Assembly (NCBI RefSeq): GCF_000223215.1
Contig: NC_017243.1
Coordinates: 496,001-560,000 of the forward strand
Reading direction: 5' to 3'
DNA length: 64,000 nucleotides
Source of the DNA: Brachyspira intermedia PWS/A
Lineage (GTDB): Bacteria; Spirochaetota; Brachyspiria; Brachyspirales; Brachyspiraceae
A model generated the notes under the pieces. It saw nothing but the letters and a program-made list of their open reading frames with translations, ran no database searches and was not told the origin of the DNA. A program made the position numbers and the translations under genes. Shown piece by piece: positions 1-64,000 of this stretch. Numbering within the stretch: position 1 is the stretch's first letter; every line of letters starts with the position of its first letter.

Positions 1-366
1 AAAGATATAAGTTTGTACAGTAAAATAGTTTCTATTTGTAATACTTTTAATAATTTAATAACTAAAGGCGAACATGGTGTGCCATGCACTCCTGATAAAG
101 CTGTAAAAATTATAATATCTTTAGCTAAAAAAGATTTTGACAGTGATGTTGTAAAAGCATTTCAGAAGGCTGTTGGATTCTATCCTAATAATACAAGAGT
201 GAAACTTTCAAATGGCTCTATAGCAAGAGTTATAGAACAAAATCCTAATTTGCCTTTGAGACCTGTACTTTCTATTGTTAAACATCTTGATGGTACTGTT
301 AGTGATGGATTAGAAGTTGTTGATTTATCTACATCTAATGACTTATTTATAAAAGAGATAATGTAA
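1..366 (+). CDS. HD-GYP domain protein, C-terminal fragment
   Basis: The reading frame is open at base 1, so only the last ~121 codons are present. The visible part (turnover of a helix with KAFQKAVGFYPNNTRVKLSNG followed by an asparagine- and proline-containing tail) matches the C-terminal end of HD-GYP domains, where the motif YP-x-x-T-x-V-x-LS-x-G follows the last helix of the HD fold. Known HD-GYP proteins hydrolyse cyclic di-GMP. The catalytic HD and GYP residues would lie upstream and cannot be checked. It ends just before a convergent membrane protein/CheX pair, which fits a motility-signalling neighbourhood. The family call is fairly sure, the activity is inferred. Confidence 0.7.
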   Translation, partial: KDISLYSKIVSICNTFNNLITKGEHGVPCTPDKAVKIIISLAKKDFDSDVVKAFQKAVGFYPNNTRVKLSNGSIARVIEQNPNLPLRPVLSIVKHLDGTVSDGLEVVDLSTSNDLFIKEIM

Positions 367-372
367 TAATAA

Positions 373-711
373 TCAGTATTTTAGCTTTTGTTTTTTGGAT
401 AAAAGACGCACTAAATATTTTAATTCATATCTTGAATAGTAATCTTTTACCATTGTAACACCTTTTTTATTAAAGAAAGAAAAATAATGATATTTTTCTA
501 ATGTAGATAAAAGCTGTGAAAAATGCTCTTTTTCCAATCTAAAAGCTGAGGAAACTTCTTCTAAAGAATACAATTTATCTTTATCTTTAAAGTATTTATT
601 TAAAAACTTATTTGATTTTATTATTATACAAATATTATCAATAATTATTTTTGCTATTAAAGCTATAATAAATAATATTAACGGATATTGTATTATTTTG
701 GGCATTATCAA
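373..711 (-). CDS. Small membrane-anchored hypothetical protein
   Basis: I do not recognise this 112-aa protein. Residues ~8-30 form one hydrophobic transmembrane segment, followed by a Lys-rich cytoplasmic-looking region (KSNKFLNKYFKDKDK) and a helical C-terminal part that has the look of a small winged-helix (a LEEVSSAFRL segment, then a second helix before the turn KKGVTM). The start codon overlaps the stop of the upstream CheX-like gene by 4 bases (ATGA), so the two are translationally coupled and almost certainly one operon. An operon partner of CheX could be a signalling adaptor, but this is a guess. Confidence 0.6.
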   Translation of the reverse strand: MIMPKIIQYPLILFIIALIAKIIIDNICIIIKSNKFLNKYFKDKDKLYSLEEVSSAFRLEKEHFSQLLSTLEKYHYFSFFNKKGVTMVKDYYSRYELKYLVRLLSKKQKLKY

Positions 712-1181
712 TTAGTTTGATTAAACAAAATTAAGTTCATAAATATTTCACCTAATTCTGTTTTATAATTTATAGATAATATTTTATCATTTTCCTTTTC
801 AAGCATAGACATTTGCTCACTCATAAGTATTGCAGGAGGAGTCATATCCAAATCTATATGTTTTGTTGATAAATCATTTATAGCGCTTCCAGCAACCATA
901 TTAACAAATTCTTTGATAGTAGCAATAAATATATCATCTATTGAAGTTATAGATTCCATATTAAGAGCTGAAGCCAATTTAAAAGCAGTTGCTTTGCTCA
1001 TATTAAACATAAGTCTTCCGCTTAAATCTCCAGTAATACCTACAAATACTATAACGCCTCCAACATGATTGGCATTTCTGTATATTCTTACATCACCTTT
1101 TCCAACTTTTGAATTGAAATAACTTTTTAATATAATTACTGTACCTTTGCTAAAAGCATTTACTACATCTAAATCAAACAT
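708..1181 (-). CDS. CheX-like chemotaxis phosphatase domain protein
   Basis: This 157-aa protein has the CheC/CheX/FliY fold signature: a central helix with E-F-V-N-M-V-A-G at about residues 90-97, matching the E-x-x-N-x-x-G phosphatase motif of CheX, and the surrounding beta strands (VGGVIVFVGITGDLSGRLMF). CheX proteins remove the phosphate from CheY and so adjust flagellar switching. It is the first gene of a two-gene operon with the small membrane protein. Its promoter region carries a perfect palindrome over the -10 (1236-1258). It is not next to cheA or cheY here, so the partner response regulator is unknown. The family call is good; the exact substrate is inferred. Confidence 0.75.
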   Translation of the reverse strand: MFDLDVVNAFSKGTVIILKSYFNSKVGKGDVRIYRNANHVGGVIVFVGITGDLSGRLMFNMSKATAFKLASALNMESITSIDDIFIATIKEFVNMVAGSAINDLSTKHIDLDMTPPAILMSEQMSMLEKENDKILSINYKTELGEIFMNLILFNQTN

Positions 1182-1235
1182 ATAATAACACCATATAATT
1201 TATTTTTAATAATAATCGGAAATAAATATAATATT

Positions 1236-1269
1236 CTTAATAGTATACTACTATTAAGTAAATATTCAA
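1236..1269 (-). promoter_or_regulatory. Promoter of the cheX operon with overlapping palindromic operator
   Basis: On the minus strand a TTGAAT (1269-1264) is followed after 16 bases by TATACT (1247-1242). Overlapping this -10 is a perfect inverted repeat, CTTAATAGTA (1236-1245), a TAC spacer and TACTATTAAG (1249-1258). A 10-bp palindrome placed on a -10 box is the usual geometry for a repressor site; the regulator is unknown. Confidence 0.5.
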
Positions 1270-1308
1270 GTAAAAAATATAATTATTATATATTAATTAA
1301 CAGAAATC

Positions 1309-1337
1309 TTGACTACAAATAAAAAGAATGATATCAT
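1309..1337 (+). promoter_or_regulatory. Probable promoter for the SLBB/acidic protein genes
   Basis: TTGACT at 1309-1314 is followed after 17 bases by TATCAT at 1332-1337. The predicted transcript would begin near 1344, about 38 bases upstream of the ATG at 1382. Confidence 0.4.
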
Positions 1338-1381
1338 TAAATAAATTTATATAGTTACGTAAGATAGTAACCGATAATATT

Positions 1382-1697
1382 ATGAGAGATAGAATACTTT
1401 GTTTATCTTTTACATTATTGATATTTGTATTTGGTGTTTTATAAATTTTTTTATAAAAATAAAAATGCAAATAATAAATTAATTAGTATTACAGTAAAAG
1501 GAGCTGTTGTTAATCAGGGAGTATATTTTTGTAAATATGGCATTTCAGTGTCTGAAGTTTTAGAAATTTGCGGAGGTATGACTGAATTGGGTTTTTTACC
1601 TATAGGATTTGATTATAATATGCCGATAACTAATGATACTACGATTAATATACAAAAAAGATATTCAACTATAAGAAAAAATTATGAAGAGAATTGA
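1382..1697 (+). pseudogene. SLBB (ComEA-like) domain protein, apparently frameshifted
   Basis: The frame from ATG 1382 encodes a short basic start and a hydrophobic membrane anchor (RILCLSFTLLIFVFG) but stops at 1442. The frame from about 1425 carries on with a Lys/Tyr-rich linker and a clear SLBB domain: ITVKGAVVNQGVY, then a helix SVSEVLEICGGMTELG, ending in an INIQ strand. SLBB domains bind ligands such as polysaccharide or DNA. Skipping one base in the TTTT run at 1437-1440 joins the two parts into one membrane-anchored protein of about 104 aa. Alternatively translation begins at TTG 1425, which has no good ribosome site. The 3' end overlaps the start of the acidic protein, implying one operon. 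Confidence 0.5.
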
Positions 1698-1699
1698 TA

Positions 1700-3223
1700 G
1701 TGGAAAAAGAGTTCGCTAGTGTTTTTGAAAAAAATAAAGACATCCCCCTTGATGAGTATGAAATAAATAAATTCCTAGAAAGAACTATAGATATTAATGA
1801 AAATGAATTCCCTGTAATAGCTGTAGGCAATTCTGATAAAGAAACTCCTAAAATAAATGGTATAATAACTACTAAAGAATATGAGGAAAAAGAAAATTCT
1901 TCAATTAATGATTATTTAGAAGGTAAAGAAGGAACAGAAGTAAATAATAATGCTTATTCAGAAGAAGAAAATAAGAATTATAAAAATCTTCAGGAAACTT
2001 TAAGTTTATCAGAAAATGATATAGAAGTGGCAGGAGAAATAGTTGATTCTGAAATGGATATGTCTAAACTATTTCCAAATACTAGTGATAATGATAAGAA
2101 AGAAGAAATTAAAGTTGAAAAAGAATCAGAAAATACATCAGAATTAACAGAAGAACAAGCTGAAATAATAAATAATATATATTCTAAAGAAGAAAATAAT
2201 ATACATAAAGAATCTGAAGAGGAATCTTTAGAGGGCTATGAATTAAGCAATATTGAAACTGTAGAAGATTTTAATTTAGACGAAAGCTTTAAAAAAGATG
2301 ATGCTTTAGAATATAATAGTGATTCAGAAGATCTAACTTCCACAGAAATAATGTCAAATGAAGAAAGTAATTCTGAAGATGATAATCTTGATTCAGATGA
2401 ATCAGATTTAGATAGCTTAGAAACTAATTTAAAAGAATTATCAGATGATATAAAAGGTAATAATAAATCAATAGAAGATATTAATATAGAAGATCTAATC
2501 GGTACTGATAATTTATTAAATGAAGATATTAAAGATGAAACTATACGTTTAGGTGAATCAGATCTAGATAATTTAGAAGATACTTTAAAAGATTTGCCAA
2601 GCGATGCAAATGAAAATGTTGATAATAATTCATCTAAAGATATTAATATAGAAGATTTAATAGCATTAGAAAATATTCAAAACGTAGAAGAAAATAATGA
2701 TGAAGAATATTTAGACGATGATGCTTCCGAAGAAGAATCAGGTTTAAATATGAGGGAATATACTGATGAAGAACTTCTTGATATTAATAATATCTTAGAC
2801 GATGAAGAATCTCCATCTAATGAAATAGTCGAAGAAATATCAGAAAATAATGATAAAGATTTATCTTCTTTAGAAGAGCTTGAAAATTTAGAAGAAAATA
2901 TTAATGATATAGAGGAAGAATATTTAGACGATGATGCTTCCGAAGAAGAATCAGGTTTAAATATGAGGGAATATACCGATGAAGAACTTCTTGATATTAA
3001 TAATATCTTAGACGATGAAGAATCTCCATCTAATGAAATAGTCGAAGAAATATCAGAAAATAATGATAAAGATTTATCTTCTTTAGAAGAGCTTGAAAAT
3101 TTAGAAGAAAATATCGATGATAATATAGCGGAAGAAACCGAATCCTCAGAAGAAAATCTAGATTTAGAAAAAAAGAATATAGTGATGAAGAGCTTCTTAA
3201 TGATATATCAGAAGAAAGTTTAA
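1700..3223 (+). CDS. Giant acidic repeat protein, N-terminal part (frameshifted)
   Basis: This frame encodes a very acidic protein, mostly Glu, Asp, Asn and Ser, without a signal peptide or membrane segment. I prefer GTG 1700, which has GAAGAG eight bases upstream, over TTG 1694. The frame includes two 71-aa repeats (starting near 2702 and 2915) and then stops at 3221-3223 because an A7 tract at 3168-3174 shifts the frame where a sister copy at 3915-3922 has A8. The same protein resumes in the same overall frame after two more A7 tracts. Intact, the protein would be about 2,710 aa. The function is not recognised; disordered acidic proteins can act as scaffolds or ion-binding proteins, but nothing here proves that. 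Confidence 0.6.
   Translation: MEKEFASVFEKNKDIPLDEYEINKFLERTIDINENEFPVIAVGNSDKETPKINGIITTKEYEEKENSSINDYLEGKEGTEVNNNAYSEEENKNYKNLQETLSLSENDIEVAGEIVDSEMDMSKLFPNTSDNDKKEEIKVEKESENTSELTEEQAEIINNIYSKEENNIHKESEEESLEGYELSNIETVEDFNLDESFKKDDALEYNSDSEDLTSTEIMSNEESNSEDDNLDSDESDLDSLETNLKELSDDIKGNNKSIEDINIEDLIGTDNLLNEDIKDETIRLGESDLDNLEDTLKDLPSDANENVDNNSSKDINIEDLIALENIQNVEENNDEEYLDDDASEEESGLNMREYTDEELLDINNILDDEESPSNEIVEEISENNDKDLSSLEELENLEENINDIEEEYLDDDASEEESGLNMREYTDEELLDINNILDDEESPSNEIVEEISENNDKDLSSLEELENLEENIDDNIAEETESSEENLDLEKKNIVMKSFLMIYQKKV
2702..3127 (+). repeat. Two tandem 213-bp coding repeats
   Basis: Near-identical copies begin at about 2702 and 2915 (71 codons each) and encode the acidic motif EEYLDDDASEEESGLNM followed by DEELLDINNILDDEE. 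They keep the reading frame. Confidence 0.8.
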
Positions 3224-3720
3224 CTAAAGAAGATGAAGAAGTACTTGATGAAGGCTTATCAGCTTTAGAAGAGCTTGAAAATTTAGAAGAAAATATCAAT
3301 GATAATATAGCGGAGGAAACCGAATCCTCAGAAGAAAATCTAGATTTAGAAAAAAAGAATATAGTGATGAAGAGCTTCTTAATGATATATCAGAAGAAAG
3401 TTTAACTAAAGAAGATGAAGAAGTACTTGATGAAGGCTTATCAGCTTTAGAAGAGCTTGAAAATTTAGAAGAAAATATTAATGATAATATAGCGGAAGAA
3501 ACTGAATCCTCAGAAGAAAATCTAGATTTAGAAAAAAAGAATATAGTGATGAAGAGCTTCTTAATGATATATCAGAAGAAAGTTTAACTAAAGAAGATGA
3601 AGAAGTACTTGATGAAGGCTTATCAGCTTTAGAAGAGCTTGAAAATTTAGAAGAAAATATCAATGATAATATAGCGGAAGAAACAGAATCTTCAGAAGAT
3701 AAATCAGATTTGGAAATGAA
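3175..3720 (+). repeat. Three tandem 182-bp repeats that break the reading frame
   Basis: Units begin after the A7 tracts at 3168-3174, 3350-3356 and 3532-3538. The period is 182 bases, one short of 61 codons, so each unit shifts the frame by one; three shifts restore it. A related unit after 3922 is preceded by A8 and stays in frame. Units differ by only a few substitutions. Confidence 0.85.
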
Positions 3721-6700
3721 AGAATATAGTGATGAAGAGCTTCTTGATATTGATAATATTTTATACGATGAGGAAGAATCTCCATCTAATGAAATATCTG
3801 AAGAAACATCAGAAAATAATAATGAGGATTTATCTGTTTCAGAGAATCCAGAAGAAAATATCAATGATAATATAGCGGAAGAAACTGAATCCTCAGAAGA
3901 AAATCTAGATTTAGAAAAAAAAGAATATAGTGATGAAGAGCTTCTTAATGATATATCAGAAGAAAGTTTAACTAAAGAAGATGAAGAAGTACTTGATGAA
4001 GGCTTATCAGCTTTAGAAGAGCTTGAAAATTTAGAAGAAAATATCAATGATAATATAGCGGAAGAAACCGAATCTTCAGAAGATAAATCAGATTTGGAAA
4101 TGAAAGAATATAGTGATGAAGAGCTTCTTGATATTGATAATATTTTAGACGATGAGGAAGAATCTCCATCTAATGAAATATCTGAAGAAACATCAGAAAA
4201 TAATAATGAGGGTTTATCTGTTTCAGAGAATCCAGAAGAAAATATCAATGATAATATAGTGGAAGAAACCGAATCTTCAGAAGATAAATCAGATTTGGAA
4301 ATGAAAGAATATAGTGATGAAGAGCTTCTTGATATTGATAATATTTTAGACGATGAAGAAGAATCTCCATCTAATGAAGTATCTGAAGAAACATCAGAAA
4401 ATAATAATGAGGATTTATCTGTTTCAGAGAATCCTGAAAATCCAGAAGAAATTAGTGAAAAAGATTCTGACATTCTAAAAGACAATTCTAGTGATGAATT
4501 ATCATTAGATAAGTATACATTAATAGAATTGGAAGACGGTACAAAAGTAAAAAGAACTTCTTATGCTAAAGATAATATAGATGTTGAAGATGCTGAATTT
4601 TCTGATGAGCAGAATTATGTTGTTCAGCATATATATTCTGAAGAGCAAGATATTCTTATGAAAGAAGTGTCTGAAAAAGATGCTCTTACAGAAGAAGAAT
4701 TAGAATCTATTGACCTAGTCGAAGAATTTGATTTGAGTTCTTTCTTTAATAATCAGCAGATTAATAATGATGATAATATTATTGTAAATACTGAAGAAGA
4801 TGAGGAAATAGAAGTACCTGACTTAGATGATGATAATTCTTTAGTTATTGATAATGATGATTCATTAGCAATAAATGAAGATTTAGAATTACCTGAAATA
4901 GATGATGAAGAACCAAAAGAAGTAGATTTAATAAAAGAAGATAATTTAAAAGAAGATGATATCAATATACAATACAATGATAGAAATGTTGTAGTTCCTG
5001 ATATAGATAATGTTGATTATATAGATGAATCAAATTATATAACTGCAATAGATAATGATGATGATGTTATACAATTGTCTGGAAACGAACTTGATTTAAT
5101 CACTAAAGATGTTGAAATCAATGAGGCAGAAGTATCAAAAAGTGAAGAAGAAGATATCATAGATGATTATAGAGAAAATAACTATACTATGTCAGAAATA
5201 TCTGATGAAGAATTAGAAGAAATAGATGATGGTTATGTTAATGAAAACGAAGAAGATATCATAGATGATTATAGAGAAAATAACTATACTATGTCAGAAA
5301 TATCTGATGAAGAATTAGAAGAGATAGATGATGGTTATGTTAATGAAAACGAAGAAGATATCATAGATGATTATAGAGAAAATAATTATACTATGTCAGA
5401 GATATCTGATGAAGAGTTGGAAGAAATAGATGATGGTTATGTTAATGAAAACGAAGAAGATATCATAGATGATTACAGAGAAAATAATTATACTATGTCA
5501 GAGATATCTGATAAAGAATTAGAAGAGGTAAAAGAAGGAGCTACTGAAGCTGTAGATGAATCATTAACAGAAGAATCAATATCTGAACCATTAGAAGAAG
5601 AGATAAAAGAAGAAGCTACTGAATCTGTAGATGAATCAGTAATAGAAGAATCAATATCTGAACCATTAGAAGAAGAGATAAAAGAAGAAGCTACTGAATC
5701 TGTAGATGAATCAGTAATAGAAGAATCAATATCTGAACCATTAGAAGAGGTAAAAGAAGGAGCTACTGAAGTTGTAGATGAATCATTAACAGAAGAATCA
5801 ATATCTGAACCATTAGAAGAAGAAATAAAAGAAGAAGCTACTGAATCTGTAGATGAATCAGTAATAGAAGAATCAATATCTGAACCATTAGAAGAAGAGA
5901 TAAAAGAAGAAGCTATTGAAACAGTAGAGGAATCATTAACAGAAGAATCAATATCTGAACCATTAGAAGAAGAGATAAAAGAAGAAGCTACTGAATCTGT
6001 AGATGAATCAGTAATAGAAGAATCAATATCTGAACCATTAGAAGAAGAGATAAAAGAAGAAGCTACTGAATCTGTAGATGAATCATTAACAGAAGAATCG
6101 ATATCTGAACCATTAGAAGAAGAAATAAAAGAAGAAGCTACTGAATCTGTAGATGAATCAGTAATAGAAGAATCAATATCTGAACCATTAGAAGAAGAGA
6201 TAAAAGAAGAAGCTACTGAAGTTGTAGATGAATCATTAACAGAAGAATCAATATCTGAACCATTAGAAGAAGAGATAAAAGAAGAAGCTACTGAAGTTGT
6301 AGATGAATCATTAACAGAAGAATCAATATCTGAACCATTAGAAGAAGAGATAAAAGAAGAAGCTATTGAAACAGTAGAGGAATCATTAACAGAAGAATCA
6401 ATATCTGAACCATTAGAAGAAGAAATAAAAGAAGAAGCTACTGAAGTTGTAGATGAATCATTAACAGAAGAATCAATATCTGAACCATTAGAAGAAGAAA
6501 TAAAAGAAGAAGCTACTGAAGTAGTAGAAGATTCAAAAGAAGAAGAAAAGCCAGAATTAACTAATGATTATATCTCTAAGATGCATGATGAATATCTTAG
6601 AAGTCAGGCATCAAATGATAATCAAAATACTTCAGATGACGACTACATATCTAAATTTAAGAAGATGAATGAAGAATATGTAGAAAGTCATAAACAAGAA

Positions 6701-9700
6701 GAAGTTTCAGAACCAAAAGAAGAGTTATCCACTGAAATAGAAACAGCTGTAGAATCAGACGAAGAAATCATCAATAATGAAGAAGATTTAACAGACGAAG
6801 ATAAATCTATGATAGAAAACTACCTAGATAAAGTGGATGTATTATCAGAAGATTTAACAGATGAAGAAAAAGAATTATATAAAAGCTATTTGGCTAATAC
6901 TGCTGAAGTAAAAGAATCAGAAAGTAAAAAAGAATCTAATGAATCTCAAGAAATAGAAAATAAAGAAGCAGAGTCTGAATCAGAACTTCAAGAAGATTAT
7001 GATGAATTAATAGCAGCAACAGAAATAAAAGTTGAAGAAACATCAGCACCAGAAAATGAACCAAAAGAAGAGGATAAAAAAGAAGAGTTATCAGAAAAAA
7101 TTGAAGAAATATTAGAAGAAGAAATCATCAATAATGAAGAAGATTTGACAGACGAAGATAAATCTATGATAGAAAACTACCTAGATAAAGTAGATGTCTT
7201 ATCAGAAGATTTAACAGATGAAGAAAAAGAATTATATAAAAGCTATTTATCTAATATTAGTGGAGAAAATAAAGAAGAAATAATTTCAGGAGAACCTAAA
7301 GAAACATCAGAAGAAAATACATCAGAAGCTGTTGATGAAGTAATAGAAGAACAAAAAGAAGAGCCAATGCATGAAGCAGAGGAAGAAATAAAAGAAGAAT
7401 TATCAGAATCTATTGAAGAAACAGAGAAAGAAATATCAGAACCAGAAGAAAATATATCAGTTGAAGAACGTTCCGAAGTAATAGAAGAGCAAACATCTGA
7501 AGCAGAGGAAGAAATAAAAGAAGAATTATCCGAAGCTATTGAAGAAGCAGAAGAAGAAATCATTAATAATGAAGAAGATTTGACAGACGAAGATAAATCT
7601 ATGATCGAAGGCTATTTGGATAAAGTAGATACTTCATCAGAAGATTTAACAGACGAAGAAAAAGAATTATATCAAAATTATTTATCTAATGTAGAGCCTC
7701 AAGAAGTTGAAAGTGAAGAAGTAGAAAATAAAGAAGAAATAATTTCAGAACCTGAAGAAACTATAGAAGTAATAGAAGAATCAAAAGAAGAACAAGCTCC
7801 TGAAGCAGAGGAAGAAATAAAAGAAGAATTATCCGAAGTTATTGAAGAAACAGAGAAAGAAATATCAGAACCAGAAGAAAATATATCAGTTGAAGAACCT
7901 TCCGAAGTAATAGAAGAGCAAACATCTGAAGCAGAGGAAGAAATAAAAGAAGAATTATCTGAAGTTGTTGAAGAAGCAGAAGAAGAAATCATTAATAATG
8001 AAGAAGATTTGACAGACGAAGATAAATCTATGATTGAGGGCTATTTAGATAAAGTAGATACTTCATCAGAAGATTTAACAGACGAAGAAAAAGAATTATA
8101 TCAAAATTATTTATCTAATGCAGAGCCTCAAGAAGTTGAAAGTGAAGAAGTAGAAAATAAAGAAGAAATAATTTCAGAACCTGAAGAAACTATAGAAGTA
8201 ATAGAAGAATCAAAAGAAGAACAAGCTCCTGAAGCAGAGGAAGAAATAAAAGAAGAATTATCCGAAGTTATTGAAGAAACAGAGAAAGAAATATCAGAAC
8301 CAGAAGAAAATATATCAGTTGAAGAACATTCCGAAGTAATAGAAGAGCAAATATCTGAAGCAGGGGAAGAAATAAAAGAAGAATTATCCGAAGCTATTGA
8401 AGAAGCAGAAGAAGAAATCATTAATAATGAAGAAGATTTGACAGACGAAGATAAATCTATGATCGAAGGCTATTTGGATAAAGTAGATACTTCATCAGAA
8501 GATTTAACAGACGAAGAAAAAGAATTATATCAAAAGTATTTATCTAATGCAGAACCTCAAGAAGGTGAAGAAATAGAAAATAAAGAAGAAACAAATTCAG
8601 AATCTGAAGAAACTACAGAAGTAATAGAAGAGCAAAAAGAGCCATCACCTGAAGCAGAGGAAGAAATAAAAGAAGAGTTATCCGAAGTTGTTGAAGAAGC
8701 AGAAGAAGAAATCATTAATAATGAAGAAGATTTGACAGACGAAGATAAATCTATGATCGAAGGCTATTTGGATAAAGTAGATACTTCATCAGAAGATTTA
8801 ACAGACGAAGAAAAAGAATTATATCAAAATTATTTATCTAATACATCAGAACCTCAAGAAGGTGAAGAAATAGAAAATAAAGAAGAAATAATTTCAGAAC
8901 CTGAAGAAACTACAGAAGTAATAGAAGAGCAAAAAGAGCCATCACCTGAAGCAGAGGAAGAGATAAAAGAAGAATTATCCGAAGCTATTGAAGAAGCAGA
9001 AGAAGAAATCATTAATAATGAAGAAGATTTGACAGACGAAGATAAATCTATGATCGAAGGCTATTTAGATAAAGTAGATACTTCATCAGAAGATTTAACA
9101 GACGAAGAAAAAGAATTATATCAAAACTATTTATCTAATTCCGAAACTCATGAAGAAGCATTGAATGATGAAAATAATGAATTACAAGAAGAAGTTAGCG
9201 ATGAAGAATTAGAAGATCTTGTTTATATAAATAATGTTCAATTAGATGAGATAAGAGATTCTGATGTCAATATGCTTGAAAATATTATTAAAGGCAATGA
9301 TGAAGACGGTGTAGAGCTTATAAGAATAAGTGATAAAATAAATGAGAATAATACTCAAGAAGATAATACTAAAGCAAAATCTTTAGAAAATTTTGATTCT
9401 ATGGAAGAGCTTTTAAATAAGGAGACTAATATGTCTGAAGAAAAAGAATTAGAAACTATTGAAAAAGAAAATCTAGATGACAACGTAGCAGTTGAGGAAG
9501 AGTTTAGTTTAGGCGATGACAATGAACCTATACTAATGGAAGATGAAAAACATACTGAAGACGATGAAGAAGATTTTGACGGAGAAATTACTCAGTCTGA
9601 TTTAGATTATGCTATTAAGCTATTTGAATCCGAAGAATCTAGCGGACAATCTAATGAGTACAGCTCTAAACATGATATATTATTATCAGAAAATGAAATT

Positions 9701-9832
9701 AATAAGTTCAAGAAACTATTCGGCTATTTCAAAAATATTGTGGAAAAAATGTCTCCTGAAGATTTAAATGATTTCTCTAAGACAGAATTTTACGATATGT
9801 ATTCATCTTTATTTAGAAAATTTGGCGACTGA
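3710..9832 (+). CDS. Giant acidic repeat protein, main C-terminal part (2,040 aa)
   Basis: This is the continuation of the protein begun at 1700; the correct frame is already open from about 3539, so ATG 3710 is only the first in-frame start and may not be used. It is built of successive repeat families: 34-aa units at 5147-5550, 25-aa units at 5531-6520, and seven 47-aa modules at 6760-9140. The last ~60 residues (with NKFKKLFGYFKNIVEKM and a Phe/Tyr-rich end) are not repetitive and look like a folded terminal domain. There is no signal peptide, lipobox or membrane segment. A rho-independent terminator follows directly. The role is unknown; its neighbours (CheX, SLBB, flagellar switch genes) hint at motility or the cell envelope, but this is inference only. 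Confidence 0.8.
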   Translation: MEMKEYSDEELLDIDNILYDEEESPSNEISEETSENNNEDLSVSENPEENINDNIAEETESSEENLDLEKKEYSDEELLNDISEESLTKEDEEVLDEGLSALEELENLEENINDNIAEETESSEDKSDLEMKEYSDEELLDIDNILDDEEESPSNEISEETSENNNEGLSVSENPEENINDNIVEETESSEDKSDLEMKEYSDEELLDIDNILDDEEESPSNEVSEETSENNNEDLSVSENPENPEEISEKDSDILKDNSSDELSLDKYTLIELEDGTKVKRTSYAKDNIDVEDAEFSDEQNYVVQHIYSEEQDILMKEVSEKDALTEEELESIDLVEEFDLSSFFNNQQINNDDNIIVNTEEDEEIEVPDLDDDNSLVIDNDDSLAINEDLELPEIDDEEPKEVDLIKEDNLKEDDINIQYNDRNVVVPDIDNVDYIDESNYITAIDNDDDVIQLSGNELDLITKDVEINEAEVSKSEEEDIIDDYRENNYTMSEISDEELEEIDDGYVNENEEDIIDDYRENNYTMSEISDEELEEIDDGYVNENEEDIIDDYRENNYTMSEISDEELEEIDDGYVNENEEDIIDDYRENNYTMSEISDKELEEVKEGATEAVDESLTEESISEPLEEEIKEEATESVDESVIEESISEPLEEEIKEEATESVDESVIEESISEPLEEVKEGATEVVDESLTEESISEPLEEEIKEEATESVDESVIEESISEPLEEEIKEEAIETVEESLTEESISEPLEEEIKEEATESVDESVIEESISEPLEEEIKEEATESVDESLTEESISEPLEEEIKEEATESVDESVIEESISEPLEEEIKEEATEVVDESLTEESISEPLEEEIKEEATEVVDESLTEESISEPLEEEIKEEAIETVEESLTEESISEPLEEEIKEEATEVVDESLTEESISEPLEEEIKEEATEVVEDSKEEEKPELTNDYISKMHDEYLRSQASNDNQNTSDDDYISKFKKMNEEYVESHKQEEVSEPKEELSTEIETAVESDEEIINNEEDLTDEDKSMIENYLDKVDVLSEDLTDEEKELYKSYLANTAEVKESESKKESNESQEIENKEAESESELQEDYDELIAATEIKVEETSAPENEPKEEDKKEELSEKIEEILEEEIINNEEDLTDEDKSMIENYLDKVDVLSEDLTDEEKELYKSYLSNISGENKEEIISGEPKETSEENTSEAVDEVIEEQKEEPMHEAEEEIKEELSESIEETEKEISEPEENISVEERSEVIEEQTSEAEEEIKEELSEAIEEAEEEIINNEEDLTDEDKSMIEGYLDKVDTSSEDLTDEEKELYQNYLSNVEPQEVESEEVENKEEIISEPEETIEVIEESKEEQAPEAEEEIKEELSEVIEETEKEISEPEENISVEEPSEVIEEQTSEAEEEIKEELSEVVEEAEEEIINNEEDLTDEDKSMIEGYLDKVDTSSEDLTDEEKELYQNYLSNAEPQEVESEEVENKEEIISEPEETIEVIEESKEEQAPEAEEEIKEELSEVIEETEKEISEPEENISVEEHSEVIEEQISEAGEEIKEELSEAIEEAEEEIINNEEDLTDEDKSMIEGYLDKVDTSSEDLTDEEKELYQKYLSNAEPQEGEEIENKEETNSESEETTEVIEEQKEPSPEAEEEIKEELSEVVEEAEEEIINNEEDLTDEDKSMIEGYLDKVDTSSEDLTDEEKELYQNYLSNTSEPQEGEEIENKEEIISEPEETTEVIEEQKEPSPEAEEEIKEELSEAIEEAEEEIINNEEDLTDEDKSMIEGYLDKVDTSSEDLTDEEKELYQNYLSNSETHEEALNDENNELQEEVSDEELEDLVYINNVQLDEIRDSDVNMLENIIKGNDEDGVELIRISDKINENNTQEDNTKAKSLENFDSMEELLNKETNMSEEKELETIEKENLDDNVAVEEEFSLGDDNEPILMEDEKHTEDDEEDFDGEITQSDLDYAIKLFESEESSGQSNEYSSKHDILLSENEINKFKKLFGYFKNIVEKMSPEDLNDFSKTEFYDMYSSLFRKFGD
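5147..5548 (+). repeat. Four 102-bp (34-aa) coding repeats
   Basis: Copies start near 5147, 5249, 5351 and 5453. Each encodes EEDIIDDYRENNYTMSEIS followed by DEELEEIDDGYVNEN; the last one diverges at its end into the next repeat family. Confidence 0.85.
5531..6530 (+). repeat. About thirteen 75-bp (25-aa) coding repeats
   Basis: Units with the pattern KEEATESVDES[VL][IT]EESISEPLEEE[I] recur with a 75-bp period from 5531 to about 6503, followed by a partial unit. One unit is a codon shorter (EEV instead of EEEI). Two variants (SVIEES and SLTEES) alternate irregularly, which suggests repeated unequal exchange. Confidence 0.85.
6760..9140 (+). repeat. Seven 47-aa modules in larger ~429-bp repeats
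   Basis: Modules EEEIINNEEDLTDEDKSMIE followed by GYLDKVD and LTDEEKELYQNYLSN begin near 6763, 7120, 7552, 7981, 8410, 8704 and 9001. The 7552/7981/8410 copies are spaced 429 bp, showing duplication of a larger block. The module has two similar DLTDE(D/E)K helices and is probably a helical hairpin. Confidence 0.8.
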
Positions 9833-9850
9833 AATTAATTTTTTCAAATA

Positions 9851-9880
9851 AAAAAGGGACTTGAAATAAGTCCCTTTTTT
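9851..9880. terminator. Bidirectional rho-independent terminator
   Basis: AAAAAGGGACTT (9851-9862) pairs with AAGTCCCTTTTT (9868-9879) around a 5-base loop. The A tract on one side and T tract on the other let it serve both the acidic protein gene and the convergent pyrR. Confidence 0.9.
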
Positions 9881-9899
9881 ATTAATTAATAATATATTT

Positions 9900-10427
9900 T
9901 TAATTTTTATCTTTTAATAAAACTAAATCCTCGCCCTCTAATTCTTTCACTCTTACAGATACATACTGGTCCTGAGGTACATTAAGAGCAATACCTACAT
10001 AATTAGCTGATACTGGTAATTCTCTTCCGAATCTATCAACTAAAACAAGTAAAGCCACTTTTTTTGGTCTTCCATAATCAAATAGTGCATTAAGAGCGGC
10101 TCTAATAGTTCTTCCTGTGTAAAGAACATCATCGACAAGCAATATAGTTTTTCCAGTTATATCAAAAGGTATGTCAGTTTCTTTAATTTCTGGAAACTCA
10201 GAGAGAGTAGACAAATCATCTCTGTAAAGGTTAATATCTATTGCTCCAATTGGTACTTCTTTTTTGATTTTTTCTTCTAAAAGTTTTTTTAATCTTATAC
10301 CTAAATAATCACCTCTTCTTCTTATACCAACAATAGCTAATTTGTCCATATCTTCTTTTTCAATGATTTCCGCAGCAAGTCTAGGGAGAACTTTTTCATA
10401 TTCTTCAGCTTTTAGTAAAACTCTCAT
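9900..10427 (-). CDS. pyrR: PyrR bifunctional pyrimidine regulator / uracil phosphoribosyltransferase
   Basis: This 175-aa protein has the type I phosphoribosyltransferase fold with the PRPP loop VDDVLYTGRT (about residues 96-105) and the PyrR-typical segments AIVGIRRRGDYLG and DINLYRDDL. Known PyrR proteins convert uracil and PRPP to UMP and, in Firmicutes, bind pyr mRNA to cause attenuation. AAAGGAG lies eight bases before the ATG. No pyrimidine biosynthesis gene and no obvious anti-antiterminator lie nearby, so here it may act mainly as an enzyme or on a distant operon. It is monocistronic with its own promoter. Confidence 0.92.
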   Translation of the reverse strand: MRVLLKAEEYEKVLPRLAAEIIEKEDMDKLAIVGIRRRGDYLGIRLKKLLEEKIKKEVPIGAIDINLYRDDLSTLSEFPEIKETDIPFDITGKTILLVDDVLYTGRTIRAALNALFDYGRPKKVALLVLVDRFGRELPVSANYVGIALNVPQDQYVSVRVKELEGEDLVLLKDKN

Positions 10428-10491
10428 TTAATACTCCTTTGATATTTTAAGTTAATCGCTTTGTTTAAATTTTAATTAAGCAATTATGAAA

Positions 10492-10520
10492 ATTATAACG
10501 ATTATAGTAAAAAAAATCAA
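10492..10520 (-). promoter_or_regulatory. Promoter of pyrR
   Basis: On the minus strand TTGATT (10520-10515), a 17-base spacer and TATAAT (10497-10492) precede pyrR, giving a leader of about 60 bases. Confidence 0.6.
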
Positions 10521-10592
10521 CATAATATTTTTTTACTTTTGCATAAAAAATATGTTAAGTGTTTTTTTACTTTACCGATATTATATATAAGG

Positions 10593-10652
10593 ACAGTAAA
10601 AAAAGTTAAAGTTAACATAAGAGTTGCTAATTTTATTTTACTGTTATATAAT
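10593..10652 (+). promoter_or_regulatory. Promoter of fliL operon with flanking inverted repeat
   Basis: TTGCTA (10624-10629), 17 bases and TATAAT (10647-10652) precede fliL. A 9-bp inverted repeat, ACAGTAAAA (10593-10601) and TTTTACTGT (10636-10644), brackets the -35 and touches the -10 edge; it could be a regulator site. Confidence 0.5.
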
Positions 10653-10688
10653 TGTAAAATAACATATTAATTTAAGTGAGGAAATTAT

Positions 10689-11234
10689 ATGGCAGACGAA
10701 GAAAATTTAGATTTGGAAGAAGGCGAAGAGGAAGAACAAGCCGAAGCTGCGCCAAAGAAAAAATTTGGTTTAAGCCCTATGATTGTAAAAATACTTATGG
10801 GAATTGCTGCCATTTTAGTTGTGGCTTTAATATCCGGGCTTATAGCATTTTTTGTATCTAAAAGTGTAGGAAAAGCTGCAGGCGTACAGGGCGGCGTTGT
10901 TGATGATATGGTAAAACAGCCACCACCATCAATCTATCGTATAGACCCTGAGTTTAACGTAAATACTGCAGATATGGATGTAGCAAGATATGTAAAAGTA
11001 AGTATTATATTAACTTATACTACTAATACTAAACAGCTTGCAGTAGAACTTCCAGAAAGATTCTATATGATAAGAGATAGAATCACTACTATACTCAGTT
11101 CTTATACTTATGATCAGTTGAGGACTAATGAGGGCAGAGAGCAATTAAAAGCTGATATTAAGCGGGAAATTAATAGTATGCTTAGAAATGGTCAAATAGA
11201 TGGTATATTATTTGATAACTTCTTGTTAAGCTAA
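10689..11234 (+). CDS. fliL: Flagellar basal-body protein FliL
   Basis: The 181-aa protein has an acidic cytoplasmic start (about 35 residues), one transmembrane helix (about 36-60: MIVKILMGIAAILVVALISG) and a periplasmic domain with the FliL pattern of a YIRPEF/YRIDPEF-like strand, a central VKVSIILTY strand and the terminal REINSMLRNGQIDGILFDNFLLS, which resembles the FliL ending VYFTDFVVQ. FliL sits around the stator and supports torque generation. GAGG lies eight bases before ATG 10689. It opens the switch operon fliL-fliM-fliY. The acidic N-terminus is longer than in E. coli FliL. Confidence 0.88.
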   Translation: MADEENLDLEEGEEEEQAEAAPKKKFGLSPMIVKILMGIAAILVVALISGLIAFFVSKSVGKAAGVQGGVVDDMVKQPPPSIYRIDPEFNVNTADMDVARYVKVSIILTYTTNTKQLAVELPERFYMIRDRITTILSSYTYDQLRTNEGREQLKADIKREINSMLRNGQIDGILFDNFLLS

Positions 11235-11280
11235 TGCTAAAGAATGCTATTGAAAAAATTTATAAGAGAAGGATATTCGT

Positions 11281-12312
11281 ATGACAGAAGTATTGTCACA
11301 AAGCGAAATAGATGCGTTATTAAGTGCTATATCATCAGGTGAAAGTTTAGATAATATTGATACTAAACGTGTAGAAGTAGAGCATAGAAAGATAAAGATA
11401 TACGACTTTAAACGTCCCGATAAGTTTTCAAAAGACCAAATTAGAACGCTTCAGATGATGCATGAAAACTTTGCTCGTGTTACCACAACTTCATTATCTG
11501 CACAGTTAAGAACTTTAGTAGGTATTCACGTAGCAAGTGTAGATCAGCTTACTTATGAAGAGTTTATAAGAAGTGTTAGCAATCCTTCTACTTTGGCTAT
11601 TGTAAGTATGGACCCTTTGAAAGGAAGTTCCATATTAGAGATTGACCCATCTATCACATTTACTATAATTGATAGATTGTTCGGCGGACCTGGTGAAAGT
11701 CCTAAGAACTTAAACAGAGAGCTTACAGATATTGAGTTATCAGTTATGGAAGGTATTATAGTAAGAATACTAGGTAACTTGAGAGAGGCTTGGTCGCAGG
11801 TAATAGACTTAAGACCGCGTTTAGGTTCTATAGAAACTAACCCTCAGTTTGCTCAAATGGTTAGTCCTAACGATATGGTAGTATTAATTACTTTGGAAAC
11901 TAAAGTAGCTGATGTTGAAGGTATGATGAACTTTTGTATACCATATATTACTATTGAGCCTATACTATCTAAGTTTTCAGCTCAATATTGGTATGCATCT
12001 ATTAGAAGAGGCAGCACTAGCGAGAATTTAAAGATAATAAAAGAAAAATTACAAAATATATTTGTTGAAACTTCGGCGGAACTTGGATCTATGCAATTAC
12101 CGCTATCAGACATTCTCAATCTTCAGAAAGGTGATGTTGTTAAGTTTACAGATACTAAGATTACAGATCCTGTCATATTTAAGATAGGAAACAGAAAGAA
12201 ATTCTTATGTCGTCCTGGTATATCAGGCAGCAGAATGGCTGTACAGCTTACAGGTGTTATGGATGGAGAGGCTGATATAACCGAAGACGATTTATTAAAA
12301 GAGGAGGATTAA
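11281..12312 (+). CDS. fliM: Flagellar motor switch protein FliM
   Basis: The 343-aa protein begins with the CheY-P binding peptide LSQSEIDALLSAI, followed by the CheC-like middle domain (ending around residue 230, with GGPGESP and the TDIELSVMEGIIVRIL helix) and a C-terminal FliN-like (SpoA) domain with LQKGDVVKF. FliM is the rotor protein that receives phosphorylated CheY and forms the C-ring together with FliG and FliN. AAGGA lies nine bases before the ATG. It is 46 bases after fliL and 4 bases before fliY, a typical switch operon. Length and motifs are complete. Confidence 0.95.
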   Translation: MTEVLSQSEIDALLSAISSGESLDNIDTKRVEVEHRKIKIYDFKRPDKFSKDQIRTLQMMHENFARVTTTSLSAQLRTLVGIHVASVDQLTYEEFIRSVSNPSTLAIVSMDPLKGSSILEIDPSITFTIIDRLFGGPGESPKNLNRELTDIELSVMEGIIVRILGNLREAWSQVIDLRPRLGSIETNPQFAQMVSPNDMVVLITLETKVADVEGMMNFCIPYITIEPILSKFSAQYWYASIRRGSTSENLKIIKEKLQNIFVETSAELGSMQLPLSDILNLQKGDVVKFTDTKITDPVIFKIGNRKKFLCRPGISGSRMAVQLTGVMDGEADITEDDLLKEED

Positions 12313-12316
12313 GGTT

Positions 12317-13399
12317 ATGATGAGTGACGGTGCATTATCTCAAGACGAAATAGAAGCTTTGTTAAAAGGTGCCGATGAAGCTTTTGGAGGAGACACTGCT
12401 CCTAAAGCATCAAGCAATGGAGGCGGAAATGTAGATAAACAGCTATTTAATGAAGCTGCAAAAATGATAGCTGAGAATCAGGCTTTCTCATTATCATCTA
12501 TTTCTACAAAAACCGTATCTATCACTAATATTACAACTACAGTCGGAGATGTAAATAATTTACATCAAATGCTTTCCGGCAAAATGGTAGAGGCTAAAGT
12601 AGGATATACTGGTTCTATCAATGGAAATGTTTATTACTTCATGGGAGAAAATGAGGCTTTAATAGTTGCTTCTCTTATGATGGGACAAAAAGAAGCAGCT
12701 TTGAATGATATGGTATCACAAGTATTGAAAGAAGCTTTCTCACAAATGGTTGGAGTTTCTGACAGTGCTTTATCTTCAAGGTTCGGAGGAAGTTTTACTA
12801 ACTCTCCTATAGAAACTTCTATATTGGAAGATGCTTTCAGTATTAATATACCAGGTCCATTGGCTATAGTAAGCGGTTCACTTTCTATTGAAGGTGAAGT
12901 GGAAAATGCTCCTTATGTATTTGCTTTAGAGCTTCCATTATTACAAAGCCTTATAGGTTCTGCATCTAATAATACTGCTGCACCTGCTGCTGGAGGAAAT
13001 ACTGCAAATGCCGGAACTTCTGCTAATAATTCTATGGCAGGACTTGTAGATAATCAAGCCTTTGATTCAGGTCCTCAATTAGGAGTACAGCATGCTGAGT
13101 TCAACTCTCTAATGCCTGCTTCTGATGTACAAGGAACAGGAAATATCGGTCTGCTCATGGATGTAACTATGAACATGACTGTAGAGCTTGGAAGAGCTAC
13201 TATGACTATTAGAGATATATTAGGACTTGGTGAAGGTTCTATTATAGAGCTTCAAAAGTTAGCCGGTGAGCCTGTTGATTTGCTTGTTAATGGTAAGTTA
13301 ATAGCAAAAGGTGAGGTTGTAGTAATAGATGAAAACTTTGGTGTTCGTGTTACTGATATTATCAACCCTATGGACAGACTTACTAATAAACCTAGATAA
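12317..13399 (+). CDS. fliY: Flagellar motor switch phosphatase FliY (FliN-type)
   Basis: The 360-aa protein starts with a FliM/FliY CheY-binding peptide (LSQDEIEALLKG), has a CheC-like middle region (about residues 40-215), an Ala/Gly/Asn-rich linker (about 220-250) and a C-terminal FliN domain with VELGRATMTIRDILGLGEGS and [13 protein letters not shown]. This is the FliY layout known from Bacillus and Thermotoga, which adds CheY-P phosphatase activity to the C-ring. GAGGAGG inside the end of fliM is the ribosome site; ATG 12317 and ATG 12320 are both possible. A strong terminator follows at 13427-13453. Confidence 0.92.
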   Translation: MMSDGALSQDEIEALLKGADEAFGGDTAPKASSNGGGNVDKQLFNEAAKMIAENQAFSLSSISTKTVSITNITTTVGDVNNLHQMLSGKMVEAKVGYTGSINGNVYYFMGENEALIVASLMMGQKEAALNDMVSQVLKEAFSQMVGVSDSALSSRFGGSFTNSPIETSILEDAFSINIPGPLAIVSGSLSIEGEVENAPYVFALELPLLQSLIGSASNNTAAPAAGGNTANAGTSANNSMAGLVDNQAFDSGPQLGVQHAEFNSLMPASDVQGTGNIGLLMDVTMNMTVELGRATMTIRDILGLGEGSIIELQKLAGEPVDLLVNGKLIAKGEVVVIDENFGVRVTDIINPMDRLTNKPR

Positions 13400-13426
13400 T
13401 AAGTTAAAATAATTACCAATATAATG

Positions 13427-13453
13427 AAAGCGGGAGTAATTTCCCGCTTTTTT
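13427..13453 (+). terminator. Rho-independent terminator of the fliL-fliM-fliY operon
   Basis: AAAGCGGGA (13427-13435) pairs with TCCCGCTTT (13442-13450) and is followed by Ts. Confidence 0.92.
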
Positions 13454-13543
13454 ATTATTTTTTTATAAATATAATTGAAATTATTGAATAAATATATATA
13501 ATATAATCGATCGTGTAATACAATAAATAATAGAAGTAAAATA

Positions 13544-13858
13544 ATGAGTAATGTAGATAATAAAAATTCTAATGGTATACCTACTAATAACATCGGCCTA
13601 TTGATGGATGTTACTATAAATGTAACAGTAGAATTGGGAAGAGCACGTTTAAGTATTAAAGAGATATTAAGTCTTGGTGAAGGTTCTATCATAGAGCTTC
13701 AGAAACTAGCTGGTGAGCCTGTAGATTTGCTTGTTAATGGTAAATTAATAGCTAAGGGTGAAGTCGTAGTTATAGATGAATGTTTTGGCGTGAGAGTTAC
13801 TGATATTGTTGATTCAGTATATAATACAGTTGCAGCAGATACTGAGAAAAATAAATAA
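13544..13858 (+). CDS. fliN: Second, short FliN-like switch protein
   Basis: This 104-aa protein is a stand-alone SpoA/FliN domain. Over 73 aligned residues it matches the C-terminal domain of the neighbouring FliY with only about nine substitutions, and the stretch [20 protein letters not shown] is identical. The N-terminal CheC part and linker are absent. It therefore looks like a duplicate of the fliY 3' end that became a free FliN, or the ancestral FliN kept similar by gene conversion. It lies 144 bases after fliY behind a terminator, with only a weak ribosome site (TAGAAG), so expression may be low and separate. The role would be to fill out the C-ring. Confidence 0.88.
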
Positions 13859-13934
13859 TATATTTCAATTAATTCCATAATTTTTATATTCTAATAATTA
13901 AAATCTTTTTTATTAAAAAATAATTTAGTTTTTC

Positions 13935-13963
13935 TTGACTTTTAATATATTATTACATATAAT
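13935..13963 (+). promoter_or_regulatory. Near-consensus promoter ahead of the 38-codon ORF and dap cluster
   Basis: TTGACT (13935-13940), exactly 17 bases, then TATAAT (13958-13963). The transcript would start near 13970, about 29 bases before ATG 13999 and 240 bases before the M20 gene. Confidence 0.7.
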
Positions 13964-13998
13964 AATATTACTATAAATAAAAATTTAAGGAGTTTAGA

Positions 13999-14115
13999 AT
14001 GTACACTTCATTCACCTGTATTTCAGGACGTTCATATAATCATTCAAATACATGCTTTCAATTTTCTAAATTCTATAAATCTTCAAAACGTACCCTTTCA
14101 AAATCTAAGAAGTAA
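13999..14115 (+). CDS. 38-aa small ORF, possible leader peptide of the dap operon
   Basis: This short frame begins ATG with AAGGAG seven bases upstream and has the best promoter in this part of the window. The peptide is Ser/Phe/Tyr-rich at first and Lys-rich at its end: six of the last fifteen residues are Lys (KFYKSSKRTLSKSKK). The next genes make diaminopimelate and lysine, so a Lys-rich leader could sense charged tRNA-Lys by attenuation. However, I see no strong terminator/antiterminator pair between 14116 and 14211, only a small TATAC/GTATA palindrome before a run of Ts at 14187-14194. It may instead be an ordinary small protein. The peptide itself is not recognised. Confidence 0.45.
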   Translation: MYTSFTCISGRSYNHSNTCFQFSKFYKSSKRTLSKSKK

Positions 14116-14211
14116 TCTTTTTAATAATTCTAAAATTAATAAAAATAACATGCATAATAATATTTTATATCTATACGGTATAATTGTTTTTTTTGTTGAG
14201 GTGTTTAAATA

Positions 14212-15393
14212 ATGCAGGACAATATAATATCAGAAAATGTTCTTTCAGCTATGAAGGACTTTTTAATAGATTTAAGAAGAGATTTGCATGCTCATCCTGA
14301 ACTTGGATTTCAGGAGTTTAGAACATCAGAAAAAATTTCTTCTATACTTGATTCATTAAATATAAAATACAAGAATAAAGTTGCTGAAACAGGAATAATA
14401 GCGGATATAGAAGGCGAGGATAAAAATTTTACTATAGCTTTTAGGGCCGATATGGACGCTTTGCCTATGGAGGATAAAAAAAATTGCTCTTATTCATCAC
14501 AAAATAAGGGTAAATGTCATTCTTGCGGGCATGATGTTCATACTACAGTGCTTACAGGCATAGCAAAATATTTTTCAGAAATAAAGCCTCCTTGTAATAT
14601 TAGGCTTATATATCAGCCGGCCGAGGAAACTACAGGTGGGGCTTTGCCTATGATAAAAGAACATGCTTTAGATAATGTTAATGTTATTTATGGGCTTCAT
14701 GTTCGTCCTGAAATAAATGTGGGACAAGTAAGCGTTACTTACGGAGCAATGTATGCTAGCTCTAATATGTTTGAAATTCATATATATGGAAAATCTGCAC
14801 ATGGAGCTAAATCATATAATGGTACAGATGCTATAGTAATTGCTGCTCATATTATAACTCAGCTTCATAGCTTCACTTCAGCATTTACAGACGGAAGTAT
14901 GAGGCTTCATATAGGTACTATAAATGGCGGCAGTGCTAATAATGTAGTAGCGGATAATGTTAATATGGAAGGTATTATCAGAATGCTATGCGATGATGAT
15001 ACTAGAAATAAAAGATTAAATATGATAGAAAATATAATTAACAATACAGCAAAAAGTTTTAATGCTGATGCGAAGTTTGTTAATATTCCTTCTTATCCTG
15101 CTTTGATTAATCATGATGATGCTGTTAATATAGTGAAAAATTCTGCTGAATCTTTTTTAGGTAAAGAAAATTGTTTGCTTGAAAAAGCTAATATGACAGC
15201 TGAAGATTTCAGTTATTATGTTCAAAGGGTAAAAGGGGCTTTCTTTAGTTTGGGAGTTTCCAATGAGAAAATAAATGCTCCTATTCATAATGGTTTATTT
15301 GATATAGATGAAAATGCCATTAATATAGGGGTTAAAATGCAGGTATTGAATGTTTATAATACATATAAAAACAAGGATAAGTTTATAAAGTAA
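14212..15393 (+). CDS. M20-family amidohydrolase, likely N-acetyl-diaminopimelate deacetylase
   Basis: The 393-aa protein is a complete M20D zinc amidohydrolase: the start motif DLHAHPELGFQE, the metal-binding CGHDVHTT segment, AEETTGGA, the dimerisation domain (YGKSAHGA) and the C-terminal AEDFSYY with its late His (PIHNGLF). Members of this family remove acetyl groups from N-acetyl amino acids. Because dapA, dapB and the tetrahydrodipicolinate N-acetyltransferase gene dapH follow at once, the substrate is probably N-acetyl-LL-diaminopimelate. GAGG lies nine bases before ATG 14212. A general hippurate/amino-acid amidohydrolase remains possible since substrate cannot be read from sequence. 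Confidence 0.85.
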   Translation: MQDNIISENVLSAMKDFLIDLRRDLHAHPELGFQEFRTSEKISSILDSLNIKYKNKVAETGIIADIEGEDKNFTIAFRADMDALPMEDKKNCSYSSQNKGKCHSCGHDVHTTVLTGIAKYFSEIKPPCNIRLIYQPAEETTGGALPMIKEHALDNVNVIYGLHVRPEINVGQVSVTYGAMYASSNMFEIHIYGKSAHGAKSYNGTDAIVIAAHIITQLHSFTSAFTDGSMRLHIGTINGGSANNVVADNVNMEGIIRMLCDDDTRNKRLNMIENIINNTAKSFNADAKFVNIPSYPALINHDDAVNIVKNSAESFLGKENCLLEKANMTAEDFSYYVQRVKGAFFSLGVSNEKINAPIHNGLFDIDENAINIGVKMQVLNVYNTYKNKDKFIK

Positions 15394-15458
15394 CATTATT
15401 ATTTTGCTTAAAACTATAGAAAAAAAAGAAATACAATATATAATTAAAGGAGATGAAT

Positions 15459-16340
15459 ATGTCATTATTTGAAGGAGCCGGTGTAGCTTTAATAACACCA
15501 TTTACGGAAGATAATCAAGTTAATTACGAGAAATTAGAAGAGTTAATTGAATTTCAAATAGCAAATAAAACAGATGCTATAATTGCAGCGGGTACTACAG
15601 CAGAAAGTGCTACTCTTACACCTGAAGAAAGAATGCAGGTTATTAAATTTTGTATAGAGCGTACAAAAAAAAGAACTATAGTTATAGCCGGTACAGGAAC
15701 TAATAACACAGCATCTGCAGTAGAGTTCAGTAAAAAGTCTTATGAATATGGTGCTGATATGGTAATGGCTGTTACTCCTTATTATAATAAAGGTAATGAA
15801 AGCGGCCTTATTGATTATTATACAAAAATAGCAAATAGTGTTAAATGTCCTGTAATTATGTATAGTGTTCCTTCAAGAACTGGGGTAAAATTATCTCTTA
15901 ATGTTATTAAAACATTGTCTGAGATTCCTAATATTCAGGGAATTAAGGAGGCAAGCGGAGATATTAGTTATGTTGCAGATATAGTTAATATTGCACCTAA
16001 ATTGGATTTATATTCTGGAAATGATGATATGGTAACTCCTATGATGGCTTTGGGTGCTAAGGGTGTTATATCTGTTACAAGCAATATCATTCCTAAAGAA
16101 AATCATGATATGGTTATGAATTTTCTTAATGGAAATGTTAATGAAGCTATTAAAACTCAAATTAAATATATAGATTTTGTAAGAGCTATGTTTATAGAAA
16201 CTAATCCTGCTCCTATAAAAGAGGCTATGAATATTATGGGATTTAATGTTGGTGAATGCCGTTCTCCATTAGGCCCTTTAAGTGATAAAAATAGAGAGCA
16301 TGTGAAAAATATTATAAATAAATATGGATTTAAAAAATAA
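15459..16340 (+). CDS. dapA: 4-hydroxy-tetrahydrodipicolinate synthase DapA
   Basis: This aldolase joins pyruvate and aspartate semialdehyde in the first committed step to lysine and peptidoglycan diaminopimelate. The Schiff-base lysine is in IQGIKEASGD (about residue 163), the catalytic tyrosine in IMYSVPSRTG, and the start carries GAGVALITPF and the AAGTTAESATL loop. Length (293 aa) is normal. AAGGAG at 15447-15452 points to ATG 15459 rather than ATG 15453, which would overlap the ribosome site. It is the second gene of the dap cluster. Confidence 0.95.
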   Translation: MSLFEGAGVALITPFTEDNQVNYEKLEELIEFQIANKTDAIIAAGTTAESATLTPEERMQVIKFCIERTKKRTIVIAGTGTNNTASAVEFSKKSYEYGADMVMAVTPYYNKGNESGLIDYYTKIANSVKCPVIMYSVPSRTGVKLSLNVIKTLSEIPNIQGIKEASGDISYVADIVNIAPKLDLYSGNDDMVTPMMALGAKGVISVTSNIIPKENHDMVMNFLNGNVNEAIKTQIKYIDFVRAMFIETNPAPIKEAMNIMGFNVGECRSPLGPLSDKNREHVKNIINKYGFKK

Positions 16341-16362
16341 ATAAAAATTAAAGGAGAAAAAT

Positions 16363-17058
16363 ATGAAAGTATTAATACATGGAACAGGAGTTATGAGCTC
16401 AATTTTAAAAGAAGTTATAGAAAAAGAAGGAGAATTAGAAATATCAGGTTTTGCTGATGATTTTACAAATGAAAAGGGAGATATTATTATAGATTTCTCT
16501 CATTTTTCAAGACTTCCTGCTATGATAGATTACAGTTTAAAAAATAATATACCTATGGTTATATGTACTACAGGTTATGATGAAACTATGCTTGCTAAGA
16601 TAGTTGAAGCTTCTACACATGTACCTATAGTATTATCATCTAATACTTGTATAGGAATAAATCTAATGAATGAAGTAGTTGCTAAAATAGCTCCTCAACT
16701 TAGAAATTTTGATATTGAAATCATTGAAACACATCATAATAGGAAAGTTGACTCTCCAAGCGGAACAGCTAAGAGTTTATTCAATATTATTAATGATGCT
16801 TTAGATAATGAAATGTTTTTAGTTAGCGGAAGAAATGGTCTTCATGTAAGAGATAAAAAAGAAATAGGTATGCATTCTATAAGAGGAGGTTCTGTTGTAG
16901 GAGAGCATAGCGTTATTTTTTATGGAGATGATGAGATTATAGAAATCAAACACTCTTCTACTTCTAGAAGAATTTTTGCTAATGGTGCTATTAAAGCTGC
17001 TAAATTCCTTATAGGTAAGAAACCTGGTCTTTATAGAATGAAAGAGGTTTTACAATAA
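16363..17058 (+). CDS. dapB: 4-hydroxy-tetrahydrodipicolinate reductase DapB (short form)
   Basis: The protein has an N-terminal nucleotide-binding motif (IHGTGVMSS), the conserved CTTGYDE and the substrate-site signature THHNRKVDSPSGTA. It reduces the DapA product to tetrahydrodipicolinate with NAD(P)H. At 231 aa it is shorter than the E. coli enzyme (273 aa), because the segment between the Rossmann start and the DFSHFS strand is trimmed; short forms are known in other bacteria. AAAGGAG lies seven bases before the ATG. It follows dapA by 22 bases. Confidence 0.93.
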   Translation: MKVLIHGTGVMSSILKEVIEKEGELEISGFADDFTNEKGDIIIDFSHFSRLPAMIDYSLKNNIPMVICTTGYDETMLAKIVEASTHVPIVLSSNTCIGINLMNEVVAKIAPQLRNFDIEIIETHHNRKVDSPSGTAKSLFNIINDALDNEMFLVSGRNGLHVRDKKEIGMHSIRGGSVVGEHSVIFYGDDEIIEIKHSSTSRRIFANGAIKAAKFLIGKKPGLYRMKEVLQ

Positions 17059-17119
17059 TAAATATTTTGAATAATAAGTCGATAATGCTGTAAACAATTT
17101 ATTATAGGAGAATACTGAA

Positions 17120-17824
17120 ATGGATATGTTAGAAAAATCAGAAGATATTATTGCATACATTAAAAATTCTAAAAAGAAAACACCTGTTAAAATCTATATA
17201 AAAGGAAATTTATCTGAAATAAAAACTAATGCTAAAGTATTTTCTTCAGGAAATTTTCATTTTGTAGTTGGAGATTATGAGGATATAAAAGATATATTAG
17301 AAGAATATAAAGACTCCATAGAAGATTATTATTTAGAAAATGATAGAAGAAATTCTGGTGTTCCTACTTTAGATTATTTTAATGTTAATGCCAGAATTGA
17401 GCCGGGTGCTATAATCAGAGATAAAGTAACAATAGGCAATAATGCTGTTATTATGATGGGAGCTGTTATAAATATTGGTGCTGAAATAGGAGAGGGTACT
17501 ATGATAGATATGGGGGCTGTTTTAGGCGGACGTGCTATTGTAGGAAAGAATTGCCATGTTGGTGCAGGTGCTGTACTTGCTGGCGTTATTGAGCCTCCTT
17601 CTGCTAAACCTGTAATTGTAGAGGATAATGTTGTAATAGGTGCTAATGCAGTTATTATTGAGGGTGTTCATATTGGAAAGAATGCAGTAATTGGTGCGGG
17701 TGCTGTTGTTATAGAAGATGTTGAAGAAAATCAGGTGGTTGCTGGAAATCCTGCTAAAGTAGTAAAAACTAAAGATGAAAAAACTGCTGATAAAACTAAA
17801 TTAGTAGATGATTTAAGAAAATAA
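17120..17824 (+). CDS. dapH: Tetrahydrodipicolinate N-acetyltransferase DapH
   Basis: This 234-aa enzyme has a short N-terminal alpha/beta domain and a left-handed parallel beta-helix made of hexapeptide repeats ([20 protein letters not shown] and [19 protein letters not shown]). The segment [20 protein letters not shown] and the [10 protein letters not shown] loop are characteristic of DapH. It acetylates tetrahydrodipicolinate using acetyl-CoA, which sets the acetylase branch of lysine synthesis and explains the M20 deacetylase upstream. A clear terminator closes the operon at 17842-17876. Confidence 0.94.
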
Positions 17825-17841
17825 TTTTAATTAATTTTTTA

Positions 17842-17876
17842 AGCCTCTGTATTATAATTAATACAGAGGCTTTTTA
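17842..17876 (+). terminator. Rho-independent terminator of the dap operon
   Basis: A perfect 13-bp stem, AGCCTCTGTATTA (17842-17854) with TAATACAGAGGCT (17859-17871), is followed by TTTT. Confidence 0.93.
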
Positions 17877-17938
17877 TAATCTTTATAATTTCATCAAATA
17901 TTTTTTATAAAAAATATTCTACTTTTCCATAATACAAA

Positions 17939-17966
17939 TTGACAAATTAAATATTTTTGGTAAAAT
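17939..17966 (+). promoter_or_regulatory. Promoter of the aminotransferase gene
   Basis: TTGACA (17939-17944), 16 bases and TAAAAT (17961-17966). The predicted leader before ATG 18051 is about 77 bases long and shows no recognisable riboswitch. Confidence 0.55.
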
Positions 17967-18050
17967 ATATGCATTATTATATATAATATTATTGTATGTA
18001 ATATTGTATCTGAATATATTAATTAAAAAAAACATCTATGGAGAATCGTT

Positions 18051-19184
18051 ATGGAACTCAATAAAAACATAGTTCAAGTACCATACTCGCTTATAAGAGA
18101 ACTTACCGAAAAAGCACAGAAAAAAGAAAATGCTATAATGCTTACAATAGGTGAACCTGATTTGCTGCCTCCTAAAGAATTAATTGAATACGGATGTGAA
18201 TACGCTAAAACTCATACTTTAGGCTATACTCAATCAGGCGGAAGCGAGCATATAAGAACATTAGTGGCTAATCATTATAATAAATATTATAATTCTGATA
18301 TTAAAGCTGACAATGTAACTATGCATATTGGTTCTATGGAAGGTATTTCTTCTGTATTTAGAACTATTTTAAATATAGATGATGAAGTTATAATACCTAC
18401 TCCTTTTTTCTCTCCTTATGAACAGGCAGTAAATCTTTCTTATGGTAAATGCGTGTTTGTAGATACAAGACCTGATCATCTTGTAATTAAGCCTGAAGCT
18501 ATAGAAAAAGTAATAACAAATAAGACTAAGGCTATACTTTTCAGTAATCCAGGAAACCCATCTGGATATATGCTTAAAAAAGAGGAGATGGATGAGCTTG
18601 TTAAATATTTCGAGAAAAAAGATATATTTATAATAGCTGATGAAATATATTCTGCTATATCATTCTATCCTTTTACTTCATTTGCTTCTTATCCTTCTAT
18701 AAAAGATAAAGTTATAGTGCTTAATGGTTTTTCTAAATCTCATTCTATGACAGGCTGGAGAATAGGTTATAGTATAACTCCTGAATATGTTAGAAAATGT
18801 TTAGTTAATGCTAGCTTTAACAATGTTGGAAGTATGGTAACTCTTTCTTGTGCTATTGCTGAATATGCTTTAGAAAAATATCCTATAATAGAAAGTTTCA
18901 GAGATATTTATAAAGAGAGAGCTTTCTTCTTAGCTAAAGAATTAACAGATTTAGGGTTCGATGTTATAGAGCCTAGAGGAGCATTTTACTTATTTGTAGG
19001 ATATGAGAAATTTTCAAAAGAGCCTTCACTTGATTTTGCTATGAGATTATTAGATGAAACAGGTGTTGCAGTAGTTCCTGGTATTGCTTTTGGAAGCGAG
19101 AATTACTTTAGAATAGCTTTGACTCAGGATATACCTTTATTGAAAGAGGCTGCTAAAAAAATTAGACAATTCGTACATAAGTGA
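18051..19184 (+). CDS. patA: PLP aminotransferase, likely N-acetyl-LL-diaminopimelate aminotransferase
   Basis: The 377-aa protein is a class I/II aminotransferase: GEPDLLPP at the start, NPGNPSG near residue 166-172, the DEIY segment, and the PLP lysine at about residue 229 in NGFSKSHSMTGWRIG. Given the dap genes just upstream, the predicted substrate is N-acetyl-L-2-amino-6-oxopimelate, the step between DapH and the deacetylase. It is separated from them by a terminator and has its own promoter. GGAG lies seven bases before the ATG. Other substrates (aromatic or Asp) are possible for this fold. Confidence 0.82.
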   Translation: MELNKNIVQVPYSLIRELTEKAQKKENAIMLTIGEPDLLPPKELIEYGCEYAKTHTLGYTQSGGSEHIRTLVANHYNKYYNSDIKADNVTMHIGSMEGISSVFRTILNIDDEVIIPTPFFSPYEQAVNLSYGKCVFVDTRPDHLVIKPEAIEKVITNKTKAILFSNPGNPSGYMLKKEEMDELVKYFEKKDIFIIADEIYSAISFYPFTSFASYPSIKDKVIVLNGFSKSHSMTGWRIGYSITPEYVRKCLVNASFNNVGSMVTLSCAIAEYALEKYPIIESFRDIYKERAFFLAKELTDLGFDVIEPRGAFYLFVGYEKFSKEPSLDFAMRLLDETGVAVVPGIAFGSENYFRIALTQDIPLLKEAAKKIRQFVHK

Positions 19185-19202
19185 TCATAAATTTATATTT
19201 GA

Positions 19203-19233
19203 CGGCAGGAAGAATAAAAACTTCTTGCTGTTG
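19203..19233. terminator. Imperfect hairpin between convergent genes
   Basis: CGGCAGGAAG pairs with CTTCTTGCTG with G-T pairs and mismatch tolerance, around an A-rich loop. It lacks a good T tract, so it is a weak terminator for patA and possibly for the convergent SWIM gene. Confidence 0.35.
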
Positions 19234-19241
19234 AATTTTGA

Positions 19242-20993
19242 TTAATTATCAAAGAATATATTTATAACAGCATTAGCATTTATTATACTTATAGGTCTTA
19301 TATAATATTTAGTTTTTTCTAATACAATAAATCTGTCTTTATCAACACTGGAATTTTTATAATTCATTATGTATTTAATTCCATTTGAATGAATAGATGT
19401 ATATTTTACATTTAAAGTTAATCTTTCTTCATCATCTTCTTTATAGTGATTTACAATATCAAAATAAAGTGTTTGTTCTATTTTATCGAATTCTTGATTT
19501 TCTATTATTTGAAATTCTGCTATTATTATTTTTGATCTATCATTTTTATTGAAATAATCATATTTGAAATCTATATTTTTTATATCATCATAGTTTTCTG
19601 CAAATAGTTCTTCATTGTTTTTAGAATCTTTTATTTCTTTTAATAATGTATAATTCATTCTATCATTTAAAATAACTGAAGTGAATTTACTTGATGATAT
19701 TCTCTCTTCATCATTAACTTTATAATTTATAAATTTAAGTTTATATTTTGAAATTTCTTCTATTGAAATATTATTTTCAAAGTGAATTTTTTTTCTATAA
19801 TTGCTTCTTACATCATCATAAGAGGTTTTAGCATTATCATAGAATGTAGGTATAACATAAGAGAAGAATGATAATTTTTTAGTATTTAAATTATATAAAT
19901 AAGCACTTGCTCCCAAATATCCTGTAGAAGAAATCCAAGGGTAAGCACCTAAACCTAATAATTCAGCACTTTTTCTATTTATGTATTTGCTTCTCATCTC
20001 TCCTGTTAGAAGTTTTACAGTTCTGTTATCATTATTTTGTTTGGCTTTTTCTATATTTTTTATTGTATTATAAAGTCTTGAAAGTATAGCGAAAGCAAAT
20101 AATTTATTAAATGATGCATGCTTATTTATCATAGAATCAATACTTTCAGCAATACTTCTAAACATCTTTGCCAATTCAGGCATATTTTTAACTTGAAGTT
20201 TTATACTTAATTGTTCTGCAATATCGAAATCTTTTTCACTGCATGAATAAAGTCCTTTTTCAAAAATATTTTCTATGTAGTCTTTTGAGAATTTTAAAAT
20301 GTTTTCATCTATTTCTTTATCTTCTTCTTTAATTTCTTCAAGTGAATTGTACATCTGTTTGTATTTAAGTATTGCTATTATTTTATGAGCACAAAGAGAA
20401 GAATCTTTACATGAACATACAGCCTTTTTTATACTGTCTTTTTTTGGAAAATAGATAATGACATTTTCTTCAGGTATATTTATTTCAAGCATTGCTTTTT
20501 CTTCTATATCTGCTTCAATATCATCATTAAATCTGTCTAGAGCATATTCAAAATTTCTTTTGGTGCTTGATTTTTTTATTTCATCATAACTAATATTTTT
20601 TACTTCATCAAATATATTATTTTCTTCTTTTATTTCTTCTGTTTTTGTATCATTTTCTATTGTATTATTATTGCTTTCATTTTCTTTATTTTCTGTATTT
20701 AGATGTTCTATATATAAAAGCGACATTATAATATGCTTACAAATATCTTTTGAAGGGCAGGAACATTTACTTGATTTTATATCTTCATCATTAAGAATTA
20801 CTTCTATTTTTTCGCCTGTATCTATAGTAACTTTTATTTTATCTTCTGCTTCTTCAATTTGTATTTTTTCAGGGCTATTATTTATAATATTATCAATGTC
20901 TTTTACTGAACGGTTGTATATACCTTTATTTGTTAGAGTAAGTAAGAAATTTTCATTGATGTATTGTTTTAAGTTATTAATTTTTTCAGTCAT
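19242..20993 (-). CDS. Protein with two SWIM zinc fingers
   Basis: This 583-aa protein contains two SWIM signatures, C-x-C-x(n)-C-x-H: C77/C79/C85/H87 (KCSCPSKDICKHII) and C193/C195/C201/H203 (VCSCKDSSLCAHKI). Each follows a short beta-rich segment, so the N-terminal 210 residues look like a duplicated SWIM module. The remaining ~370 residues are Lys/Glu/Asn-rich with helical and beta segments and no motif I recognise; there is no SNF2 or MoxR domain, which often accompany SWIM. SWIM domains bind nucleic acid or protein. It starts 20 bases after the TOPRIM-like gene with AGGG as ribosome site, so it is the third gene of that operon. Confidence 0.8.
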   Translation of the reverse strand: MTEKINNLKQYINENFLLTLTNKGIYNRSVKDIDNIINNSPEKIQIEEAEDKIKVTIDTGEKIEVILNDEDIKSSKCSCPSKDICKHIIMSLLYIEHLNTENKENESNNNTIENDTKTEEIKEENNIFDEVKNISYDEIKKSSTKRNFEYALDRFNDDIEADIEEKAMLEINIPEENVIIYFPKKDSIKKAVCSCKDSSLCAHKIIAILKYKQMYNSLEEIKEEDKEIDENILKFSKDYIENIFEKGLYSCSEKDFDIAEQLSIKLQVKNMPELAKMFRSIAESIDSMINKHASFNKLFAFAILSRLYNTIKNIEKAKQNNDNRTVKLLTGEMRSKYINRKSAELLGLGAYPWISSTGYLGASAYLYNLNTKKLSFFSYVIPTFYDNAKTSYDDVRSNYRKKIHFENNISIEEISKYKLKFINYKVNDEERISSSKFTSVILNDRMNYTLLKEIKDSKNNEELFAENYDDIKNIDFKYDYFNKNDRSKIIIAEFQIIENQEFDKIEQTLYFDIVNHYKEDDEERLTLNVKYTSIHSNGIKYIMNYKNSSVDKDRFIVLEKTKYYIRPISIINANAVINIFFDN

Positions 20994-21013
20994 TATAAAC
21001 CCTATATCATTTT

Positions 21014-21679
21014 TTATTTAAATATTGTTTGTAAAAAAATAATTAATTCATCTAATATATTCGACTCTAAGTAATTACCGCATTCTTGGAATAATCCGCC
21101 TATTGTATTTCTCTTTTTGCATCTTACAGATATAAATGCAAGTATTTTAGCTTTTAATATATGAGCTTCATTATTTCCTTGATCTATATAATTATTAGCG
21201 CATTTGAATAAACTATCAATGCAGTTGTTATATAAATCTTTATCATTTTCTAAAATTATTTTTTCAATTAAATCTTCTAAACAGCCTGAAGTTTTATCAT
21301 CAGTTTTTGTTGTTAGAAATAATCCTTTGTCATCATAATAATAAATATTTTGATTTTGATCATATTCGCATTTTATAATATCATCAAAAATATTAAATCT
21401 TTTTTTGGCATTATTTTCAGCATCAACAACAATTGCAAGTTTTTCTATATTATTATAGTTGGAAGTTTTTATAAATGAATTAATATTCTTTTTATTATCA
21501 ACTTCATTGATTGGTATTATATGAATAGTGTTATTATCTTCTATAAAAGATTTATCATATTTTCCAACTATAAATTGTAATCCTAATTTCTTACTAATTA
21601 AAAGGGAGCATAAATCTCTTTCATCATTTCCTTCAACTAGAAGAACTTTTTTAGCCATTGGATTTATTTTATGTTCCAT
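21014..21679 (-). CDS. TOPRIM-like DUF3226 protein
   Basis: The 221-aa protein has a TOPRIM-like arrangement: KKVLLVEGNDERDL near the start with the acidic residue at about position 16, a central IVVDAENNAKKR strand with D86 and E88, and a GCLEDLIEKII segment typical of DUF3226. TOPRIM partners of ABC-type ATPases act as nucleases in OLD and PARIS systems. Its ribosome site GGGAGG lies inside the last codons of the upstream ATPase gene, and the genes are only 4 bases apart, so the two proteins are made together. The nuclease activity is inferred, not shown. Confidence 0.78.
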   Translation of the reverse strand: MEHKINPMAKKVLLVEGNDERDLCSLLISKKLGLQFIVGKYDKSFIEDNNTIHIIPINEVDNKKNINSFIKTSNYNNIEKLAIVVDAENNAKKRFNIFDDIIKCEYDQNQNIYYYDDKGLFLTTKTDDKTSGCLEDLIEKIILENDKDLYNNCIDSLFKCANNYIDQGNNEAHILKAKILAFISVRCKKRNTIGGLFQECGNYLESNILDELIIFLQTIFK

Positions 21680-21683
21680 TATT

Positions 21684-22754
21684 CTATCTTACCTCCCAAT
21701 TATCCATAGCATTATTTAATTCTTCATTGTTGTATATTACAGCTTGATACTTATACATTTCTTTTTTATCTGCTTCTATTCTTACGCCTTGAATATCATC
21801 ATTTGAATTGTATTCATTTTTTACTTCATTATAAACATCATTGAAAGCTTTTATGCATTCATAGGAATGAGTAGTAGCAAAAAGCTGAACATTATTTTTT
21901 TGGCACACTTTAAATATAGATAACCATAAATTATGTAAAGCACTGTAATGAAAACCATTATCAATTTCATCTATAAGCAACACTCCATTAGTAATAAATG
22001 GTATGCTGACTATGTAATTAAATATTTTATATACTCCTGAGCCTAATGCATTTATAGGTAAATATCTGTCAAGTCCTATGTCGGCCTCACAAATTTTGTC
22101 AGATGATATTCTTATTGACTCTATATTTGGTATTATAACTTTTAGACTATCTATAATTATTTTATCCATTTTGAAATTTTGTAGTTTATCAAACAAGGAT
22201 ACAGTATTATTTTTTACTCTTGCTTCATAAGATGTGTAATCATTAAAAAAATAAAAGTTAAATAATGAAGATCCTAAAATCACTGAACGTACATTTACAT
22301 CATTGTCAATGGTATAACTATGATTAATAGGAGCAAAACTATTATCAAGCTGTCTATTATTATTTATAAGTAATGGAAGTTTTATAGTTTCTCCATTATT
22401 ATTTTGTATTTGATAATAAATACCATCTAATGCATTTTCTGTTAATGATTTTATAGAATATATATTTAATTCTTTATTTGAAGTTTTTATATTTATAGGA
22501 TTAGTATAATTAAAGTTGTGAAAAATCAATTCTAAATTATTATTCAAAGGTATATCTCTTTGCAAAAATGAAGAAGATAAAACTGTATCACTCCTATACA
22601 TATTAGAATATAAAAATAATGCCTCCAAAAGATTGCTTTTTCCTACGCTGTTTTTGCCGAATATTAAATTAAATCTTTTAAAACTATCAATAGAAAATTC
22701 TTTGAAGCATTTAAAATTACTTATACTAATATTTGGTATTTGAATATCATTCAT
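21684..22754 (-). CDS. AAA/ABC-type ATPase of the OLD/PARIS kind
   Basis: The 356-aa protein is an SMC/ABC-like ATPase: the N-terminal ISNFKCFKEF strand typical of RecF/OLD proteins, Walker A GKNSVGKS (residues 33-40), a signature LGSG (237-240), Walker B VLLIDEID (258-265) and an H-loop FATTHS (292-297). The insert between Walker A and the signature is beta-rich rather than a long coiled coil. It heads a leftward operon with the TOPRIM-like and SWIM genes. Such ATPase + TOPRIM pairs are known in anti-phage systems (split OLD, PARIS). The ribosome site is weak (GGAAT). Confidence 0.85.
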   Translation of the reverse strand: MNDIQIPNISISNFKCFKEFSIDSFKRFNLIFGKNSVGKSNLLEALFLYSNMYRSDTVLSSSFLQRDIPLNNNLELIFHNFNYTNPINIKTSNKELNIYSIKSLTENALDGIYYQIQNNNGETIKLPLLINNNRQLDNSFAPINHSYTIDNDVNVRSVILGSSLFNFYFFNDYTSYEARVKNNTVSLFDKLQNFKMDKIIIDSLKVIIPNIESIRISSDKICEADIGLDRYLPINALGSGVYKIFNYIVSIPFITNGVLLIDEIDNGFHYSALHNLWLSIFKVCQKNNVQLFATTHSYECIKAFNDVYNEVKNEYNSNDDIQGVRIEADKKEMYKYQAVIYNNEELNNAMDNWEVR

Positions 22755-22789
22755 AATTTTTATTCCGTTATTAATTTTATAGTAAAAAA

Positions 22790-22818
22790 ATAATATACTA
22801 AAATCAATATATTGTCAA
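22790..22818 (-). promoter_or_regulatory. Promoter of the ATPase-TOPRIM-SWIM operon
   Basis: On the minus strand TTGACA (22818-22813), 17 bases and TATTAT (22795-22790); the leader before the ATG at 22754 would be about 30 bases. It lies at the edge of a repeat fragment. Confidence 0.55.
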
Positions 22819-23060
22819 AAGTGCGAGCCGCACCACCAACCCGCACGGTATCGCTTATTCTTATCGAATGCCAACTATACGTGCAGCTGATTACTTATTA
22901 TTATACAAAAAACAAACAATTTATTTTACATATAAAACCTACTTTCTAAAAAGGAATAGTATTTTATACTATTAATAAATCAAAATTACATTCATAAATA
23001 AGTCAAAATTGACAAAATATAATTGTTTAGGTATATACTAAAAATTTTTAAGTTTATAAA
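22819..23060. repeat. BIR repeat fragment with a two-way promoter module
   Basis: This 404-base gap (22755-23158) holds the ATPase promoter, a GC-richer stretch at 22820-22880, and an interior resembling other BIR copies (the part after TTTTACATATAAAAC). A full end module lies at 23009-23060: TTGACA (23009-23014), 17 bases, TATATA (23032-23037), 17 bases, then TATAAA in place of TGTCAA. The second arm is thus degenerate. The terminator of secF follows. Confidence 0.6.
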
Positions 23061-23101
23061 AAATTATTTTTATATTGTTATAAAACTTTTATATTGCAAA
23101 T

Positions 23102-23136
23102 AAAAAGAGTATACATTATAAATGCATACTCTTTTT
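23102..23136 (-). terminator. Rho-independent terminator of yajC-secD-secF
   Basis: AAAAAGAGTATACAT pairs with ATGCATACTCTTTTT with one mismatch around a short AT loop, just after the secF stop. Confidence 0.85.
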
Positions 23137-23158
23137 ATTGTTTATTTGTAATTTTATT

Positions 23159-24082
23159 TTAGTCTTTTTTAGTTTTCATAAATAGTATTAAAAGCCCGCT
23201 TGCTATGAAGTTACTAGCATAAGTACCTATAACAACACCGCAGAAGAATGTAAATGCAAAATCATAAAGTATGAATCCGCCCCATATCATAATGGCAAGT
23301 GCAGCAAGTAGGGTAGAAATACTAGTGATTATTGTTCTTCCTACAACATTATTCAAACTTATATTGACAATCTCTTTGAAAGGTTTCTTTGAATCAGCAT
23401 TCTCTCTTATTCTGTCGAATACTACTATGATGTCGTTGATTGTATAGCCTATCAAAGTAAGCATTGATGAAAGAACTAATACAGAAAACTCTTTATTTAA
23501 GAAAAGAAGTATACCGAATACTATAACAACATTATGTATAAGAGTAATTATTGCAGGAAAAGCATATCTGTAATTAAATCTTATAGTAATGTATATCATT
23601 ATGATAATCCAAGATACGATTATCAAAATGAATGCCAATTTTAAGTTGTCAGCAGATACTACACCGCTTATGATGTTGCTTCCTATTAACCTAACTTTTT
23701 CCTGAGTATATTTATCATAAAGAACCTGCATAGCTCTGTCGGATTCTTCATTAGAACCTCTGAATCTTAAAAGGAAAGCATTTACATTGTCAGCACCTTC
23801 AAGTTCCTGTATATTAACAGTCTCTGTTCCGAAATTATTATATAAAGCTCTTATTTCAGCAATATTAATTACTTCAGGATTATCTATCTGTACTTTTAAT
23901 TCAACACCGCCTGCAAAGTCAATACCCATATTAAAGCTGTTTGTAGTAAGTTTGTTTATAAATAATGCTATAGAAGCTATAAACAATATAGATGATACTA
24001 CAGCAGCTATAGGCATAATTTTAACAAACGGTATCTTATTTTTTGTCAAATCATTATTTTCTTTTTTTATTTCTTCACTCAT
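23159..24082 (-). CDS. secF: Protein translocase subunit SecF
   Basis: SecF is the smaller partner of SecD in the RND-type complex that uses the ion gradient to finish protein export. This 307-aa protein has the first membrane segment at about 24-43, the conserved GIDFAGGVELKV (about 53-64), and five further membrane helices including SSMLTLIGYTINDIIVVFDRIREN, a SecF signature. It lies 33 bases after secD and is the last gene of yajC-secD-secF. A Lys/Asp/Asn-rich 20-residue cytoplasmic start precedes the first helix. Confidence 0.95.
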   Translation of the reverse strand: MSEEIKKENNDLTKNKIPFVKIMPIAAVVSSILFIASIALFINKLTTNSFNMGIDFAGGVELKVQIDNPEVINIAEIRALYNNFGTETVNIQELEGADNVNAFLLRFRGSNEESDRAMQVLYDKYTQEKVRLIGSNIISGVVSADNLKLAFILIIVSWIIIMIYITIRFNYRYAFPAIITLIHNVVIVFGILLFLNKEFSVLVLSSMLTLIGYTINDIIVVFDRIRENADSKKPFKEIVNISLNNVVGRTIITSISTLLAALAIMIWGGFILYDFAFTFFCGVVIGTYASNFIASGLLILFMKTKKD

Positions 24083-24115
24083 TTACAAAATCCTATTTAT
24101 TTTTAAGCAGTTATA

Positions 24116-25627
24116 TTAAATAAAGAAGAATCCTGCTTTCTTTACCACTTTGGTACGTATTAATTCTTCATAGATATATCTTGTAATAAATACAGCTGTG
24201 AATAGGTTTATTAAAATACCAAAGAACAAAGTAATAGCAAAACCTTGTACAGGGCCGCTTCCAAATATCCAAAGTATTAAAGCTACAATTATAGTAGTGA
24301 TGTTAGAGTCAAATATTGTGGCAAATGCTCTATCATAACCAGAAATAATGGCATCAGCAACACTAGATTTGATTTTCAATTCATCTTTTATACGCTCAAA
24401 TATAATAACATTGGCATCAACAGCCATACCTATAGTAAGAATAAGTCCGGCTATACCAGGCAATGTTAAAGTAAATCTTAAAGGTGATAATACAGCTATA
24501 ATTAGTACTACGTTCACAAGCATTGCAATAGTTGATAAAACTCCAGATACTCTATATACAGCTATCATAAATATAGCAACTAAAACAGCAGCCATAAGTA
24601 AGGCAGTAGCTCCAGCTTTAACTGAGTCAGCACCTATAGACTGTCCAACAACTTCCTCTTCTACAATACTAACATTAAGAGGCAAAGCACCTTCTTTTAA
24701 TATTCTAGCTAAGTCCTGAGCTTCTTCCAAAGTGAATCTTCCTGTTATTACGCCTCTTCCGCCTCTTATCTCATCATTAATATTAGGAGCACTTATAACT
24801 TTGTCATCTAATACTATAGCAAGCATTCTGTTTTTATTTTGTGCAGTAACTTCAGCAAATTGAGTTGATCCTTCAGCATTAAGTTCAAATTCTACAGTAA
24901 CCTCACCAAATTGACCGCCGCCTACTTGAGCATTTATTAAAGCACTTCCCTCTAATGAAGGTTCTTTATTAACTATAACAGGAGCACCTCTTACTCTTCT
25001 TCCGAAATCATCTTTTTCACTGTAGAAATAAAGCTGTTTTCCATATTCTGGAACTTTAGCTGTATTAGTGAATACTCCCATAAGCATATCATTAGTAGTT
25101 AAAGTAGCTGTAGCTTGTTCATCAACCAAATTGAAAGTTAAAGCTCCCTGACTTAATACAACACTTTTGATTCTGTCTGGGTCTCTTGCTCCGGGAAGTT
25201 CAACAACTACTCTGTCCTCACCTTGCTTTCTTATACCTACTTCACTTACTCCGAATTGGTCTATTCTTCCTCTAAGTCTTGATATAAGTCTTTCCATAGC
25301 ATCATTTTTCTCTTCAGCTGTAAGAGATGATACTGTTCTGTCAAGTCTGTTTGCATACTCTTCAAAATCAGCCTGAAGAACTATTCTTATACCGCCTTGT
25401 AAGTCCAAACCCATATTTACAGATTCGCTTCTTAAACGTTTAAGGGATTGAACATTATCTATTTGTTCTTTAGTATATCCTTTAGCTATCATTTCATCTA
25501 AAGACATATTACTTTCTTCTTTCTTTTCATCAGATGTGAAAAAATACCATCTTACTGTAGGAGTAATAAACCAAGCCATTACACCAAGTCCTATAATGAT
25601 GAATGCTAGTCTTAAATTATGACTCAT
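24116..25627 (-). CDS. secD: Protein translocase subunit SecD
   Basis: The 503-aa protein has an N-terminal membrane helix (about 6-22), the GLDLQGGIRIVLQ signature, the periplasmic P1 domain with RIDQFGVSEVGIRKQG and EGALPLNVSIVEE, and the C-terminal six-helix block including TIGMAVDANVIIFERIKDE. SecD works with SecF to pull exported proteins from the periplasmic side. Length is close to the usual short SecD of spirochaetes and Firmicutes. AGGA lies nine bases before the ATG. Confidence 0.95.
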   Translation of the reverse strand: MSHNLRLAFIIIGLGVMAWFITPTVRWYFFTSDEKKEESNMSLDEMIAKGYTKEQIDNVQSLKRLRSESVNMGLDLQGGIRIVLQADFEEYANRLDRTVSSLTAEEKNDAMERLISRLRGRIDQFGVSEVGIRKQGEDRVVVELPGARDPDRIKSVVLSQGALTFNLVDEQATATLTTNDMLMGVFTNTAKVPEYGKQLYFYSEKDDFGRRVRGAPVIVNKEPSLEGSALINAQVGGGQFGEVTVEFELNAEGSTQFAEVTAQNKNRMLAIVLDDKVISAPNINDEIRGGRGVITGRFTLEEAQDLARILKEGALPLNVSIVEEEVVGQSIGADSVKAGATALLMAAVLVAIFMIAVYRVSGVLSTIAMLVNVVLIIAVLSPLRFTLTLPGIAGLILTIGMAVDANVIIFERIKDELKIKSSVADAIISGYDRAFATIFDSNITTIIVALILWIFGSGPVQGFAITLFFGILINLFTAVFITRYIYEELIRTKVVKKAGFFFI

Positions 25628-25731
25628 ATTATACTGTCCTATTATTATATTTTTTATTTATTCTCTTAATTATTCTTTTTTATCTTCTGCCTGAGCTTTT
25701 TCTAAATCTTCTTTTATTTGATTTTTATCTT

Positions 25732-26103
25732 CTATGGCTTTTTTATCCTCTTTTTCTTTTCCTCTTTTTTAGGAGGGTTTAACATTTCTTCTGTAACTAC
25801 AGCTGATATAGAAGATTTAACTATTTCCATTTTAGTATTTTCACCAACTTTAACTATTGCAACTCTTCCGTTTTCTTTGTCAGAAACATATTCAGCTATT
25901 ATTCCGCCTGCTACTATTACTTTATCGCCTTTCTTTAATTCAGCTATGCTTTGAGCTAATTTTTTTTGCTGTTGTTTTTGTGGTCTTATTAATAAAAAAT
26001 AGAATATAGCAAAGATTACAACCATCATACCTATAGATACTAATGGGCTTCCTCCTGCCTGAGCTTGAGCTGCTCCTTGTGCATATAATGTAGCTGTGAA
26101 CAT
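25732..26103 (-). CDS. yajC: Preprotein translocase subunit YajC
   Basis: The protein has an export-like start, one membrane helix (about 22-40: PLVSIGMMVVIFAIFYFLL), the conserved IRPQKQQQKK motif and the KGDKVIVAGGI beta segment, as expected of YajC, an accessory of SecDF. The reading frame stops at 25732, but a one-base shift in the T5/T6 runs at 25751-25755 or 25764-25769 would continue it with a charged tail (EDKKAIEDKNQIKEDLEKAQ) to a stop at 25670, next to secD. That longer version, about 144 aa, may be the true product. Confidence 0.88.
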   Translation of the reverse strand: MFTATLYAQGAAQAQAGGSPLVSIGMMVVIFAIFYFLLIRPQKQQQKKLAQSIAELKKGDKVIVAGGIIAEYVSDKENGRVAIVKVGENTKMEIVKSSISAVVTEEMLNPPKKEEKKKRIKKP

Positions 26104-26262
26104 TCTTTAATTACCTCTTGATTTTTTAAAATTTTTTTGATATTATATCATATTATCAATAATTTATACTTATGTCAATATTTTTTCTAATTATTTACTA
26201 TATTAAAGTAATATGTTTTAATTTTAATAGTTTGCAAAATTAAAAAAAATATAAAATATAAC

Positions 26263-26291
26263 TTGATTTTTTTTCACTAATATGTTAATAT
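26263..26291 (+). promoter_or_regulatory. Promoter of tRNA-Leu
   Basis: TTGATT (26263-26268), 17 bases and TAATAT (26286-26291); the transcript would start about nine bases before the tRNA. Confidence 0.55.
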
Positions 26292-26306
26292 CTTAAGCAA
26301 CTACCA

Positions 26307-26391
26307 GCTCGGGTGATGGAATTGGTAGACATAGCAGATTTAAAATCTGCTGGTCCTTGTGACCGTGCCGGTTCGATTCCGGCCCCGAGCA
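26307..26391 (+). tRNA. tRNA-Leu (anticodon UAA)
   Basis: The 85-base gene has the acceptor pair GCTCGGG/CCCGAGC, a D arm (TGGAATTGGTAGACA), an anticodon stem GCAGA/TCTGC around TTTAAAA giving anticodon TAA, a long class II variable arm (GGTCCTTGTGACC) and the T arm GGTTCGATTCC. The CCA end is not encoded. It reads UUA, the main Leu codon in this AT-rich sequence. Confidence 0.96.
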
Positions 26392-26466
26392 AATAACAAT
26401 CAATTTATGAAACGGAGTGAATAGAGTTTGTAGTGTAATACCTATAAACTTTTTTGTATATTGAAT

Positions 26467-26667
26467 ATGGTAAATAATCACGATAAACTTTCTAAACAAA
26501 ATATTATTATTCTAGTAATAGGTCTTGCTATTTTTGCTATTAGTTTCCTCTTTATAGCAATGGTAGGACAGCACCCTGAAGGTTTTATGGGATTTTTAGC
26601 ACCTTTTACTATGCTTATTGGTATTGTAACTATAGTAGCTGGATTCCTATACAAATCTAATTCTTAA
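26467..26667 (+). CDS. Small two-helix membrane protein
   Basis: I do not recognise this ~66-aa protein by name. It has a short polar start, then two membrane helices (about 12-34: IIILVIGLAIFAISFLFIAMV, and 43-62: LAPFTMLIGIVTIVAGFLY) joined by a GQHPEGFMGF loop. ATG 26467 or TTG 26461 could start it; neither has a strong ribosome site. It lies 75 bases downstream of tRNA-Leu in the same direction and may share its transcript. Confidence 0.6.
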   Translation: MVNNHDKLSKQNIIILVIGLAIFAISFLFIAMVGQHPEGFMGFLAPFTMLIGIVTIVAGFLYKSNS

Positions 26668-26676
26668 TATAATTAT

Positions 26677-26970
26677 TTAATTCTCATTTCCGAACAATTT
26701 TTGATAAATATTATTTTGTTCTTCCAAATGCACTACAAATCCAACTGCGATCTTATTTTCTGTAGCTTCTATTATTTTTCTAGCTCCTTCTTCTCTGAAC
26801 CCTCCGCATAACTCTATACAGTCAATACCTTCTGATTGTAATTCTTTAGCTATTTTACATGCTTCTTCTATATTTGAAACTCCTATGATTTGTGAAACGC
26901 CATTATGTATAGATGCTTTATCTTTTTTACTGTCAAAAATTTTATCCATTATTAAATAAGCGAATTTCAT
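26677..26970 (-). CDS. DUF6506 family protein
   Basis: This 97-aa protein matches the DUF6506 pattern from memory: the start MKFAYLIM, a central GVSNIEEACKIAKELQSEGI helix, the ELCGGFREEGARKI segment and a VGFVVHLEEQ strand. Such proteins are small, soluble and of unknown function, with an alternating alpha/beta arrangement. GGAG lies eight bases before the ATG. It is monocistronic and convergent with the small membrane protein gene. Confidence 0.75.
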   Translation of the reverse strand: MKFAYLIMDKIFDSKKDKASIHNGVSQIIGVSNIEEACKIAKELQSEGIDCIELCGGFREEGARKIIEATENKIAVGFVVHLEEQNNIYQKLFGNEN

Positions 26971-27029
26971 TTTTATTCTCCAAAAAAGTATTTGCTTTAT
27001 TATAATATAATCGCAAAAAATATAAATAG

Positions 27030-27481
27030 GGTCAGGTGTTAGGCGGAGTTATAAACTCTAAAATTTTTAGTATATACCTAAACAACTATATTTTATCAAA
27101 AATAAATTTATATATTTGTTTTGATATCTGGGGCTTTGCCATTACGAATTACACAGACGTGCCTGAAGCGTACCCGAACAAAGTCCAATACGGTGAGGTA
27201 AGACCCTACTTCTTTTGCCGTAGGCAAGTCCCTACTCAGTGGTGTCCATACGAAGCCCACCTTTGGTGTATGCTAAATTTAGATTATATTTTACATTTAA
27301 TAAATATTTTTAAAATATAAAGTTCTAGCATTTGCGTTTTTCGTGTAGCGTATCCGAAGGATAAAGACTTTGACGAAGTCCGCAGAGCGTGTGCGACAAA
27401 AAAGTAGATAAAATTACATAAAGGCATCAGTTGACAAACTTAAAAATTTTCAGTATATACCAAATAATTATGGTTTGTCAA
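27030..27481 (+). repeat. BIR repeat unit with end modules at both sides
   Basis: This fills the 544-base gap 26971-27514. Left end module: a degenerate first arm (27048-27070), TATATA (27071-27076), 17 bases, then TATCAA (27094-27099). Right end module: TTGACA (27431-27436), 17 bases, TATATA (27454-27459), 16 bases, TGTCAA (27476-27481). The interior is GC-richer than its surroundings and resembles other units near CTGGGGCTTTGCC. I see no credible gene within it. Confidence 0.75.
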
Positions 27482-27514
27482 TTTATATATTTTCAGCTAT
27501 CATAAAAATATTTT

Positions 27515-29479
27515 TTAGTTTAAACTGAAAAATTTCATTAAATCAGCAAGTTTTTCAGTTTCTTTTTCCATATCAATAACTATATCAGCATTAGTTTTTA
27601 CCAAATTGCTATTTTGTTCGGCACTGATATCAACACTATTAACGGCACTTTGAACTTCTCTTGCAGAAGCATCTTGCTGAGTAGAAGATTCAACCATTTG
27701 ACTTACTATATGACTACTTTCTCTAGCTTTATTAGTGATGTCTTCCAAAGCATCCATAGTTTCTTTTATTTTTTTATTTCCATCTTGTATCTTTTCTATG
27801 CTTGTATTAACTATATTCGTAATATTTTTTACAGATTCCTGAGAAGTTTGTGCTAGATTTCTTACTTCAGAAGCTACAACAGCAAATCCTTTTCCTTGTT
27901 CTCCGGCACGTGCTGCTTCTACTGAGGCATTAAGAGCAAGTATATTTGTCTGCATAGCTATATCATCTATCATCTTTGTTATATTTGATATTTCAGATGT
28001 AGCTTTTGTAATATCTTCCATAATAACCATAGATTCTTTTGATAGATTATAACAATGTTCGCTTGAATTTGTAAGCACTTGTATCTTATCATTAGTCAGT
28101 GCTATATCATTAGTAGTTTTATCTATAACTTTTAATGTATTAGTCATAGTTTCATTTATAAGTTTTAAATCATCTCTTTGTTTTTCAGTTCTATTTGATA
28201 AATCTATTGTACCGGCACTTACATTCTTACTTGCATTTTCCATAGTATTAGTAGTGTCCAATATTTCTTTTATTATATTTGATAATTTATTTTGAGTATT
28301 TTGAATAGAATTAAATATCATTCCTATTTCATCTTTTCTTTTGCTTAAAGAGTTATTCTCATCAGGAGTTAAATTGCCACTGCTTAGTTTTTCAGATATA
28401 TGCATAACTTTCAATATAGGATCTATTATACTTTTCTTTATCAAAATATTTATAATAATCAAAAATACTATAATAATAATAACAGCTAATATGCAAGTTA
28501 CAACAGCATTTTTTATGTTTTCTTTTACTATAACAATTTCAGGTATATTTACAAGTAAGGCCAATGAATTATTATTATCTTTTAATGAATCTAATGGTAT
28601 TAAAATATTAAATGTTTTTTGATCATCTATTTTGTTTACGAAAGAATATTTATTATTATTATTTATATTATCAGTTATTTCTTTTGAATGATCTTTATAT
28701 ATATCAGATATTTGTTTTCCGATGTTTTGAGTATTAGTTGCAGCAAGTATAGTACCATTTTGATTAATTAAATATCCAACCATACCATTATTTGTAGATA
28801 TATCAGAAACTATTGAAACTAAATTATCAGCTGAAAAATCGACACCTATCATACCTAAAAATTTACCTGAATTATCTAATATAGGCTCAACTACACTAAC
28901 AGTCAATACAGTTCCTGCATCTGCATAAGTATCATCTTTTTCTACATCACTTATATATAATTGTTTTGTATTTTTAGGTGTAGTATAATAATCAGGATTT
29001 TCATCAAATTCATCTTGATAAACTTTATCATAAGTAACTACATTATCATCATAGAAATATGAAGGACCATATCTTCCATCAACTTCAGAACCATAATCTG
29101 TGTCTATAAACTCATTATCTCTGCCATCAAAAGCATTTTTTTCCCACATTTCATATATTGAAAATAAATTTTTATTATTTTTAAGTGTATCTCCTAAGAT
29201 TATTGCATGCGATTCTCTTGTAACCGTTCCATTTTCTATATCGTTTCTTAATGATGATGACAATGTTCTTAATGTTGATATATATGTGAGCATTTCTAAT
29301 TCTATATCTTTGGCATATGTTGTAATCATATATTCTGTAGATGCATAGCCTTTTCTTTTAGAAGTAGAAATGTTATGCGTTACCATATAAGCAATAACAG
29401 CTACAAACATTATCAATATAGATACTGTAAGAAGTATAAATATTTTAAACTGAAGTCCAATAGATTTTTTATTTTGCAT
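27515..29479 (-). CDS. Methyl-accepting chemotaxis protein with a dCache-like sensor
   Basis: The 654-aa receptor has a first membrane helix (about 12-33), a periplasmic domain of roughly 290 residues with a dCache-like layout (two-lobe pattern including [17 protein letters not shown] and [20 protein letters not shown]), a second helix (about 324-347), a HAMP-like linker and the signalling tip [20 protein letters not shown] followed by [17 protein letters not shown]. dCache domains commonly bind amino acids. It is monocistronic. The ligand is unknown. Confidence 0.94.
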
Positions 29480-29597
29480 AGAATAATCCTATTTATATAA
29501 AAAATTAATTAATATTTAATATACAATAGTTTTATATTTTGTAAAAAGAATATTTGATATTTTTATATTATTTTTACAATTTTATTTAAAAATCAAT

Positions 29598-30637
29598 TTA
29601 TTTAACTCTTTTTATTTTCACTTCAAAACGTTCTTCAACCAAATTAATTAATTCTGGTAATTTTTGTTCAGCAATCATTCTTAATTTTTCTCTTTCTATA
29701 TTTTGTGCCGGAGCTCCAAGCATAATGGAATGAGAAGGTATTTTGACATTTGACATTACAGCAGATCTTCCTCCGAATATTACTCTATCACCTACTGTAA
29801 CATGATCAGCTAATGCCGCTTGTCCGCCTAATATACAATGATTTCCTATTTTAGAACTTCCTGCTATTCCTACCTGAGAAACTATAATAGAATGCTCTCC
29901 TATATCGCAGTTATGTGCTATCTGTACTAAATTGTCTATTTTTACGCCTTCTCTTATTACTGTAGAACCTAATGTGGCTCTGTCTATACAAACATTAGCT
30001 CCAAGCTCAACATCATTTTCTATTACAACATTACCTCTTTGAGGTATTTTCATCTGCTTTCCATTAACTTCAAAGAATCCGAATCCGTCATTTCCTATAA
30101 CAGTAGAAGATCCAATTATAACTCTGTCTTTTACTACACATCTATCATGAATAGTAACATTTGCATATATAGTGCAGTTTTCTCCAATAACTACATTATC
30201 TCCCAAAAATACATTAGCTTCTATAACAGAGCCTTTTCCAATAATTGTATTTTTTCCTATATGAACATTATCACCTATATAGGTATTATCAGATATATTT
30301 ACATTTTCTTTTATTACAGCTGTAGATTCTATAGTGCCAAGCGGATATTTTTTATCTTCAAATAAAAAGTAAAGTAATTTAATAAATGCTTCTTTAGGAT
30401 TATTATGTATCAATGCAGCTTTATTTTTAAAATCTTTTATTTCATTAGCGGTATCTTCTCTTAATATTAATGCATTTGCATTGCTGTTTAATGCAGCTTC
30501 AAGGTATTTGTTATTATCTATGCATACTATGGAGTTTTCTATAATTTCATTGATAGGGGAGAGTGTAGATATTTCTTTATTTTCATCTCCTATTATTTTT
30601 TTGCTTGTATAAAATTAGATATATCTTTTATTTTCAT
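29598..30637 (-). pseudogene. lpxD: UDP-3-O-acylglucosamine N-acyltransferase LpxD, frameshifted
   Basis: LpxD adds the second acyl chain in lipid A synthesis. The beta-helix of hexapeptide repeats is intact from TTG 30413 ([20 protein letters not shown], then the catalytic region [12 protein letters not shown] and the [11 protein letters not shown] segment). The N-terminal uridine-binding part is encoded from ATG 30637 (with GGAG nine bases upstream) but stops after 14 codons at a T7 tract (30596-30602 on the plus strand). With T8 the frame joins into a normal 346-aa LpxD. The gene is essential for lipid A, so a sequencing error or a slippage rescue is likelier than true loss. Fourth gene of the tamB-bamA-ompH cluster. 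Confidence 0.85.
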
Positions 30638-30670
30638 AATAAATTTCTCCATTTATTTTATATATAAAAA

Positions 30671-30706
30671 ACTAAAATGTATTAAAGCATGTTAATACAT
30701 TTTAGT
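30671..30706 (-). terminator. Perfect hairpin between ompH and lpxD
   Basis: ACTAAAATGTATTAA (30671-30685) pairs perfectly with TTAATACATTTTAGT (30692-30706) around AGCATG, and on the minus strand is followed by TTTTTATATA. It should stop or reduce transcription after ompH. Confidence 0.75.
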
Positions 30707-30729
30707 TATTATAAAAAATTATTTTTAAA

Positions 30730-31158
30730 TTATTGTTTTTGAAGTGAAGCTTTAACATTTGCTATAACAGCTTCTGTTATATCAAAGTTTCTATCAGCAT
30801 AAAGAATAGCATGTTCTGTTCTTTCTAATATTAAAGTATATCCTTCTTTTTTTACTATAGCCATAAGAGAGCTTGCAACCTGTCTTTTAACTTCTCCTCT
30901 CAAAGAATAATCTCTGTTTTGGGCTATAGATGTATCTTCCATATTTGTTTGCATAGCATCTCTTTCTTTATACTCTTCTAATTTCAATTTTAATTTTTCA
31001 ACAAATTCCTCATCACTAGTGAGTTCTTTAATTACTCTTTCTAGATCAATATATCCAACCTTTGTAAGTCTGTAAGATTGAGTAAAAACTCTTGGACTAA
31101 CGATGGATATAGCAAGTACTGCTATAAATAATAAACTCATAATATAATACTTTTTCAT
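30730..31158 (-). CDS. OmpH/Skp-family periplasmic chaperone
   Basis: The 142-aa protein begins with a signal peptide (KKYYIMSLLFIAVLAISIVS) and continues with the Skp/OmpH pattern: VGYIDLERVI, a long Lys/Glu-rich coiled coil (FVEKLKLKLEEYKERD), the VKRQVASSLMAIVKKEGYTLIL segment and a C-terminal ADRNFDITEAVI. Skp escorts outer-membrane proteins to BamA, whose gene lies directly upstream (45 bases). The N-terminal tentacle helices are shorter than in E. coli Skp. Confidence 0.88.
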   Translation of the reverse strand: MKKYYIMSLLFIAVLAISIVSPRVFTQSYRLTKVGYIDLERVIKELTSDEEFVEKLKLKLEEYKERDAMQTNMEDTSIAQNRDYSLRGEVKRQVASSLMAIVKKEGYTLILERTEHAILYADRNFDITEAVIANVKASLQKQ

Positions 31159-31202
31159 TTTTATCTCCTTAGAATTTTAATAAAAATTGTTTTTATATAT
31201 TT

Positions 31203-33836
31203 TTAATAGAATGGGTGGTTCATAGTAAATGCAATTCCCCATCCTCTTCCAAGCCAAGCACCTAGAGGAGTGAAAGTATCTCCTTCAAAATCCTGAAAAC
31301 CTTTACCAAATCCAACATCTTCTTTGTTATAAACGAATCTCTTAGCAACATAAAATCTTATATTGAATATAGGTATTGTAAGTCTGAATCCGAACCCTAC
31401 AGAATAAATATATTGAGAAGGATCAAACATATCTTTAATATCCATAAACTGAGAAGGATATGAATGAGCATCTCCATCCTGATTCCATCCAGTACTTCCA
31501 GGCATCCATAATTGTCCTGCATCAAAGAAAGTAACAAAGCCAAGAGTTTTAGGTATAATAGGAACACGAAGTTCAGCAAAGAATCTTACTTTAGCTCTAC
31601 CATAACTCCATGAGTCTGTAGTTGGATTACCATCAGCATCAGGATTTCCTGCCATATCATAAGTTGATAATCCTCTATTTTTCTTGAATATAGTATATTT
31701 AGAAGTATCCCATCCTCTTACATCTTCAAATGGATTGAGGTAATAGAGTACATCAGCATCATTTTGTAAAGGAAGTCCTGGAGTAGCAATTATTTGTCCT
31801 AATTCTCCATAGAATGCAAATGAAAGCCATTCTGTAGCAGGTACAGCCAAGAATCCTGTAGCACTCAATCTAGTAAGCTGTGTATGTCCAAAATAGAAAT
31901 CTACCATACCTCTTAAGAAACTTCCTTTAGTAGGGTTCAAATAATCATTTCTGCTGTCTCTAAGCAAAGAATATGAAACAATGAAAGTTGTAAACCAATC
32001 ACTTTCCCATCTTTCAAAAGAACCATCCTTTTTATTAACTCTATGAGTTAAATATTTTTTTACATCACTAAGAACATAATTAGGACCTGCCGCAGATGCT
32101 CCTTGGTCATGCCATTGCTGATACTGCTGTACTATAGTATCAAATGTGATGAATGTTGAATAATAGTCAGCAAAATAATAACCAAGTCTTACTATACCTT
32201 CAAAACCATGTCTAGTATAATATGAATATTTAGGTATTCCAAACTGATCTGTTCCTATTTCATATCCAGTGTTTACACCTTCATTGAAGTATGATAAATC
32301 AACACCTAAATATATAGGTAAATTAAGTAAATAAGGTTCAGCAAAATTCACAGCTATACGTTTCTGCTGCTCTCCAAATTCTCCGCTTAATCCTAATGTC
32401 AATCCCCTTCCTAAGAAGTTATTTTCTCTAATAGAAGCAAATACTTTAAATCCTGAACCAGTGGAGAAACCGCCTCCTCCTGATACCATAGCAGTTTTTC
32501 CTTCAGATACATTTAAATTTAATTCCATAAGTCCTTCAGCAGAACCAGGTTTTACTCCTAAATTAATATTATCAAAATACTGAGTATTATATAATCTTTC
32601 TTGTACTCTCTGTATTTTTGTTGTATTAAATACTTCTCCCGGTTTTATATCAACATATCTTTCTATAACAAAATCTTTAGTTTTTGTGTTTCCTGATATA
32701 GTGATATTTTCTATATGTACTTTATCATTTTCAACTATATCGTACATTATATTTACTATTTTATTTTCTTCATTAACATTAATTACGGGTATAACTTGTC
32801 TGAATATATAACCTCTTTCAGAGTATTTATTTTGTATACCTTGATAATCTGCCATATGATACGAGTAATTATATAATGCACCTTTTTTAGCTTTTATATC
32901 TTTTTGTATATTATCAGAAGGTATGATGAAATTTCCTTTAAATCCTATATCCCCAAAATAATATTTATCTCCTTCTGTAAGGTATACATCTATTATCAAA
33001 TCTTGTTCATTCTTTATTTCCGGATTTCTCCATTGATACGTGAACTTTACATTATCAACTTTAGCTCTGTAATAACCTCTGTCAGCATAATACTTAACAA
33101 TTTTATCTTTATCACCATCGAATGTAAATTCATTAAATTTTCCAAGAGTCATAAATCCATTTTCTTTTGTGGACATTTGTCTTTTAAGTTCGTTATCAGT
33201 AAAATGGGTATTTCCATGGAACCTTATATGAGCAACTTTTACTTCGTTACCTTCTACTATATTCATTTGTATTAAAACATCAGAAGTGTCTTTATTTTCT
33301 ATAACTTTAGGCTCAACATAAGCTTTTAAATATCCCTTATCTTGATAATTTGTTATAATAGCATTAACAGCATCATTTAATTTCTGAGGAATATAAGGAT
33401 CTCCTGCTTTCATTATAGGCTTTACAGCATCATTAAGGGCAGTTCTGCTTAATCTTTTATTTCCTATATACTCTATGTCTTTTATTATGAATCTTTCAGC
33501 TACTACAATATTTAAAACTACTCCATCATCTTCTCTGTTAGCATCTATTGCAACTCTGTCAAATAATTGAGTATCAAATAATTTTTTTATAGCTTCATTT
33601 ATTTGAGTTCTTTGAAATTTACTTCCAGCTTTTATAGGGAAATTATTTATTATTTGATCTTTTGTAAGTCTCACTTCACCTGTAACATCTATACGGTTTA
33701 TTGTAAGACCTTCATATACAGCTATATTTCTAGCTGTTCGTAAATTTTCAAAGTCGCTTTCTGCCGATATCAGCAAAGCTGCAGTAAGCAAAAGAAATGA
33801 AAATAAAATAATACAATTTTTCTTAATAAATATCAC
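31203..33836 (-). CDS. bamA: Outer-membrane protein assembly factor BamA
   Basis: BamA is the central barrel that inserts outer-membrane proteins. The 877-aa protein has a signal peptide (IFIKKNCIILFSFLLLTAALL), five POTRA domains (starting about residue 45 with INRIDVTGEVRLTKDQI; others with IEYIGNKRLS, HIRFHGNTHF and ITISGNTKT), and a C-terminal beta-barrel with VRFFAELRVPI and the ending SVGFGFRLTIPI and later FTMNHPFY. I choose GTG 33836 because GGAG lies six bases before it; GTG 33848 would lack a ribosome site. The tamB stop TAG and this GTG share one base (TAGTG), so translation is coupled. Confidence 0.93.
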   Translation of the reverse strand: MIFIKKNCIILFSFLLLTAALLISAESDFENLRTARNIAVYEGLTINRIDVTGEVRLTKDQIINNFPIKAGSKFQRTQINEAIKKLFDTQLFDRVAIDANREDDGVVLNIVVAERFIIKDIEYIGNKRLSRTALNDAVKPIMKAGDPYIPQKLNDAVNAIITNYQDKGYLKAYVEPKVIENKDTSDVLIQMNIVEGNEVKVAHIRFHGNTHFTDNELKRQMSTKENGFMTLGKFNEFTFDGDKDKIVKYYADRGYYRAKVDNVKFTYQWRNPEIKNEQDLIIDVYLTEGDKYYFGDIGFKGNFIIPSDNIQKDIKAKKGALYNYSYHMADYQGIQNKYSERGYIFRQVIPVINVNEENKIVNIMYDIVENDKVHIENITISGNTKTKDFVIERYVDIKPGEVFNTTKIQRVQERLYNTQYFDNINLGVKPGSAEGLMELNLNVSEGKTAMVSGGGGFSTGSGFKVFASIRENNFLGRGLTLGLSGEFGEQQKRIAVNFAEPYLLNLPIYLGVDLSYFNEGVNTGYEIGTDQFGIPKYSYYTRHGFEGIVRLGYYFADYYSTFITFDTIVQQYQQWHDQGASAAGPNYVLSDVKKYLTHRVNKKDGSFERWESDWFTTFIVSYSLLRDSRNDYLNPTKGSFLRGMVDFYFGHTQLTRLSATGFLAVPATEWLSFAFYGELGQIIATPGLPLQNDADVLYYLNPFEDVRGWDTSKYTIFKKNRGLSTYDMAGNPDADGNPTTDSWSYGRAKVRFFAELRVPIIPKTLGFVTFFDAGQLWMPGSTGWNQDGDAHSYPSQFMDIKDMFDPSQYIYSVGFGFRLTIPIFNIRFYVAKRFVYNKEDVGFGKGFQDFEGDTFTPLGAWLGRGWGIAFTMNHPFY

Positions 33837-36800
33837 TAAAATCTCCACCGAGTAACAATATTAAAATCTTGTCCTTTTCCTCTTATATCGAAAGGATTTA
33901 TTTTATACTCAAACACAAAATTTGCAAGTTTATAATTTTTTAATAGAGATACTTCAAAACCAAATTGATGGTCAAAATAGTAAGGGTCTACGTTTCTTCC
34001 ATTTAAACTAGGTCTTGTTGTATCGTTTACTCTATATGTAACATCGTATTTTAAATATAAATATTTAGAAACATATTTACCTATACCAACACTAGTATTA
34101 TCCCATACGGATGTAGGATTTATACTGCTGCTATTGGTTACGAATATTAAATTGTTAACTACTGTAGGGCTTAAGTTTATATAATCTATACCTAAAAATT
34201 GTCTAAACCATCTTTCTACAGGTCTTAATACTGTACTTCTTAATAGTAAGTCGCTGTAATTCATTGTAAGCTGCTGCAACTGATCACTGTTTATACTGCT
34301 TCTATTTGCTGTACTATCTGCAAACATTTGGTCTTCCCTGCTACCAAAAGTTCCTTGAGGTATTCCAGCAAGCTGATTAACTTGATATTGTCCTAAAGCA
34401 GGTATAGTATAGAATTTTACCGGCCTTAATGCACTGTCCTCAGATGATAATAACTGAGAAAGTCTTGCGTTCATTTCCATATATAAAGTTACACTTTCTC
34501 CTGATAATTCATTTTCATATGATTGAGAAGATGTATTTCCTGTTGAAGGATAATATTTTTTATATGTGTAGGCAGTGGCATCTATTATAGGATCCAAACT
34601 ATTAGCAGGAGGGAAAGTTACAGAGCCTCTTTCCAACTGATATACATTTTGCAAATAGTATATACTTCCTCGCTCTACATTTATAGTTCCGGCAAGTTCT
34701 ATTCCATCTAAAAGAGTATTATAAACTCTCATTTTAGAACCTTCTTCTAAATATACATCTCCTACTAAATTATGTGCAACTCTAACCTGACGCCAAGCTT
34801 CTATAGTGAAATCCCAATATATTTTACTGAGTATTCCATAAACCCTTTCTCTATATGTACTTCCAGAAGGAAGAGTAGACAATTGAACATCACTTTTCAT
34901 AAGAGTAAGTATTCCGCCTATTCTAGGTGCTTCCATATTTCCATTTACTGTAAGATCAACGTGAACAGGACCTTTTACTTTTGCTATACCTAAATTTAAA
35001 TTACCGTCTAAAAGTCCAAGCTGTTCATCTGATGATAATAAATCAAATGCCATATAATTTATGTTGTTTTTGAATAGTTCTGCCTCTCCTGTTACAGTTA
35101 AATTTTTCTTATTTCTGGAAGTAAATGTTAAGTTATTAACATTAAACATATGTCCGTCAAAGTTGAAGTCTACTATTGTATCATCAAATATATCATTGAA
35201 GTATGCTATTTTTACTTTTTTTCCATGTCCTAAAAATCTTCCATCTATTGCTACATTATCAGCATCACCATGTATATGAGCATATAATGTATAAGGTTTG
35301 CCGTCTACTGTAAAGTTTGTAGGAGATGAAGCTATTTCTGTGAATAAAACATTGAATATTTCAAAAACTTCAACATTTATTATATCTGATGTAACTAATA
35401 AATCTACTTGATCTCTTTTAGTATTTTTTATAACACCATTTATATTTAACATGTCATCATTATTATACATATAAACTAAATCAGTTCTTGTGTTACCTTC
35501 TTCTCCTACTATAGCACCTTTTATACCATGATTTTTAGTATTTGTAAGTAATATATCGTTTTTATCTCTAATGACTGTGGTTCCAAACTCAGGCAGTTTT
35601 CTTTTATTTACAGTAATAGGACCTGTTTGTAATCGATATTCTTCTCTTCCGTCTGGTAATTTTCTCATATTATAATTTATATTTCCTGAGAATGAACTCA
35701 TAAATATCATGTTATTAACTTCTACTGTCATGTTTTGAAGTTCTTTTGAAAAATAGGCATAAGGAATTTTTATTTGCTGTTTTTTTGCAAATGGTTTTGC
35801 TGTAAGCATTCCGAAATCTCCGGTTTTGGTTATCAGCACATCTTTTATTTCAAGTTCATTTGCTCTATAATATCCATTTAAAGATATATCAAATTGCATT
35901 CCAGGTATTTGAAAATCTTTTATATCAAATTTTTCAAGATAAATTACAGGATTATTCATCAATCCTATTATAGTGGCATTTGCTGTTAATACTCCATAAG
36001 CCTGACCGCTTACATCAAAAGGTAATTGATTAACTGTTATTTTACCGTATATATTATTTTTATTTATAGATGTATCTAATGCAAATATTCCGTTATTTTC
36101 TAAATCTTTTAATAAGGCAGCAAACTTTGTTATACCATCTGTAGAACTTAATATTCCGTCTCCTGTTATTCTATTTTCTCCGTAAGTTAAAATAATATTT
36201 GTAAACATTATGCTTTGATTTGATAATTCAAATTGAGTATTCAAAGCAAATATTGGAGCAAGATTTTTATTGGCCTTTACATTACCATATAAATATAAAG
36301 GCTTTTGCATATAATTGTTTATGTCCACATCTACATTTATATCTATATCTTTTATACTTAAAGTTTTAGGTGTTTTAATATTCAAATCTAATATGCCGTT
36401 TGTAGCTATTATTCCGCTTGCTATTATTTCTGAATTATCAGTTGAAGCATATATTATTTTACTTCCATTAGTAGATGTTGTACTGAAACCGTTTAGTCCG
36501 TAATTACCAGCTGGAGTATTAACATTTCCATTTATTTTAACATTAAAATTCTTATCATATTCTATTTTAGCATTAGCATTTATTCCGCCGTCTTCAGAAA
36601 GTCTATAATAAATATCATTAATATCTATAATGTTTTTATAAACAGATGCTCCTATTCTTATCAAGTATTCTTCTGTATATATTTTTCTAGATGAGGCCTG
36701 CAGTACATGTACATTTCCTTTTCCTCCAGTATACATGGCATTACTCATAGTGTATTCTACATTTAGAGAAGATAAGTTATCTATTATATTCTGTCCTAAT

Positions 36801-38284
36801 AATACTACAAATATCTCTTGAGGTATTACCCCTTTTGCAGAAGCTATTACAGGATTAGTATTGTCTAAAGAATAGCTGGCATATAAAGGCTGATAATATT
36901 CATTTGGTATTAATCTTATGGATATTTCTTTTTCAGGTTTCTTATATAAAAATTCAAATGTCATAGGATTAGGCATAGAATTAGCATAGCTTAATGATGC
37001 TATAGTAAATCTTGATTTTATTTCATCATTATCTGCATTAACAACCGGCTTTAAATATACTTTTGTTGATAAATAATTTGCTCCAGCCTTTACATTATTT
37101 ACATTTAAAGAGACTGTACTTGATATAGGATTATCTAAATCAACTATTCCGCTTGCTATAATATTTCCTTCTAAAACACTAGCATAGGCATTTGACAGTA
37201 TTATTTTATTATTAGTAAGTTTTGCATCTACTGCTACATTAAATAATTTATCTCTTACATTTAAATCAAAATCTATATGTGATTTTTTTCTTTCTCTAAA
37301 AGAATAATATCCGGAAGAATTAATTTCAGCATCTCTAAATGTATTTATATAATTACTTACAGTACTTATAGTTTTATTATCTAATTTTACAAATTTACTA
37401 ACAATAGGTGTATCTAAAGCTATACTCATAAATTTATGTACAGTATCTTTTGTAAGTTTAATATTTGTAACAGAAAATACTATATCTTCTTTATTATAAT
37501 TATATGTAAAATTTATGAAATCATATTTACTCTTATTTTGTAGGCCAATAAATATATCATAAAATGTATTAGTAATGAATAAATCATATTTAAATAAATC
37601 ATTTCTATCATCTCTACCTGATATTTCTGATTTAATATTTGATAAGTTAGTTGAGCTTTCCATATTAAAATTCACTATTGTGTTATCAGGTAAATTTAAG
37701 TCATATGAAAGAAAATATCCGTAATCTCTGAAATTACCATTTAAATCTGTAATAGATACTTCTGTAGTGTTATTGTTATCTACTATTTTAGCAGAAAAGT
37801 TTTTTATATTTATATTCTTTTCTTGAAATATAGATGTAATATTATTTATGATATCTCTTGAATCTGTATATGAATTTTTATTAGTATCATTACTTTTAAA
37901 TATGGAAGTATCTAATAAATTAGGATAAAAATCAGCATTATTAATATTTACATCACTTAAAAGATATAAAGGATCTTTTTTTATAAAGATTCTAAATATA
38001 TTGAATCCTAAACTAGCTCTATCCATTTCAAAAAAAGCTTTTGGATTATTTTTAGAATATAATTTTACATTGTCTAATACTAATTCTAATTTATAGGATA
38101 TACTTATATCTGATATGTATATATTTATAGGGCTTACTTTATTTATGTATTCTATAACATTATCTAAATATTTTTGTTTATTAGATACTACTAAAGAGAC
38201 ACTAAATAGAGCAGGTATCATAAAAGCTAATAAGGTTGTAGCCACATACATTCTAAATCTAGAATATCTGTTTTTTTGTCTCAA
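33836..38284 (-). CDS. tamB: TamB-like inner-membrane translocation/assembly protein
   Basis: The 1,482-aa protein has an N-terminal membrane anchor (about 11-31: MYVATTLLAFMIPALFSVSLV), a very long beta-rich body made of repetitive strands (AsmA/TamB-like, suggestive of a periplasm-spanning lipid bridge), and a C-terminal DUF490/TamB domain (GTINVERGSIYYLQNVYQLERG, then LDATAYTYK-like segments and the ending YKINPFDIRGKGQDFNIVTRWRF). TamB works with a BamA-type barrel, and its stop codon overlaps the bamA start, which supports a functional pair. It is the first gene of the cluster. Confidence 0.9.
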   Translation of the reverse strand: MRQKNRYSRFRMYVATTLLAFMIPALFSVSLVVSNKQKYLDNVIEYINKVSPINIYISDISISYKLELVLDNVKLYSKNNPKAFFEMDRASLGFNIFRIFIKKDPLYLLSDVNINNADFYPNLLDTSIFKSNDTNKNSYTDSRDIINNITSIFQEKNINIKNFSAKIVDNNNTTEVSITDLNGNFRDYGYFLSYDLNLPDNTIVNFNMESSTNLSNIKSEISGRDDRNDLFKYDLFITNTFYDIFIGLQNKSKYDFINFTYNYNKEDIVFSVTNIKLTKDTVHKFMSIALDTPIVSKFVKLDNKTISTVSNYINTFRDAEINSSGYYSFRERKKSHIDFDLNVRDKLFNVAVDAKLTNNKIILSNAYASVLEGNIIASGIVDLDNPISSTVSLNVNNVKAGANYLSTKVYLKPVVNADNDEIKSRFTIASLSYANSMPNPMTFEFLYKKPEKEISIRLIPNEYYQPLYASYSLDNTNPVIASAKGVIPQEIFVVLLGQNIIDNLSSLNVEYTMSNAMYTGGKGNVHVLQASSRKIYTEEYLIRIGASVYKNIIDINDIYYRLSEDGGINANAKIEYDKNFNVKINGNVNTPAGNYGLNGFSTTSTNGSKIIYASTDNSEIIASGIIATNGILDLNIKTPKTLSIKDIDINVDVDINNYMQKPLYLYGNVKANKNLAPIFALNTQFELSNQSIMFTNIILTYGENRITGDGILSSTDGITKFAALLKDLENNGIFALDTSINKNNIYGKITVNQLPFDVSGQAYGVLTANATIIGLMNNPVIYLEKFDIKDFQIPGMQFDISLNGYYRANELEIKDVLITKTGDFGMLTAKPFAKKQQIKIPYAYFSKELQNMTVEVNNMIFMSSFSGNINYNMRKLPDGREEYRLQTGPITVNKRKLPEFGTTVIRDKNDILLTNTKNHGIKGAIVGEEGNTRTDLVYMYNNDDMLNINGVIKNTKRDQVDLLVTSDIINVEVFEIFNVLFTEIASSPTNFTVDGKPYTLYAHIHGDADNVAIDGRFLGHGKKVKIAYFNDIFDDTIVDFNFDGHMFNVNNLTFTSRNKKNLTVTGEAELFKNNINYMAFDLLSSDEQLGLLDGNLNLGIAKVKGPVHVDLTVNGNMEAPRIGGILTLMKSDVQLSTLPSGSTYRERVYGILSKIYWDFTIEAWRQVRVAHNLVGDVYLEEGSKMRVYNTLLDGIELAGTINVERGSIYYLQNVYQLERGSVTFPPANSLDPIIDATAYTYKKYYPSTGNTSSQSYENELSGESVTLYMEMNARLSQLLSSEDSALRPVKFYTIPALGQYQVNQLAGIPQGTFGSREDQMFADSTANRSSINSDQLQQLTMNYSDLLLRSTVLRPVERWFRQFLGIDYINLSPTVVNNLIFVTNSSSINPTSVWDNTSVGIGKYVSKYLYLKYDVTYRVNDTTRPSLNGRNVDPYYFDHQFGFEVSLLKNYKLANFVFEYKINPFDIRGKGQDFNIVTRWRF

Positions 38285-38450
38285 TTAAATAAAATCCTAT
38301 TTGTAAATATACTTTTCATTATATAATATAACCTATTTATAAAAAAATTGTTATATTTTAATATCTTATTATCGTAATTTCTGCTTTTAGATATTAAAAT
38401 GCGTCATAACTTTATTATTTTGAAACTTTTATGTACATAAACAATAATAA

Positions 38451-38479
38451 TTGACAAATAATAAAAATAAAAGTATAAT
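38451..38479 (+). promoter_or_regulatory. Consensus promoter of the PTS genes
   Basis: TTGACA (38451-38456), 17 bases and TATAAT (38474-38479), about 38 bases before ATG 38518. Confidence 0.75.
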
Positions 38480-38517
38480 AATCTACCAAATAAAAGTTTA
38501 TTATGTGGAGGTTTCTA

Positions 38518-38952
38518 ATGTTAAAAGAGCTTATAAGAAACAAAATAGATATAGTTGATAGTGTTGATAATTGGGAAGAGGCTATAAAAAAAGGAGCTGA
38601 ACTTCTTATTGAAAATAAATGTATAGAACCTAGATATGTTGATAATATTATAAAAAATATTAAAGAAAGCGGACCTTATATTGTTCTTGGAGATGGAATG
38701 GCTATGTCCCATGCCAGACCTGAAGACGGGGTTATAAAAAACGGAATTACTCTTTTGAAAATTAAAAATGGTGTAGATTTTGATGAAAAAAATAAAATAT
38801 TCTTATTATTTACTTTAGCTGCTGAAAATAATGATAATCATCAGGAATTAATGGAAGAAATAGCTGATTTATTGAATGAAAGTGAAAAAATCAAAAGAAT
38901 AATGTATGATGAATTAACAGATTTAGAAATATACGATATTATTTTACAGTAA
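38518..38952 (+). CDS. PTS sugar transporter subunit IIA
   Basis: The 144-aa protein is an EIIA of the mannitol/fructose/ascorbate (UlaC/SgaA-like) type: VDSVDNWEEAIKKGAELL, GPYIVLGDGMAMSHARPEDG with the phosphorylated histidine in MSHARP, and IFLLFTLAAENNDNHQELM with the second conserved histidine. EIIA receives phosphate from HPr and passes it to EIIB. GGAGG lies six bases before ATG 38518, which I prefer over ATG 38503. It is followed by a near-copy (39103) and a UlaA-type EIIC (39801), but no EIIB gene is visible in the window. Confidence 0.9.
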   Translation: MLKELIRNKIDIVDSVDNWEEAIKKGAELLIENKCIEPRYVDNIIKNIKESGPYIVLGDGMAMSHARPEDGVIKNGITLLKIKNGVDFDEKNKIFLLFTLAAENNDNHQELMEEIADLLNESEKIKRIMYDELTDLEIYDIILQ

Positions 38953-39102
38953 TATATTATATAGTTACTTATACATAATTTTATAATATAAATTTTTAAA
39001 AACATTATATATTCATATATAAAATGTTTTTTTTAAATAATATTATTTTTTACAAATCCAAAAATTGTTATTATATTATAATAAATGAATTTTGGAGTTT
39101 TT

Positions 39103-39533
39103 ATGTTAAAAGAGTTTTTAAAAGATAATATAAAAATAGTAGAAAATGTTTCAAATTGGGAAGAAGCTATAAAAATAGCAGCAAAATCTTTGATTGATAA
39201 AAATAATATAGAAGATATATATGTACAGGCTATAATAGATGATGTATATAAATACGGTCCTTATATAGTTCTTACTGACGGAGCTGCAATGCCTCATTCA
39301 AGACCTGAAAATGGTGTATTAAAAATGGGAATGAGCTTTTTAAAAGTAAAAAATGGTGTTGATTTTTATAAAACGGATGAAAAGGTATATTTATTCTTTG
39401 TTTTAGCTGCTGAAAATTCTGATAGTCATCAAGAGGCTATATCTGAATTAGCCGATTTTTTAGGTAATGATGATAAAGTAAAAAAATGATAAAAGAAGAT
39501 TTAAATGAAGAAGAAATTTTATCTTTATTATAA
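39103..39533 (+). pseudogene. Second PTS IIA subunit, frameshifted at its C-terminus
   Basis: This is a paralogue of the IIA gene just upstream (VENVSNWEEAIKIAAKSLI, GPYIVLTDGAAMPHSRPENG with the active histidine in MPHSRP, FFVLAAENSDSHQEAI). Translation stops at 39487-39489 after KVKK because of an A7 tract (39480-39486). With A8 it would continue KVKKMIKEDLNEEEILSLL to the stop at 39531-39533, matching the end of its paralogue. The active histidines are intact. GGAG lies five bases before ATG 39103. Confidence 0.78.
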
Positions 39534-39800
39534 AATAAAAACTATATTCTTATTATAATTATCTATAGATATAATGTAATGTTGAAGCTGTTGTTATAAA
39601 ATACATTAAATCAGCATTATATCATCTATATATATGTTTTTTTCTTTTTCTATTATATATAAAATTATTATATATATTTAATGTTTATACTGAATATAAG
39701 TATTTATCTTAGTATCATATAAGTTTTGGCGATTGTTTAGAATATTATAAAAATATTCAATTATATTCTGTGTTATATTAAAATTAGTTAAGGAGATAAT

Positions 39801-41266
39801 ATGGAAGTTTTATTGAAGATATGGACATACTTTGTACAAAATATTCTTACACAGCCGGCATATTTTATTGGTTTTATAGTATTAATAGGTTATATACTAT
39901 TAAAAAAAACTTGGTATGAATGTTTAGCAGGATTTTTAAAAGCTACTGTTGGATATCTTATACTTTTAGTGGGCTCTGGAGGACTTGTCAATAATTTTAG
40001 ACCTATACTTGTAGGGCTTAAAGATAGATTTGATTTGCAAGCAACAGTTATAGATCCGTATTATGGACAAAATGCTGTTCAAACTGCAATGGAGCATATG
40101 GGAAAATCTTTTTCTCAGGTAATGATGCTTATTCTTATAGCATTTATGTTTAATGTTATTTTAGTTGCCTTTAGAAAAGTTACAAAAATACGTTCTTTAT
40201 TTACTACAGGAAATGTTCAGATACAGCAAGCAGCGGCAGCTTTTTGGATAATATTTTTTGTTTTCCTGAATTAGGTGATATTCCTATGCTTATAATCATG
40301 AGTATAATTCTTGGTTTATATTGGGCTGTAGGTTCTAATTTAACTGTAGAAATTACTCAAGATTTAACAAATGGCGGCGGTTTTTGCATTGCTCATCAAC
40401 AAATGTTTGCTTTAAAAATATTTTCTATTATAGCCGAAAAATTAAAAGGAAAAGGTGAAAGTAAGAAATTAGAAGATATTAAATTTCCAGGATTTTTATC
40501 AATTTTCAATGACAATATGGTATCTACTTCTATATTGATGTTAGTATTCTTTGGAATAATATTATTAATTTTAGGAAAAGATTACTTAATAGATAATGAA
40601 TTCATGAAAGAAGGTCAAAGTTTCTTTTTCTATACATTAACAACAGCTTTGAATTTCGCAGTATATTTATCTATATTGCAATTAGGTGTTACAACATTTG
40701 TGGCAGAATTAACACAATCTTTCAAAGGTATATCCACAAGATTTCTTCATGGGGCTGTTCCGGGTATTGACTGTACAGCCGCTTTTGGTTTTGGACCTCC
40801 AAATGCTATTACTATTGGCTTATTATTTGGGGCAGCTGGACAATTTCTGGCAATTATTATATTGATACTTATGAAAAGCCCTATACTAATAATAGCCGGA
40901 TTTATACCTGTATTTTTTGATAATGCTACTATAGCAATATTTGCTAATAATAAAGGCGGCATTAAAGCTGCTATGATTTTTACATTTATTTCTGGAATAT
41001 GTCAGGTATTTGGATCTGCTTTCATAGCTTATTGGATAGGACTTGCTACTTATGGCGGTTATGTAGGTATGTTGGATTGGGCTGTATTATGGCCTGGATT
41101 TACAATAATTATGAAATATTTAGGTTATGCTGGTGTTGCTATTATAGTATTAATATTGATAGCTATACCTCAAATTCAGTATATGAAAAACAAAGACACA
41201 TATTTTTTAATTATTGATGATTACGATGCTTATAAAGAAAAATTAAAAGAAAAAAGCAAATTTTAA
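39801..41266 (+). pseudogene. PTS UlaA/SgaT-type IIC permease, split by a frameshift
   Basis: Two adjacent frames together form a ~488-aa EIIC of the UlaA family. The first frame (to 40274) has membrane helices FIGFIVLIGYILL and ECLAGFLKATVGYLILLVGSGGL. It is interrupted at a T6 tract (40254-40259). The next frame continues FCFPELGDIPMLI and the rest of the permease (TQDLTNGGGFCIAHQQMF, FLHGAVPGIDCTAAFGFGPP, IIAGFIPVFFDN). One extra T restores the protein. UlaA transports ascorbate or related sugars. AAGGAG lies six bases before ATG 39801. The EIIB that should work with it is missing here. Confidence 0.85.
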
Positions 41267-41453
41267 AATATTATTTTAAGTAAATTAATAAATGTTTTTG
41301 ACATAATAATAAAGATAATTTTTAAAAAATTAAAATCATTGAATATTGATAAACATATAACTTCATTATATTATTTTTGATATGATGATAAACTAAACAG
41401 GATAAAATAAAACTTAAATTAAGAAGAAATTTTATAATTATTTGGAGATAATT

Positions 41454-42257
41454 TTGAATAATATTGAGCTTATAGCCACAGATTTAGACGGCACTTTATT
41501 AAATAATAATCATCAAATAAGCGAGTATAATAAAAAAGTGATAAAAAGAGCCTCTGAAAAAGGAATAAAAACTATATTATCTACAGGAAGACCTACAGCA
41601 TCGGCTTATAAATTTTTATATGATTTAAATATTGATACCGAGCTTATATCATTCAATGGTGCTATGATAACGGATAAGAATTCAAATATTATATATCAAG
41701 AAAATTTAAATCCTGAAATAAGTATTAAACTTATAAATATTGCTGAAAAATATAATGTATATCATCAGGGATTTTTAGGTGATAGATGGAATATTGGTTT
41801 CTTTGATAAAAAATGGACTAATTTCTATACATCAATAGCAAAAATAGACAATTATATTATAGGTTTTGGTGATATAGAAGATTTTTCTTTCAGCAAATTT
41901 ATGTTTATAGGTGAAAATGATATATTAAAAAATATAGCCGAAGAATTAAATTGCACTTTTGGAAGCAGTATATATCATACATTTTCAAGAGATGTTTATT
42001 TAGAAGTTCATAGTCCTAATACTTCAAAGGCTAAGGCTTTAAAATATTTAGCTGATAAATACAATATCAATTCTGATAATATAATAGCTTTCGGTGATAA
42101 TAATAATGATTTGGAAATGCTTGAATTTGCCGGTATTTCTGTTGCTGTTGAAAATGCTGAAGATACTGTAAAATCAAAGTCCTTATACATTACCAAAAGC
42201 AATGAAGAAAATGGGGTAGGGATATTCATTAATAATATTCTTAATTTAAATATATAA
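41454..42257 (+). CDS. Cof-type HAD-family hydrolase
   Basis: The 267-aa protein has the HAD core: the nucleophile motif TDLDGTLL, the threonine/serine motif LSTGRP, and the late IIAFGDNNNDLEML with the metal-binding aspartates. The inserted C2-type cap (about residues 85-190) marks it as a Cof-like sugar-phosphate phosphatase. Being downstream of PTS genes fits sugar-phosphate use. I choose TTG 41454 because GGAG lies six bases upstream; TTG 41442 would overlap the ribosome site. Confidence 0.88.
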   Translation: MNNIELIATDLDGTLLNNNHQISEYNKKVIKRASEKGIKTILSTGRPTASAYKFLYDLNIDTELISFNGAMITDKNSNIIYQENLNPEISIKLINIAEKYNVYHQGFLGDRWNIGFFDKKWTNFYTSIAKIDNYIIGFGDIEDFSFSKFMFIGENDILKNIAEELNCTFGSSIYHTFSRDVYLEVHSPNTSKAKALKYLADKYNINSDNIIAFGDNNNDLEMLEFAGISVAVENAEDTVKSKSLYITKSNEENGVGIFINNILNLNI

Positions 42258-42284
42258 TTTTTATATTCTATAATAAAAACCACT

Positions 42285-42313
42285 TTGACAAATTTATAAT
42301 TTACTGATATAGT
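42285..42313 (+). promoter_or_regulatory. Promoter of the helical hypothetical gene
   Basis: TTGACA (42285-42290), 17 bases and TATAGT (42308-42313), 26 bases before ATG 42340. Confidence 0.6.
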
Positions 42314-42339
42314 TTTTCAAGTTAGTTAGGAGTTTAATT

Positions 42340-43380
42340 ATGCAGATATTTCAAGAAAAATTATTAAAAGCTTTAGAAATGTATCAAAACGATTTTGATA
42401 ATATTATAGGAAGTTTTTTTGATGATAAAGATAAATATAATAATTTAATAAGTAAATATTCATGCGAAATGGAAGATGATGTTGATAAAAATTATTTATT
42501 AAGGGCAAGACTTTCATTTTCTATCATATATTATAAAAATCTACAAGCTTTAAATAAAGAAGCTTTGAAAAATATAATCATTCATTTATTTAATGAAGAA
42601 TTAAAAGACAGAGAACATTCAAAATATAAAGGAATAGGAATAGCATTAGAATCTTTAACATTTCTTTTAAGCAAATACAATAAAGATAATAAAGATTTAT
42701 TTGAAAAAGCAAAAAAGATAAATACTGATTGTGCCATTGGTTATGACAGCAATGTGAGATTTGAAAGTGATATAGAAAAATTAACTATTCAGTATTGTAT
42801 GCATTATGCTTTGGAATTGGGATTTAAAGATTTATATTATGAATTAATAGATGTATGGAAATCAAGTATTGAAAAATGGGACAGAATTAATTTAGAAAGA
42901 CTTAGAGATTTTGAAATAGAAATAGGAAACAGAGATGGTGAATTAGAGGCTAATAAAAAACTTTATGAGATTGTTAAAAGTGATTATGATAAAAACAAAC
43001 AAAATCAGGCATTATCAAAGAAGTATTTATTTTATTTAGTTTCATATTTAAGCAATTATGCAGAGAATTTAATAAGACTTTCAAATTATGATGAGGCTTT
43101 GAATATTATTTTATTAAATATTGATGATATAAAGTCTATTAATAATAATGCTTTTTATAAAGTTCATGCCGGTATATCAATAGCAGATAGTGCATTAAAA
43201 ATTCTAATTAACAAAGAAATTAATGATAATATAAATTTATTATGGGATTTTATAAAGATAGCATTTACTAATGAACATAATACATATTCAAAGAGTTTAT
43301 ATGAATCTTTCTTTAAAGCATGCGATAAAATGAATGATTTAGAATTGAAAGAGAAAGTTGAAAAAGAGATGAAAAACTAA
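42340..43380 (+). CDS. Hypothetical helical protein, TPR-like
   Basis: I do not recognise this 346-aa protein. It has no signal peptide or membrane segment and is almost all helical, with a regular Leu/Ile/Tyr spacing (ALNKEALKNIIIHLF, ALELGFKDLYYELIDVW, NYAENLIRLSNYDEALNIIL) that suggests TPR-like repeats. It ends overlapping by three bases with the convergent comFC gene, so mRNA ends there are complementary. GTTAGGAG is the ribosome site. Confidence 0.7.
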   Translation: MQIFQEKLLKALEMYQNDFDNIIGSFFDDKDKYNNLISKYSCEMEDDVDKNYLLRARLSFSIIYYKNLQALNKEALKNIIIHLFNEELKDREHSKYKGIGIALESLTFLLSKYNKDNKDLFEKAKKINTDCAIGYDSNVRFESDIEKLTIQYCMHYALELGFKDLYYELIDVWKSSIEKWDRINLERLRDFEIEIGNRDGELEANKKLYEIVKSDYDKNKQNQALSKKYLFYLVSYLSNYAENLIRLSNYDEALNIILLNIDDIKSINNNAFYKVHAGISIADSALKILINKEINDNINLLWDFIKIAFTNEHNTYSKSLYESFFKACDKMNDLELKEKVEKEMKN

Positions 43381-44108
43381 GCACGGGCTACTGTAAGCAA
43401 ACCTATTTTGTTAATGCATTCTAGTTTCTTAATCTCTTTAGAAATTTCATTTAAAGTGCTTCCCGTGGTAAGTACATCATCTATTATAAGAAGATCTATT
43501 TTATTATGATCGCTGTAGTCGGTATTTATCACAAAAGCATTTTTTATCATGTTTAGTCTTTCTGTTTTACTGTTTAAAGAACTTAATGCTTTGGTTTCTT
43601 TTTGCCTGAATATTATATCATCTATTAATTTTATATTTAGAATTTTAGATATTGTTTCTGCTATTATTTCACTTTGATTGTATCCTCTTTCCAAAAATCT
43701 ATTTTTACCAAGAGGCACAAAAGTAACGGCATCATAATTTTTTATGTAGTCTTTATAATAATAACTAAGCATAGCAGCGAAGTCTTTACATATCAAATAT
43801 CTATGAGAGAACTTCATTTTGTGAATCAAATCTATTGTATGATTATTATAATAAAGCATAGATTTGCATTCATCAAAATAAAGTTCTTCATCTTTGCAAA
43901 TGCATATTGATTTTTCACTTTCTAAAACTTTACCGCATTTAGGACACCTTATATATTCATCTTTATGTATATAATCCAAATTTTTATTTATGCAGTCAAT
44001 ACAAACATAATTCATATTATTACTTTGCATTAACTCTCCGCATATTATACAGTGATTAGGAAATATTAAAGATAATATATTATTTATAATATGCTTGTAA
44101 AGTTTCAT
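43377..44108 (-). CDS. comFC: ComF-family protein (phosphoribosyltransferase-like)
   Basis: The 243-aa protein has the two N-terminal zinc-binding pairs C-x-x-C (PNHCIICGELM and IRCPKCGKV), a CICKDEELYF link, the ERGYNQSEIIAETI region and a PRPP-like loop LLIIDDVLTTGSTLNE, which is the ComFC signature. ComFC is linked to DNA uptake in naturally competent bacteria; other bacteria keep it as a general factor. It starts 11 bases after the SPFH gene in the same direction, so they may be one operon. Confidence 0.9.
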   Translation of the reverse strand: MKLYKHIINNILSLIFPNHCIICGELMQSNNMNYVCIDCINKNLDYIHKDEYIRCPKCGKVLESEKSICICKDEELYFDECKSMLYYNNHTIDLIHKMKFSHRYLICKDFAAMLSYYYKDYIKNYDAVTFVPLGKNRFLERGYNQSEIIAETISKILNIKLIDDIIFRQKETKALSSLNSKTERLNMIKNAFVINTDYSDHNKIDLLIIDDVLTTGSTLNEISKEIKKLECINKIGLLTVARA

Positions 44109-44119
44109 TTATTATTTCA

Positions 44120-44911
44120 TTATTTTATTTGTATCATAGGGCTTACACCAGAACCAGCAACCTGAGGCATTTTACCATCCCATTTTTCTATATACATTCT
44201 TTGAATAAGAAGAGGTGTTAAAGATTCCTGCATTATTCTATTGGCTTCTGCTATACCTTTAGCCTTTGTAATTTCAGCTTCAGCTTCATATTTTACTTTT
44301 TCTAAATCATTTTGAGCAGTTAATGCATTTTGTGAAGCTATCAATTTTCTTTCTATTGCTTGATCAAATTCATCAGAAAAATCATGTTCTATGATAGAGC
44401 ATGCTGCAACTGTGATGCCGTAATCCTGAAAATCACTCATAACCTCTTTTAAAAGCTCTCCAGCCATTTCATTTCTTTTTGTTATGAATTCTTCTATAGT
44501 GTATCTTGCAGAAACAGCATTCAAACTCTCTGATATTCTAGGATTAACTAATTTGTTTTTATAATCTGTTCCGAATTTTCTAAATAAATCTAAAGCATCT
44601 CCTGTTATAGAATACTGAACATTTAAAGTCATAGATATTGTCTGCATATCCTTTGATGATACAGCATAAGTTTTTTCTACTGTTTGTTCTCTTACTTCCA
44701 TAGTTTTTATTGTGTCTATAAAAGGTATTCTAAAATGAAGTCCGGGTTCTTCCTGAGATATAGCTTTACCTAATCTGCTTCTTATTCCAACTTCTCCAGT
44801 AGATACTATTGTAACGCTAGAAAATATTAAAAATCCTACAACTAAAACAACAGGTAATAGTATAAAAAGTAGAGAATGCAGTTTATTTGAACTCACATTT
44901 ATTATTCTCAT
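44120..44911 (-). CDS. SPFH/prohibitin (HflC-like) membrane protein
   Basis: The 264-aa protein has one N-terminal membrane helix (about 15-35) and then an SPFH domain: STGEVGIRSRLGKA, EPGLHFRIPFIDTI, the VEKTYAVSSKDMQTISM strand and a C-terminal Ala/Glu coiled coil (AEAEITKAKGIAEANRIMQ). Proteins of this family form membrane rings and can regulate FtsH. AAGGAGG lies seven bases before ATG 44911, so the longer frame that opens at 44965 is not used. The 245-base gap upstream (44912-45156) holds nothing I can call. Confidence 0.9.
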   Translation of the reverse strand: MRIINVSSNKLHSLLFILLPVVLVVGFLIFSSVTIVSTGEVGIRSRLGKAISQEEPGLHFRIPFIDTIKTMEVREQTVEKTYAVSSKDMQTISMTLNVQYSITGDALDLFRKFGTDYKNKLVNPRISESLNAVSARYTIEEFITKRNEMAGELLKEVMSDFQDYGITVAACSIIEHDFSDEFDQAIERKLIASQNALTAQNDLEKVKYEAEAEITKAKGIAEANRIMQESLTPLLIQRMYIEKWDGKMPQVAGSGVSPMIQIK

Positions 44912-45156
44912 ATGTTCCTCCTTAAATATATACGAAATATTAAAATATAAGTAATTTTTTTGCAAGTATATCCTATTGGGGTATTATTCGGAATCATTTG
45001 TATTAAAATAAAAATAATTTATTATACTAAAATATTAATTGCATTAAGAAAAAAATACTATATAATTTATCCTACTATTTACAAATAACAGCTGCATTAA
45101 TTATGTCAAATTGAATAATAGTCAAAAAAGTAATTTTTTATTATCGGAGTCTTTTT

Positions 45157-46089
45157 ATGGAAATGCTTAATAGAGTTTTAATATCAGATGATGGTCATAG
45201 AATGTATACATATATTTTTAAACCTGATTCTAAGCCTAAAGCAATAGTGCAAATAGTTCATGGACTTGGAGAGCATGCTGGAAGATATAAAGAGATTGCT
45301 GAAAAACTTAATAAAGAAGGATTTTTAGTTTGTGCCGACGATCATAGAGGATTTGGAAGAAGCACTGTAAGTAAGGATCAAATAGGGCATATGGCCGATA
45401 AAAACGGACATGAACTTATTATAGAAGATATGAAGCATTTAATGGTAAATACTAAAGCCGATTATCCTAATCTTCCTTATTTTATGATGGGTCATAGTAT
45501 GGGTTCTTTTCTTACTAGAGGTTTTTTGATTAAATATCATAAAGATTTAAATGGTGCTATAATAATGGGTACTAGGGGAAAACCTAAGGGAATAGAAAAT
45601 CTAGGAAAAACTATAGCTAATATTCAGAAGTCATTATTCGGCGGAAGAAAAAGAGCTTATTTACTTGACAAATTATCAGTTGGCGGATACGGTAAAAAAT
45701 TCTTCCCTAAAGATAATTCAGATTTAGCATGGCTTACTTCAGATAAGGAAGAAATTAAGAAAGCTCAGGAAGATGAATACTTTGCAAATAAGCCTGCAAG
45801 TATAGAAACTTACATTCAATTATTTGAACTTATTGATAAAATTTCAAATAAGGATAATTATTCTTCTATGGATAAAAATTTCCCTATACTTTTAATATCA
45901 GGAGCGAAAGACCCTGTAGGAGATATGGGAAAGGGAGTTAAATGGGTTCATGAAATGTATGAGTCATTAGGATTTAAAGATGTTACTATAAGTCTTTATG
46001 AAAATGGAAGACATGAAATACTTAATGATGTTCAAAGAGATGATGTAGCTAAAGAGATAATTGCTTGGCTTAATGCTCATATAGCATAG
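45157..46089 (+). CDS. Alpha/beta hydrolase, monoacylglycerol lipase-like
   Basis: The 310-aa enzyme has the lysophospholipase/monoacylglycerol lipase signatures: HGLGEHAGRY oxyanion region, DHRGFGRST, the nucleophile elbow MGHSMGSF, a later aspartate in GAKDPVG and the catalytic histidine in YENGRHEILND. It has no signal peptide, so it acts in the cytoplasm on lipid or ester substrates. GGAG lies nine bases before the ATG. It is monocistronic and ends in a terminator at 46112-46136. Confidence 0.9.
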   Translation: MEMLNRVLISDDGHRMYTYIFKPDSKPKAIVQIVHGLGEHAGRYKEIAEKLNKEGFLVCADDHRGFGRSTVSKDQIGHMADKNGHELIIEDMKHLMVNTKADYPNLPYFMMGHSMGSFLTRGFLIKYHKDLNGAIIMGTRGKPKGIENLGKTIANIQKSLFGGRKRAYLLDKLSVGGYGKKFFPKDNSDLAWLTSDKEEIKKAQEDEYFANKPASIETYIQLFELIDKISNKDNYSSMDKNFPILLISGAKDPVGDMGKGVKWVHEMYESLGFKDVTISLYENGRHEILNDVQRDDVAKEIIAWLNAHIA

Positions 46090-46111
46090 TATTACTATAT
46101 GATATTTTTAT

Positions 46112-46136
46112 AAAGCATAGGTACTTATGCTTTTTT
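46112..46136 (+). terminator. Rho-independent terminator of the hydrolase gene
   Basis: AAAGCATA pairs with TATGCTTT around GGTACT, with trailing Ts. Confidence 0.75.
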
Positions 46137-46141
46137 AATAG

Positions 46142-46420
46142 TATATACTAAAAATTTTTAAGTTTGTCAAAATTTAGATTTTTAATTTTATTGTTTGTGG
46201 GGACTAGCCCCCACACCCCCAGTTCTTTTATTGGTATAAAAGAACCAAAAAAACTGCATTTTTAACCCATATTTTAGGTATTACTACACATTTAATACAT
46301 ATTGTAGTAATATAAGGTTGTAGCACTTGCGTTTTTTGCAACTTTTTTGTGCGTCAAAAAAGTTGATAATACATTTACAAAAATATTAAAATTGACAAAA
46401 TGTAATTGTTTAGGTATAAA
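46142..46420. repeat. BIR repeat unit (intergenic)
   Basis: This unit fills the 332-base gap 46090-46421. Left tip TATATA (46142-46147), 17 bases, TGTCAA (46165-46170); right end TTGACA (46392-46397), 17 bases, TATAAA (46415-46420). The interior has TTATTGTTTGTGGGGACTAG, as in the 53.8-kb copy, but the two end arms are swapped relative to it. A hairpin GTTCTTTT/AAAAGAAC lies inside. The right tip touches the NUDIX gene stop. Confidence 0.75.
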
Positions 46421-46421
46421 T

Positions 46422-46910
46422 TTAATCATAATAGGCATAAGAACCTAATTCTCTTGATGCATCATAATCTTCTTTTATACTCATAGCATATTTATTTTCT
46501 GAGTTAATAAATTTTAAACATGATTTTATTGCTTCTTTTGATAGGGGAGGCACATCTTTTTTATTTAAAGCTTCTTCTACATCAAGCCAAATAACTTCGC
46601 TGTTTTCACTGTCATTAACTTTTGCCTCTCCTGAAATATATTCTGCTCTGAACATCAAATACCAATCATTTTCAGTAAAACGCATTGATACTATTTCTTT
46701 TGTCTTTACTTTCACATTTGTTTCTTCTAATACTTCACGCTCAGCAGCTTCAGCAGGCAGTTCTCCTTCATTGATAAATCCTCCTGGTATTATAAGAAGT
46801 CCTTTTCCTCTTCCGTAATTATGACGTCCTAGAAGAACTTTACCGTCCTTTATTACTACACAGCCAACGCCTTTTCCAAATATCATTCTTTCATTATCTG
46901 AAAATGCCAT
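46422..46910 (-). CDS. NUDIX hydrolase
   Basis: The 162-aa protein carries a full NUDIX box, GGFINEGELPAEAAEREVLE followed by ETNV, with the catalytic glutamates. Family members cleave nucleoside diphosphates linked to other groups. It lies on the same strand as tilS, 21 bases downstream of its stop, and probably is the last gene of that operon. The substrate cannot be told. Its stop is just two bases from a repeat tip with an outward promoter. Confidence 0.92.
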   Translation of the reverse strand: MAFSDNERMIFGKGVGCVVIKDGKVLLGRHNYGRGKGLLIIPGGFINEGELPAEAAEREVLEETNVKVKTKEIVSMRFTENDWYLMFRAEYISGEAKVNDSENSEVIWLDVEEALNKKDVPPLSKEAIKSCLKFINSENKYAMSIKEDYDASRELGSYAYYD

Positions 46911-46931
46911 TTATTATTCCTTTTAATTTAA

Positions 46932-48296
46932 TTAGTTTTTATCATTATAAAAATGTATTTCTAATATATATTCATCATCTTTATTTACAGCAGCATTTTT
47001 TGATATTCTATTTAATCCGTAAGGCTCTAAATATAATGCTAGTATATCATCATTTACAGAAGTTATTATTGGTATTAATTCCCTTTCATACAAAGGTATT
47101 TTTAAATCTATGAAAATTTTTCTTAAATATTTTTTATTTCCATTAGGATAAGCATTTATAAAGTCCGATTCTTTTTTATTTCTTATTATTAATGGATAAT
47201 CTGCTTTTATATAAATATTATCCTTATAATTAATATCTTTGTTTAAAACGGTTTTTACTTCTATTTTTTTATTTAAAAAGTTATATACTCCGTCTTTTTC
47301 AATTTTTATAAAATTATTTGTTTTTATATCATCAAGTTTTTTTTCATTTTGTTTTTCTATAGTTTTTATAAAGTTATATTCTTTTATTAAATAAAAATTA
47401 TCTAGTCTTAATCTTATATTCGGCTTATCCGATTTTATCAGTTTTAATATTTCTGAAACTCTTTTCTCTGTTATCTCTATATTATTCTTTGCTAAAAATT
47501 TGATTACGATTTTTTTTATAAAAAGTTCATTTGTATTTTTTATTTTTTCTATATTAAGTTTTGTATTTTTTTCAGATATATTTTTTTTGTATAATTTATT
47601 AACTTTTTTTCTTAATATATATGTTTCTTCATAGCTTCTTTTTGCAAATCTTATTATATTGTTTTTAGCATTTGTATTTATTTCTTCAAGCATTGGTATT
47701 ATCAAATTTCTTATCTTGTTTCTAGAATAATAATTTTTTTTATTTGAAACATCTTCTCTATGTTCAAGATTATTATTTTTAGCGTACTCTTCAATGTCTT
47801 TTCTATAGAAATTTAAAATAGGTCTTAAAATATAACTTTTTTTATCTCTTAAACTTTTATAAACATTAGTTCCAGAGCCTTTAATCATTCTGTAAATTAT
47901 AGTTTCAGCTAAATCATCTTTATTATGTGCTATTAATAAATAATCATATATTTTTTTATTATGAAGTTCTTCAAAGAAATTATATCTGTCATTTCTAGCT
48001 TCAAGCTGAATATTTTTTCCATTATAGCTGTTAGGTTTTATTTCTTTGACATATATTTCTATATTATATTTCTTAGCCATATCGCGTGCGAATAATTCAT
48101 CATTTGTAGAATCTTCGCCTCTGAGATTATAATTAACATGTATTATTATTAAATTAAATGATAACTCATCTTTTAATCTGTATGCAATATTTAAAAGAAC
48201 TTGAGAATCTATTCCTCCTGAATATGCTACGGCTAAAGTTTTATTTTTTATATCATATATATTTGAAAGTAAAAAGTTATAAGTTTCTTTTAACAT
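46932..48296 (-). CDS. tilS: tRNA(Ile)-lysidine synthetase TilS
   Basis: TilS modifies the CAU anticodon of tRNA-Ile2 to lysidine so that it reads AUA. The 454-aa protein has the PP-loop LAVAYSGGIDSQVLL near residue 20-34, the HVNYNLRGEDSTNDE segment, the IAHNKDDLAETIIYRMIKGSG signature and the C-terminal TilS domain with ADYPLIIRNKKESDFI and KKYLRKIFIDLKIPLYER. Length is normal. In an AT-rich genome AUA codons are common, so it should be essential. It follows the DUF1848 gene. Confidence 0.94.
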   Translation of the reverse strand: MLKETYNFLLSNIYDIKNKTLAVAYSGGIDSQVLLNIAYRLKDELSFNLIIIHVNYNLRGEDSTNDELFARDMAKKYNIEIYVKEIKPNSYNGKNIQLEARNDRYNFFEELHNKKIYDYLLIAHNKDDLAETIIYRMIKGSGTNVYKSLRDKKSYILRPILNFYRKDIEEYAKNNNLEHREDVSNKKNYYSRNKIRNLIIPMLEEINTNAKNNIIRFAKRSYEETYILRKKVNKLYKKNISEKNTKLNIEKIKNTNELFIKKIVIKFLAKNNIEITEKRVSEILKLIKSDKPNIRLRLDNFYLIKEYNFIKTIEKQNEKKLDDIKTNNFIKIEKDGVYNFLNKKIEVKTVLNKDINYKDNIYIKADYPLIIRNKKESDFINAYPNGNKKYLRKIFIDLKIPLYERELIPIITSVNDDILALYLEPYGLNRISKNAAVNKDDEYILEIHFYNDKN

Positions 48297-48305
48297 AAAA
48301 ATATC

Positions 48306-49220
48306 CTAAAGTTTAAATACAGCATTCTTTTCATTAATTATTATTTTTCTTTCTGTTACAGATGCATTTTCATTATCAATTAAATTTTTATCTGATAATA
48401 TTTCATTGTTTGCATCATAATCTTTTAATATATTTTTTGAATTAGCATAACAGTAAATGCATCCGTTAGTGCATGTATTATACATTCCTATATCAATACT
48501 TTCTATACAATTGCATAATTTTCTTTGAGATTTATCCTTTTTTTCTTTTATAGAATAGCCCAATATTTTTTGTATTCTTTCTTTATCTATGCAGGCTGAT
48601 TTTTCTATTCTTATATTTGTTATATTATCAAAATCTTGAGAGCAGGATTTTAATTTTATATTATTTTTTTCAGATATTTCTTTTATATTTTTTATTAATA
48701 TAAGTTTATCATTATCATTTATATTCTTGATATTGTTTTTTATCTTTGAATATATTTGCACAAAACTGAATATGCATTCATCTGTATAACCATTTAAATT
48801 ATCAGCAAAGTTTTTGAAATTATTTATATGATAATTAGCATCAAAATCATCATTTAAAATAATAGGGTCATATCTCCATATAATTTTTTCTTTACCGAAT
48901 AATTTGCTTATAGTTTGAAAGTTTTTTATTAATAATTTTTTATCAGGTATATTTTTTTCTATATTTTTGTCATAAGGTGTGATAGTAAAATGCAGATAAA
49001 ACTCGTATCTTAAATCTTTAACCTCTTTTAGAAAATCAATATTAGGATTCTTCGACCAAAATACTATTATATCAACTATATTTTTATTTAATGGTATTTT
49101 GTAGAAATTATTTTTACTTATAGGATTTTGAGTAATAACATATTCTTCTTTTAATCTATTTAAAAACCATTTAGTATGTAAAGAAGGTATATCGGTTCTT
49201 CTGCTTGCACTTATTATCAT
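48306..49220 (-). CDS. DUF1848 family protein, metal-cluster-like
   Basis: The 304-aa protein fits DUF1848: the start IISASRRTDIPSLHTKWF, the VFWSKNPNIDFL segment and the RYDPIIL motif, and a Cys-rich C-terminus (RKLCNCIESIDIGMYNTC then CTNGCIYCYA). The Cys pattern suggests an iron-sulphur cluster as in radical-SAM-like proteins, but no experimental function is known to me. It lies upstream of tilS with 9 bases between the genes, so they are likely co-transcribed. Confidence 0.85.
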   Translation of the reverse strand: MIISASRRTDIPSLHTKWFLNRLKEEYVITQNPISKNNFYKIPLNKNIVDIIVFWSKNPNIDFLKEVKDLRYEFYLHFTITPYDKNIEKNIPDKKLLIKNFQTISKLFGKEKIIWRYDPIILNDDFDANYHINNFKNFADNLNGYTDECIFSFVQIYSKIKNNIKNINDNDKLILIKNIKEISEKNNIKLKSCSQDFDNITNIRIEKSACIDKERIQKILGYSIKEKKDKSQRKLCNCIESIDIGMYNTCTNGCIYCYANSKNILKDYDANNEILSDKNLIDNENASVTERKIIINEKNAVFKL

Positions 49221-49234
49221 TTTCTATTGATGTA

Positions 49235-49858
49235 TTAAAACACACCCATTTTTTTTCTTTGAGATAATTTTACACCGAAAGCATCATGTCCCGGATATAA
49301 TAAAGTATCATCATCTAAAGCAAATACTTTTTGAGAAATACTATTTTCTAAAGTAGCAAAATCACCTGTAGGAAAATCTGTTCTTCCTATTCCATAAGCG
49401 AATATTGTATCACCGCAGAATAAATGTCCTTTAGTATAAAAGCATACTCCGCCTCTTGTATGTCCTGGTGTATGTATAACTTTGAACTCTATATCTTTTA
49501 ATTTGAAAGTATCTCCATCATTGAATTGTATTTCTGGGCTTTGGCATTTTATTACGCTGCCTAAATATGAACTTACATTCAAACTTCCGTCCTGAAAGAA
49601 ATCATAATCCATACTATGAACGCAATGAGGAACATCAGGAAACTCTTTTCTTATATCATCAGCACCAGATATATGATCGAAATGCCCATGAGTGTATATT
49701 ACTCTTACTAGCTTTTTTCCTTCTAATACTTTTTTATAAACATTATAATTATTTAATTGTGCTGCATCTATAATCATAGCTTCATCATCAGCTATTACTA
49801 CATAAGAATTCATACCGTACATATTATTGTTTATGCAATATATTTGTAATTCGCTCAT
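49235..49858 (-). CDS. MBL-fold metal-dependent hydrolase (glyoxalase II-like)
   Basis: The 207-aa protein has the metallo-beta-lactamase motif YTHGHFDHISGAD, the HTPGHTRGGVCFY segment and LFCGDTIFAYGIGRTDF, typical of small GloB-like hydrolases with two zinc ions. AGGAGA lies eight bases before the internal ATG 49858, giving the usual family length. The same frame is open another 62 codons to ATG 50044, but that extension belongs to the upstream gene and is fused only because of a missing base at 49887-49893. Confidence 0.88.
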   Translation of the reverse strand: MSELQIYCINNNMYGMNSYVVIADDEAMIIDAAQLNNYNVYKKVLEGKKLVRVIYTHGHFDHISGADDIRKEFPDVPHCVHSMDYDFFQDGSLNVSSYLGSVIKCQSPEIQFNDGDTFKLKDIEFKVIHTPGHTRGGVCFYTKGHLFCGDTIFAYGIGRTDFPTGDFATLENSISQKVFALDDDTLLYPGHDAFGVKLSQRKKMGVF

Positions 49859-49883
49859 TATTATTTCTCCTGTTTTTAGTAAA

Positions 49884-50636
49884 TTATTTTTTTCTGTATC
49901 TGTAAGGAAAATGTCCATAGTATCAAGCATTCCTGACATAGTATTGTATTTGATTATTTTTCTTGTTTTATCATCTTTTTCTATATAAGCTGCTATTTTA
50001 GGAAGAAATATTGAGAATGGTATTCCTTCTATTTTAATTTCCATTTCATAGCATTCTTTTTCTTCATTTTGTATTTTATCTTTTTTATTCCATTATTTAG
50101 TATAGATACTCTTATTTTATTATCCTTAGAAGTCATAGGCATAATGATATTCATTTCATTTGTTGCCTCAAGAGGAAAAGTTCTGGCTATTTGATAAGCA
50201 CCGTACATAGAGAATATAGCTAAAGAACCTTGAGCATTTGTGTATTTTACTTTGCCTCTTATATCGAATGTATGCTCCATAGTACCGAAATCATAATAAT
50301 CTATTGTTTTATTATATACGGTTCTCATATTTACCAAATCTATTTTAGAATACATTTCTGACTTTCTGATATTAGTCATCATACTTTCTTCTAGTAAGAA
50401 TGGGTCTTTTAACTTATTTGTTACATAGCCTTTTATAGAAGTTTCTTTGACATTCCAATATCCGTTATTATCTATAGAAGTTTCTGTATATATTATTACA
50501 GCATTATTTTTCTTTCCGGATACTCCCTTATGAACAAAATATTCCTTTTTTTGAAAAGATGGAATATTTGTATAAGAGTAATATTGTGCAAATAAAAATG
50601 AATTTAATATAAAAAAATTATCAATATGTTTTTCAT
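49884..50636 (-). pseudogene. Secreted hypothetical protein with three apparent frameshifts
   Basis: I do not recognise this protein, but three single-base losses hide it. From ATG 50636 a signal peptide (KNILIIFFILNSFLFA) is visible if the A7 at 50611-50617 had one more base. The middle is the open frame ending at 50029. An extra base in T6 (50081-50086) joins it to the acidic EKECYEMEIKIEGIPFSIFL part, and an extra base in T7 (49887-49893) places a stop at 49884, right before the next gene's ribosome site. The joined product is about 251 aa, secreted and beta-rich. That three repairs give clean ends supports the model. Confidence 0.65.
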
Positions 50637-50678
50637 CTCAATATAATAACCTTAAAAATACAAATTTCAATATATATT

Positions 50679-51062
50679 TCATACATTTTTTATTTTTAAT
50701 ATATTGCCTTCAATGTCTATTATGATTATATTATTATTAATTTCTATTTCATATTTATTTTTTCTTTTAATTATTCTATATATATTGAAGCTTGTATATT
50801 TATCTTTTATAGTTTTTATTATCTCTTTTTCTATAAGATTATCTTCAGCAAGTTTTTCTACTATATTAAATGGTATTTCATTTCCGTTTCCTATTATTGA
50901 AGTCCATTCTCCTTTTGTATTAAAATTAATTGAACTTCCGCCTTTAAATACTGCACTATATGATGAATTAAATGTTACTTTAAATAAATAGTAATTAGAG
51001 AAATATGTTTCTATAAAGTTTCTTGCTTTTTGAGGCAGGTTATTTGATGAAAGAATATCCAT
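50679..51062 (-). CDS. PepSY-like domain protein
   Basis: The 127-aa protein resembles PepSY-like (DUF2874-type) proteins: LPQKARNFIETYFSNYYLFKV, the Tyr-x-V/F-F-K-G-G-S-S-I-N-F strand and a helix before YTSFNIYRI, ending IDIEGNILKIKNV. PepSY-like proteins are usually exported, yet no signal peptide is found from ATG 51062 (AGGA upstream), so the start may be incomplete. The paralogue at 51544-52221 has one. The SSINFN-x-KGEWTSIIGN core is identical in style in both, indicating a duplication. Confidence 0.75.
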   Translation of the reverse strand: MDILSSNNLPQKARNFIETYFSNYYLFKVTFNSSYSAVFKGGSSINFNTKGEWTSIIGNGNEIPFNIVEKLAEDNLIEKEIIKTIKDKYTSFNIYRIIKRKNKYEIEINNNIIIIDIEGNILKIKNV

Positions 51063-51093
51063 AATTATCCTTGTTTTTCTAATAGAAATTAAT

Positions 51094-51237
51094 TTATTTA
51101 TTTTCTTCGTTCTTTTCTTTTTCTATCATATCTTCTAAATAAGCCTTTAAGAAAATATAATTGTGAACGTCTGCAAGATTTTGATTATTGTTAATTTTTT
51201 TGTTTAGAAATTCCACTAATTCTTCTTTTGTTTTCAT
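51094..51237 (-). CDS. 47-aa small acidic/basic helical protein
   Basis: This short gene encodes 47 aa (KTKEELVEFLNKKINNNQN at the start, then LADVHNYIFLKAYLEDMIEK) with a strong ribosome site AAAGGAG nine bases before ATG 51237. It is one helical hairpin rich in Glu and Lys. No family is recognised. It lies directly upstream of the PepSY-like gene on the same strand. Confidence 0.65.
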   Translation of the reverse strand: MKTKEELVEFLNKKINNNQNLADVHNYIFLKAYLEDMIEKEKNEENK

Positions 51238-51413
51238 ATAAGCTCCTTTAATAATTTAAGTAATAATTTTTGGGTTAAACAATATAATATTATTTGTAGT
51301 ATGTCAATCTATAATTAGTAGATAGAATTGCTTAAAATAGAGTATCAAAAATGTATTTGAAGCCAAATAATTTTAACTTTTTATAAATACTTATTATTTA
51401 TCAATTGTGCTTA

Positions 51414-51711
51414 TATATACTGAAAATTTTTAAGTTTGTCAATTTTTATATTGTTCTTTTTCCCGCCGCAAAAAGAACCAAAAAGTGCAAATGTAAAATT
51501 ACTACTAAATCATACTGACTTTGTTTTACATGTATATAAATTATTAATTTAAGATAAAATATAGACATTCGCCTGCCGTATGCACACTTCGTGAGGTGGG
51601 CTGTGACTGCTTCTTTGTGGCAATACTTACAGAACTTCCTCCGGTCGCAAAAGAAGTTGGGTTGCCGTAGGCACGCACAGCGGTGGCAAAACCCCAAATA
51701 TAAAAATAAAA
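51414..51711. repeat. BIR repeat unit, one end lost
   Basis: Tip TATATA (51414-51419), 17 bases, TGTCAA (51437-51442), then a hairpin GTTCTTTTT/AAAAAGAAC and a GC-richer interior up to about 51711 (ACCCCAAATATAAA). No second end module follows; the unit runs into the PepSY-like gene's 3' part. With the short stretch 51238-51413 it accounts for the 306-base gap before 51544. Confidence 0.65.
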
Positions 51712-52221
51712 CATAAATTTATTTTTTAAGAATCTAATATTTTTATAAAAAATTATAGTATTATTTTTAGGCTTTTTTGTTTTTAAAATATTTCCGTTAT
51801 GGTCTATATAAATATAATATGCATCATCTACTTTAAACTCATAGCCTTTGCTTCTTTTGTATATATTGTTTATGCTTGTATATTTGTTTTTTATGATATT
51901 CATAATTTTACTGTCAATAAATTTTTCTGCTGTACTTATCTGTATTATTTTTCTATTTCCTATTATAGAAGTCCATTCGCCTTTTCTGTTAAAGTTTATT
52001 GATGAACCGCCTTTAAAAATAACCATATAATGAGTGGATACGGCAGCACTATATACTTCATATTCGTTAAAGTATGTATTTACGAATTCCTGAATATTAT
52101 TAGGAAGAGAGGTATATGGTACAAACTGAATATTTCTTTCATCATCAAAAAATATAAATGAGGAAGACACTATATATAATATTGATATTAAAAAATAAAA
52201 TTTTATATTATATTTAGTCAT
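51544..52221 (-). CDS. Exported PepSY-like protein with repeat-derived C-terminus
   Basis: From ATG 52221 (AAGGAGG eight bases upstream) the protein begins with a signal peptide or membrane anchor (YFLISILYIVSSSFIFF) and has the same PepSY-like core as the 50679-51062 gene (IFKGGSSINFN-x-KGEWTSIIGN, then YIYIDHNGNILKTKK). Its paralogue ends right after that strand, but here the frame continues about 70 residues (WGFATAVRAYG, GGSSVSIATKK) into the adjacent BIR repeat. The tail is thus likely a read-through into repeat DNA and the real domain ends near residue 155. Confidence 0.7.
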   Translation of the reverse strand: MTKYNIKFYFLISILYIVSSSFIFFDDERNIQFVPYTSLPNNIQEFVNTYFNEYEVYSAAVSTHYMVIFKGGSSINFNRKGEWTSIIGNRKIIQISTAEKFIDSKIMNIIKNKYTSINNIYKRSKGYEFKVDDAYYIYIDHNGNILKTKKPKNNTIIFYKNIRFLKNKFMFYFYIWGFATAVRAYGNPTSFATGGSSVSIATKKQSQPTSRSVHTAGECLYFILN

Positions 52222-52299
52222 AATTCTTTCCTCCTTATATTAATAATTTTAAATATATATTAAAAGTTAAATATTTCAATATAAATAAAAAGTAAAAAA

Positions 52300-52362
52300 T
52301 CGTACTTTTTCTATTGACAAACAAATAAACATGCATATAATACTTCATTACTAATAGTACGA
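52300..52362 (+). promoter_or_regulatory. MATE gene promoter flanked by inverted half sites
   Basis: TTGACA (52314-52319), 16 bases, TATAAT (52336-52341). TCGTACT (52300-52306) and its inverse AGTACGA (52356-52362) lie 49 bases apart on either side, possibly a two-site operator. Confidence 0.6.
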
Positions 52363-52391
52363 AATAAGACTATATTTAAAAGGAGTTTATT

Positions 52392-53738
52392 ATGATGAAT
52401 ATTCAAAAAATGGATAAGTCTTTTTTCAAATATGTTTTACCTGCTATAGTATCAACTATGCTTGGAGGATTTTATATAGTTGTAGACGGTTTTTTCGTTG
52501 GTAATTCTATGGGAGATATTGGGCTTACTGCAATTAATTTAGTTTATCCTATAGGTACTTTGCTTATGGCTGTAGCTATTATGCTTGGTATGGGAGGCTC
52601 TGTTATAATGTCAACATATCTTGGAGAGGGTAATATAGAAGGATTTAATAAGGCTAAAGTAAATACTTTTATTTCTCTTATATTAGCTAGTATAATATTA
52701 ACAGTTGTTCTTCTTTTATTAAAAAACAGTCTTATATATTTGCTTGGTGCAAGAGATGAGGTATTTAAACAGGCTGATTCATATATTACTACTATAATTT
52801 TAGGAGGCAGTTTTCAAATAATATCATTCGGTTCTATGCCTATAATAAGAAATTCAGGAAAAACTATTCATGCCATGAGTTTTATGGGAGTTGGACTTAT
52901 AACAAATATTATTCTTGATTATTTATTTTTAATGGTTTTTAGATTAGAAATGTTCGGTGCTGCTTTAGCTACAATAATAGCTCAAGGATTAGTTGCTTTG
53001 ATAGCTGTTTATTATCTTTTCATAAGAAAGAAAAACAGAACAAAAATAAAATTATCAGATTTTGATTTATCTATGACAAAGAGAGCTTTGCAAATAGGTT
53101 TATCTCCATTTGGTTTGGTTATGGCTCCTTCTCTTATAGTGATATTTAATAATCTTCAATGCATCAAGTATGGCGGATATTTAGGAACTACTGCATACTC
53201 TGTAATGAATTATATATACGGTTCTATTTTGCATTTATTTGAGGGAGTGGCAGAGGGCTGTCAGCCTATGATAAGTTATTTTAAAGGTGCATGCAGAAAT
53301 GATCTTATGAGAAAAGTATTTAAAAAAGGCATATTATTCGATATTATACTTGGAGCTTTTCTTATAATAATAGTATTGGTTTTTAGAAATAAACTTGGAA
53401 TATTATTTGGTGCATCTATAGAAACTAATGCCATAATAAGTTTAGGGCTTCCTATAATATCTTCAGGTTTTATACTTCAGCCTATAGTAAGGCTTGGAAC
53501 TGCATATTTTTATTCATCAGGAGAAAGCAGATATTCTACACTTTTAACATATATAGACCCTTTATTTGTAAGTCCTTTATGTATATTGATACTTCCTTTA
53601 TTTTTGAAACTTAATGGTGTATGGTTTGCGGTACCTGCATCACAGTTAATATTAGCTATTGTATTTTTATTTATATTTTATAATACGAATTTAAAGAATG
53701 ATAATTTAGTAAGTAAAGCAGTTTATCAAAATGAATAG
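52392..53738 (+). CDS. MATE-family efflux transporter
   Basis: The 448-aa membrane protein has the twelve-helix MATE layout: first helices with FKYVLPAIVSTMLGGFYIVVDGFFVG, the repeated GLTAINLVYPIG motif, and in the second half YGSILHLFEGVAEGCQPMISY. MATE proteins export cationic drugs and metabolites using Na+ or H+. GGAG lies six bases before ATG 52392. A symmetric promoter/operator precedes it, suggesting control by a regulator outside the window. The 3' end is followed by one of two identical terminator hairpins. Confidence 0.93.
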   Translation: MMNIQKMDKSFFKYVLPAIVSTMLGGFYIVVDGFFVGNSMGDIGLTAINLVYPIGTLLMAVAIMLGMGGSVIMSTYLGEGNIEGFNKAKVNTFISLILASIILTVVLLLLKNSLIYLLGARDEVFKQADSYITTIILGGSFQIISFGSMPIIRNSGKTIHAMSFMGVGLITNIILDYLFLMVFRLEMFGAALATIIAQGLVALIAVYYLFIRKKNRTKIKLSDFDLSMTKRALQIGLSPFGLVMAPSLIVIFNNLQCIKYGGYLGTTAYSVMNYIYGSILHLFEGVAEGCQPMISYFKGACRNDLMRKVFKKGILFDIILGAFLIIIVLVFRNKLGILFGASIETNAIISLGLPIISSGFILQPIVRLGTAYFYSSGESRYSTLLTYIDPLFVSPLCILILPLFLKLNGVWFAVPASQLILAIVFLFIFYNTNLKNDNLVSKAVYQNE

Positions 53739-53745
53739 TTAGTAT

Positions 53746-53793
53746 AAAAAATATAGGCTTTAAATAATAATAAATATTATATTATTTAAAGCC
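53746..53793. terminator. Terminator hairpin, first copy of a 48-bp direct repeat
   Basis: GGCTTTAAATAAT pairs with ATTATTTAAAGCC (13 bp). The whole 48-base block from AAAAAA to GCC is repeated exactly at 54130-54177. This copy serves the MATE gene. Confidence 0.85.
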
Positions 53794-53812
53794 TATAATT
53801 ATATTCTTTTAA

Positions 53813-54125
53813 TATATACCTAAACAACTACATTTTGTCAATTTTAGTTTTTTTAATTTTATTGTTTGTGGGGACTAGCCCCTCCGTTCTGCGTACTTAG
53901 TAACACCCCAACTTCTTTTGTTGCCACATACGTAGTACGCCTGCGGCGAAAGGCTATATTTGACGAAGTCCGCCTTTAGGTGTGCTTAAATTAATAGTTT
54001 ATATTACATGTAAAACAATTTTAGTATGGTTTAGTATTAATTCTATCCTTGCACTTTTTGGTTCTTTTTGCTGCGGGAAAAAGAACAACAAAAAAATTGA
54101 CAAACTTAAAAATTTTCAGTATATA
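53813..54125 (+). repeat. BIR repeat unit, complete (313 bp)
   Basis: Left tip TATATA (53813-53818), 17 bases, TGTCAA (53836-53841); right end TTGACA (54097-54102), 17 bases, TATATA (54120-54125). Both ends therefore carry promoters facing out. Inside are GTGGGGACTAGCCCC and a hairpin GTTCTTTTT/AAAAAGAAC (54059-54085). The unit sits between two exact copies of a 48-bp terminator block and fills most of the 467-base gap 53739-54205. Confidence 0.85.
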
Positions 54126-54129
54126 ACTT

Positions 54130-54177
54130 AAAAAATATAGGCTTTAAATAATAATAAATATTATATTATTTAAAGCC
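54130..54177. terminator. Terminator hairpin, second copy of a 48-bp direct repeat
   Basis: Identical to 53746-53793. This copy lies just after the stop of the leftward cbiB gene and can act as its terminator. Confidence 0.85.
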
Positions 54178-54205
54178 ATATTTATATTTTTATTTATTAT
54201 ATTGT

Positions 54206-55183
54206 TTAGAAAATTATTGAAGATATGAGCATAGAAATAAGTTTAATTATTATCAATGCTGCTAAAGCAAATATAGCAGAAGTTAATATTAATTTATTAG
54301 CTTTTTCTATATGATTAGGATTTAAATCTTCCAAATATTCCCCTATTAATGGTCTGTCATATATTTCACCGTCTTTTATATATTCTCCGCCAAGTTCTAT
54401 ATTCATAGCACCGGCAATGCCTGATTCTAATCTTGCTTTATTATTTTTACCGTCTTTTTTCAAAACAGCAAATGCATTTTTATATTCATATTTGAAGAAT
54501 ATAGATGTAATAATACAAATCAAAGCAGTAAAGAATGAAGGTATTATATTTAATATATAGCATAATTTGATATTGAGTATTCCAAATACATCATCGCTTT
54601 TATTTTCATCTAAATATATTGTATCAGAAGAACTTTCAGAAAGTACATATATAACTTTATAAGCTATACAAAGAGGAGCTCCTCCTAATAATAAAAATAT
54701 AGCCGGATATATATAATCTTCAGCTATGCTTATTATAGTATATTCTATTGTATTTTTGATTATTTGTTCATCTTCAATATCATCAGTATCGACTTCAGCA
54801 TTTTCTTTCAAAAGAGATTTAGCTTTTTTTATATCATTTGTTATCATGCTATGGTATATATAAGAACTTATTTCTAAAGGCTTTCTAATGCCCAATGTTA
54901 TATAACATAAAGCAAGTTCTATTATTAATCCTAATATAAAATGTACTTTATACAAAAACATTAAAAGAAAGAAAGGAACTAAAAAACCTATAGCTATAAG
55001 TATTAAAGAAGATAATATGCCTAATATATAGGCTAATATTTTATTATCATTTTTTACTTTTTTTCTGAATAAATCTTCAGCTATGAAATGTAGTCTTGAT
55101 ACAAAGACAAAAGGATCAAATTTAATATTCTTTATAAATATATTTAAAAGAAAAGATATAGGAAGTATTAATAATATTTTCAT
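54206..55183 (-). CDS. cbiB: Adenosylcobinamide-phosphate synthase CbiB/CobD
   Basis: This membrane enzyme joins aminopropanol phosphate to the corrin ring late in vitamin B12 synthesis. The 325-aa protein has several membrane helices (first at 1-17, then ILGILSSLILIAIGFLVPFFLLMFL and later ones) and the conserved KARLESGIAGAMNIELGGEY-like segment and EYTIISIAEDYIYPAIFLLLGGAP. It follows the phosphatase gene by 44 bases on the same strand, consistent with a two-gene cobalamin set. Confidence 0.87.
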   Translation of the reverse strand: MKILLILPISFLLNIFIKNIKFDPFVFVSRLHFIAEDLFRKKVKNDNKILAYILGILSSLILIAIGFLVPFFLLMFLYKVHFILGLIIELALCYITLGIRKPLEISSYIYHSMITNDIKKAKSLLKENAEVDTDDIEDEQIIKNTIEYTIISIAEDYIYPAIFLLLGGAPLCIAYKVIYVLSESSSDTIYLDENKSDDVFGILNIKLCYILNIIPSFFTALICIITSIFFKYEYKNAFAVLKKDGKNNKARLESGIAGAMNIELGGEYIKDGEIYDRPLIGEYLEDLNPNHIEKANKLILTSAIFALAALIIIKLISMLISSIIF

Positions 55184-55227
55184 GTTATTTATTCCAATAA
55201 AAGTTATTACTAATAATCATCGTAAAA

Positions 55228-55812
55228 TTATAACTTTTCTATAATATTTATATTATTTTTATCATCTATTTCTGCATAATATCCGCATCCGTTTTGTAAT
55301 AGATAATCATAGAAATTCAGTTTTTGCTTATCATATCTGCTGAATATTGACATAATAACGCCGCCATGAGTAACTACAGCAGTATAATCTAAATTATTTT
55401 TTTTCATATTTTCTATAATATAGAGGTATGCATTTTCTGTTCTTCCAAAGAAATGTTCAGCAGTTTCACCATTTGGTACATTGCTTTTCCAATTAGTTCT
55501 AAAGAATTCTTTATAATATGGATTATTTTTTAATTCATCATGATTCTTACCTTCAAAATCTCCAAAGCATCTTTCTTTTAAATTATCTATAACCTCTTTG
55601 TTCATATCATTAAAATATATATCAGCTGTTTCTAAACACCTTTTCATAGGGCTGCAATATAATTTTTGAACAGGTTTATATTTTTCTACTATATTTTTTT
55701 TATTAATTAATACTTCTTTACCAGATTCAGACAATGGAGCATCGGTAGAACCAAGCCATCTTCCTTCAGCATTTAATTGAGTTTGACCATGGCGTATAAA
55801 TAGTATTTTCAT
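55228..55812 (-). CDS. Histidine phosphatase, likely CobC-type alpha-ribazole phosphatase
   Basis: The 194-aa protein begins ILFIRHGQTQLNAEGRWLGS, the RHG catalytic motif of the phosphoglycerate mutase superfamily, with the later ERCFGDFEGK and VTHGGVIM (second histidine). CobC removes the phosphate from alpha-ribazole-5'-phosphate in B12 synthesis; adjacency to cbiB supports that choice over a general phosphatase. It is divergent from the pyrophosphatase gene. Confidence 0.85.
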   Translation of the reverse strand: MKILFIRHGQTQLNAEGRWLGSTDAPLSESGKEVLINKKNIVEKYKPVQKLYCSPMKRCLETADIYFNDMNKEVIDNLKERCFGDFEGKNHDELKNNPYYKEFFRTNWKSNVPNGETAEHFFGRTENAYLYIIENMKKNNLDYTAVVTHGGVIMSIFSRYDKQKLNFYDYLLQNGCGYYAEIDDKNNINIIEKL

Positions 55813-55992
55813 GTGATACTCCGATTATAATATTTTATTTCTTAGACAATACTAACATTATAATAATAGTTTATTTTTTTTCAATAATACAATGTAATTT
55901 TTTAATTATAATGTATTAAATAATAGTGTTTTTATTTTTTAAAAAATTATAATATAGGTGCGGTATGTATAAAAAATACTGTGAAAAATGAA

Positions 55993-56021
55993 TTGACAAT
56001 TTCTCTAATTTGGGTTATAAT
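55993..56021 (+). promoter_or_regulatory. Consensus promoter of the membrane pyrophosphatase gene
   Basis: TTGACA (55993-55998), exactly 17 bases, TATAAT (56016-56021), both perfect. ATG 56068 follows about 40 bases after the predicted start. Confidence 0.85.
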
Positions 56022-56067
56022 CAATAACTGTACAAAATCTAACAAAATTCAAAAATAGGGTATGTGT

Positions 56068-58464
56068 ATGAATTATGAAATATTAGCTGAAAACGCCCGC
56101 TTTTTTACAATATCAGCGGCAATCTTAACATTAGCGTTTGCCTTCTATTTCTATAAATGGATGCGTAAACAAGATGAAGGTAATGACACTATGAAGGAAA
56201 TAGCTTCACATGTTCGTTCCGGTGCTATAGCTTATCTTAAACAACAGTATAAAGTTATAGCTTTCTTCTTTGCTGGAGCTTTCATTATTTTTGCTATTCT
56301 TTCTTATGCATTAAAAGTTCAGAACCCTTTCATTCCTATAGGTTTTTTAACAGGCGGTTTTTTCTCAACTTTGTCTGGTTTCTTAGGTATGAAAACTGCT
56401 ACTTATGCATCAGCTAGAACTGCTAATGCTGCTAGTAAATCTTTAAATGAAGGTTTAACTATCGCTTTCCGTTCTGGTGCTGTTATGGGACTTACTGTTG
56501 TAGGTCTTGCTTTATTTGACATTTCATTATGGTTTATAGTATTAAATGTATGGCTTGATAATAGTTTATTTGGCACAGACTTTTTAAACTTAGCTGCTAC
56601 AGGTATAACTAAAGGTACTGCTGAATATACTGCTGCTAAAATGCACTTTGTAACTACTACAATGCTTAGCTTTGGTGTAGGTGCTTCTTTCCAAGCTTTA
56701 TTTGCTCGTGTTGGAGGCGGTATATTTACTAAAGCTGCTGACGTAGGTGCTGACTTAGTAGGTAAAGTTGAAGCAGGAATACCTGAAGACGACCCAAGAA
56801 ACCCTGCTGTTATAGCTGACAACGTAGGTGATAACGTAGGTGACGTTGCTGGTATGGGTGCTGACCTTTATGAATCTTATGCAGGTTCTATACTTGCTGC
56901 TATGAGTTTAGGTTCTGCTGCTTTCGGATATATTAATCCTGATGTTAGTCCAATATTTGCTGTATCTCTTCCTATGATACTTGCTGCTATTGGTACTCTT
57001 TCTTCTATTATAGGTGTATTCTTCGTTAAAACTAAAGAAGGTGCTACTATGGGAGAATTATTAAAGTCTTTAAGAGTTGGTGTTTATGTAAGTAGTGCTA
57101 TAATCATTATCGTTGCTTTCTTACTTGTAAAAGCTTTACTTCCAAACAATTTGGGATTATTCGTTTCTATAATTGTTGGACTTATAGCTGGTAACGTAGT
57201 TGGTTTCTTTACTGAATACTATACTGCTGCTGAATACAGACCTACTCAATGGGTAGCTGAACAATCTAAAACAGGTCCTGCTACAGTTATAATCGGCGGA
57301 CTTGCTGTAGGTATGCAATCTACTTTAATACCTGTTGTTACAGTAGTTATATCTATAATATTAGCATTCGGATTCGCAGGCGGTTTCGGTGCTGAAGCTT
57401 CTTCATTCTCTCAAGGTTTATATGGTATTGCTTTAGCTTCTGTTGGTATGTTATCTACTTTAGGTATTACATTAGCTACAGATGCTTATGGTCCTATAGC
57501 TGACAATGCCGGCGGTAACGCTGAAATGTCAGGACTTCCTGAAAGTGTTAGAGAAAGAACAGATGCTTTAGACTCTTTAGGTAACACTACTGCTGCTACT
57601 GGTAAAGGTTTCGCTATTTGTTCTGCTGCTTTAACTGCTATGGCTTTAATTGCTGCTTATATTGAGGAAATTAAAACTTCTTTAGGAAGAATGATCAATA
57701 CTGGTAATCTTACTTCTATAGATATAGGTACTGTTCAATATACTGCTAACAGTGCTAAAGAATTGTATGACAAAGTTGTTTATAGTTTAGGTATGAATGA
57801 GTTTATGAATGCTTTCAATATTCACTTAATGAACCCTAAAGTATTAATAGGTATATTTATTGGTGCTATGTTAGTATTCTTCTTCTGTGCTTTAACTATG
57901 AAAGCTGTTGGACGTGCTGCTGCAGGTGTTGTAGAAGAAGTTAGAAGACAGTTCAGAGAGATTAAAGGTTTATTAGCTGGCGATAAAGGCGTAAAAGCTG
58001 ATTATGAAAAAGCAGTTCAAATCTGTACTAAATCAGCTCAGAAAGAAATGATTGTTCCTTCTGTACTTGCTATAATCGTACCTGTTGTAGTTGGTTTCTT
58101 ATTCGGAGTACCTGCTGTTATAGGTATGTTAGTTGGAGGATTAACTGCTGGATTTGCTATGGCTGTTATGATGTCTAATGCTGGCGGTGCTTGGGACAAT
58201 GCTAAAAAATACATCGAAGCTGGTAATTTAGGTGGTAAAAAAATAATTGATCCAAAAACAGGAGAAAAAATTACTAACCCTAACCATGCTGCTGCAGTTA
58301 TAGGTGATACAGTTGGTGACCCATTCAAAGATACTTCTGGACCTTCTATCAACATTCTTATCAAATTAATGAGCTTGATAAGTGTTGTATTCGCTGGTGC
58401 TATAGTTGCTTTCTCACCAAAAATTCAAGCAATATTAGGTATCGCTGATCAAATTATTAAGTAA
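56068..58464 (+). CDS. hppA: Membrane-bound K+-dependent Na+/H+-translocating pyrophosphatase
   Basis: The 798-aa protein has the many membrane helices of V-type pyrophosphatases and their catalytic signatures: DVGADLVGKVEAGIPEDDPR, then NPAVIADNVGDNVGDVAGMG, GNTTAATGKGFAI and GDTVGDPFKDTSGPS. The Ala in TTAATGKG (Lys in K+-independent forms) marks a K+-dependent enzyme. It couples pyrophosphate hydrolysis to Na+ or H+ export at the cytoplasmic membrane, saving ATP in anaerobes. ATG 56068 is preferred: AGGG lies seven bases upstream, whereas ATG 56062 is too close. A terminator follows at 58490-58529. Confidence 0.95.
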   Translation: MNYEILAENARFFTISAAILTLAFAFYFYKWMRKQDEGNDTMKEIASHVRSGAIAYLKQQYKVIAFFFAGAFIIFAILSYALKVQNPFIPIGFLTGGFFSTLSGFLGMKTATYASARTANAASKSLNEGLTIAFRSGAVMGLTVVGLALFDISLWFIVLNVWLDNSLFGTDFLNLAATGITKGTAEYTAAKMHFVTTTMLSFGVGASFQALFARVGGGIFTKAADVGADLVGKVEAGIPEDDPRNPAVIADNVGDNVGDVAGMGADLYESYAGSILAAMSLGSAAFGYINPDVSPIFAVSLPMILAAIGTLSSIIGVFFVKTKEGATMGELLKSLRVGVYVSSAIIIIVAFLLVKALLPNNLGLFVSIIVGLIAGNVVGFFTEYYTAAEYRPTQWVAEQSKTGPATVIIGGLAVGMQSTLIPVVTVVISIILAFGFAGGFGAEASSFSQGLYGIALASVGMLSTLGITLATDAYGPIADNAGGNAEMSGLPESVRERTDALDSLGNTTAATGKGFAICSAALTAMALIAAYIEEIKTSLGRMINTGNLTSIDIGTVQYTANSAKELYDKVVYSLGMNEFMNAFNIHLMNPKVLIGIFIGAMLVFFFCALTMKAVGRAAAGVVEEVRRQFREIKGLLAGDKGVKADYEKAVQICTKSAQKEMIVPSVLAIIVPVVVGFLFGVPAVIGMLVGGLTAGFAMAVMMSNAGGAWDNAKKYIEAGNLGGKKIIDPKTGEKITNPNHAAAVIGDTVGDPFKDTSGPSINILIKLMSLISVVFAGAIVAFSPKIQAILGIADQIIK

Positions 58465-58489
58465 TCAATTTTATTTAATATAAATTATA

Positions 58490-58529
58490 AGCTGTCTGAC
58501 TTCAGTAAAAGGTTAGACAGCTTTTTTTA
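58490..58529 (+). terminator. Rho-independent terminator of hppA
   Basis: AGCTGTCTGAC (58490-58500) pairs with GTTAGACAGCT (58512-58522) with one G-T pair, then seven Ts. The rest of the 325-base gap (58465-58789) holds only the next gene's promoter and a long AT-rich leader. Confidence 0.88.
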
Positions 58530-58600
58530 CTTTAACTTCTTTTTTGTAAAAAAATTTTTAGAAAAATGTGTAAAAGTAAAAAAATATTTTAGATTATTTA

Positions 58601-58628
58601 TTGACTTTATCATATTTTAATTTATAAT
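58601..58628 (+). promoter_or_regulatory. Promoter of the second chemoreceptor gene
   Basis: TTGACT (58601-58606), 16 bases, TATAAT (58623-58628). The leader before ATG 58790 would be about 155 bases, unusually long; no riboswitch is recognised in it. Confidence 0.5.
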
Positions 58629-58789
58629 CATCTTCTATTCAAAGTTTAAATATATCAATTTTTTGTTTTAATGATGAAACTATTATAATAATAGATACTA
58701 TATTTTTATTTTATAACCTTTGTTAAAAATTTTTATTATCAATATTACATATTTATAGAAAATAAAATAATTTTATAAAAGGAAAATAT

Positions 58790-60622
58790 ATGAAAAAAAT
58801 ACATTCTATAAGGGTACAAATGCCTATAGCCATAAGCATTTTAAGTACATTTTTTTTAGTCTTGATAGTAGCAATATTATCATACAGATCACATGCAATA
58901 GTTAAAGATTCAACATTATCCGGTTTTGATAATACAGTAAATGGTTATAAAGATATGCTAGATGTTTGGCTTGATGACAGCAGAAATTTAATAAAAACTT
59001 ATGCTGTATCTCCTATAGTGAGAAATTATTTAATGGACAGAACTATCGATATAAGATCTACTCTTACTGAATTTGAAGCAATCAATGAATATGTACTTGA
59101 TATAGGTATAACAGATACGAATGGAATAATTTTAGATAATGTTAATAATGTGAAAATAGGTGAAAATATAACAACAGTAAGACCTAATATTTTAAATATA
59201 TTAAAAAGAAATAATAATGAAGCATCTTTTGATGACAGTATACAAAAATCAAGTGCTGATAAAAAATGGTCATTAGCAGTTATTTGCGGAGTGAAATATA
59301 ATGGGGAATATGTTGGAAATGTATATATGATTATGGATTGGGAGGATTTAGCTGCTAAACTTCAGGAATTAAAATTGCCTGAAAGAACTAGAATATTTGC
59401 TATTGATGATAATAATATAGTTGTATTAGATACTAAAAATGAGATTAATACAGAAGCTAATGAGGCATATACTTCAATAATAAAAGGAGGAATGCCTTCT
59501 GGAGTTATGAATTATATATCTTCCGTAAGCAATGATCCTAGAACAGCAGTTTACAGCAGACTTATGAATTTGGATTGGTATTTGATTATGGCTATGGACG
59601 ATAAAGTTATTTATAAGGCTAATAACGATTCTATAATGATATCTATTATTATATGTATTTTATCTATTGTTTTCATAAATATATTTGCTTTTCTTTATAT
59701 TAAAAAAGTTACACATCCTCTTAAAGTTTTAATGGATCATGCTACCAGCATATCAGAAGGAAATATAACTACTCATATTAAAGATAATTATGGAAAAGAT
59801 GAATTCGGACAATTAGAAAAAGTATTTGATGTTATGAGTAACAAATTAGCTGAGGTTGTTTCTAGTGTTAATGATGCTTCAAGAGAAATAATGACAGCAG
59901 CACAAAGTATGATGGAAAGTAGTAATGAATTATCTGTAAGAACTGATTCACAATCATCTAGTTTGGAGGAAACAGCAGCAAGTATTGAAGAGATGGTTTC
60001 TAATATAAAAACTTCTGCTGAAAAATCTTTGCTTGGAAAAAATATGATGTCGGAATCTATGCAGTATATAGAAGATGCAGCAAATATAATTGCACAAACT
60101 GCTTCTAATATAGAAGATGTTTATCAAGCCAGTGAGAAGATAAAAGATATTACAAAGATTATTGAAGACATTGCTTTTCAAACTAATATATTAGCTCTTA
60201 ATGCTTCAGTAGAGGCAGCACGTGCAGGAGATCAAGGAAAGGGATTTGCGGTTGTTGCTTCTGAGGTTAGAAACCTTGCTCAAACTACTCAGGCTTCTGT
60301 TAAAGATATAACTGAATTGGTTGATAATACTTCACAAAAAATTGATACAGCCACTCGAACAGCAAAACAATCTCAAGAAATATTTGTGGACTTACAGAAT
60401 AAAGTATCTGATACTTCTAAATTAATGGAAACTATTACATCAAATGCTTTGGAACAAGAATCAGGAACTAATCAAATAAGTGTGGAAGTAAATAATATGG
60501 AATCTGCTACAACTCAGAATGCTGCTTTAGCTGAAAACTCAAATGAAATTTCAAAGAGTTTAGTTGAAAAAGCAGAGTTTTTAGAAAGAAGTATTGAGTT
60601 TTTTAAGATTTCACATAGCTAA
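58790..60622 (+). CDS. Methyl-accepting chemotaxis protein with Cache-type sensor
   Basis: The 610-aa receptor has a membrane helix at about 11-32, a periplasmic Cache-like region of about 245 residues ([36 protein letters not shown]), a second helix near 280-302, a HAMP domain ([19 protein letters not shown]) and the signalling tip [20 protein letters not shown] followed by [17 protein letters not shown]. It detects an unknown small molecule. AAAGGAAA is the ribosome site. It is monocistronic with a terminator that shares sequence with that of hppA. Confidence 0.93.
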
Positions 60623-60642
60623 TTTTGTATATTATAAATATA

Positions 60643-60679
60643 AGCTGTCTGACTTTATTTTAGTTAGGCAGCTTTTTTA
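60643..60679 (+). terminator. Terminator of the second chemoreceptor gene
   Basis: AGCTGTCTGACT (60643-60654) pairs with AGTTAGGCAGCT (60662-60673) with two G-T pairs, then Ts. The left arm is the same 11-mer as in the hppA terminator. Confidence 0.85.
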
Positions 60680-60834
60680 TTTAACTATAATTACTTTTAC
60701 TATACAATAAATATAAAACAATGGTAATTTAGTATTTGTCTATGATACTAATCATACTTAATATTATTAATTTTAGGTATTTACGATATTATTTTTGTTT
60801 TGTTATTTTTAATATAAAGTTTTTTGGATTTATT

Positions 60835-61596
60835 ATGAAGTTTGTGAAATATTTTTTATTTGTAAACATTTTAATTATAACTATTACATATAGTGCATTT
60901 GCTAGTTTAGAGATAAATTTTCAAGGACATTATGGAATTGCTTTTCCGTTTAATTCTATAAAAGTAAATGATAATTATAAAAATACTATTTATGACAGCG
61001 TTAAAGGTTCTTTAGGTTTTGAAGGAGCTGTATTTTTCCAAATAGGAAATTATTTTAAATTATTTGAAGATGATTATACAAGTATTATTAAAGGTGTGAG
61101 TTTATTTGGAGATATTGGTTTTAGTATTAATGCTTTGATGTCTGATTATAAAGAAAATAATAGAAAATATACAGAGATACTTGGATTTTATTCTATGATG
61201 GTTGGAGCTACTGTTAAATTAAATTTCAGTAAAATGTCTATAGGGTTTGGTACAGGAATAATAGCTCCTTTATATGCTATGGAATCTTCAAGTAAATACG
61301 GAGGGGTTATAGCTTCACCTAATTTGGATAATTGGAATGTTAATGATATGAGAAACCTATTTAAAGCTCCTATAATGCCTTATATAAAACTTACAGTAGA
61401 AGGATTTTTATATTTAGTTCCTAATTTTGCTGTTACTGTAGGAGGTTATATTATGTATAATTTTGGTATGCAGTATAAAACTGATGTTGTTAATAATAAT
61501 TTAGGCGGCAATATATATAATCAATATAATTTCTCTGATCTTTCTATTGGCTTAATTTTAGGTATATCTTTTGGAAGAAGCGACGGATATAATTAA
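60835..61596 (+). CDS. Probable outer-membrane beta-barrel protein
   Basis: From ATG 60835 (GGA upstream) the 253-aa protein has a signal peptide (KFVKYFLFVNILIITITYSAFA) and then an alternating beta-strand pattern with many Gly, Tyr and Phe residues (GDIGFSINALM, KLNFSKMSIGFGTGIIAPLY, VGGYIMYNFGM, LSIGLILGISFG), ending in aromatic-rich strands as in small spirochaete outer-membrane proteins. The function is unknown. The longer frame beginning at 60736 would put a second hydrophobic stretch before the signal peptide and is unlikely. Confidence 0.75.
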   Translation: MKFVKYFLFVNILIITITYSAFASLEINFQGHYGIAFPFNSIKVNDNYKNTIYDSVKGSLGFEGAVFFQIGNYFKLFEDDYTSIIKGVSLFGDIGFSINALMSDYKENNRKYTEILGFYSMMVGATVKLNFSKMSIGFGTGIIAPLYAMESSSKYGGVIASPNLDNWNVNDMRNLFKAPIMPYIKLTVEGFLYLVPNFAVTVGGYIMYNFGMQYKTDVVNNNLGGNIYNQYNFSDLSIGLILGISFGRSDGYN

Positions 61597-61608
61597 AAAT
61601 CTATAATT

Positions 61609-61636
61609 TTGACAAATTAATTTTTTTCTGTATAAT
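61609..61636 (+). promoter_or_regulatory. Promoter of the SorC-type regulator
   Basis: TTGACA (61609-61614), 16 bases, TATAAT (61631-61636), about 30 bases before ATG 61666. Confidence 0.75.
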
Positions 61637-61665
61637 AAATTTAAAAATTAATTTGGATAAAATAA

Positions 61666-62598
61666 ATGAATATTTTTGATGATCTAAGCCTTTTATATAC
61701 AATAGCAAAATATTATTATTTAGAAGATTATTCTCAAAGTGATATAGCAAAGATTTTAAATATATCAAGACCTCAAATATCAAGACTTTTAAAAAGGGCT
61801 AGGGAATTAGAAATAGTAAAAATAGAAATATCAATGCCTAATAATCTTCAAGATGAAAATAAATCAGAAAAGATAAAAAAATATTTAGGACTTAAAGATG
61901 TTTTGATAGTTGAAAATTCAAATGATAATAAACTTTTATATGTAAAGTCATCAGAGTATTTATTACCCTTAATAGAAAAGAGTAAAAAAATAGGTATAGG
62001 CTGGAATGAAACCTTATACAATATTTCTATAGAATTAAAATATAATGATTCAGATAAACAAAAAGTATTTTATCCTCTTATAGGAAATTTAGGAAACAAT
62101 AATAATCCTTATTTGCAAATAACGACTATAGTTGATAGATTTGCTGAAAAATTCAATTCAAAAGCCTATTTCAATAATTATCCTGCATTGATAGAAAAAA
62201 AATCTCTTAACAATAATGATCTTGAAAAATTAGAGGAGTTTAAAAAATTTTGGTCTGACTTAGATGTTGCTATAGTAGGTTTAAGCAGCAGGAGAGAATC
62301 TTATCAATCATATATATCAGATATACCAAAAGTAGATAAATTAAATGTTGATGAGATAGAGGGAATAATATTAGGAAGTTTTTTCATGAATAATGGAGAA
62401 ACTTTTAATTATCCTGATAAATATTATGTAAACTCGATAATGCTTTCAGAATTAAAAAAAATTAAAGATATAGTTTGTATAGTTTCAGGAGTAAAAAAAA
62501 TAGATACTATTAAATTTGCAGCTATGAATAAGTATTTTAATATTTTAATTACCGATGAATCTACAGCAGACTCTATAATATCAAATTTTAATTTATAA
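61666..62598 (+). CDS. SorC-family sugar-binding transcriptional regulator
   Basis: The 310-aa protein begins with a helix-turn-helix of the DeoR/SorC sort (YSQSDIAKILNISRPQISRL, about residues 22-41) and continues with the sugar-binding domain of that family, including IGIGWNETLYNIS and the VAIVGLSSRRESY loop. Members respond to a phosphorylated sugar. It lies one BIR repeat away from a sulfatase gene that has repeated half sites at its promoter, so it may control that gene. The ribosome site is weak. Confidence 0.87.
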   Translation: MNIFDDLSLLYTIAKYYYLEDYSQSDIAKILNISRPQISRLLKRARELEIVKIEISMPNNLQDENKSEKIKKYLGLKDVLIVENSNDNKLLYVKSSEYLLPLIEKSKKIGIGWNETLYNISIELKYNDSDKQKVFYPLIGNLGNNNNPYLQITTIVDRFAEKFNSKAYFNNYPALIEKKSLNNNDLEKLEEFKKFWSDLDVAIVGLSSRRESYQSYISDIPKVDKLNVDEIEGIILGSFFMNNGETFNYPDKYYVNSIMLSELKKIKDIVCIVSGVKKIDTIKFAAMNKYFNILITDESTADSIISNFNL

Positions 62599-62900
62599 CA
62601 TATTTAAACAACTATATTTTGTAAATTTTAGTTTTTTCAATTTTATTGTTTGTGGTGGCTTTGCCCCACACCCCCACTTCTTTTGTTGCCACAGGCGAAG
62701 CCCGCCTACGGCGAGAAGCAAAAAGGCTACATTTGGTATTTAATTTAACAAATTATCTTACATATAAGACGATTTTAGTATTATTTAGTACTAATTTTTT
62801 ACACTTGCATTTTTTTGGTTCTTGGCGAAGCCCGCCTGTGGCGTGCGGCGGGAAAAAGAACAACAAAAAAATTGACAAACTCTAAAATTTTTAGTATATC
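62599..62900 (+). repeat. BIR repeat unit between the regulator and the sulfatase
   Basis: Left tip is degenerate (AACATA at 62597-62602, then 17 bases to TGTAAA at 62620-62625). Right end is intact: TTGACA (62872-62877), 17 bases, TATATC (62895-62900). Interior has GTGGTGGCTTTGCCCCACAC and a GC-rich segment GGCGAAGCCCGCC repeated twice. It fills most of the 495-base gap 62599-63093. Confidence 0.75.
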
Positions 62901-62988
62901 TTAAATAATTTTATTTTATAAATTATTATTCATTTAATCAATTTAATAAATATTAATAAATTTATACTTAAATTTTAGAAATTTATTT

Positions 62989-63054
62989 CAGAACAATTGA
63001 CAAAATACAGCTATATTGTATAATATAAGAAATATTGTTCAGAACATTTGTTCT
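62989..63054 (+). promoter_or_regulatory. Sulfatase promoter with repeated operator half sites
   Basis: TTGACA (62997-63002), 16 bases, TATAAT (63019-63024). CAGAACA (62989-62995) lies just before the -35. Downstream, TGTTC/GAACA form a perfect palindrome around one base (63036-63046), followed by another TGTTCT (63049-63054). Confidence 0.6.
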
Positions 63055-63093
63055 ATTGTATATGATATTAGTTTTGGAGGTTTATTAATATTT

Positions 63094-64000
63094 ATGAATA
63101 AAGATAATATTTTTTCTAAGTCATTATTATTTGCAGGTGCATTAAGCTCATCAATGATAAGTGTAAGCTGTAATAATGATAATAGAGCGTCTGATAATAG
63201 TATGGTTTTAGCTAGTAACGATATAGAAAAGCCCAATATTGTTTATATAGTTATAGATGATATGGGCTTTTCGGACTTAGGTTGTTACGGTTCAGAGATA
63301 AGCACACCTAATATAGATAGGCTAGCAGAAAATGGACTTCGCTATAATAACTTTTGTGTTACTCCTTTAAGTTCGCCTACAAGAGCAGCACTTTTAAGCG
63401 GAAGAAATTCACATTCTGTAGGTATGGGAAGACTTGCTAATTATACTTTAGATGCTCCTCATTCTACAGCACAAATAACAAATACAGCAGCTTTAACACC
63501 AAGACTGCTTAAAGATAATAATTATAATACTTATGCAGTAGGTAAATGGCATGTGGCTCCTTTATGGGAAACCAGCAGCATAGGGCCTTATAATAATTGG
63601 CCTTTAGGAAGAGGATTCGATAAGTTCTACGGATTTATGGATGGAGAAACTGATCAATTCAATCCTGAACTTGTTGACGGAAATACTCATGTTGATACTG
63701 TGTATGATGATAATTATCATTTGACAGAAGATATTACAGACAGAGCTATTTATTATATTAAAAGCCATAAATCAATATCAAAAGAAAAACCTTTCATGCT
63801 TTACTATGCAACAGGAGCAGCACATTCACCTCATCAGGTACCGGAAGAATATGTGAAGAAGTATGAGAATGTTTATAATGTTGGCTGGGATAAAATAAGA
63901 GAGGAGAGATTAAAGAAACAAAAAGAATTAGGCATAGTACCAATGGATGCGGAACTCTCTCCATTAAATGAGAATGTTAAGCCTTGGAATGAACTTGATG
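63094..64000 (+). CDS. Arylsulfatase-type sulfatase, N-terminal part, probable lipoprotein
   Basis: The gene runs off the window. It starts at ATG 63094 (GGAGG 13 bases upstream, longer than usual). The N-terminus is a lipoprotein-like signal ending VSC, then the sulfatase start PNIVYIVIDDMGFSDLG with the metal-binding Asp pair, and the catalytic motif SSPTRAALLSGRN. The key position is Ser rather than Cys, so it would need a Ser-type anaerobic sulfatase-maturing enzyme to become formylglycine. Later GKWHVAP matches the active-site Lys/His segment. The natural substrate is probably a sulphated host glycan such as mucin; that is an inference. Confidence 0.87.
   Translation, partial: MNKDNIFSKSLLFAGALSSSMISVSCNNDNRASDNSMVLASNDIEKPNIVYIVIDDMGFSDLGCYGSEISTPNIDRLAENGLRYNNFCVTPLSSPTRAALLSGRNSHSVGMGRLANYTLDAPHSTAQITNTAALTPRLLKDNNYNTYAVGKWHVAPLWETSSIGPYNNWPLGRGFDKFYGFMDGETDQFNPELVDGNTHVDTVYDDNYHLTEDITDRAIYYIKSHKSISKEKPFMLYYATGAAHSPHQVPEEYVKKYENVYNVGWDKIREERLKKQKELGIVPMDAELSPLNENVKPWNELD

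Follow-up and report, generated by a model that had tools for sequence, protein, structure and literature searches.

Promoter-like intergenic repeats of Brachyspira intermedia: probable MITEs of an IS630-family insertion sequence

The genome of the spirochaete Brachyspira intermedia PWS/A raises the question of what the short repeats between its genes are and whether their promoter-like tips serve the neighbouring genes. The window considered here is a stretch of 64,000 nucleotides (contig NC_017243.1, positions 496,001 to 560,000) in which a first-pass annotation had recognized such repeats, and six intergenic units are indeed present. Everything considered, the repeats are very probably miniature inverted-repeat transposable elements (MITEs) of an IS630-family (Tc1/mariner superfamily) insertion sequence (IS) of the genus Brachyspira, with which they have two unlike ends, A and B, in common. 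The units and the solitary tips adjoining them are as follows (positions in the window):

22,790-23,037, - strand: unit 1; its left tip (22,790-22,818) is of B type, decayed, and points outward on the - strand, and its right tip (23,009-23,037) is an intact A tip
23,034-23,060, - strand: solo B tip relic right of unit 1, with which it has TATA in common (2 mismatches)
27,048-27,074, + strand: solo B tip relic adjoining unit 2 on the left (5 mismatches)
27,073-27,457, + strand: unit 2, AB element, 385 bp
about 27,458-27,483, - strand: degenerate A-like tip relic adjoining unit 2 on the right, recognized by eye
46,144-46,418, - strand: unit 3, BA element, 275 bp
51,416-51,716 (right end approximate), - strand: unit 4, left B tip intact, right tip decayed
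53,815-54,123, + strand: unit 5, AB element, 309 bp
62,599-62,898, + strand: unit 6, with a decayed left A tip and a right B tip

The motif TTGACA-N17-TATATA directed outward (at most one mismatch) is found at 9 of the 12 unit tips, two of them ending in TATAAA or TATATC. That each tip carries it, as had been stated, is too strong: units 1 and 6 have a decayed left tip and unit 4 a decayed right one. The window holds 11 matches, nine being these unit tips, and none of 100 shuffled windows attains that number (mean 2.26, largest 5). The two arm types described earlier are real. Read outward, arm A is TTGACAAAATATADTTGTTTAGGTATA and arm B TTGACAAACTTAAAAATTTTYAGTATA; read inward, the ends are 5'-TACCTAAACAACTATATTTTGTCAA (A) and 5'-TACTGAAAATTTTTAAGTTTGTCAA (B). 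They have in common only the tip TAC and the block TTTGTCAA, equally spaced in both, which makes them terminal inverted repeats. An Rfam search of the window at gathering thresholds gave nothing except a tRNA (26,307-26,391).

A genome-wide search with the end modules finds arm A 133 times and arm B 127 times in the host genome; control sequences give no match. Of 26 Brachyspira genomes, 22 contain the A arm (whole-genome tip searches count 0-282 copies per genome; controls 0 in all 26), the other four having no A-tip match. In 309 kb of host genome, chosen for holding tips, there are 67 elements with a median length of 306 bp (range 164-814 bp, most 164-538 bp; the 814-bp element is a pair resting on a weak left tip). 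Fifty-eight combine an A with a B tip, five are BB and four AA, and by eye no conserved open reading frame is seen in the listed element sequences. The GTDB collection contains at least 120 A-tip stretches, and all 80 among the matches listed are from Brachyspira. The A tip has no match in IMG/VR, and unit 5 none among plasmids. Against phages the short A-tip query gave 48 records with weak, short matches (E 0.2-0.8 among the matches listed), which were taken as chance. A literature search found no paper on this repeat family and no Brachyspira transcription data.

That the repeats are mobile and insert at TA-rich sites, as the first-pass annotation had supposed of non-autonomous, MITE-like elements, is borne out by empty orthologous sites and by an IS630-type transposon with the same ends. 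Five sites show both the occupied and the empty state among sister genomes; two further clusters were left out of this count, cluster 31 (flank identity 75-80%, loci from other regions and thus non-orthologous) and cluster 82 (gap -60). Unit 2 is missing from the corresponding gap in genome G007; the counterpart of unit 4 keeps two tips in G022, and its site is empty in G025 and G014; the site of unit 5 is filled in G022 and G025, and the element is missing in nine other genomes compared. Turnover at the same site is also seen, including one inversion in place. Where unit 1 stands, G007 has a different element between the same relics; at unit 3 the five sister genomes in which both flanks were compared (G022, G007, G025, G024 and G023) all have a filled site, with differing content in four; and unit 6 contains two GC-rich double hairpins missing from its G022 counterpart, and the elements at its site in G025 and G014 have B tips whose relative orientation is inverted. 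A terminator adjoins unit 5 on both sides of the element in the host and occurs once in the relatives. A large target duplication was considered for it and rejected, G022 and G025 having the element without the second terminator, which is a separate local duplication.

Tandem junctions number 21 among 166 tips, and in 20 of the 21 the overlap is exactly one TA; neighbours in such arrays have one TATATA in common, on a self-recreated GTATATAC. The target is TA-rich, and TA, TATA and TATATA are all compatible as the duplication, inseparable because TA runs alter their length by themselves.

A transposase with matching ends is found elsewhere in the genus. A six-frame search of the 26 genomes with PF13358 (DDE_3) gave a sole match (E 4.8e-10, 40.5 bits, above the cut-off, with two stops), and this lies in a decayed IS630-type relic of 1,056 bp, bounded on one side by a B tip with 1 mismatch and on the other by an A tip with 3. 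There are seven tip pairs 700-5,000 bp apart, of which the six besides the relic were examined as far as their open reading frames. For the N-terminal 79 amino acids of the relic there are 17 matching plasmid records (32-37% identity), 13 labelled IS630 family transposase and four hypothetical or unlabelled; with Pfam, the pieces of the relic gave only helix-turn-helix (HTH) matches, all short of the curated cut-offs, and neither of the two later pieces matched a DDE domain. The relic DNA has 18 matches each in G024 and G014, all of them at contig ends in the former and 17 in the latter, and all 35 contig-end matches run out through a tip (22 A, 13 B). The transposase genes there are near-identical to one another and carry the A/B arms. 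The junction of transposase and A tip occurs 20 times in G014 and 10 times in G024; G020 and G023 have one each, and the other 22 genomes none (controls 0). It should be noted that G014 and G024 are drafts resembling metagenome bins in which no complete intact IS is assembled, and it is from their contig ends that we infer live copies. Ends A and B are thus common to the MITEs, the decayed element and many transposase-bearing contig ends.

In the host genome profile, relic-DNA and junction searches detect no IS630 transposase, and therefore its copies look immobile at present; a PF01609 transposase is likewise absent there. Seven pattern matches to the transposase piece in IMG/VR were none of them confirmed. 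The interiors of the elements bear no relation to the transposase gene, and the elements are therefore not simple internal deletions of the parent. They have what characterizes MITEs, being short and non-coding, with terminal inverted repeats, insertion polymorphism and ends common to an autonomous transposon, and the DDE_3-type transposase between the parent's ends is that of IS630/Tc1-mariner elements.

From these data the following mechanism can be proposed. The IS630 transposase would act in trans on the MITEs, recognizing TTTGTCAA some 22 bp inward from the tip, and would cut and paste them into TA with duplication of the TA. Because the tips are TAC...GTA, insertion would leave GTA-TA-TAC at both ends; and with GTATATAC-like sites as the most frequent target, elements would land on one another's ends and thus form tandem arrays. 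The promoter look of the tips would then be due to element anatomy: in the outward direction the recognition block reads TTGACA, and tip plus target give TATA(TA). Read inward, the block (TTGTCA-N16-TATAAT) resembles a promoter for the transposase gene. Should transcription also run outward, it would be a by-product depending on the two flanking bases.

The alternative that the tips are selected, working outward promoters which switch on or tune neighbouring genes is unlikely. Both tips have TTGACA-N17-TATA, with equal spacer length in A and B arms despite differing spacer sequence, and Correia elements act so in Neisseria, as parts of two papers describe (PMC2649163, PMC10969869). The earlier remark that real promoters of the window have the same -35 and spacing is borne out in that TTGACA-N17-TATAAT occurs there without mismatch just twice, at 38,451 and 55,993; both are probably native promoters, just upstream of open reading frames starting at 38,503 and 56,062. 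However, the second half of the -10 is supplied by the flank, and of 141 good tips 116 continue to TATATA and just 2 give TATAAT. Overall, the -35 hexamer is no better conserved than the spacer: in B tips (n=81) the mismatch rate is 7.2% for TTGACA versus 4.2% for the spacer, and in A tips (n=76) 4.2% versus 4.6%, TTGACA being marginally better conserved there. Gene context also points the other way. Among the 46 of 57 host clusters that could be placed in an intergenic gap (the other 11 were left out), 21 have convergent and 3 divergent neighbouring genes, compared with 31% and 18% expected by base pairs (binomial P 0.026 each, a modest distance-weighted value; the count-based Fisher P of 2.8e-6 ignores gap length). 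Tips point toward gene 3' ends in 64 of 92 cases and toward starts in 28, compared with 43% starts expected from intergenic base pairs. The gene beside unit 2 keeps its own TATAAT-containing upstream region, which G007 has without the element, and transposase recognition is another sufficient explanation for the TTGACA/TTTGTCAA block. Weak outward transcription may occur. Nothing observed shows that the tips, though promoter-like, switch genes on, and the suggestion that the elements do so finds no support in tip orientation, -35 conservation or the neighbour of unit 2.

The interiors were correctly described as GC-richer (median 35.4% in 203 distinct elements drawn from all loci collected, beyond the window, versus 27.7% for the window), and the CTTTTT/AAAAAG hairpin is also real: the four outer positions of 33 distinct hairpins give 132 cells, of which 90 pair (1000 shuffles: mean 69, none attaining 90), with pairing at the fourth position in just 4 of 33; alternative stems include CAAC/GTTG, TTC/GAA and CTAC/GTAG. 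The interiors are modular and mosaic. Of the elements that have an A and a B tip, 119 allow the L module to be scored, and in 22 of these it adjoins B instead of A. Free interior inversion as a general rule was considered and dropped, the inverted types being partly separate subfamilies. Nested in some interiors is a GC-rich double hairpin, in which the first hairpin has a GAA triloop (GGCGAAGCC or CGCGAAGCG, for example) and a second, short one follows. GC-rich double-hairpin elements occur in fungal mitochondria. That the present ones are a bacterial counterpart, tiny mobile units hopping between fixed places inside MITEs whose copies exchange or invert in place, is a speculative proposal and probably not correct.

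Some of these features could be read differently. A recombinase acting at GTATATAC or TTTGTCAA could invert or exchange cassettes in place, with no transposition, and the L modules lying beside B, the four different contents between the same flanks at unit 3 and the interiors at the unit 6 site in G025 and G014, which align inverted (75% over 249 bp), would suit such a switch. This is very improbable, however, as transposition is indicated by the empty sites and by an IS630 transposase whose ends match those of the repeats, the inverted subfamilies diverge in sequence, so that many inversions need not be recent, and inversion or exchange is explicable by homologous recombination between tips or by reinsertion at the same palindromic TA site. 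The covarying stem and the GC-rich hairpins recall REP, ERIC or BOX repeats, and the elements could be kept for a role as RNA or in DNA architecture, with only incidental mobility. To this we give hardly any credence: close relatives differ in presence or absence and in content at the same site, the A tip is lacking in the four genomes mentioned above, and covarying arms of DNA hairpins can also be produced by template switching.

As MITEs of an IS630-type element, the repeats form a genus-wide family which, together with its parent, gives Brachyspira a defined transposon system, and they account for many of the intergenic differences between Brachyspira genomes and of the breaks in their assemblies. 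Their closest kinds are the Correia elements of Neisseria and RUP of Streptococcus pneumoniae. Correia elements are, in the parts of the accounts used here, short intergenic MITEs with more than 100 copies, alternative end arms, reported inversion in place and an end with a -35 and a partial -10 completed by the insertion site, the "Black promoter" (PMC2649163, PMC10969869). The Brachyspira repeats are like them in all these respects, the -10 being completed by the flank. They differ in sequence, and thus do not belong to the neisserial Correia family, in phylum and in length (median 306 bp versus the 104-108 or 153-157 bp given there), and in being modular, lying mostly downstream of genes and having a parent IS with the same ends. 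RUP, as partly described (PMC3049150), is a MITE with ends resembling IS630-Spn1 and is over-represented between convergent genes; the Brachyspira repeats likewise have IS630-type ends and favour convergent gaps, but RUP is a simple unit of 107 bp whereas they have unlike ends and mosaic interiors. ISY100, another member of the IS630-Tc1-mariner group, has one transposase gene between imperfect inverted repeats, duplicates its TA target and needs only about 24-30 bp of its end, according to the sections consulted (PMC2170065); the A and B ends of the Brachyspira family are alike only in TAC and TTTGTCAA. The parallel with Correia elements and RUP in unrelated phyla raises the question why promoter-shaped, unlike-armed MITEs of IS630 type repeatedly succeed.

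All six intergenic units (units 1-6) that the first-pass annotation had reported as MITE-like are present in the window, and the two unlike arm types that it distinguished, here A and B, are both real. The outward-directed TTGACA-N17-TATATA, which it placed at each tip (the outermost end of an arm), occurs in the window far above chance but marks only nine of the 12 expected tips. A search of the host genome with the end modules (3,308,048 bases, two contigs) returned 133 matches for the A arm at ≤3 mismatches and 127 for the B arm at ≤2 mismatches, and none with either reversed control pattern. Among 26 Brachyspira genomes (G-numbers) the A arm is present in 22, with 0-282 copies each (≤3 mismatches), and the controls gave 0 in 26/26. 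Scanning the GTDB collection with the A arm yielded at least 120 stretches, and among the matches listed 80 of 80 were from Brachyspira; the A arm had no match in IMG/VR, nor unit 5 in the plasmid collection. A description of this repeat family was not found among the papers listed for Brachyspira with IS630, MITEs, transposases or intergenic, palindromic or interspersed repeats in the open-access full-text literature. The excerpted text of a paper on B. pilosicoli mentions transposases and insertion sequence elements, and not these repeats (PMC3532143).

Host sequence totalling 309 kb contains 166 tips at ≤6 mismatches and 67 elements with a median length of 306 bp, 58 of which have one A and one B tip (five are BB and four AA). 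That the elements are mobile is indicated by relatives, in which the empty sites proposed as a check were indeed found, occupied and empty states being seen at five sites:

Site 1: occupied in G025; empty in G000, G022 and G014, the target in G014 reading CCTTTAATATATATTGCC
Site 2 (unit 4 site): occupied in the window and G022; empty in G025 and G014
Site 3 (unit 5 site): occupied in the window, G022 and G025; empty in nine others (G007, G005, G006, G004, G009, G008, G015, G017, G024)
Site 4 (host position 600,947): empty in G025 and G022
Site 5 (element of G009): empty in G008 and G015

Insertion targets are rich in TA, in line with the insertion at TA that the first-pass annotation cited for MITEs, and at 116 of 141 well-kept tips the continuation reaches TATATA. 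Since the tips read TAC...GTA, insertion into TA remakes GTATATAC, so that one element can serve as a target for the next; tips meet 21 times among the 166, with exactly one TA common to both in 20 cases. Only in the host does a terminator-like palindrome lie at both sides of unit 5 (window 53,749-53,800 and 54,131-54,190); relatives carry a single copy.

A site can also hold different elements. The unit 3 site is filled in each of the five sister genomes whose two flanks were compared, nearly identically to the window in G022 (99.7%) and with differing content in G007, G025, G023 and G024, the last having a tandem pair. At the unit 6 site the interiors of the G025 and G014 elements align inverted over 249 bp at 75% identity, the alignment extending into the worn inner portion of a tip; the likeliest reading is that one ancestral element inverted in place. 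Across 203 distinct elements from all loci, the interior is a mosaic assembled from a small set of left and right modules. One interior hairpin has kept its pairing despite changes on both sides, which may reflect selection for a structure in RNA or DNA or, alternatively, template switching from one arm to the other.

GC-rich double hairpins with GAA triloops occupy fixed places inside elements. In the 309 kb, 110 hairpins fit the pattern xyzGAAzyx with a stem containing two or more G or C (shuffles 11-19), and 78 of them lie within elements, whose share of the bases is 6.8%. A second hairpin follows directly in 38 cases (shuffles 0-1), 31 of them in elements. Unit 6 (window 62,599-62,898) has two double hairpins, and its G022 counterpart, 86% identical, is without them. 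The double hairpins may be self-moving, or gene conversion may carry them from one copy to another. Elsewhere in the window, a long stretch of coding sequence (2,600-9,140) consists of direct repeats with units of 75, 182-213 and 294-429 nt.

The transposase with matching ends, also proposed as a check, exists as a relic. A genus-wide search with PF13358 (DDE_3) gave a single match among the 26 genomes, with two stops in it, at locus L121, where it is flanked by a B tip with 1 mismatch and an A tip with 3, the two lying 1,056 bp apart; the tip scan of L121 was made independently of this match. Residues 1-79 of the relic are 32-37% identical to their matches in 17 plasmid records, of which 13 are labelled IS630 family transposase, and a search with its DNA brought up another relic in that genome:

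L121 758-1813 and L300: decayed IS630 parent copies, ~11 kb apart in G015

The same search gave at least 18 matches each in G024 and G014 (18 candidates scored each), 18/18 and 17/18 of them at contig ends. In all 35 contig-end matches the transposase sequence leads through a tip (A in 22, B in 13) and on into the flanking DNA. Contigs broken inside such sequence are expected of short-read assembly with several near-identical copies. The contigs concerned (L262-L279, L282-L298) end within copies of the parent transposon, and several of these copies directly adjoin a MITE tip. Read by eye, the transposase gene in these copies starts just inside the B tip, after TTGTCA-N16-TATAAT, and its stop codon lies within the TTGACA of the A tip. 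Transposase/A-tip junctions number 20 in G014, 10 in G024 and one each in G020 and G023, and 0 in the remaining 22 genomes, the host among them.

It had been suggested that the tips act as outward promoters. The tips do look like outward promoters, yet three findings speak against promoters kept by selection. Flanking sequence supplies the outer half of the -10, with TATAAT present in just 2 of 141 tips. TTGACA is hardly better kept than the spacer in A tips (mismatch rate 4.2% vs 4.6%, n=76) and less well kept in B tips (7.2% vs 4.2%, n=81). By simple ORF calls, 46 intergenic clusters lie in 21 convergent, 22 co-directional and 3 divergent gaps, and 28 of 92 tips face gene starts, where the share expected from intergenic base pairs is 43% (P 0.007). 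The tips may give rise to weak, perhaps antisense, transcription. RUP, the pneumococcal MITE with IS630-like ends, likewise prefers convergent gaps, as do the Brachyspira elements, and in the excerpted text on RUP this preference is taken as a sign of parasitic elements (PMC3049150).
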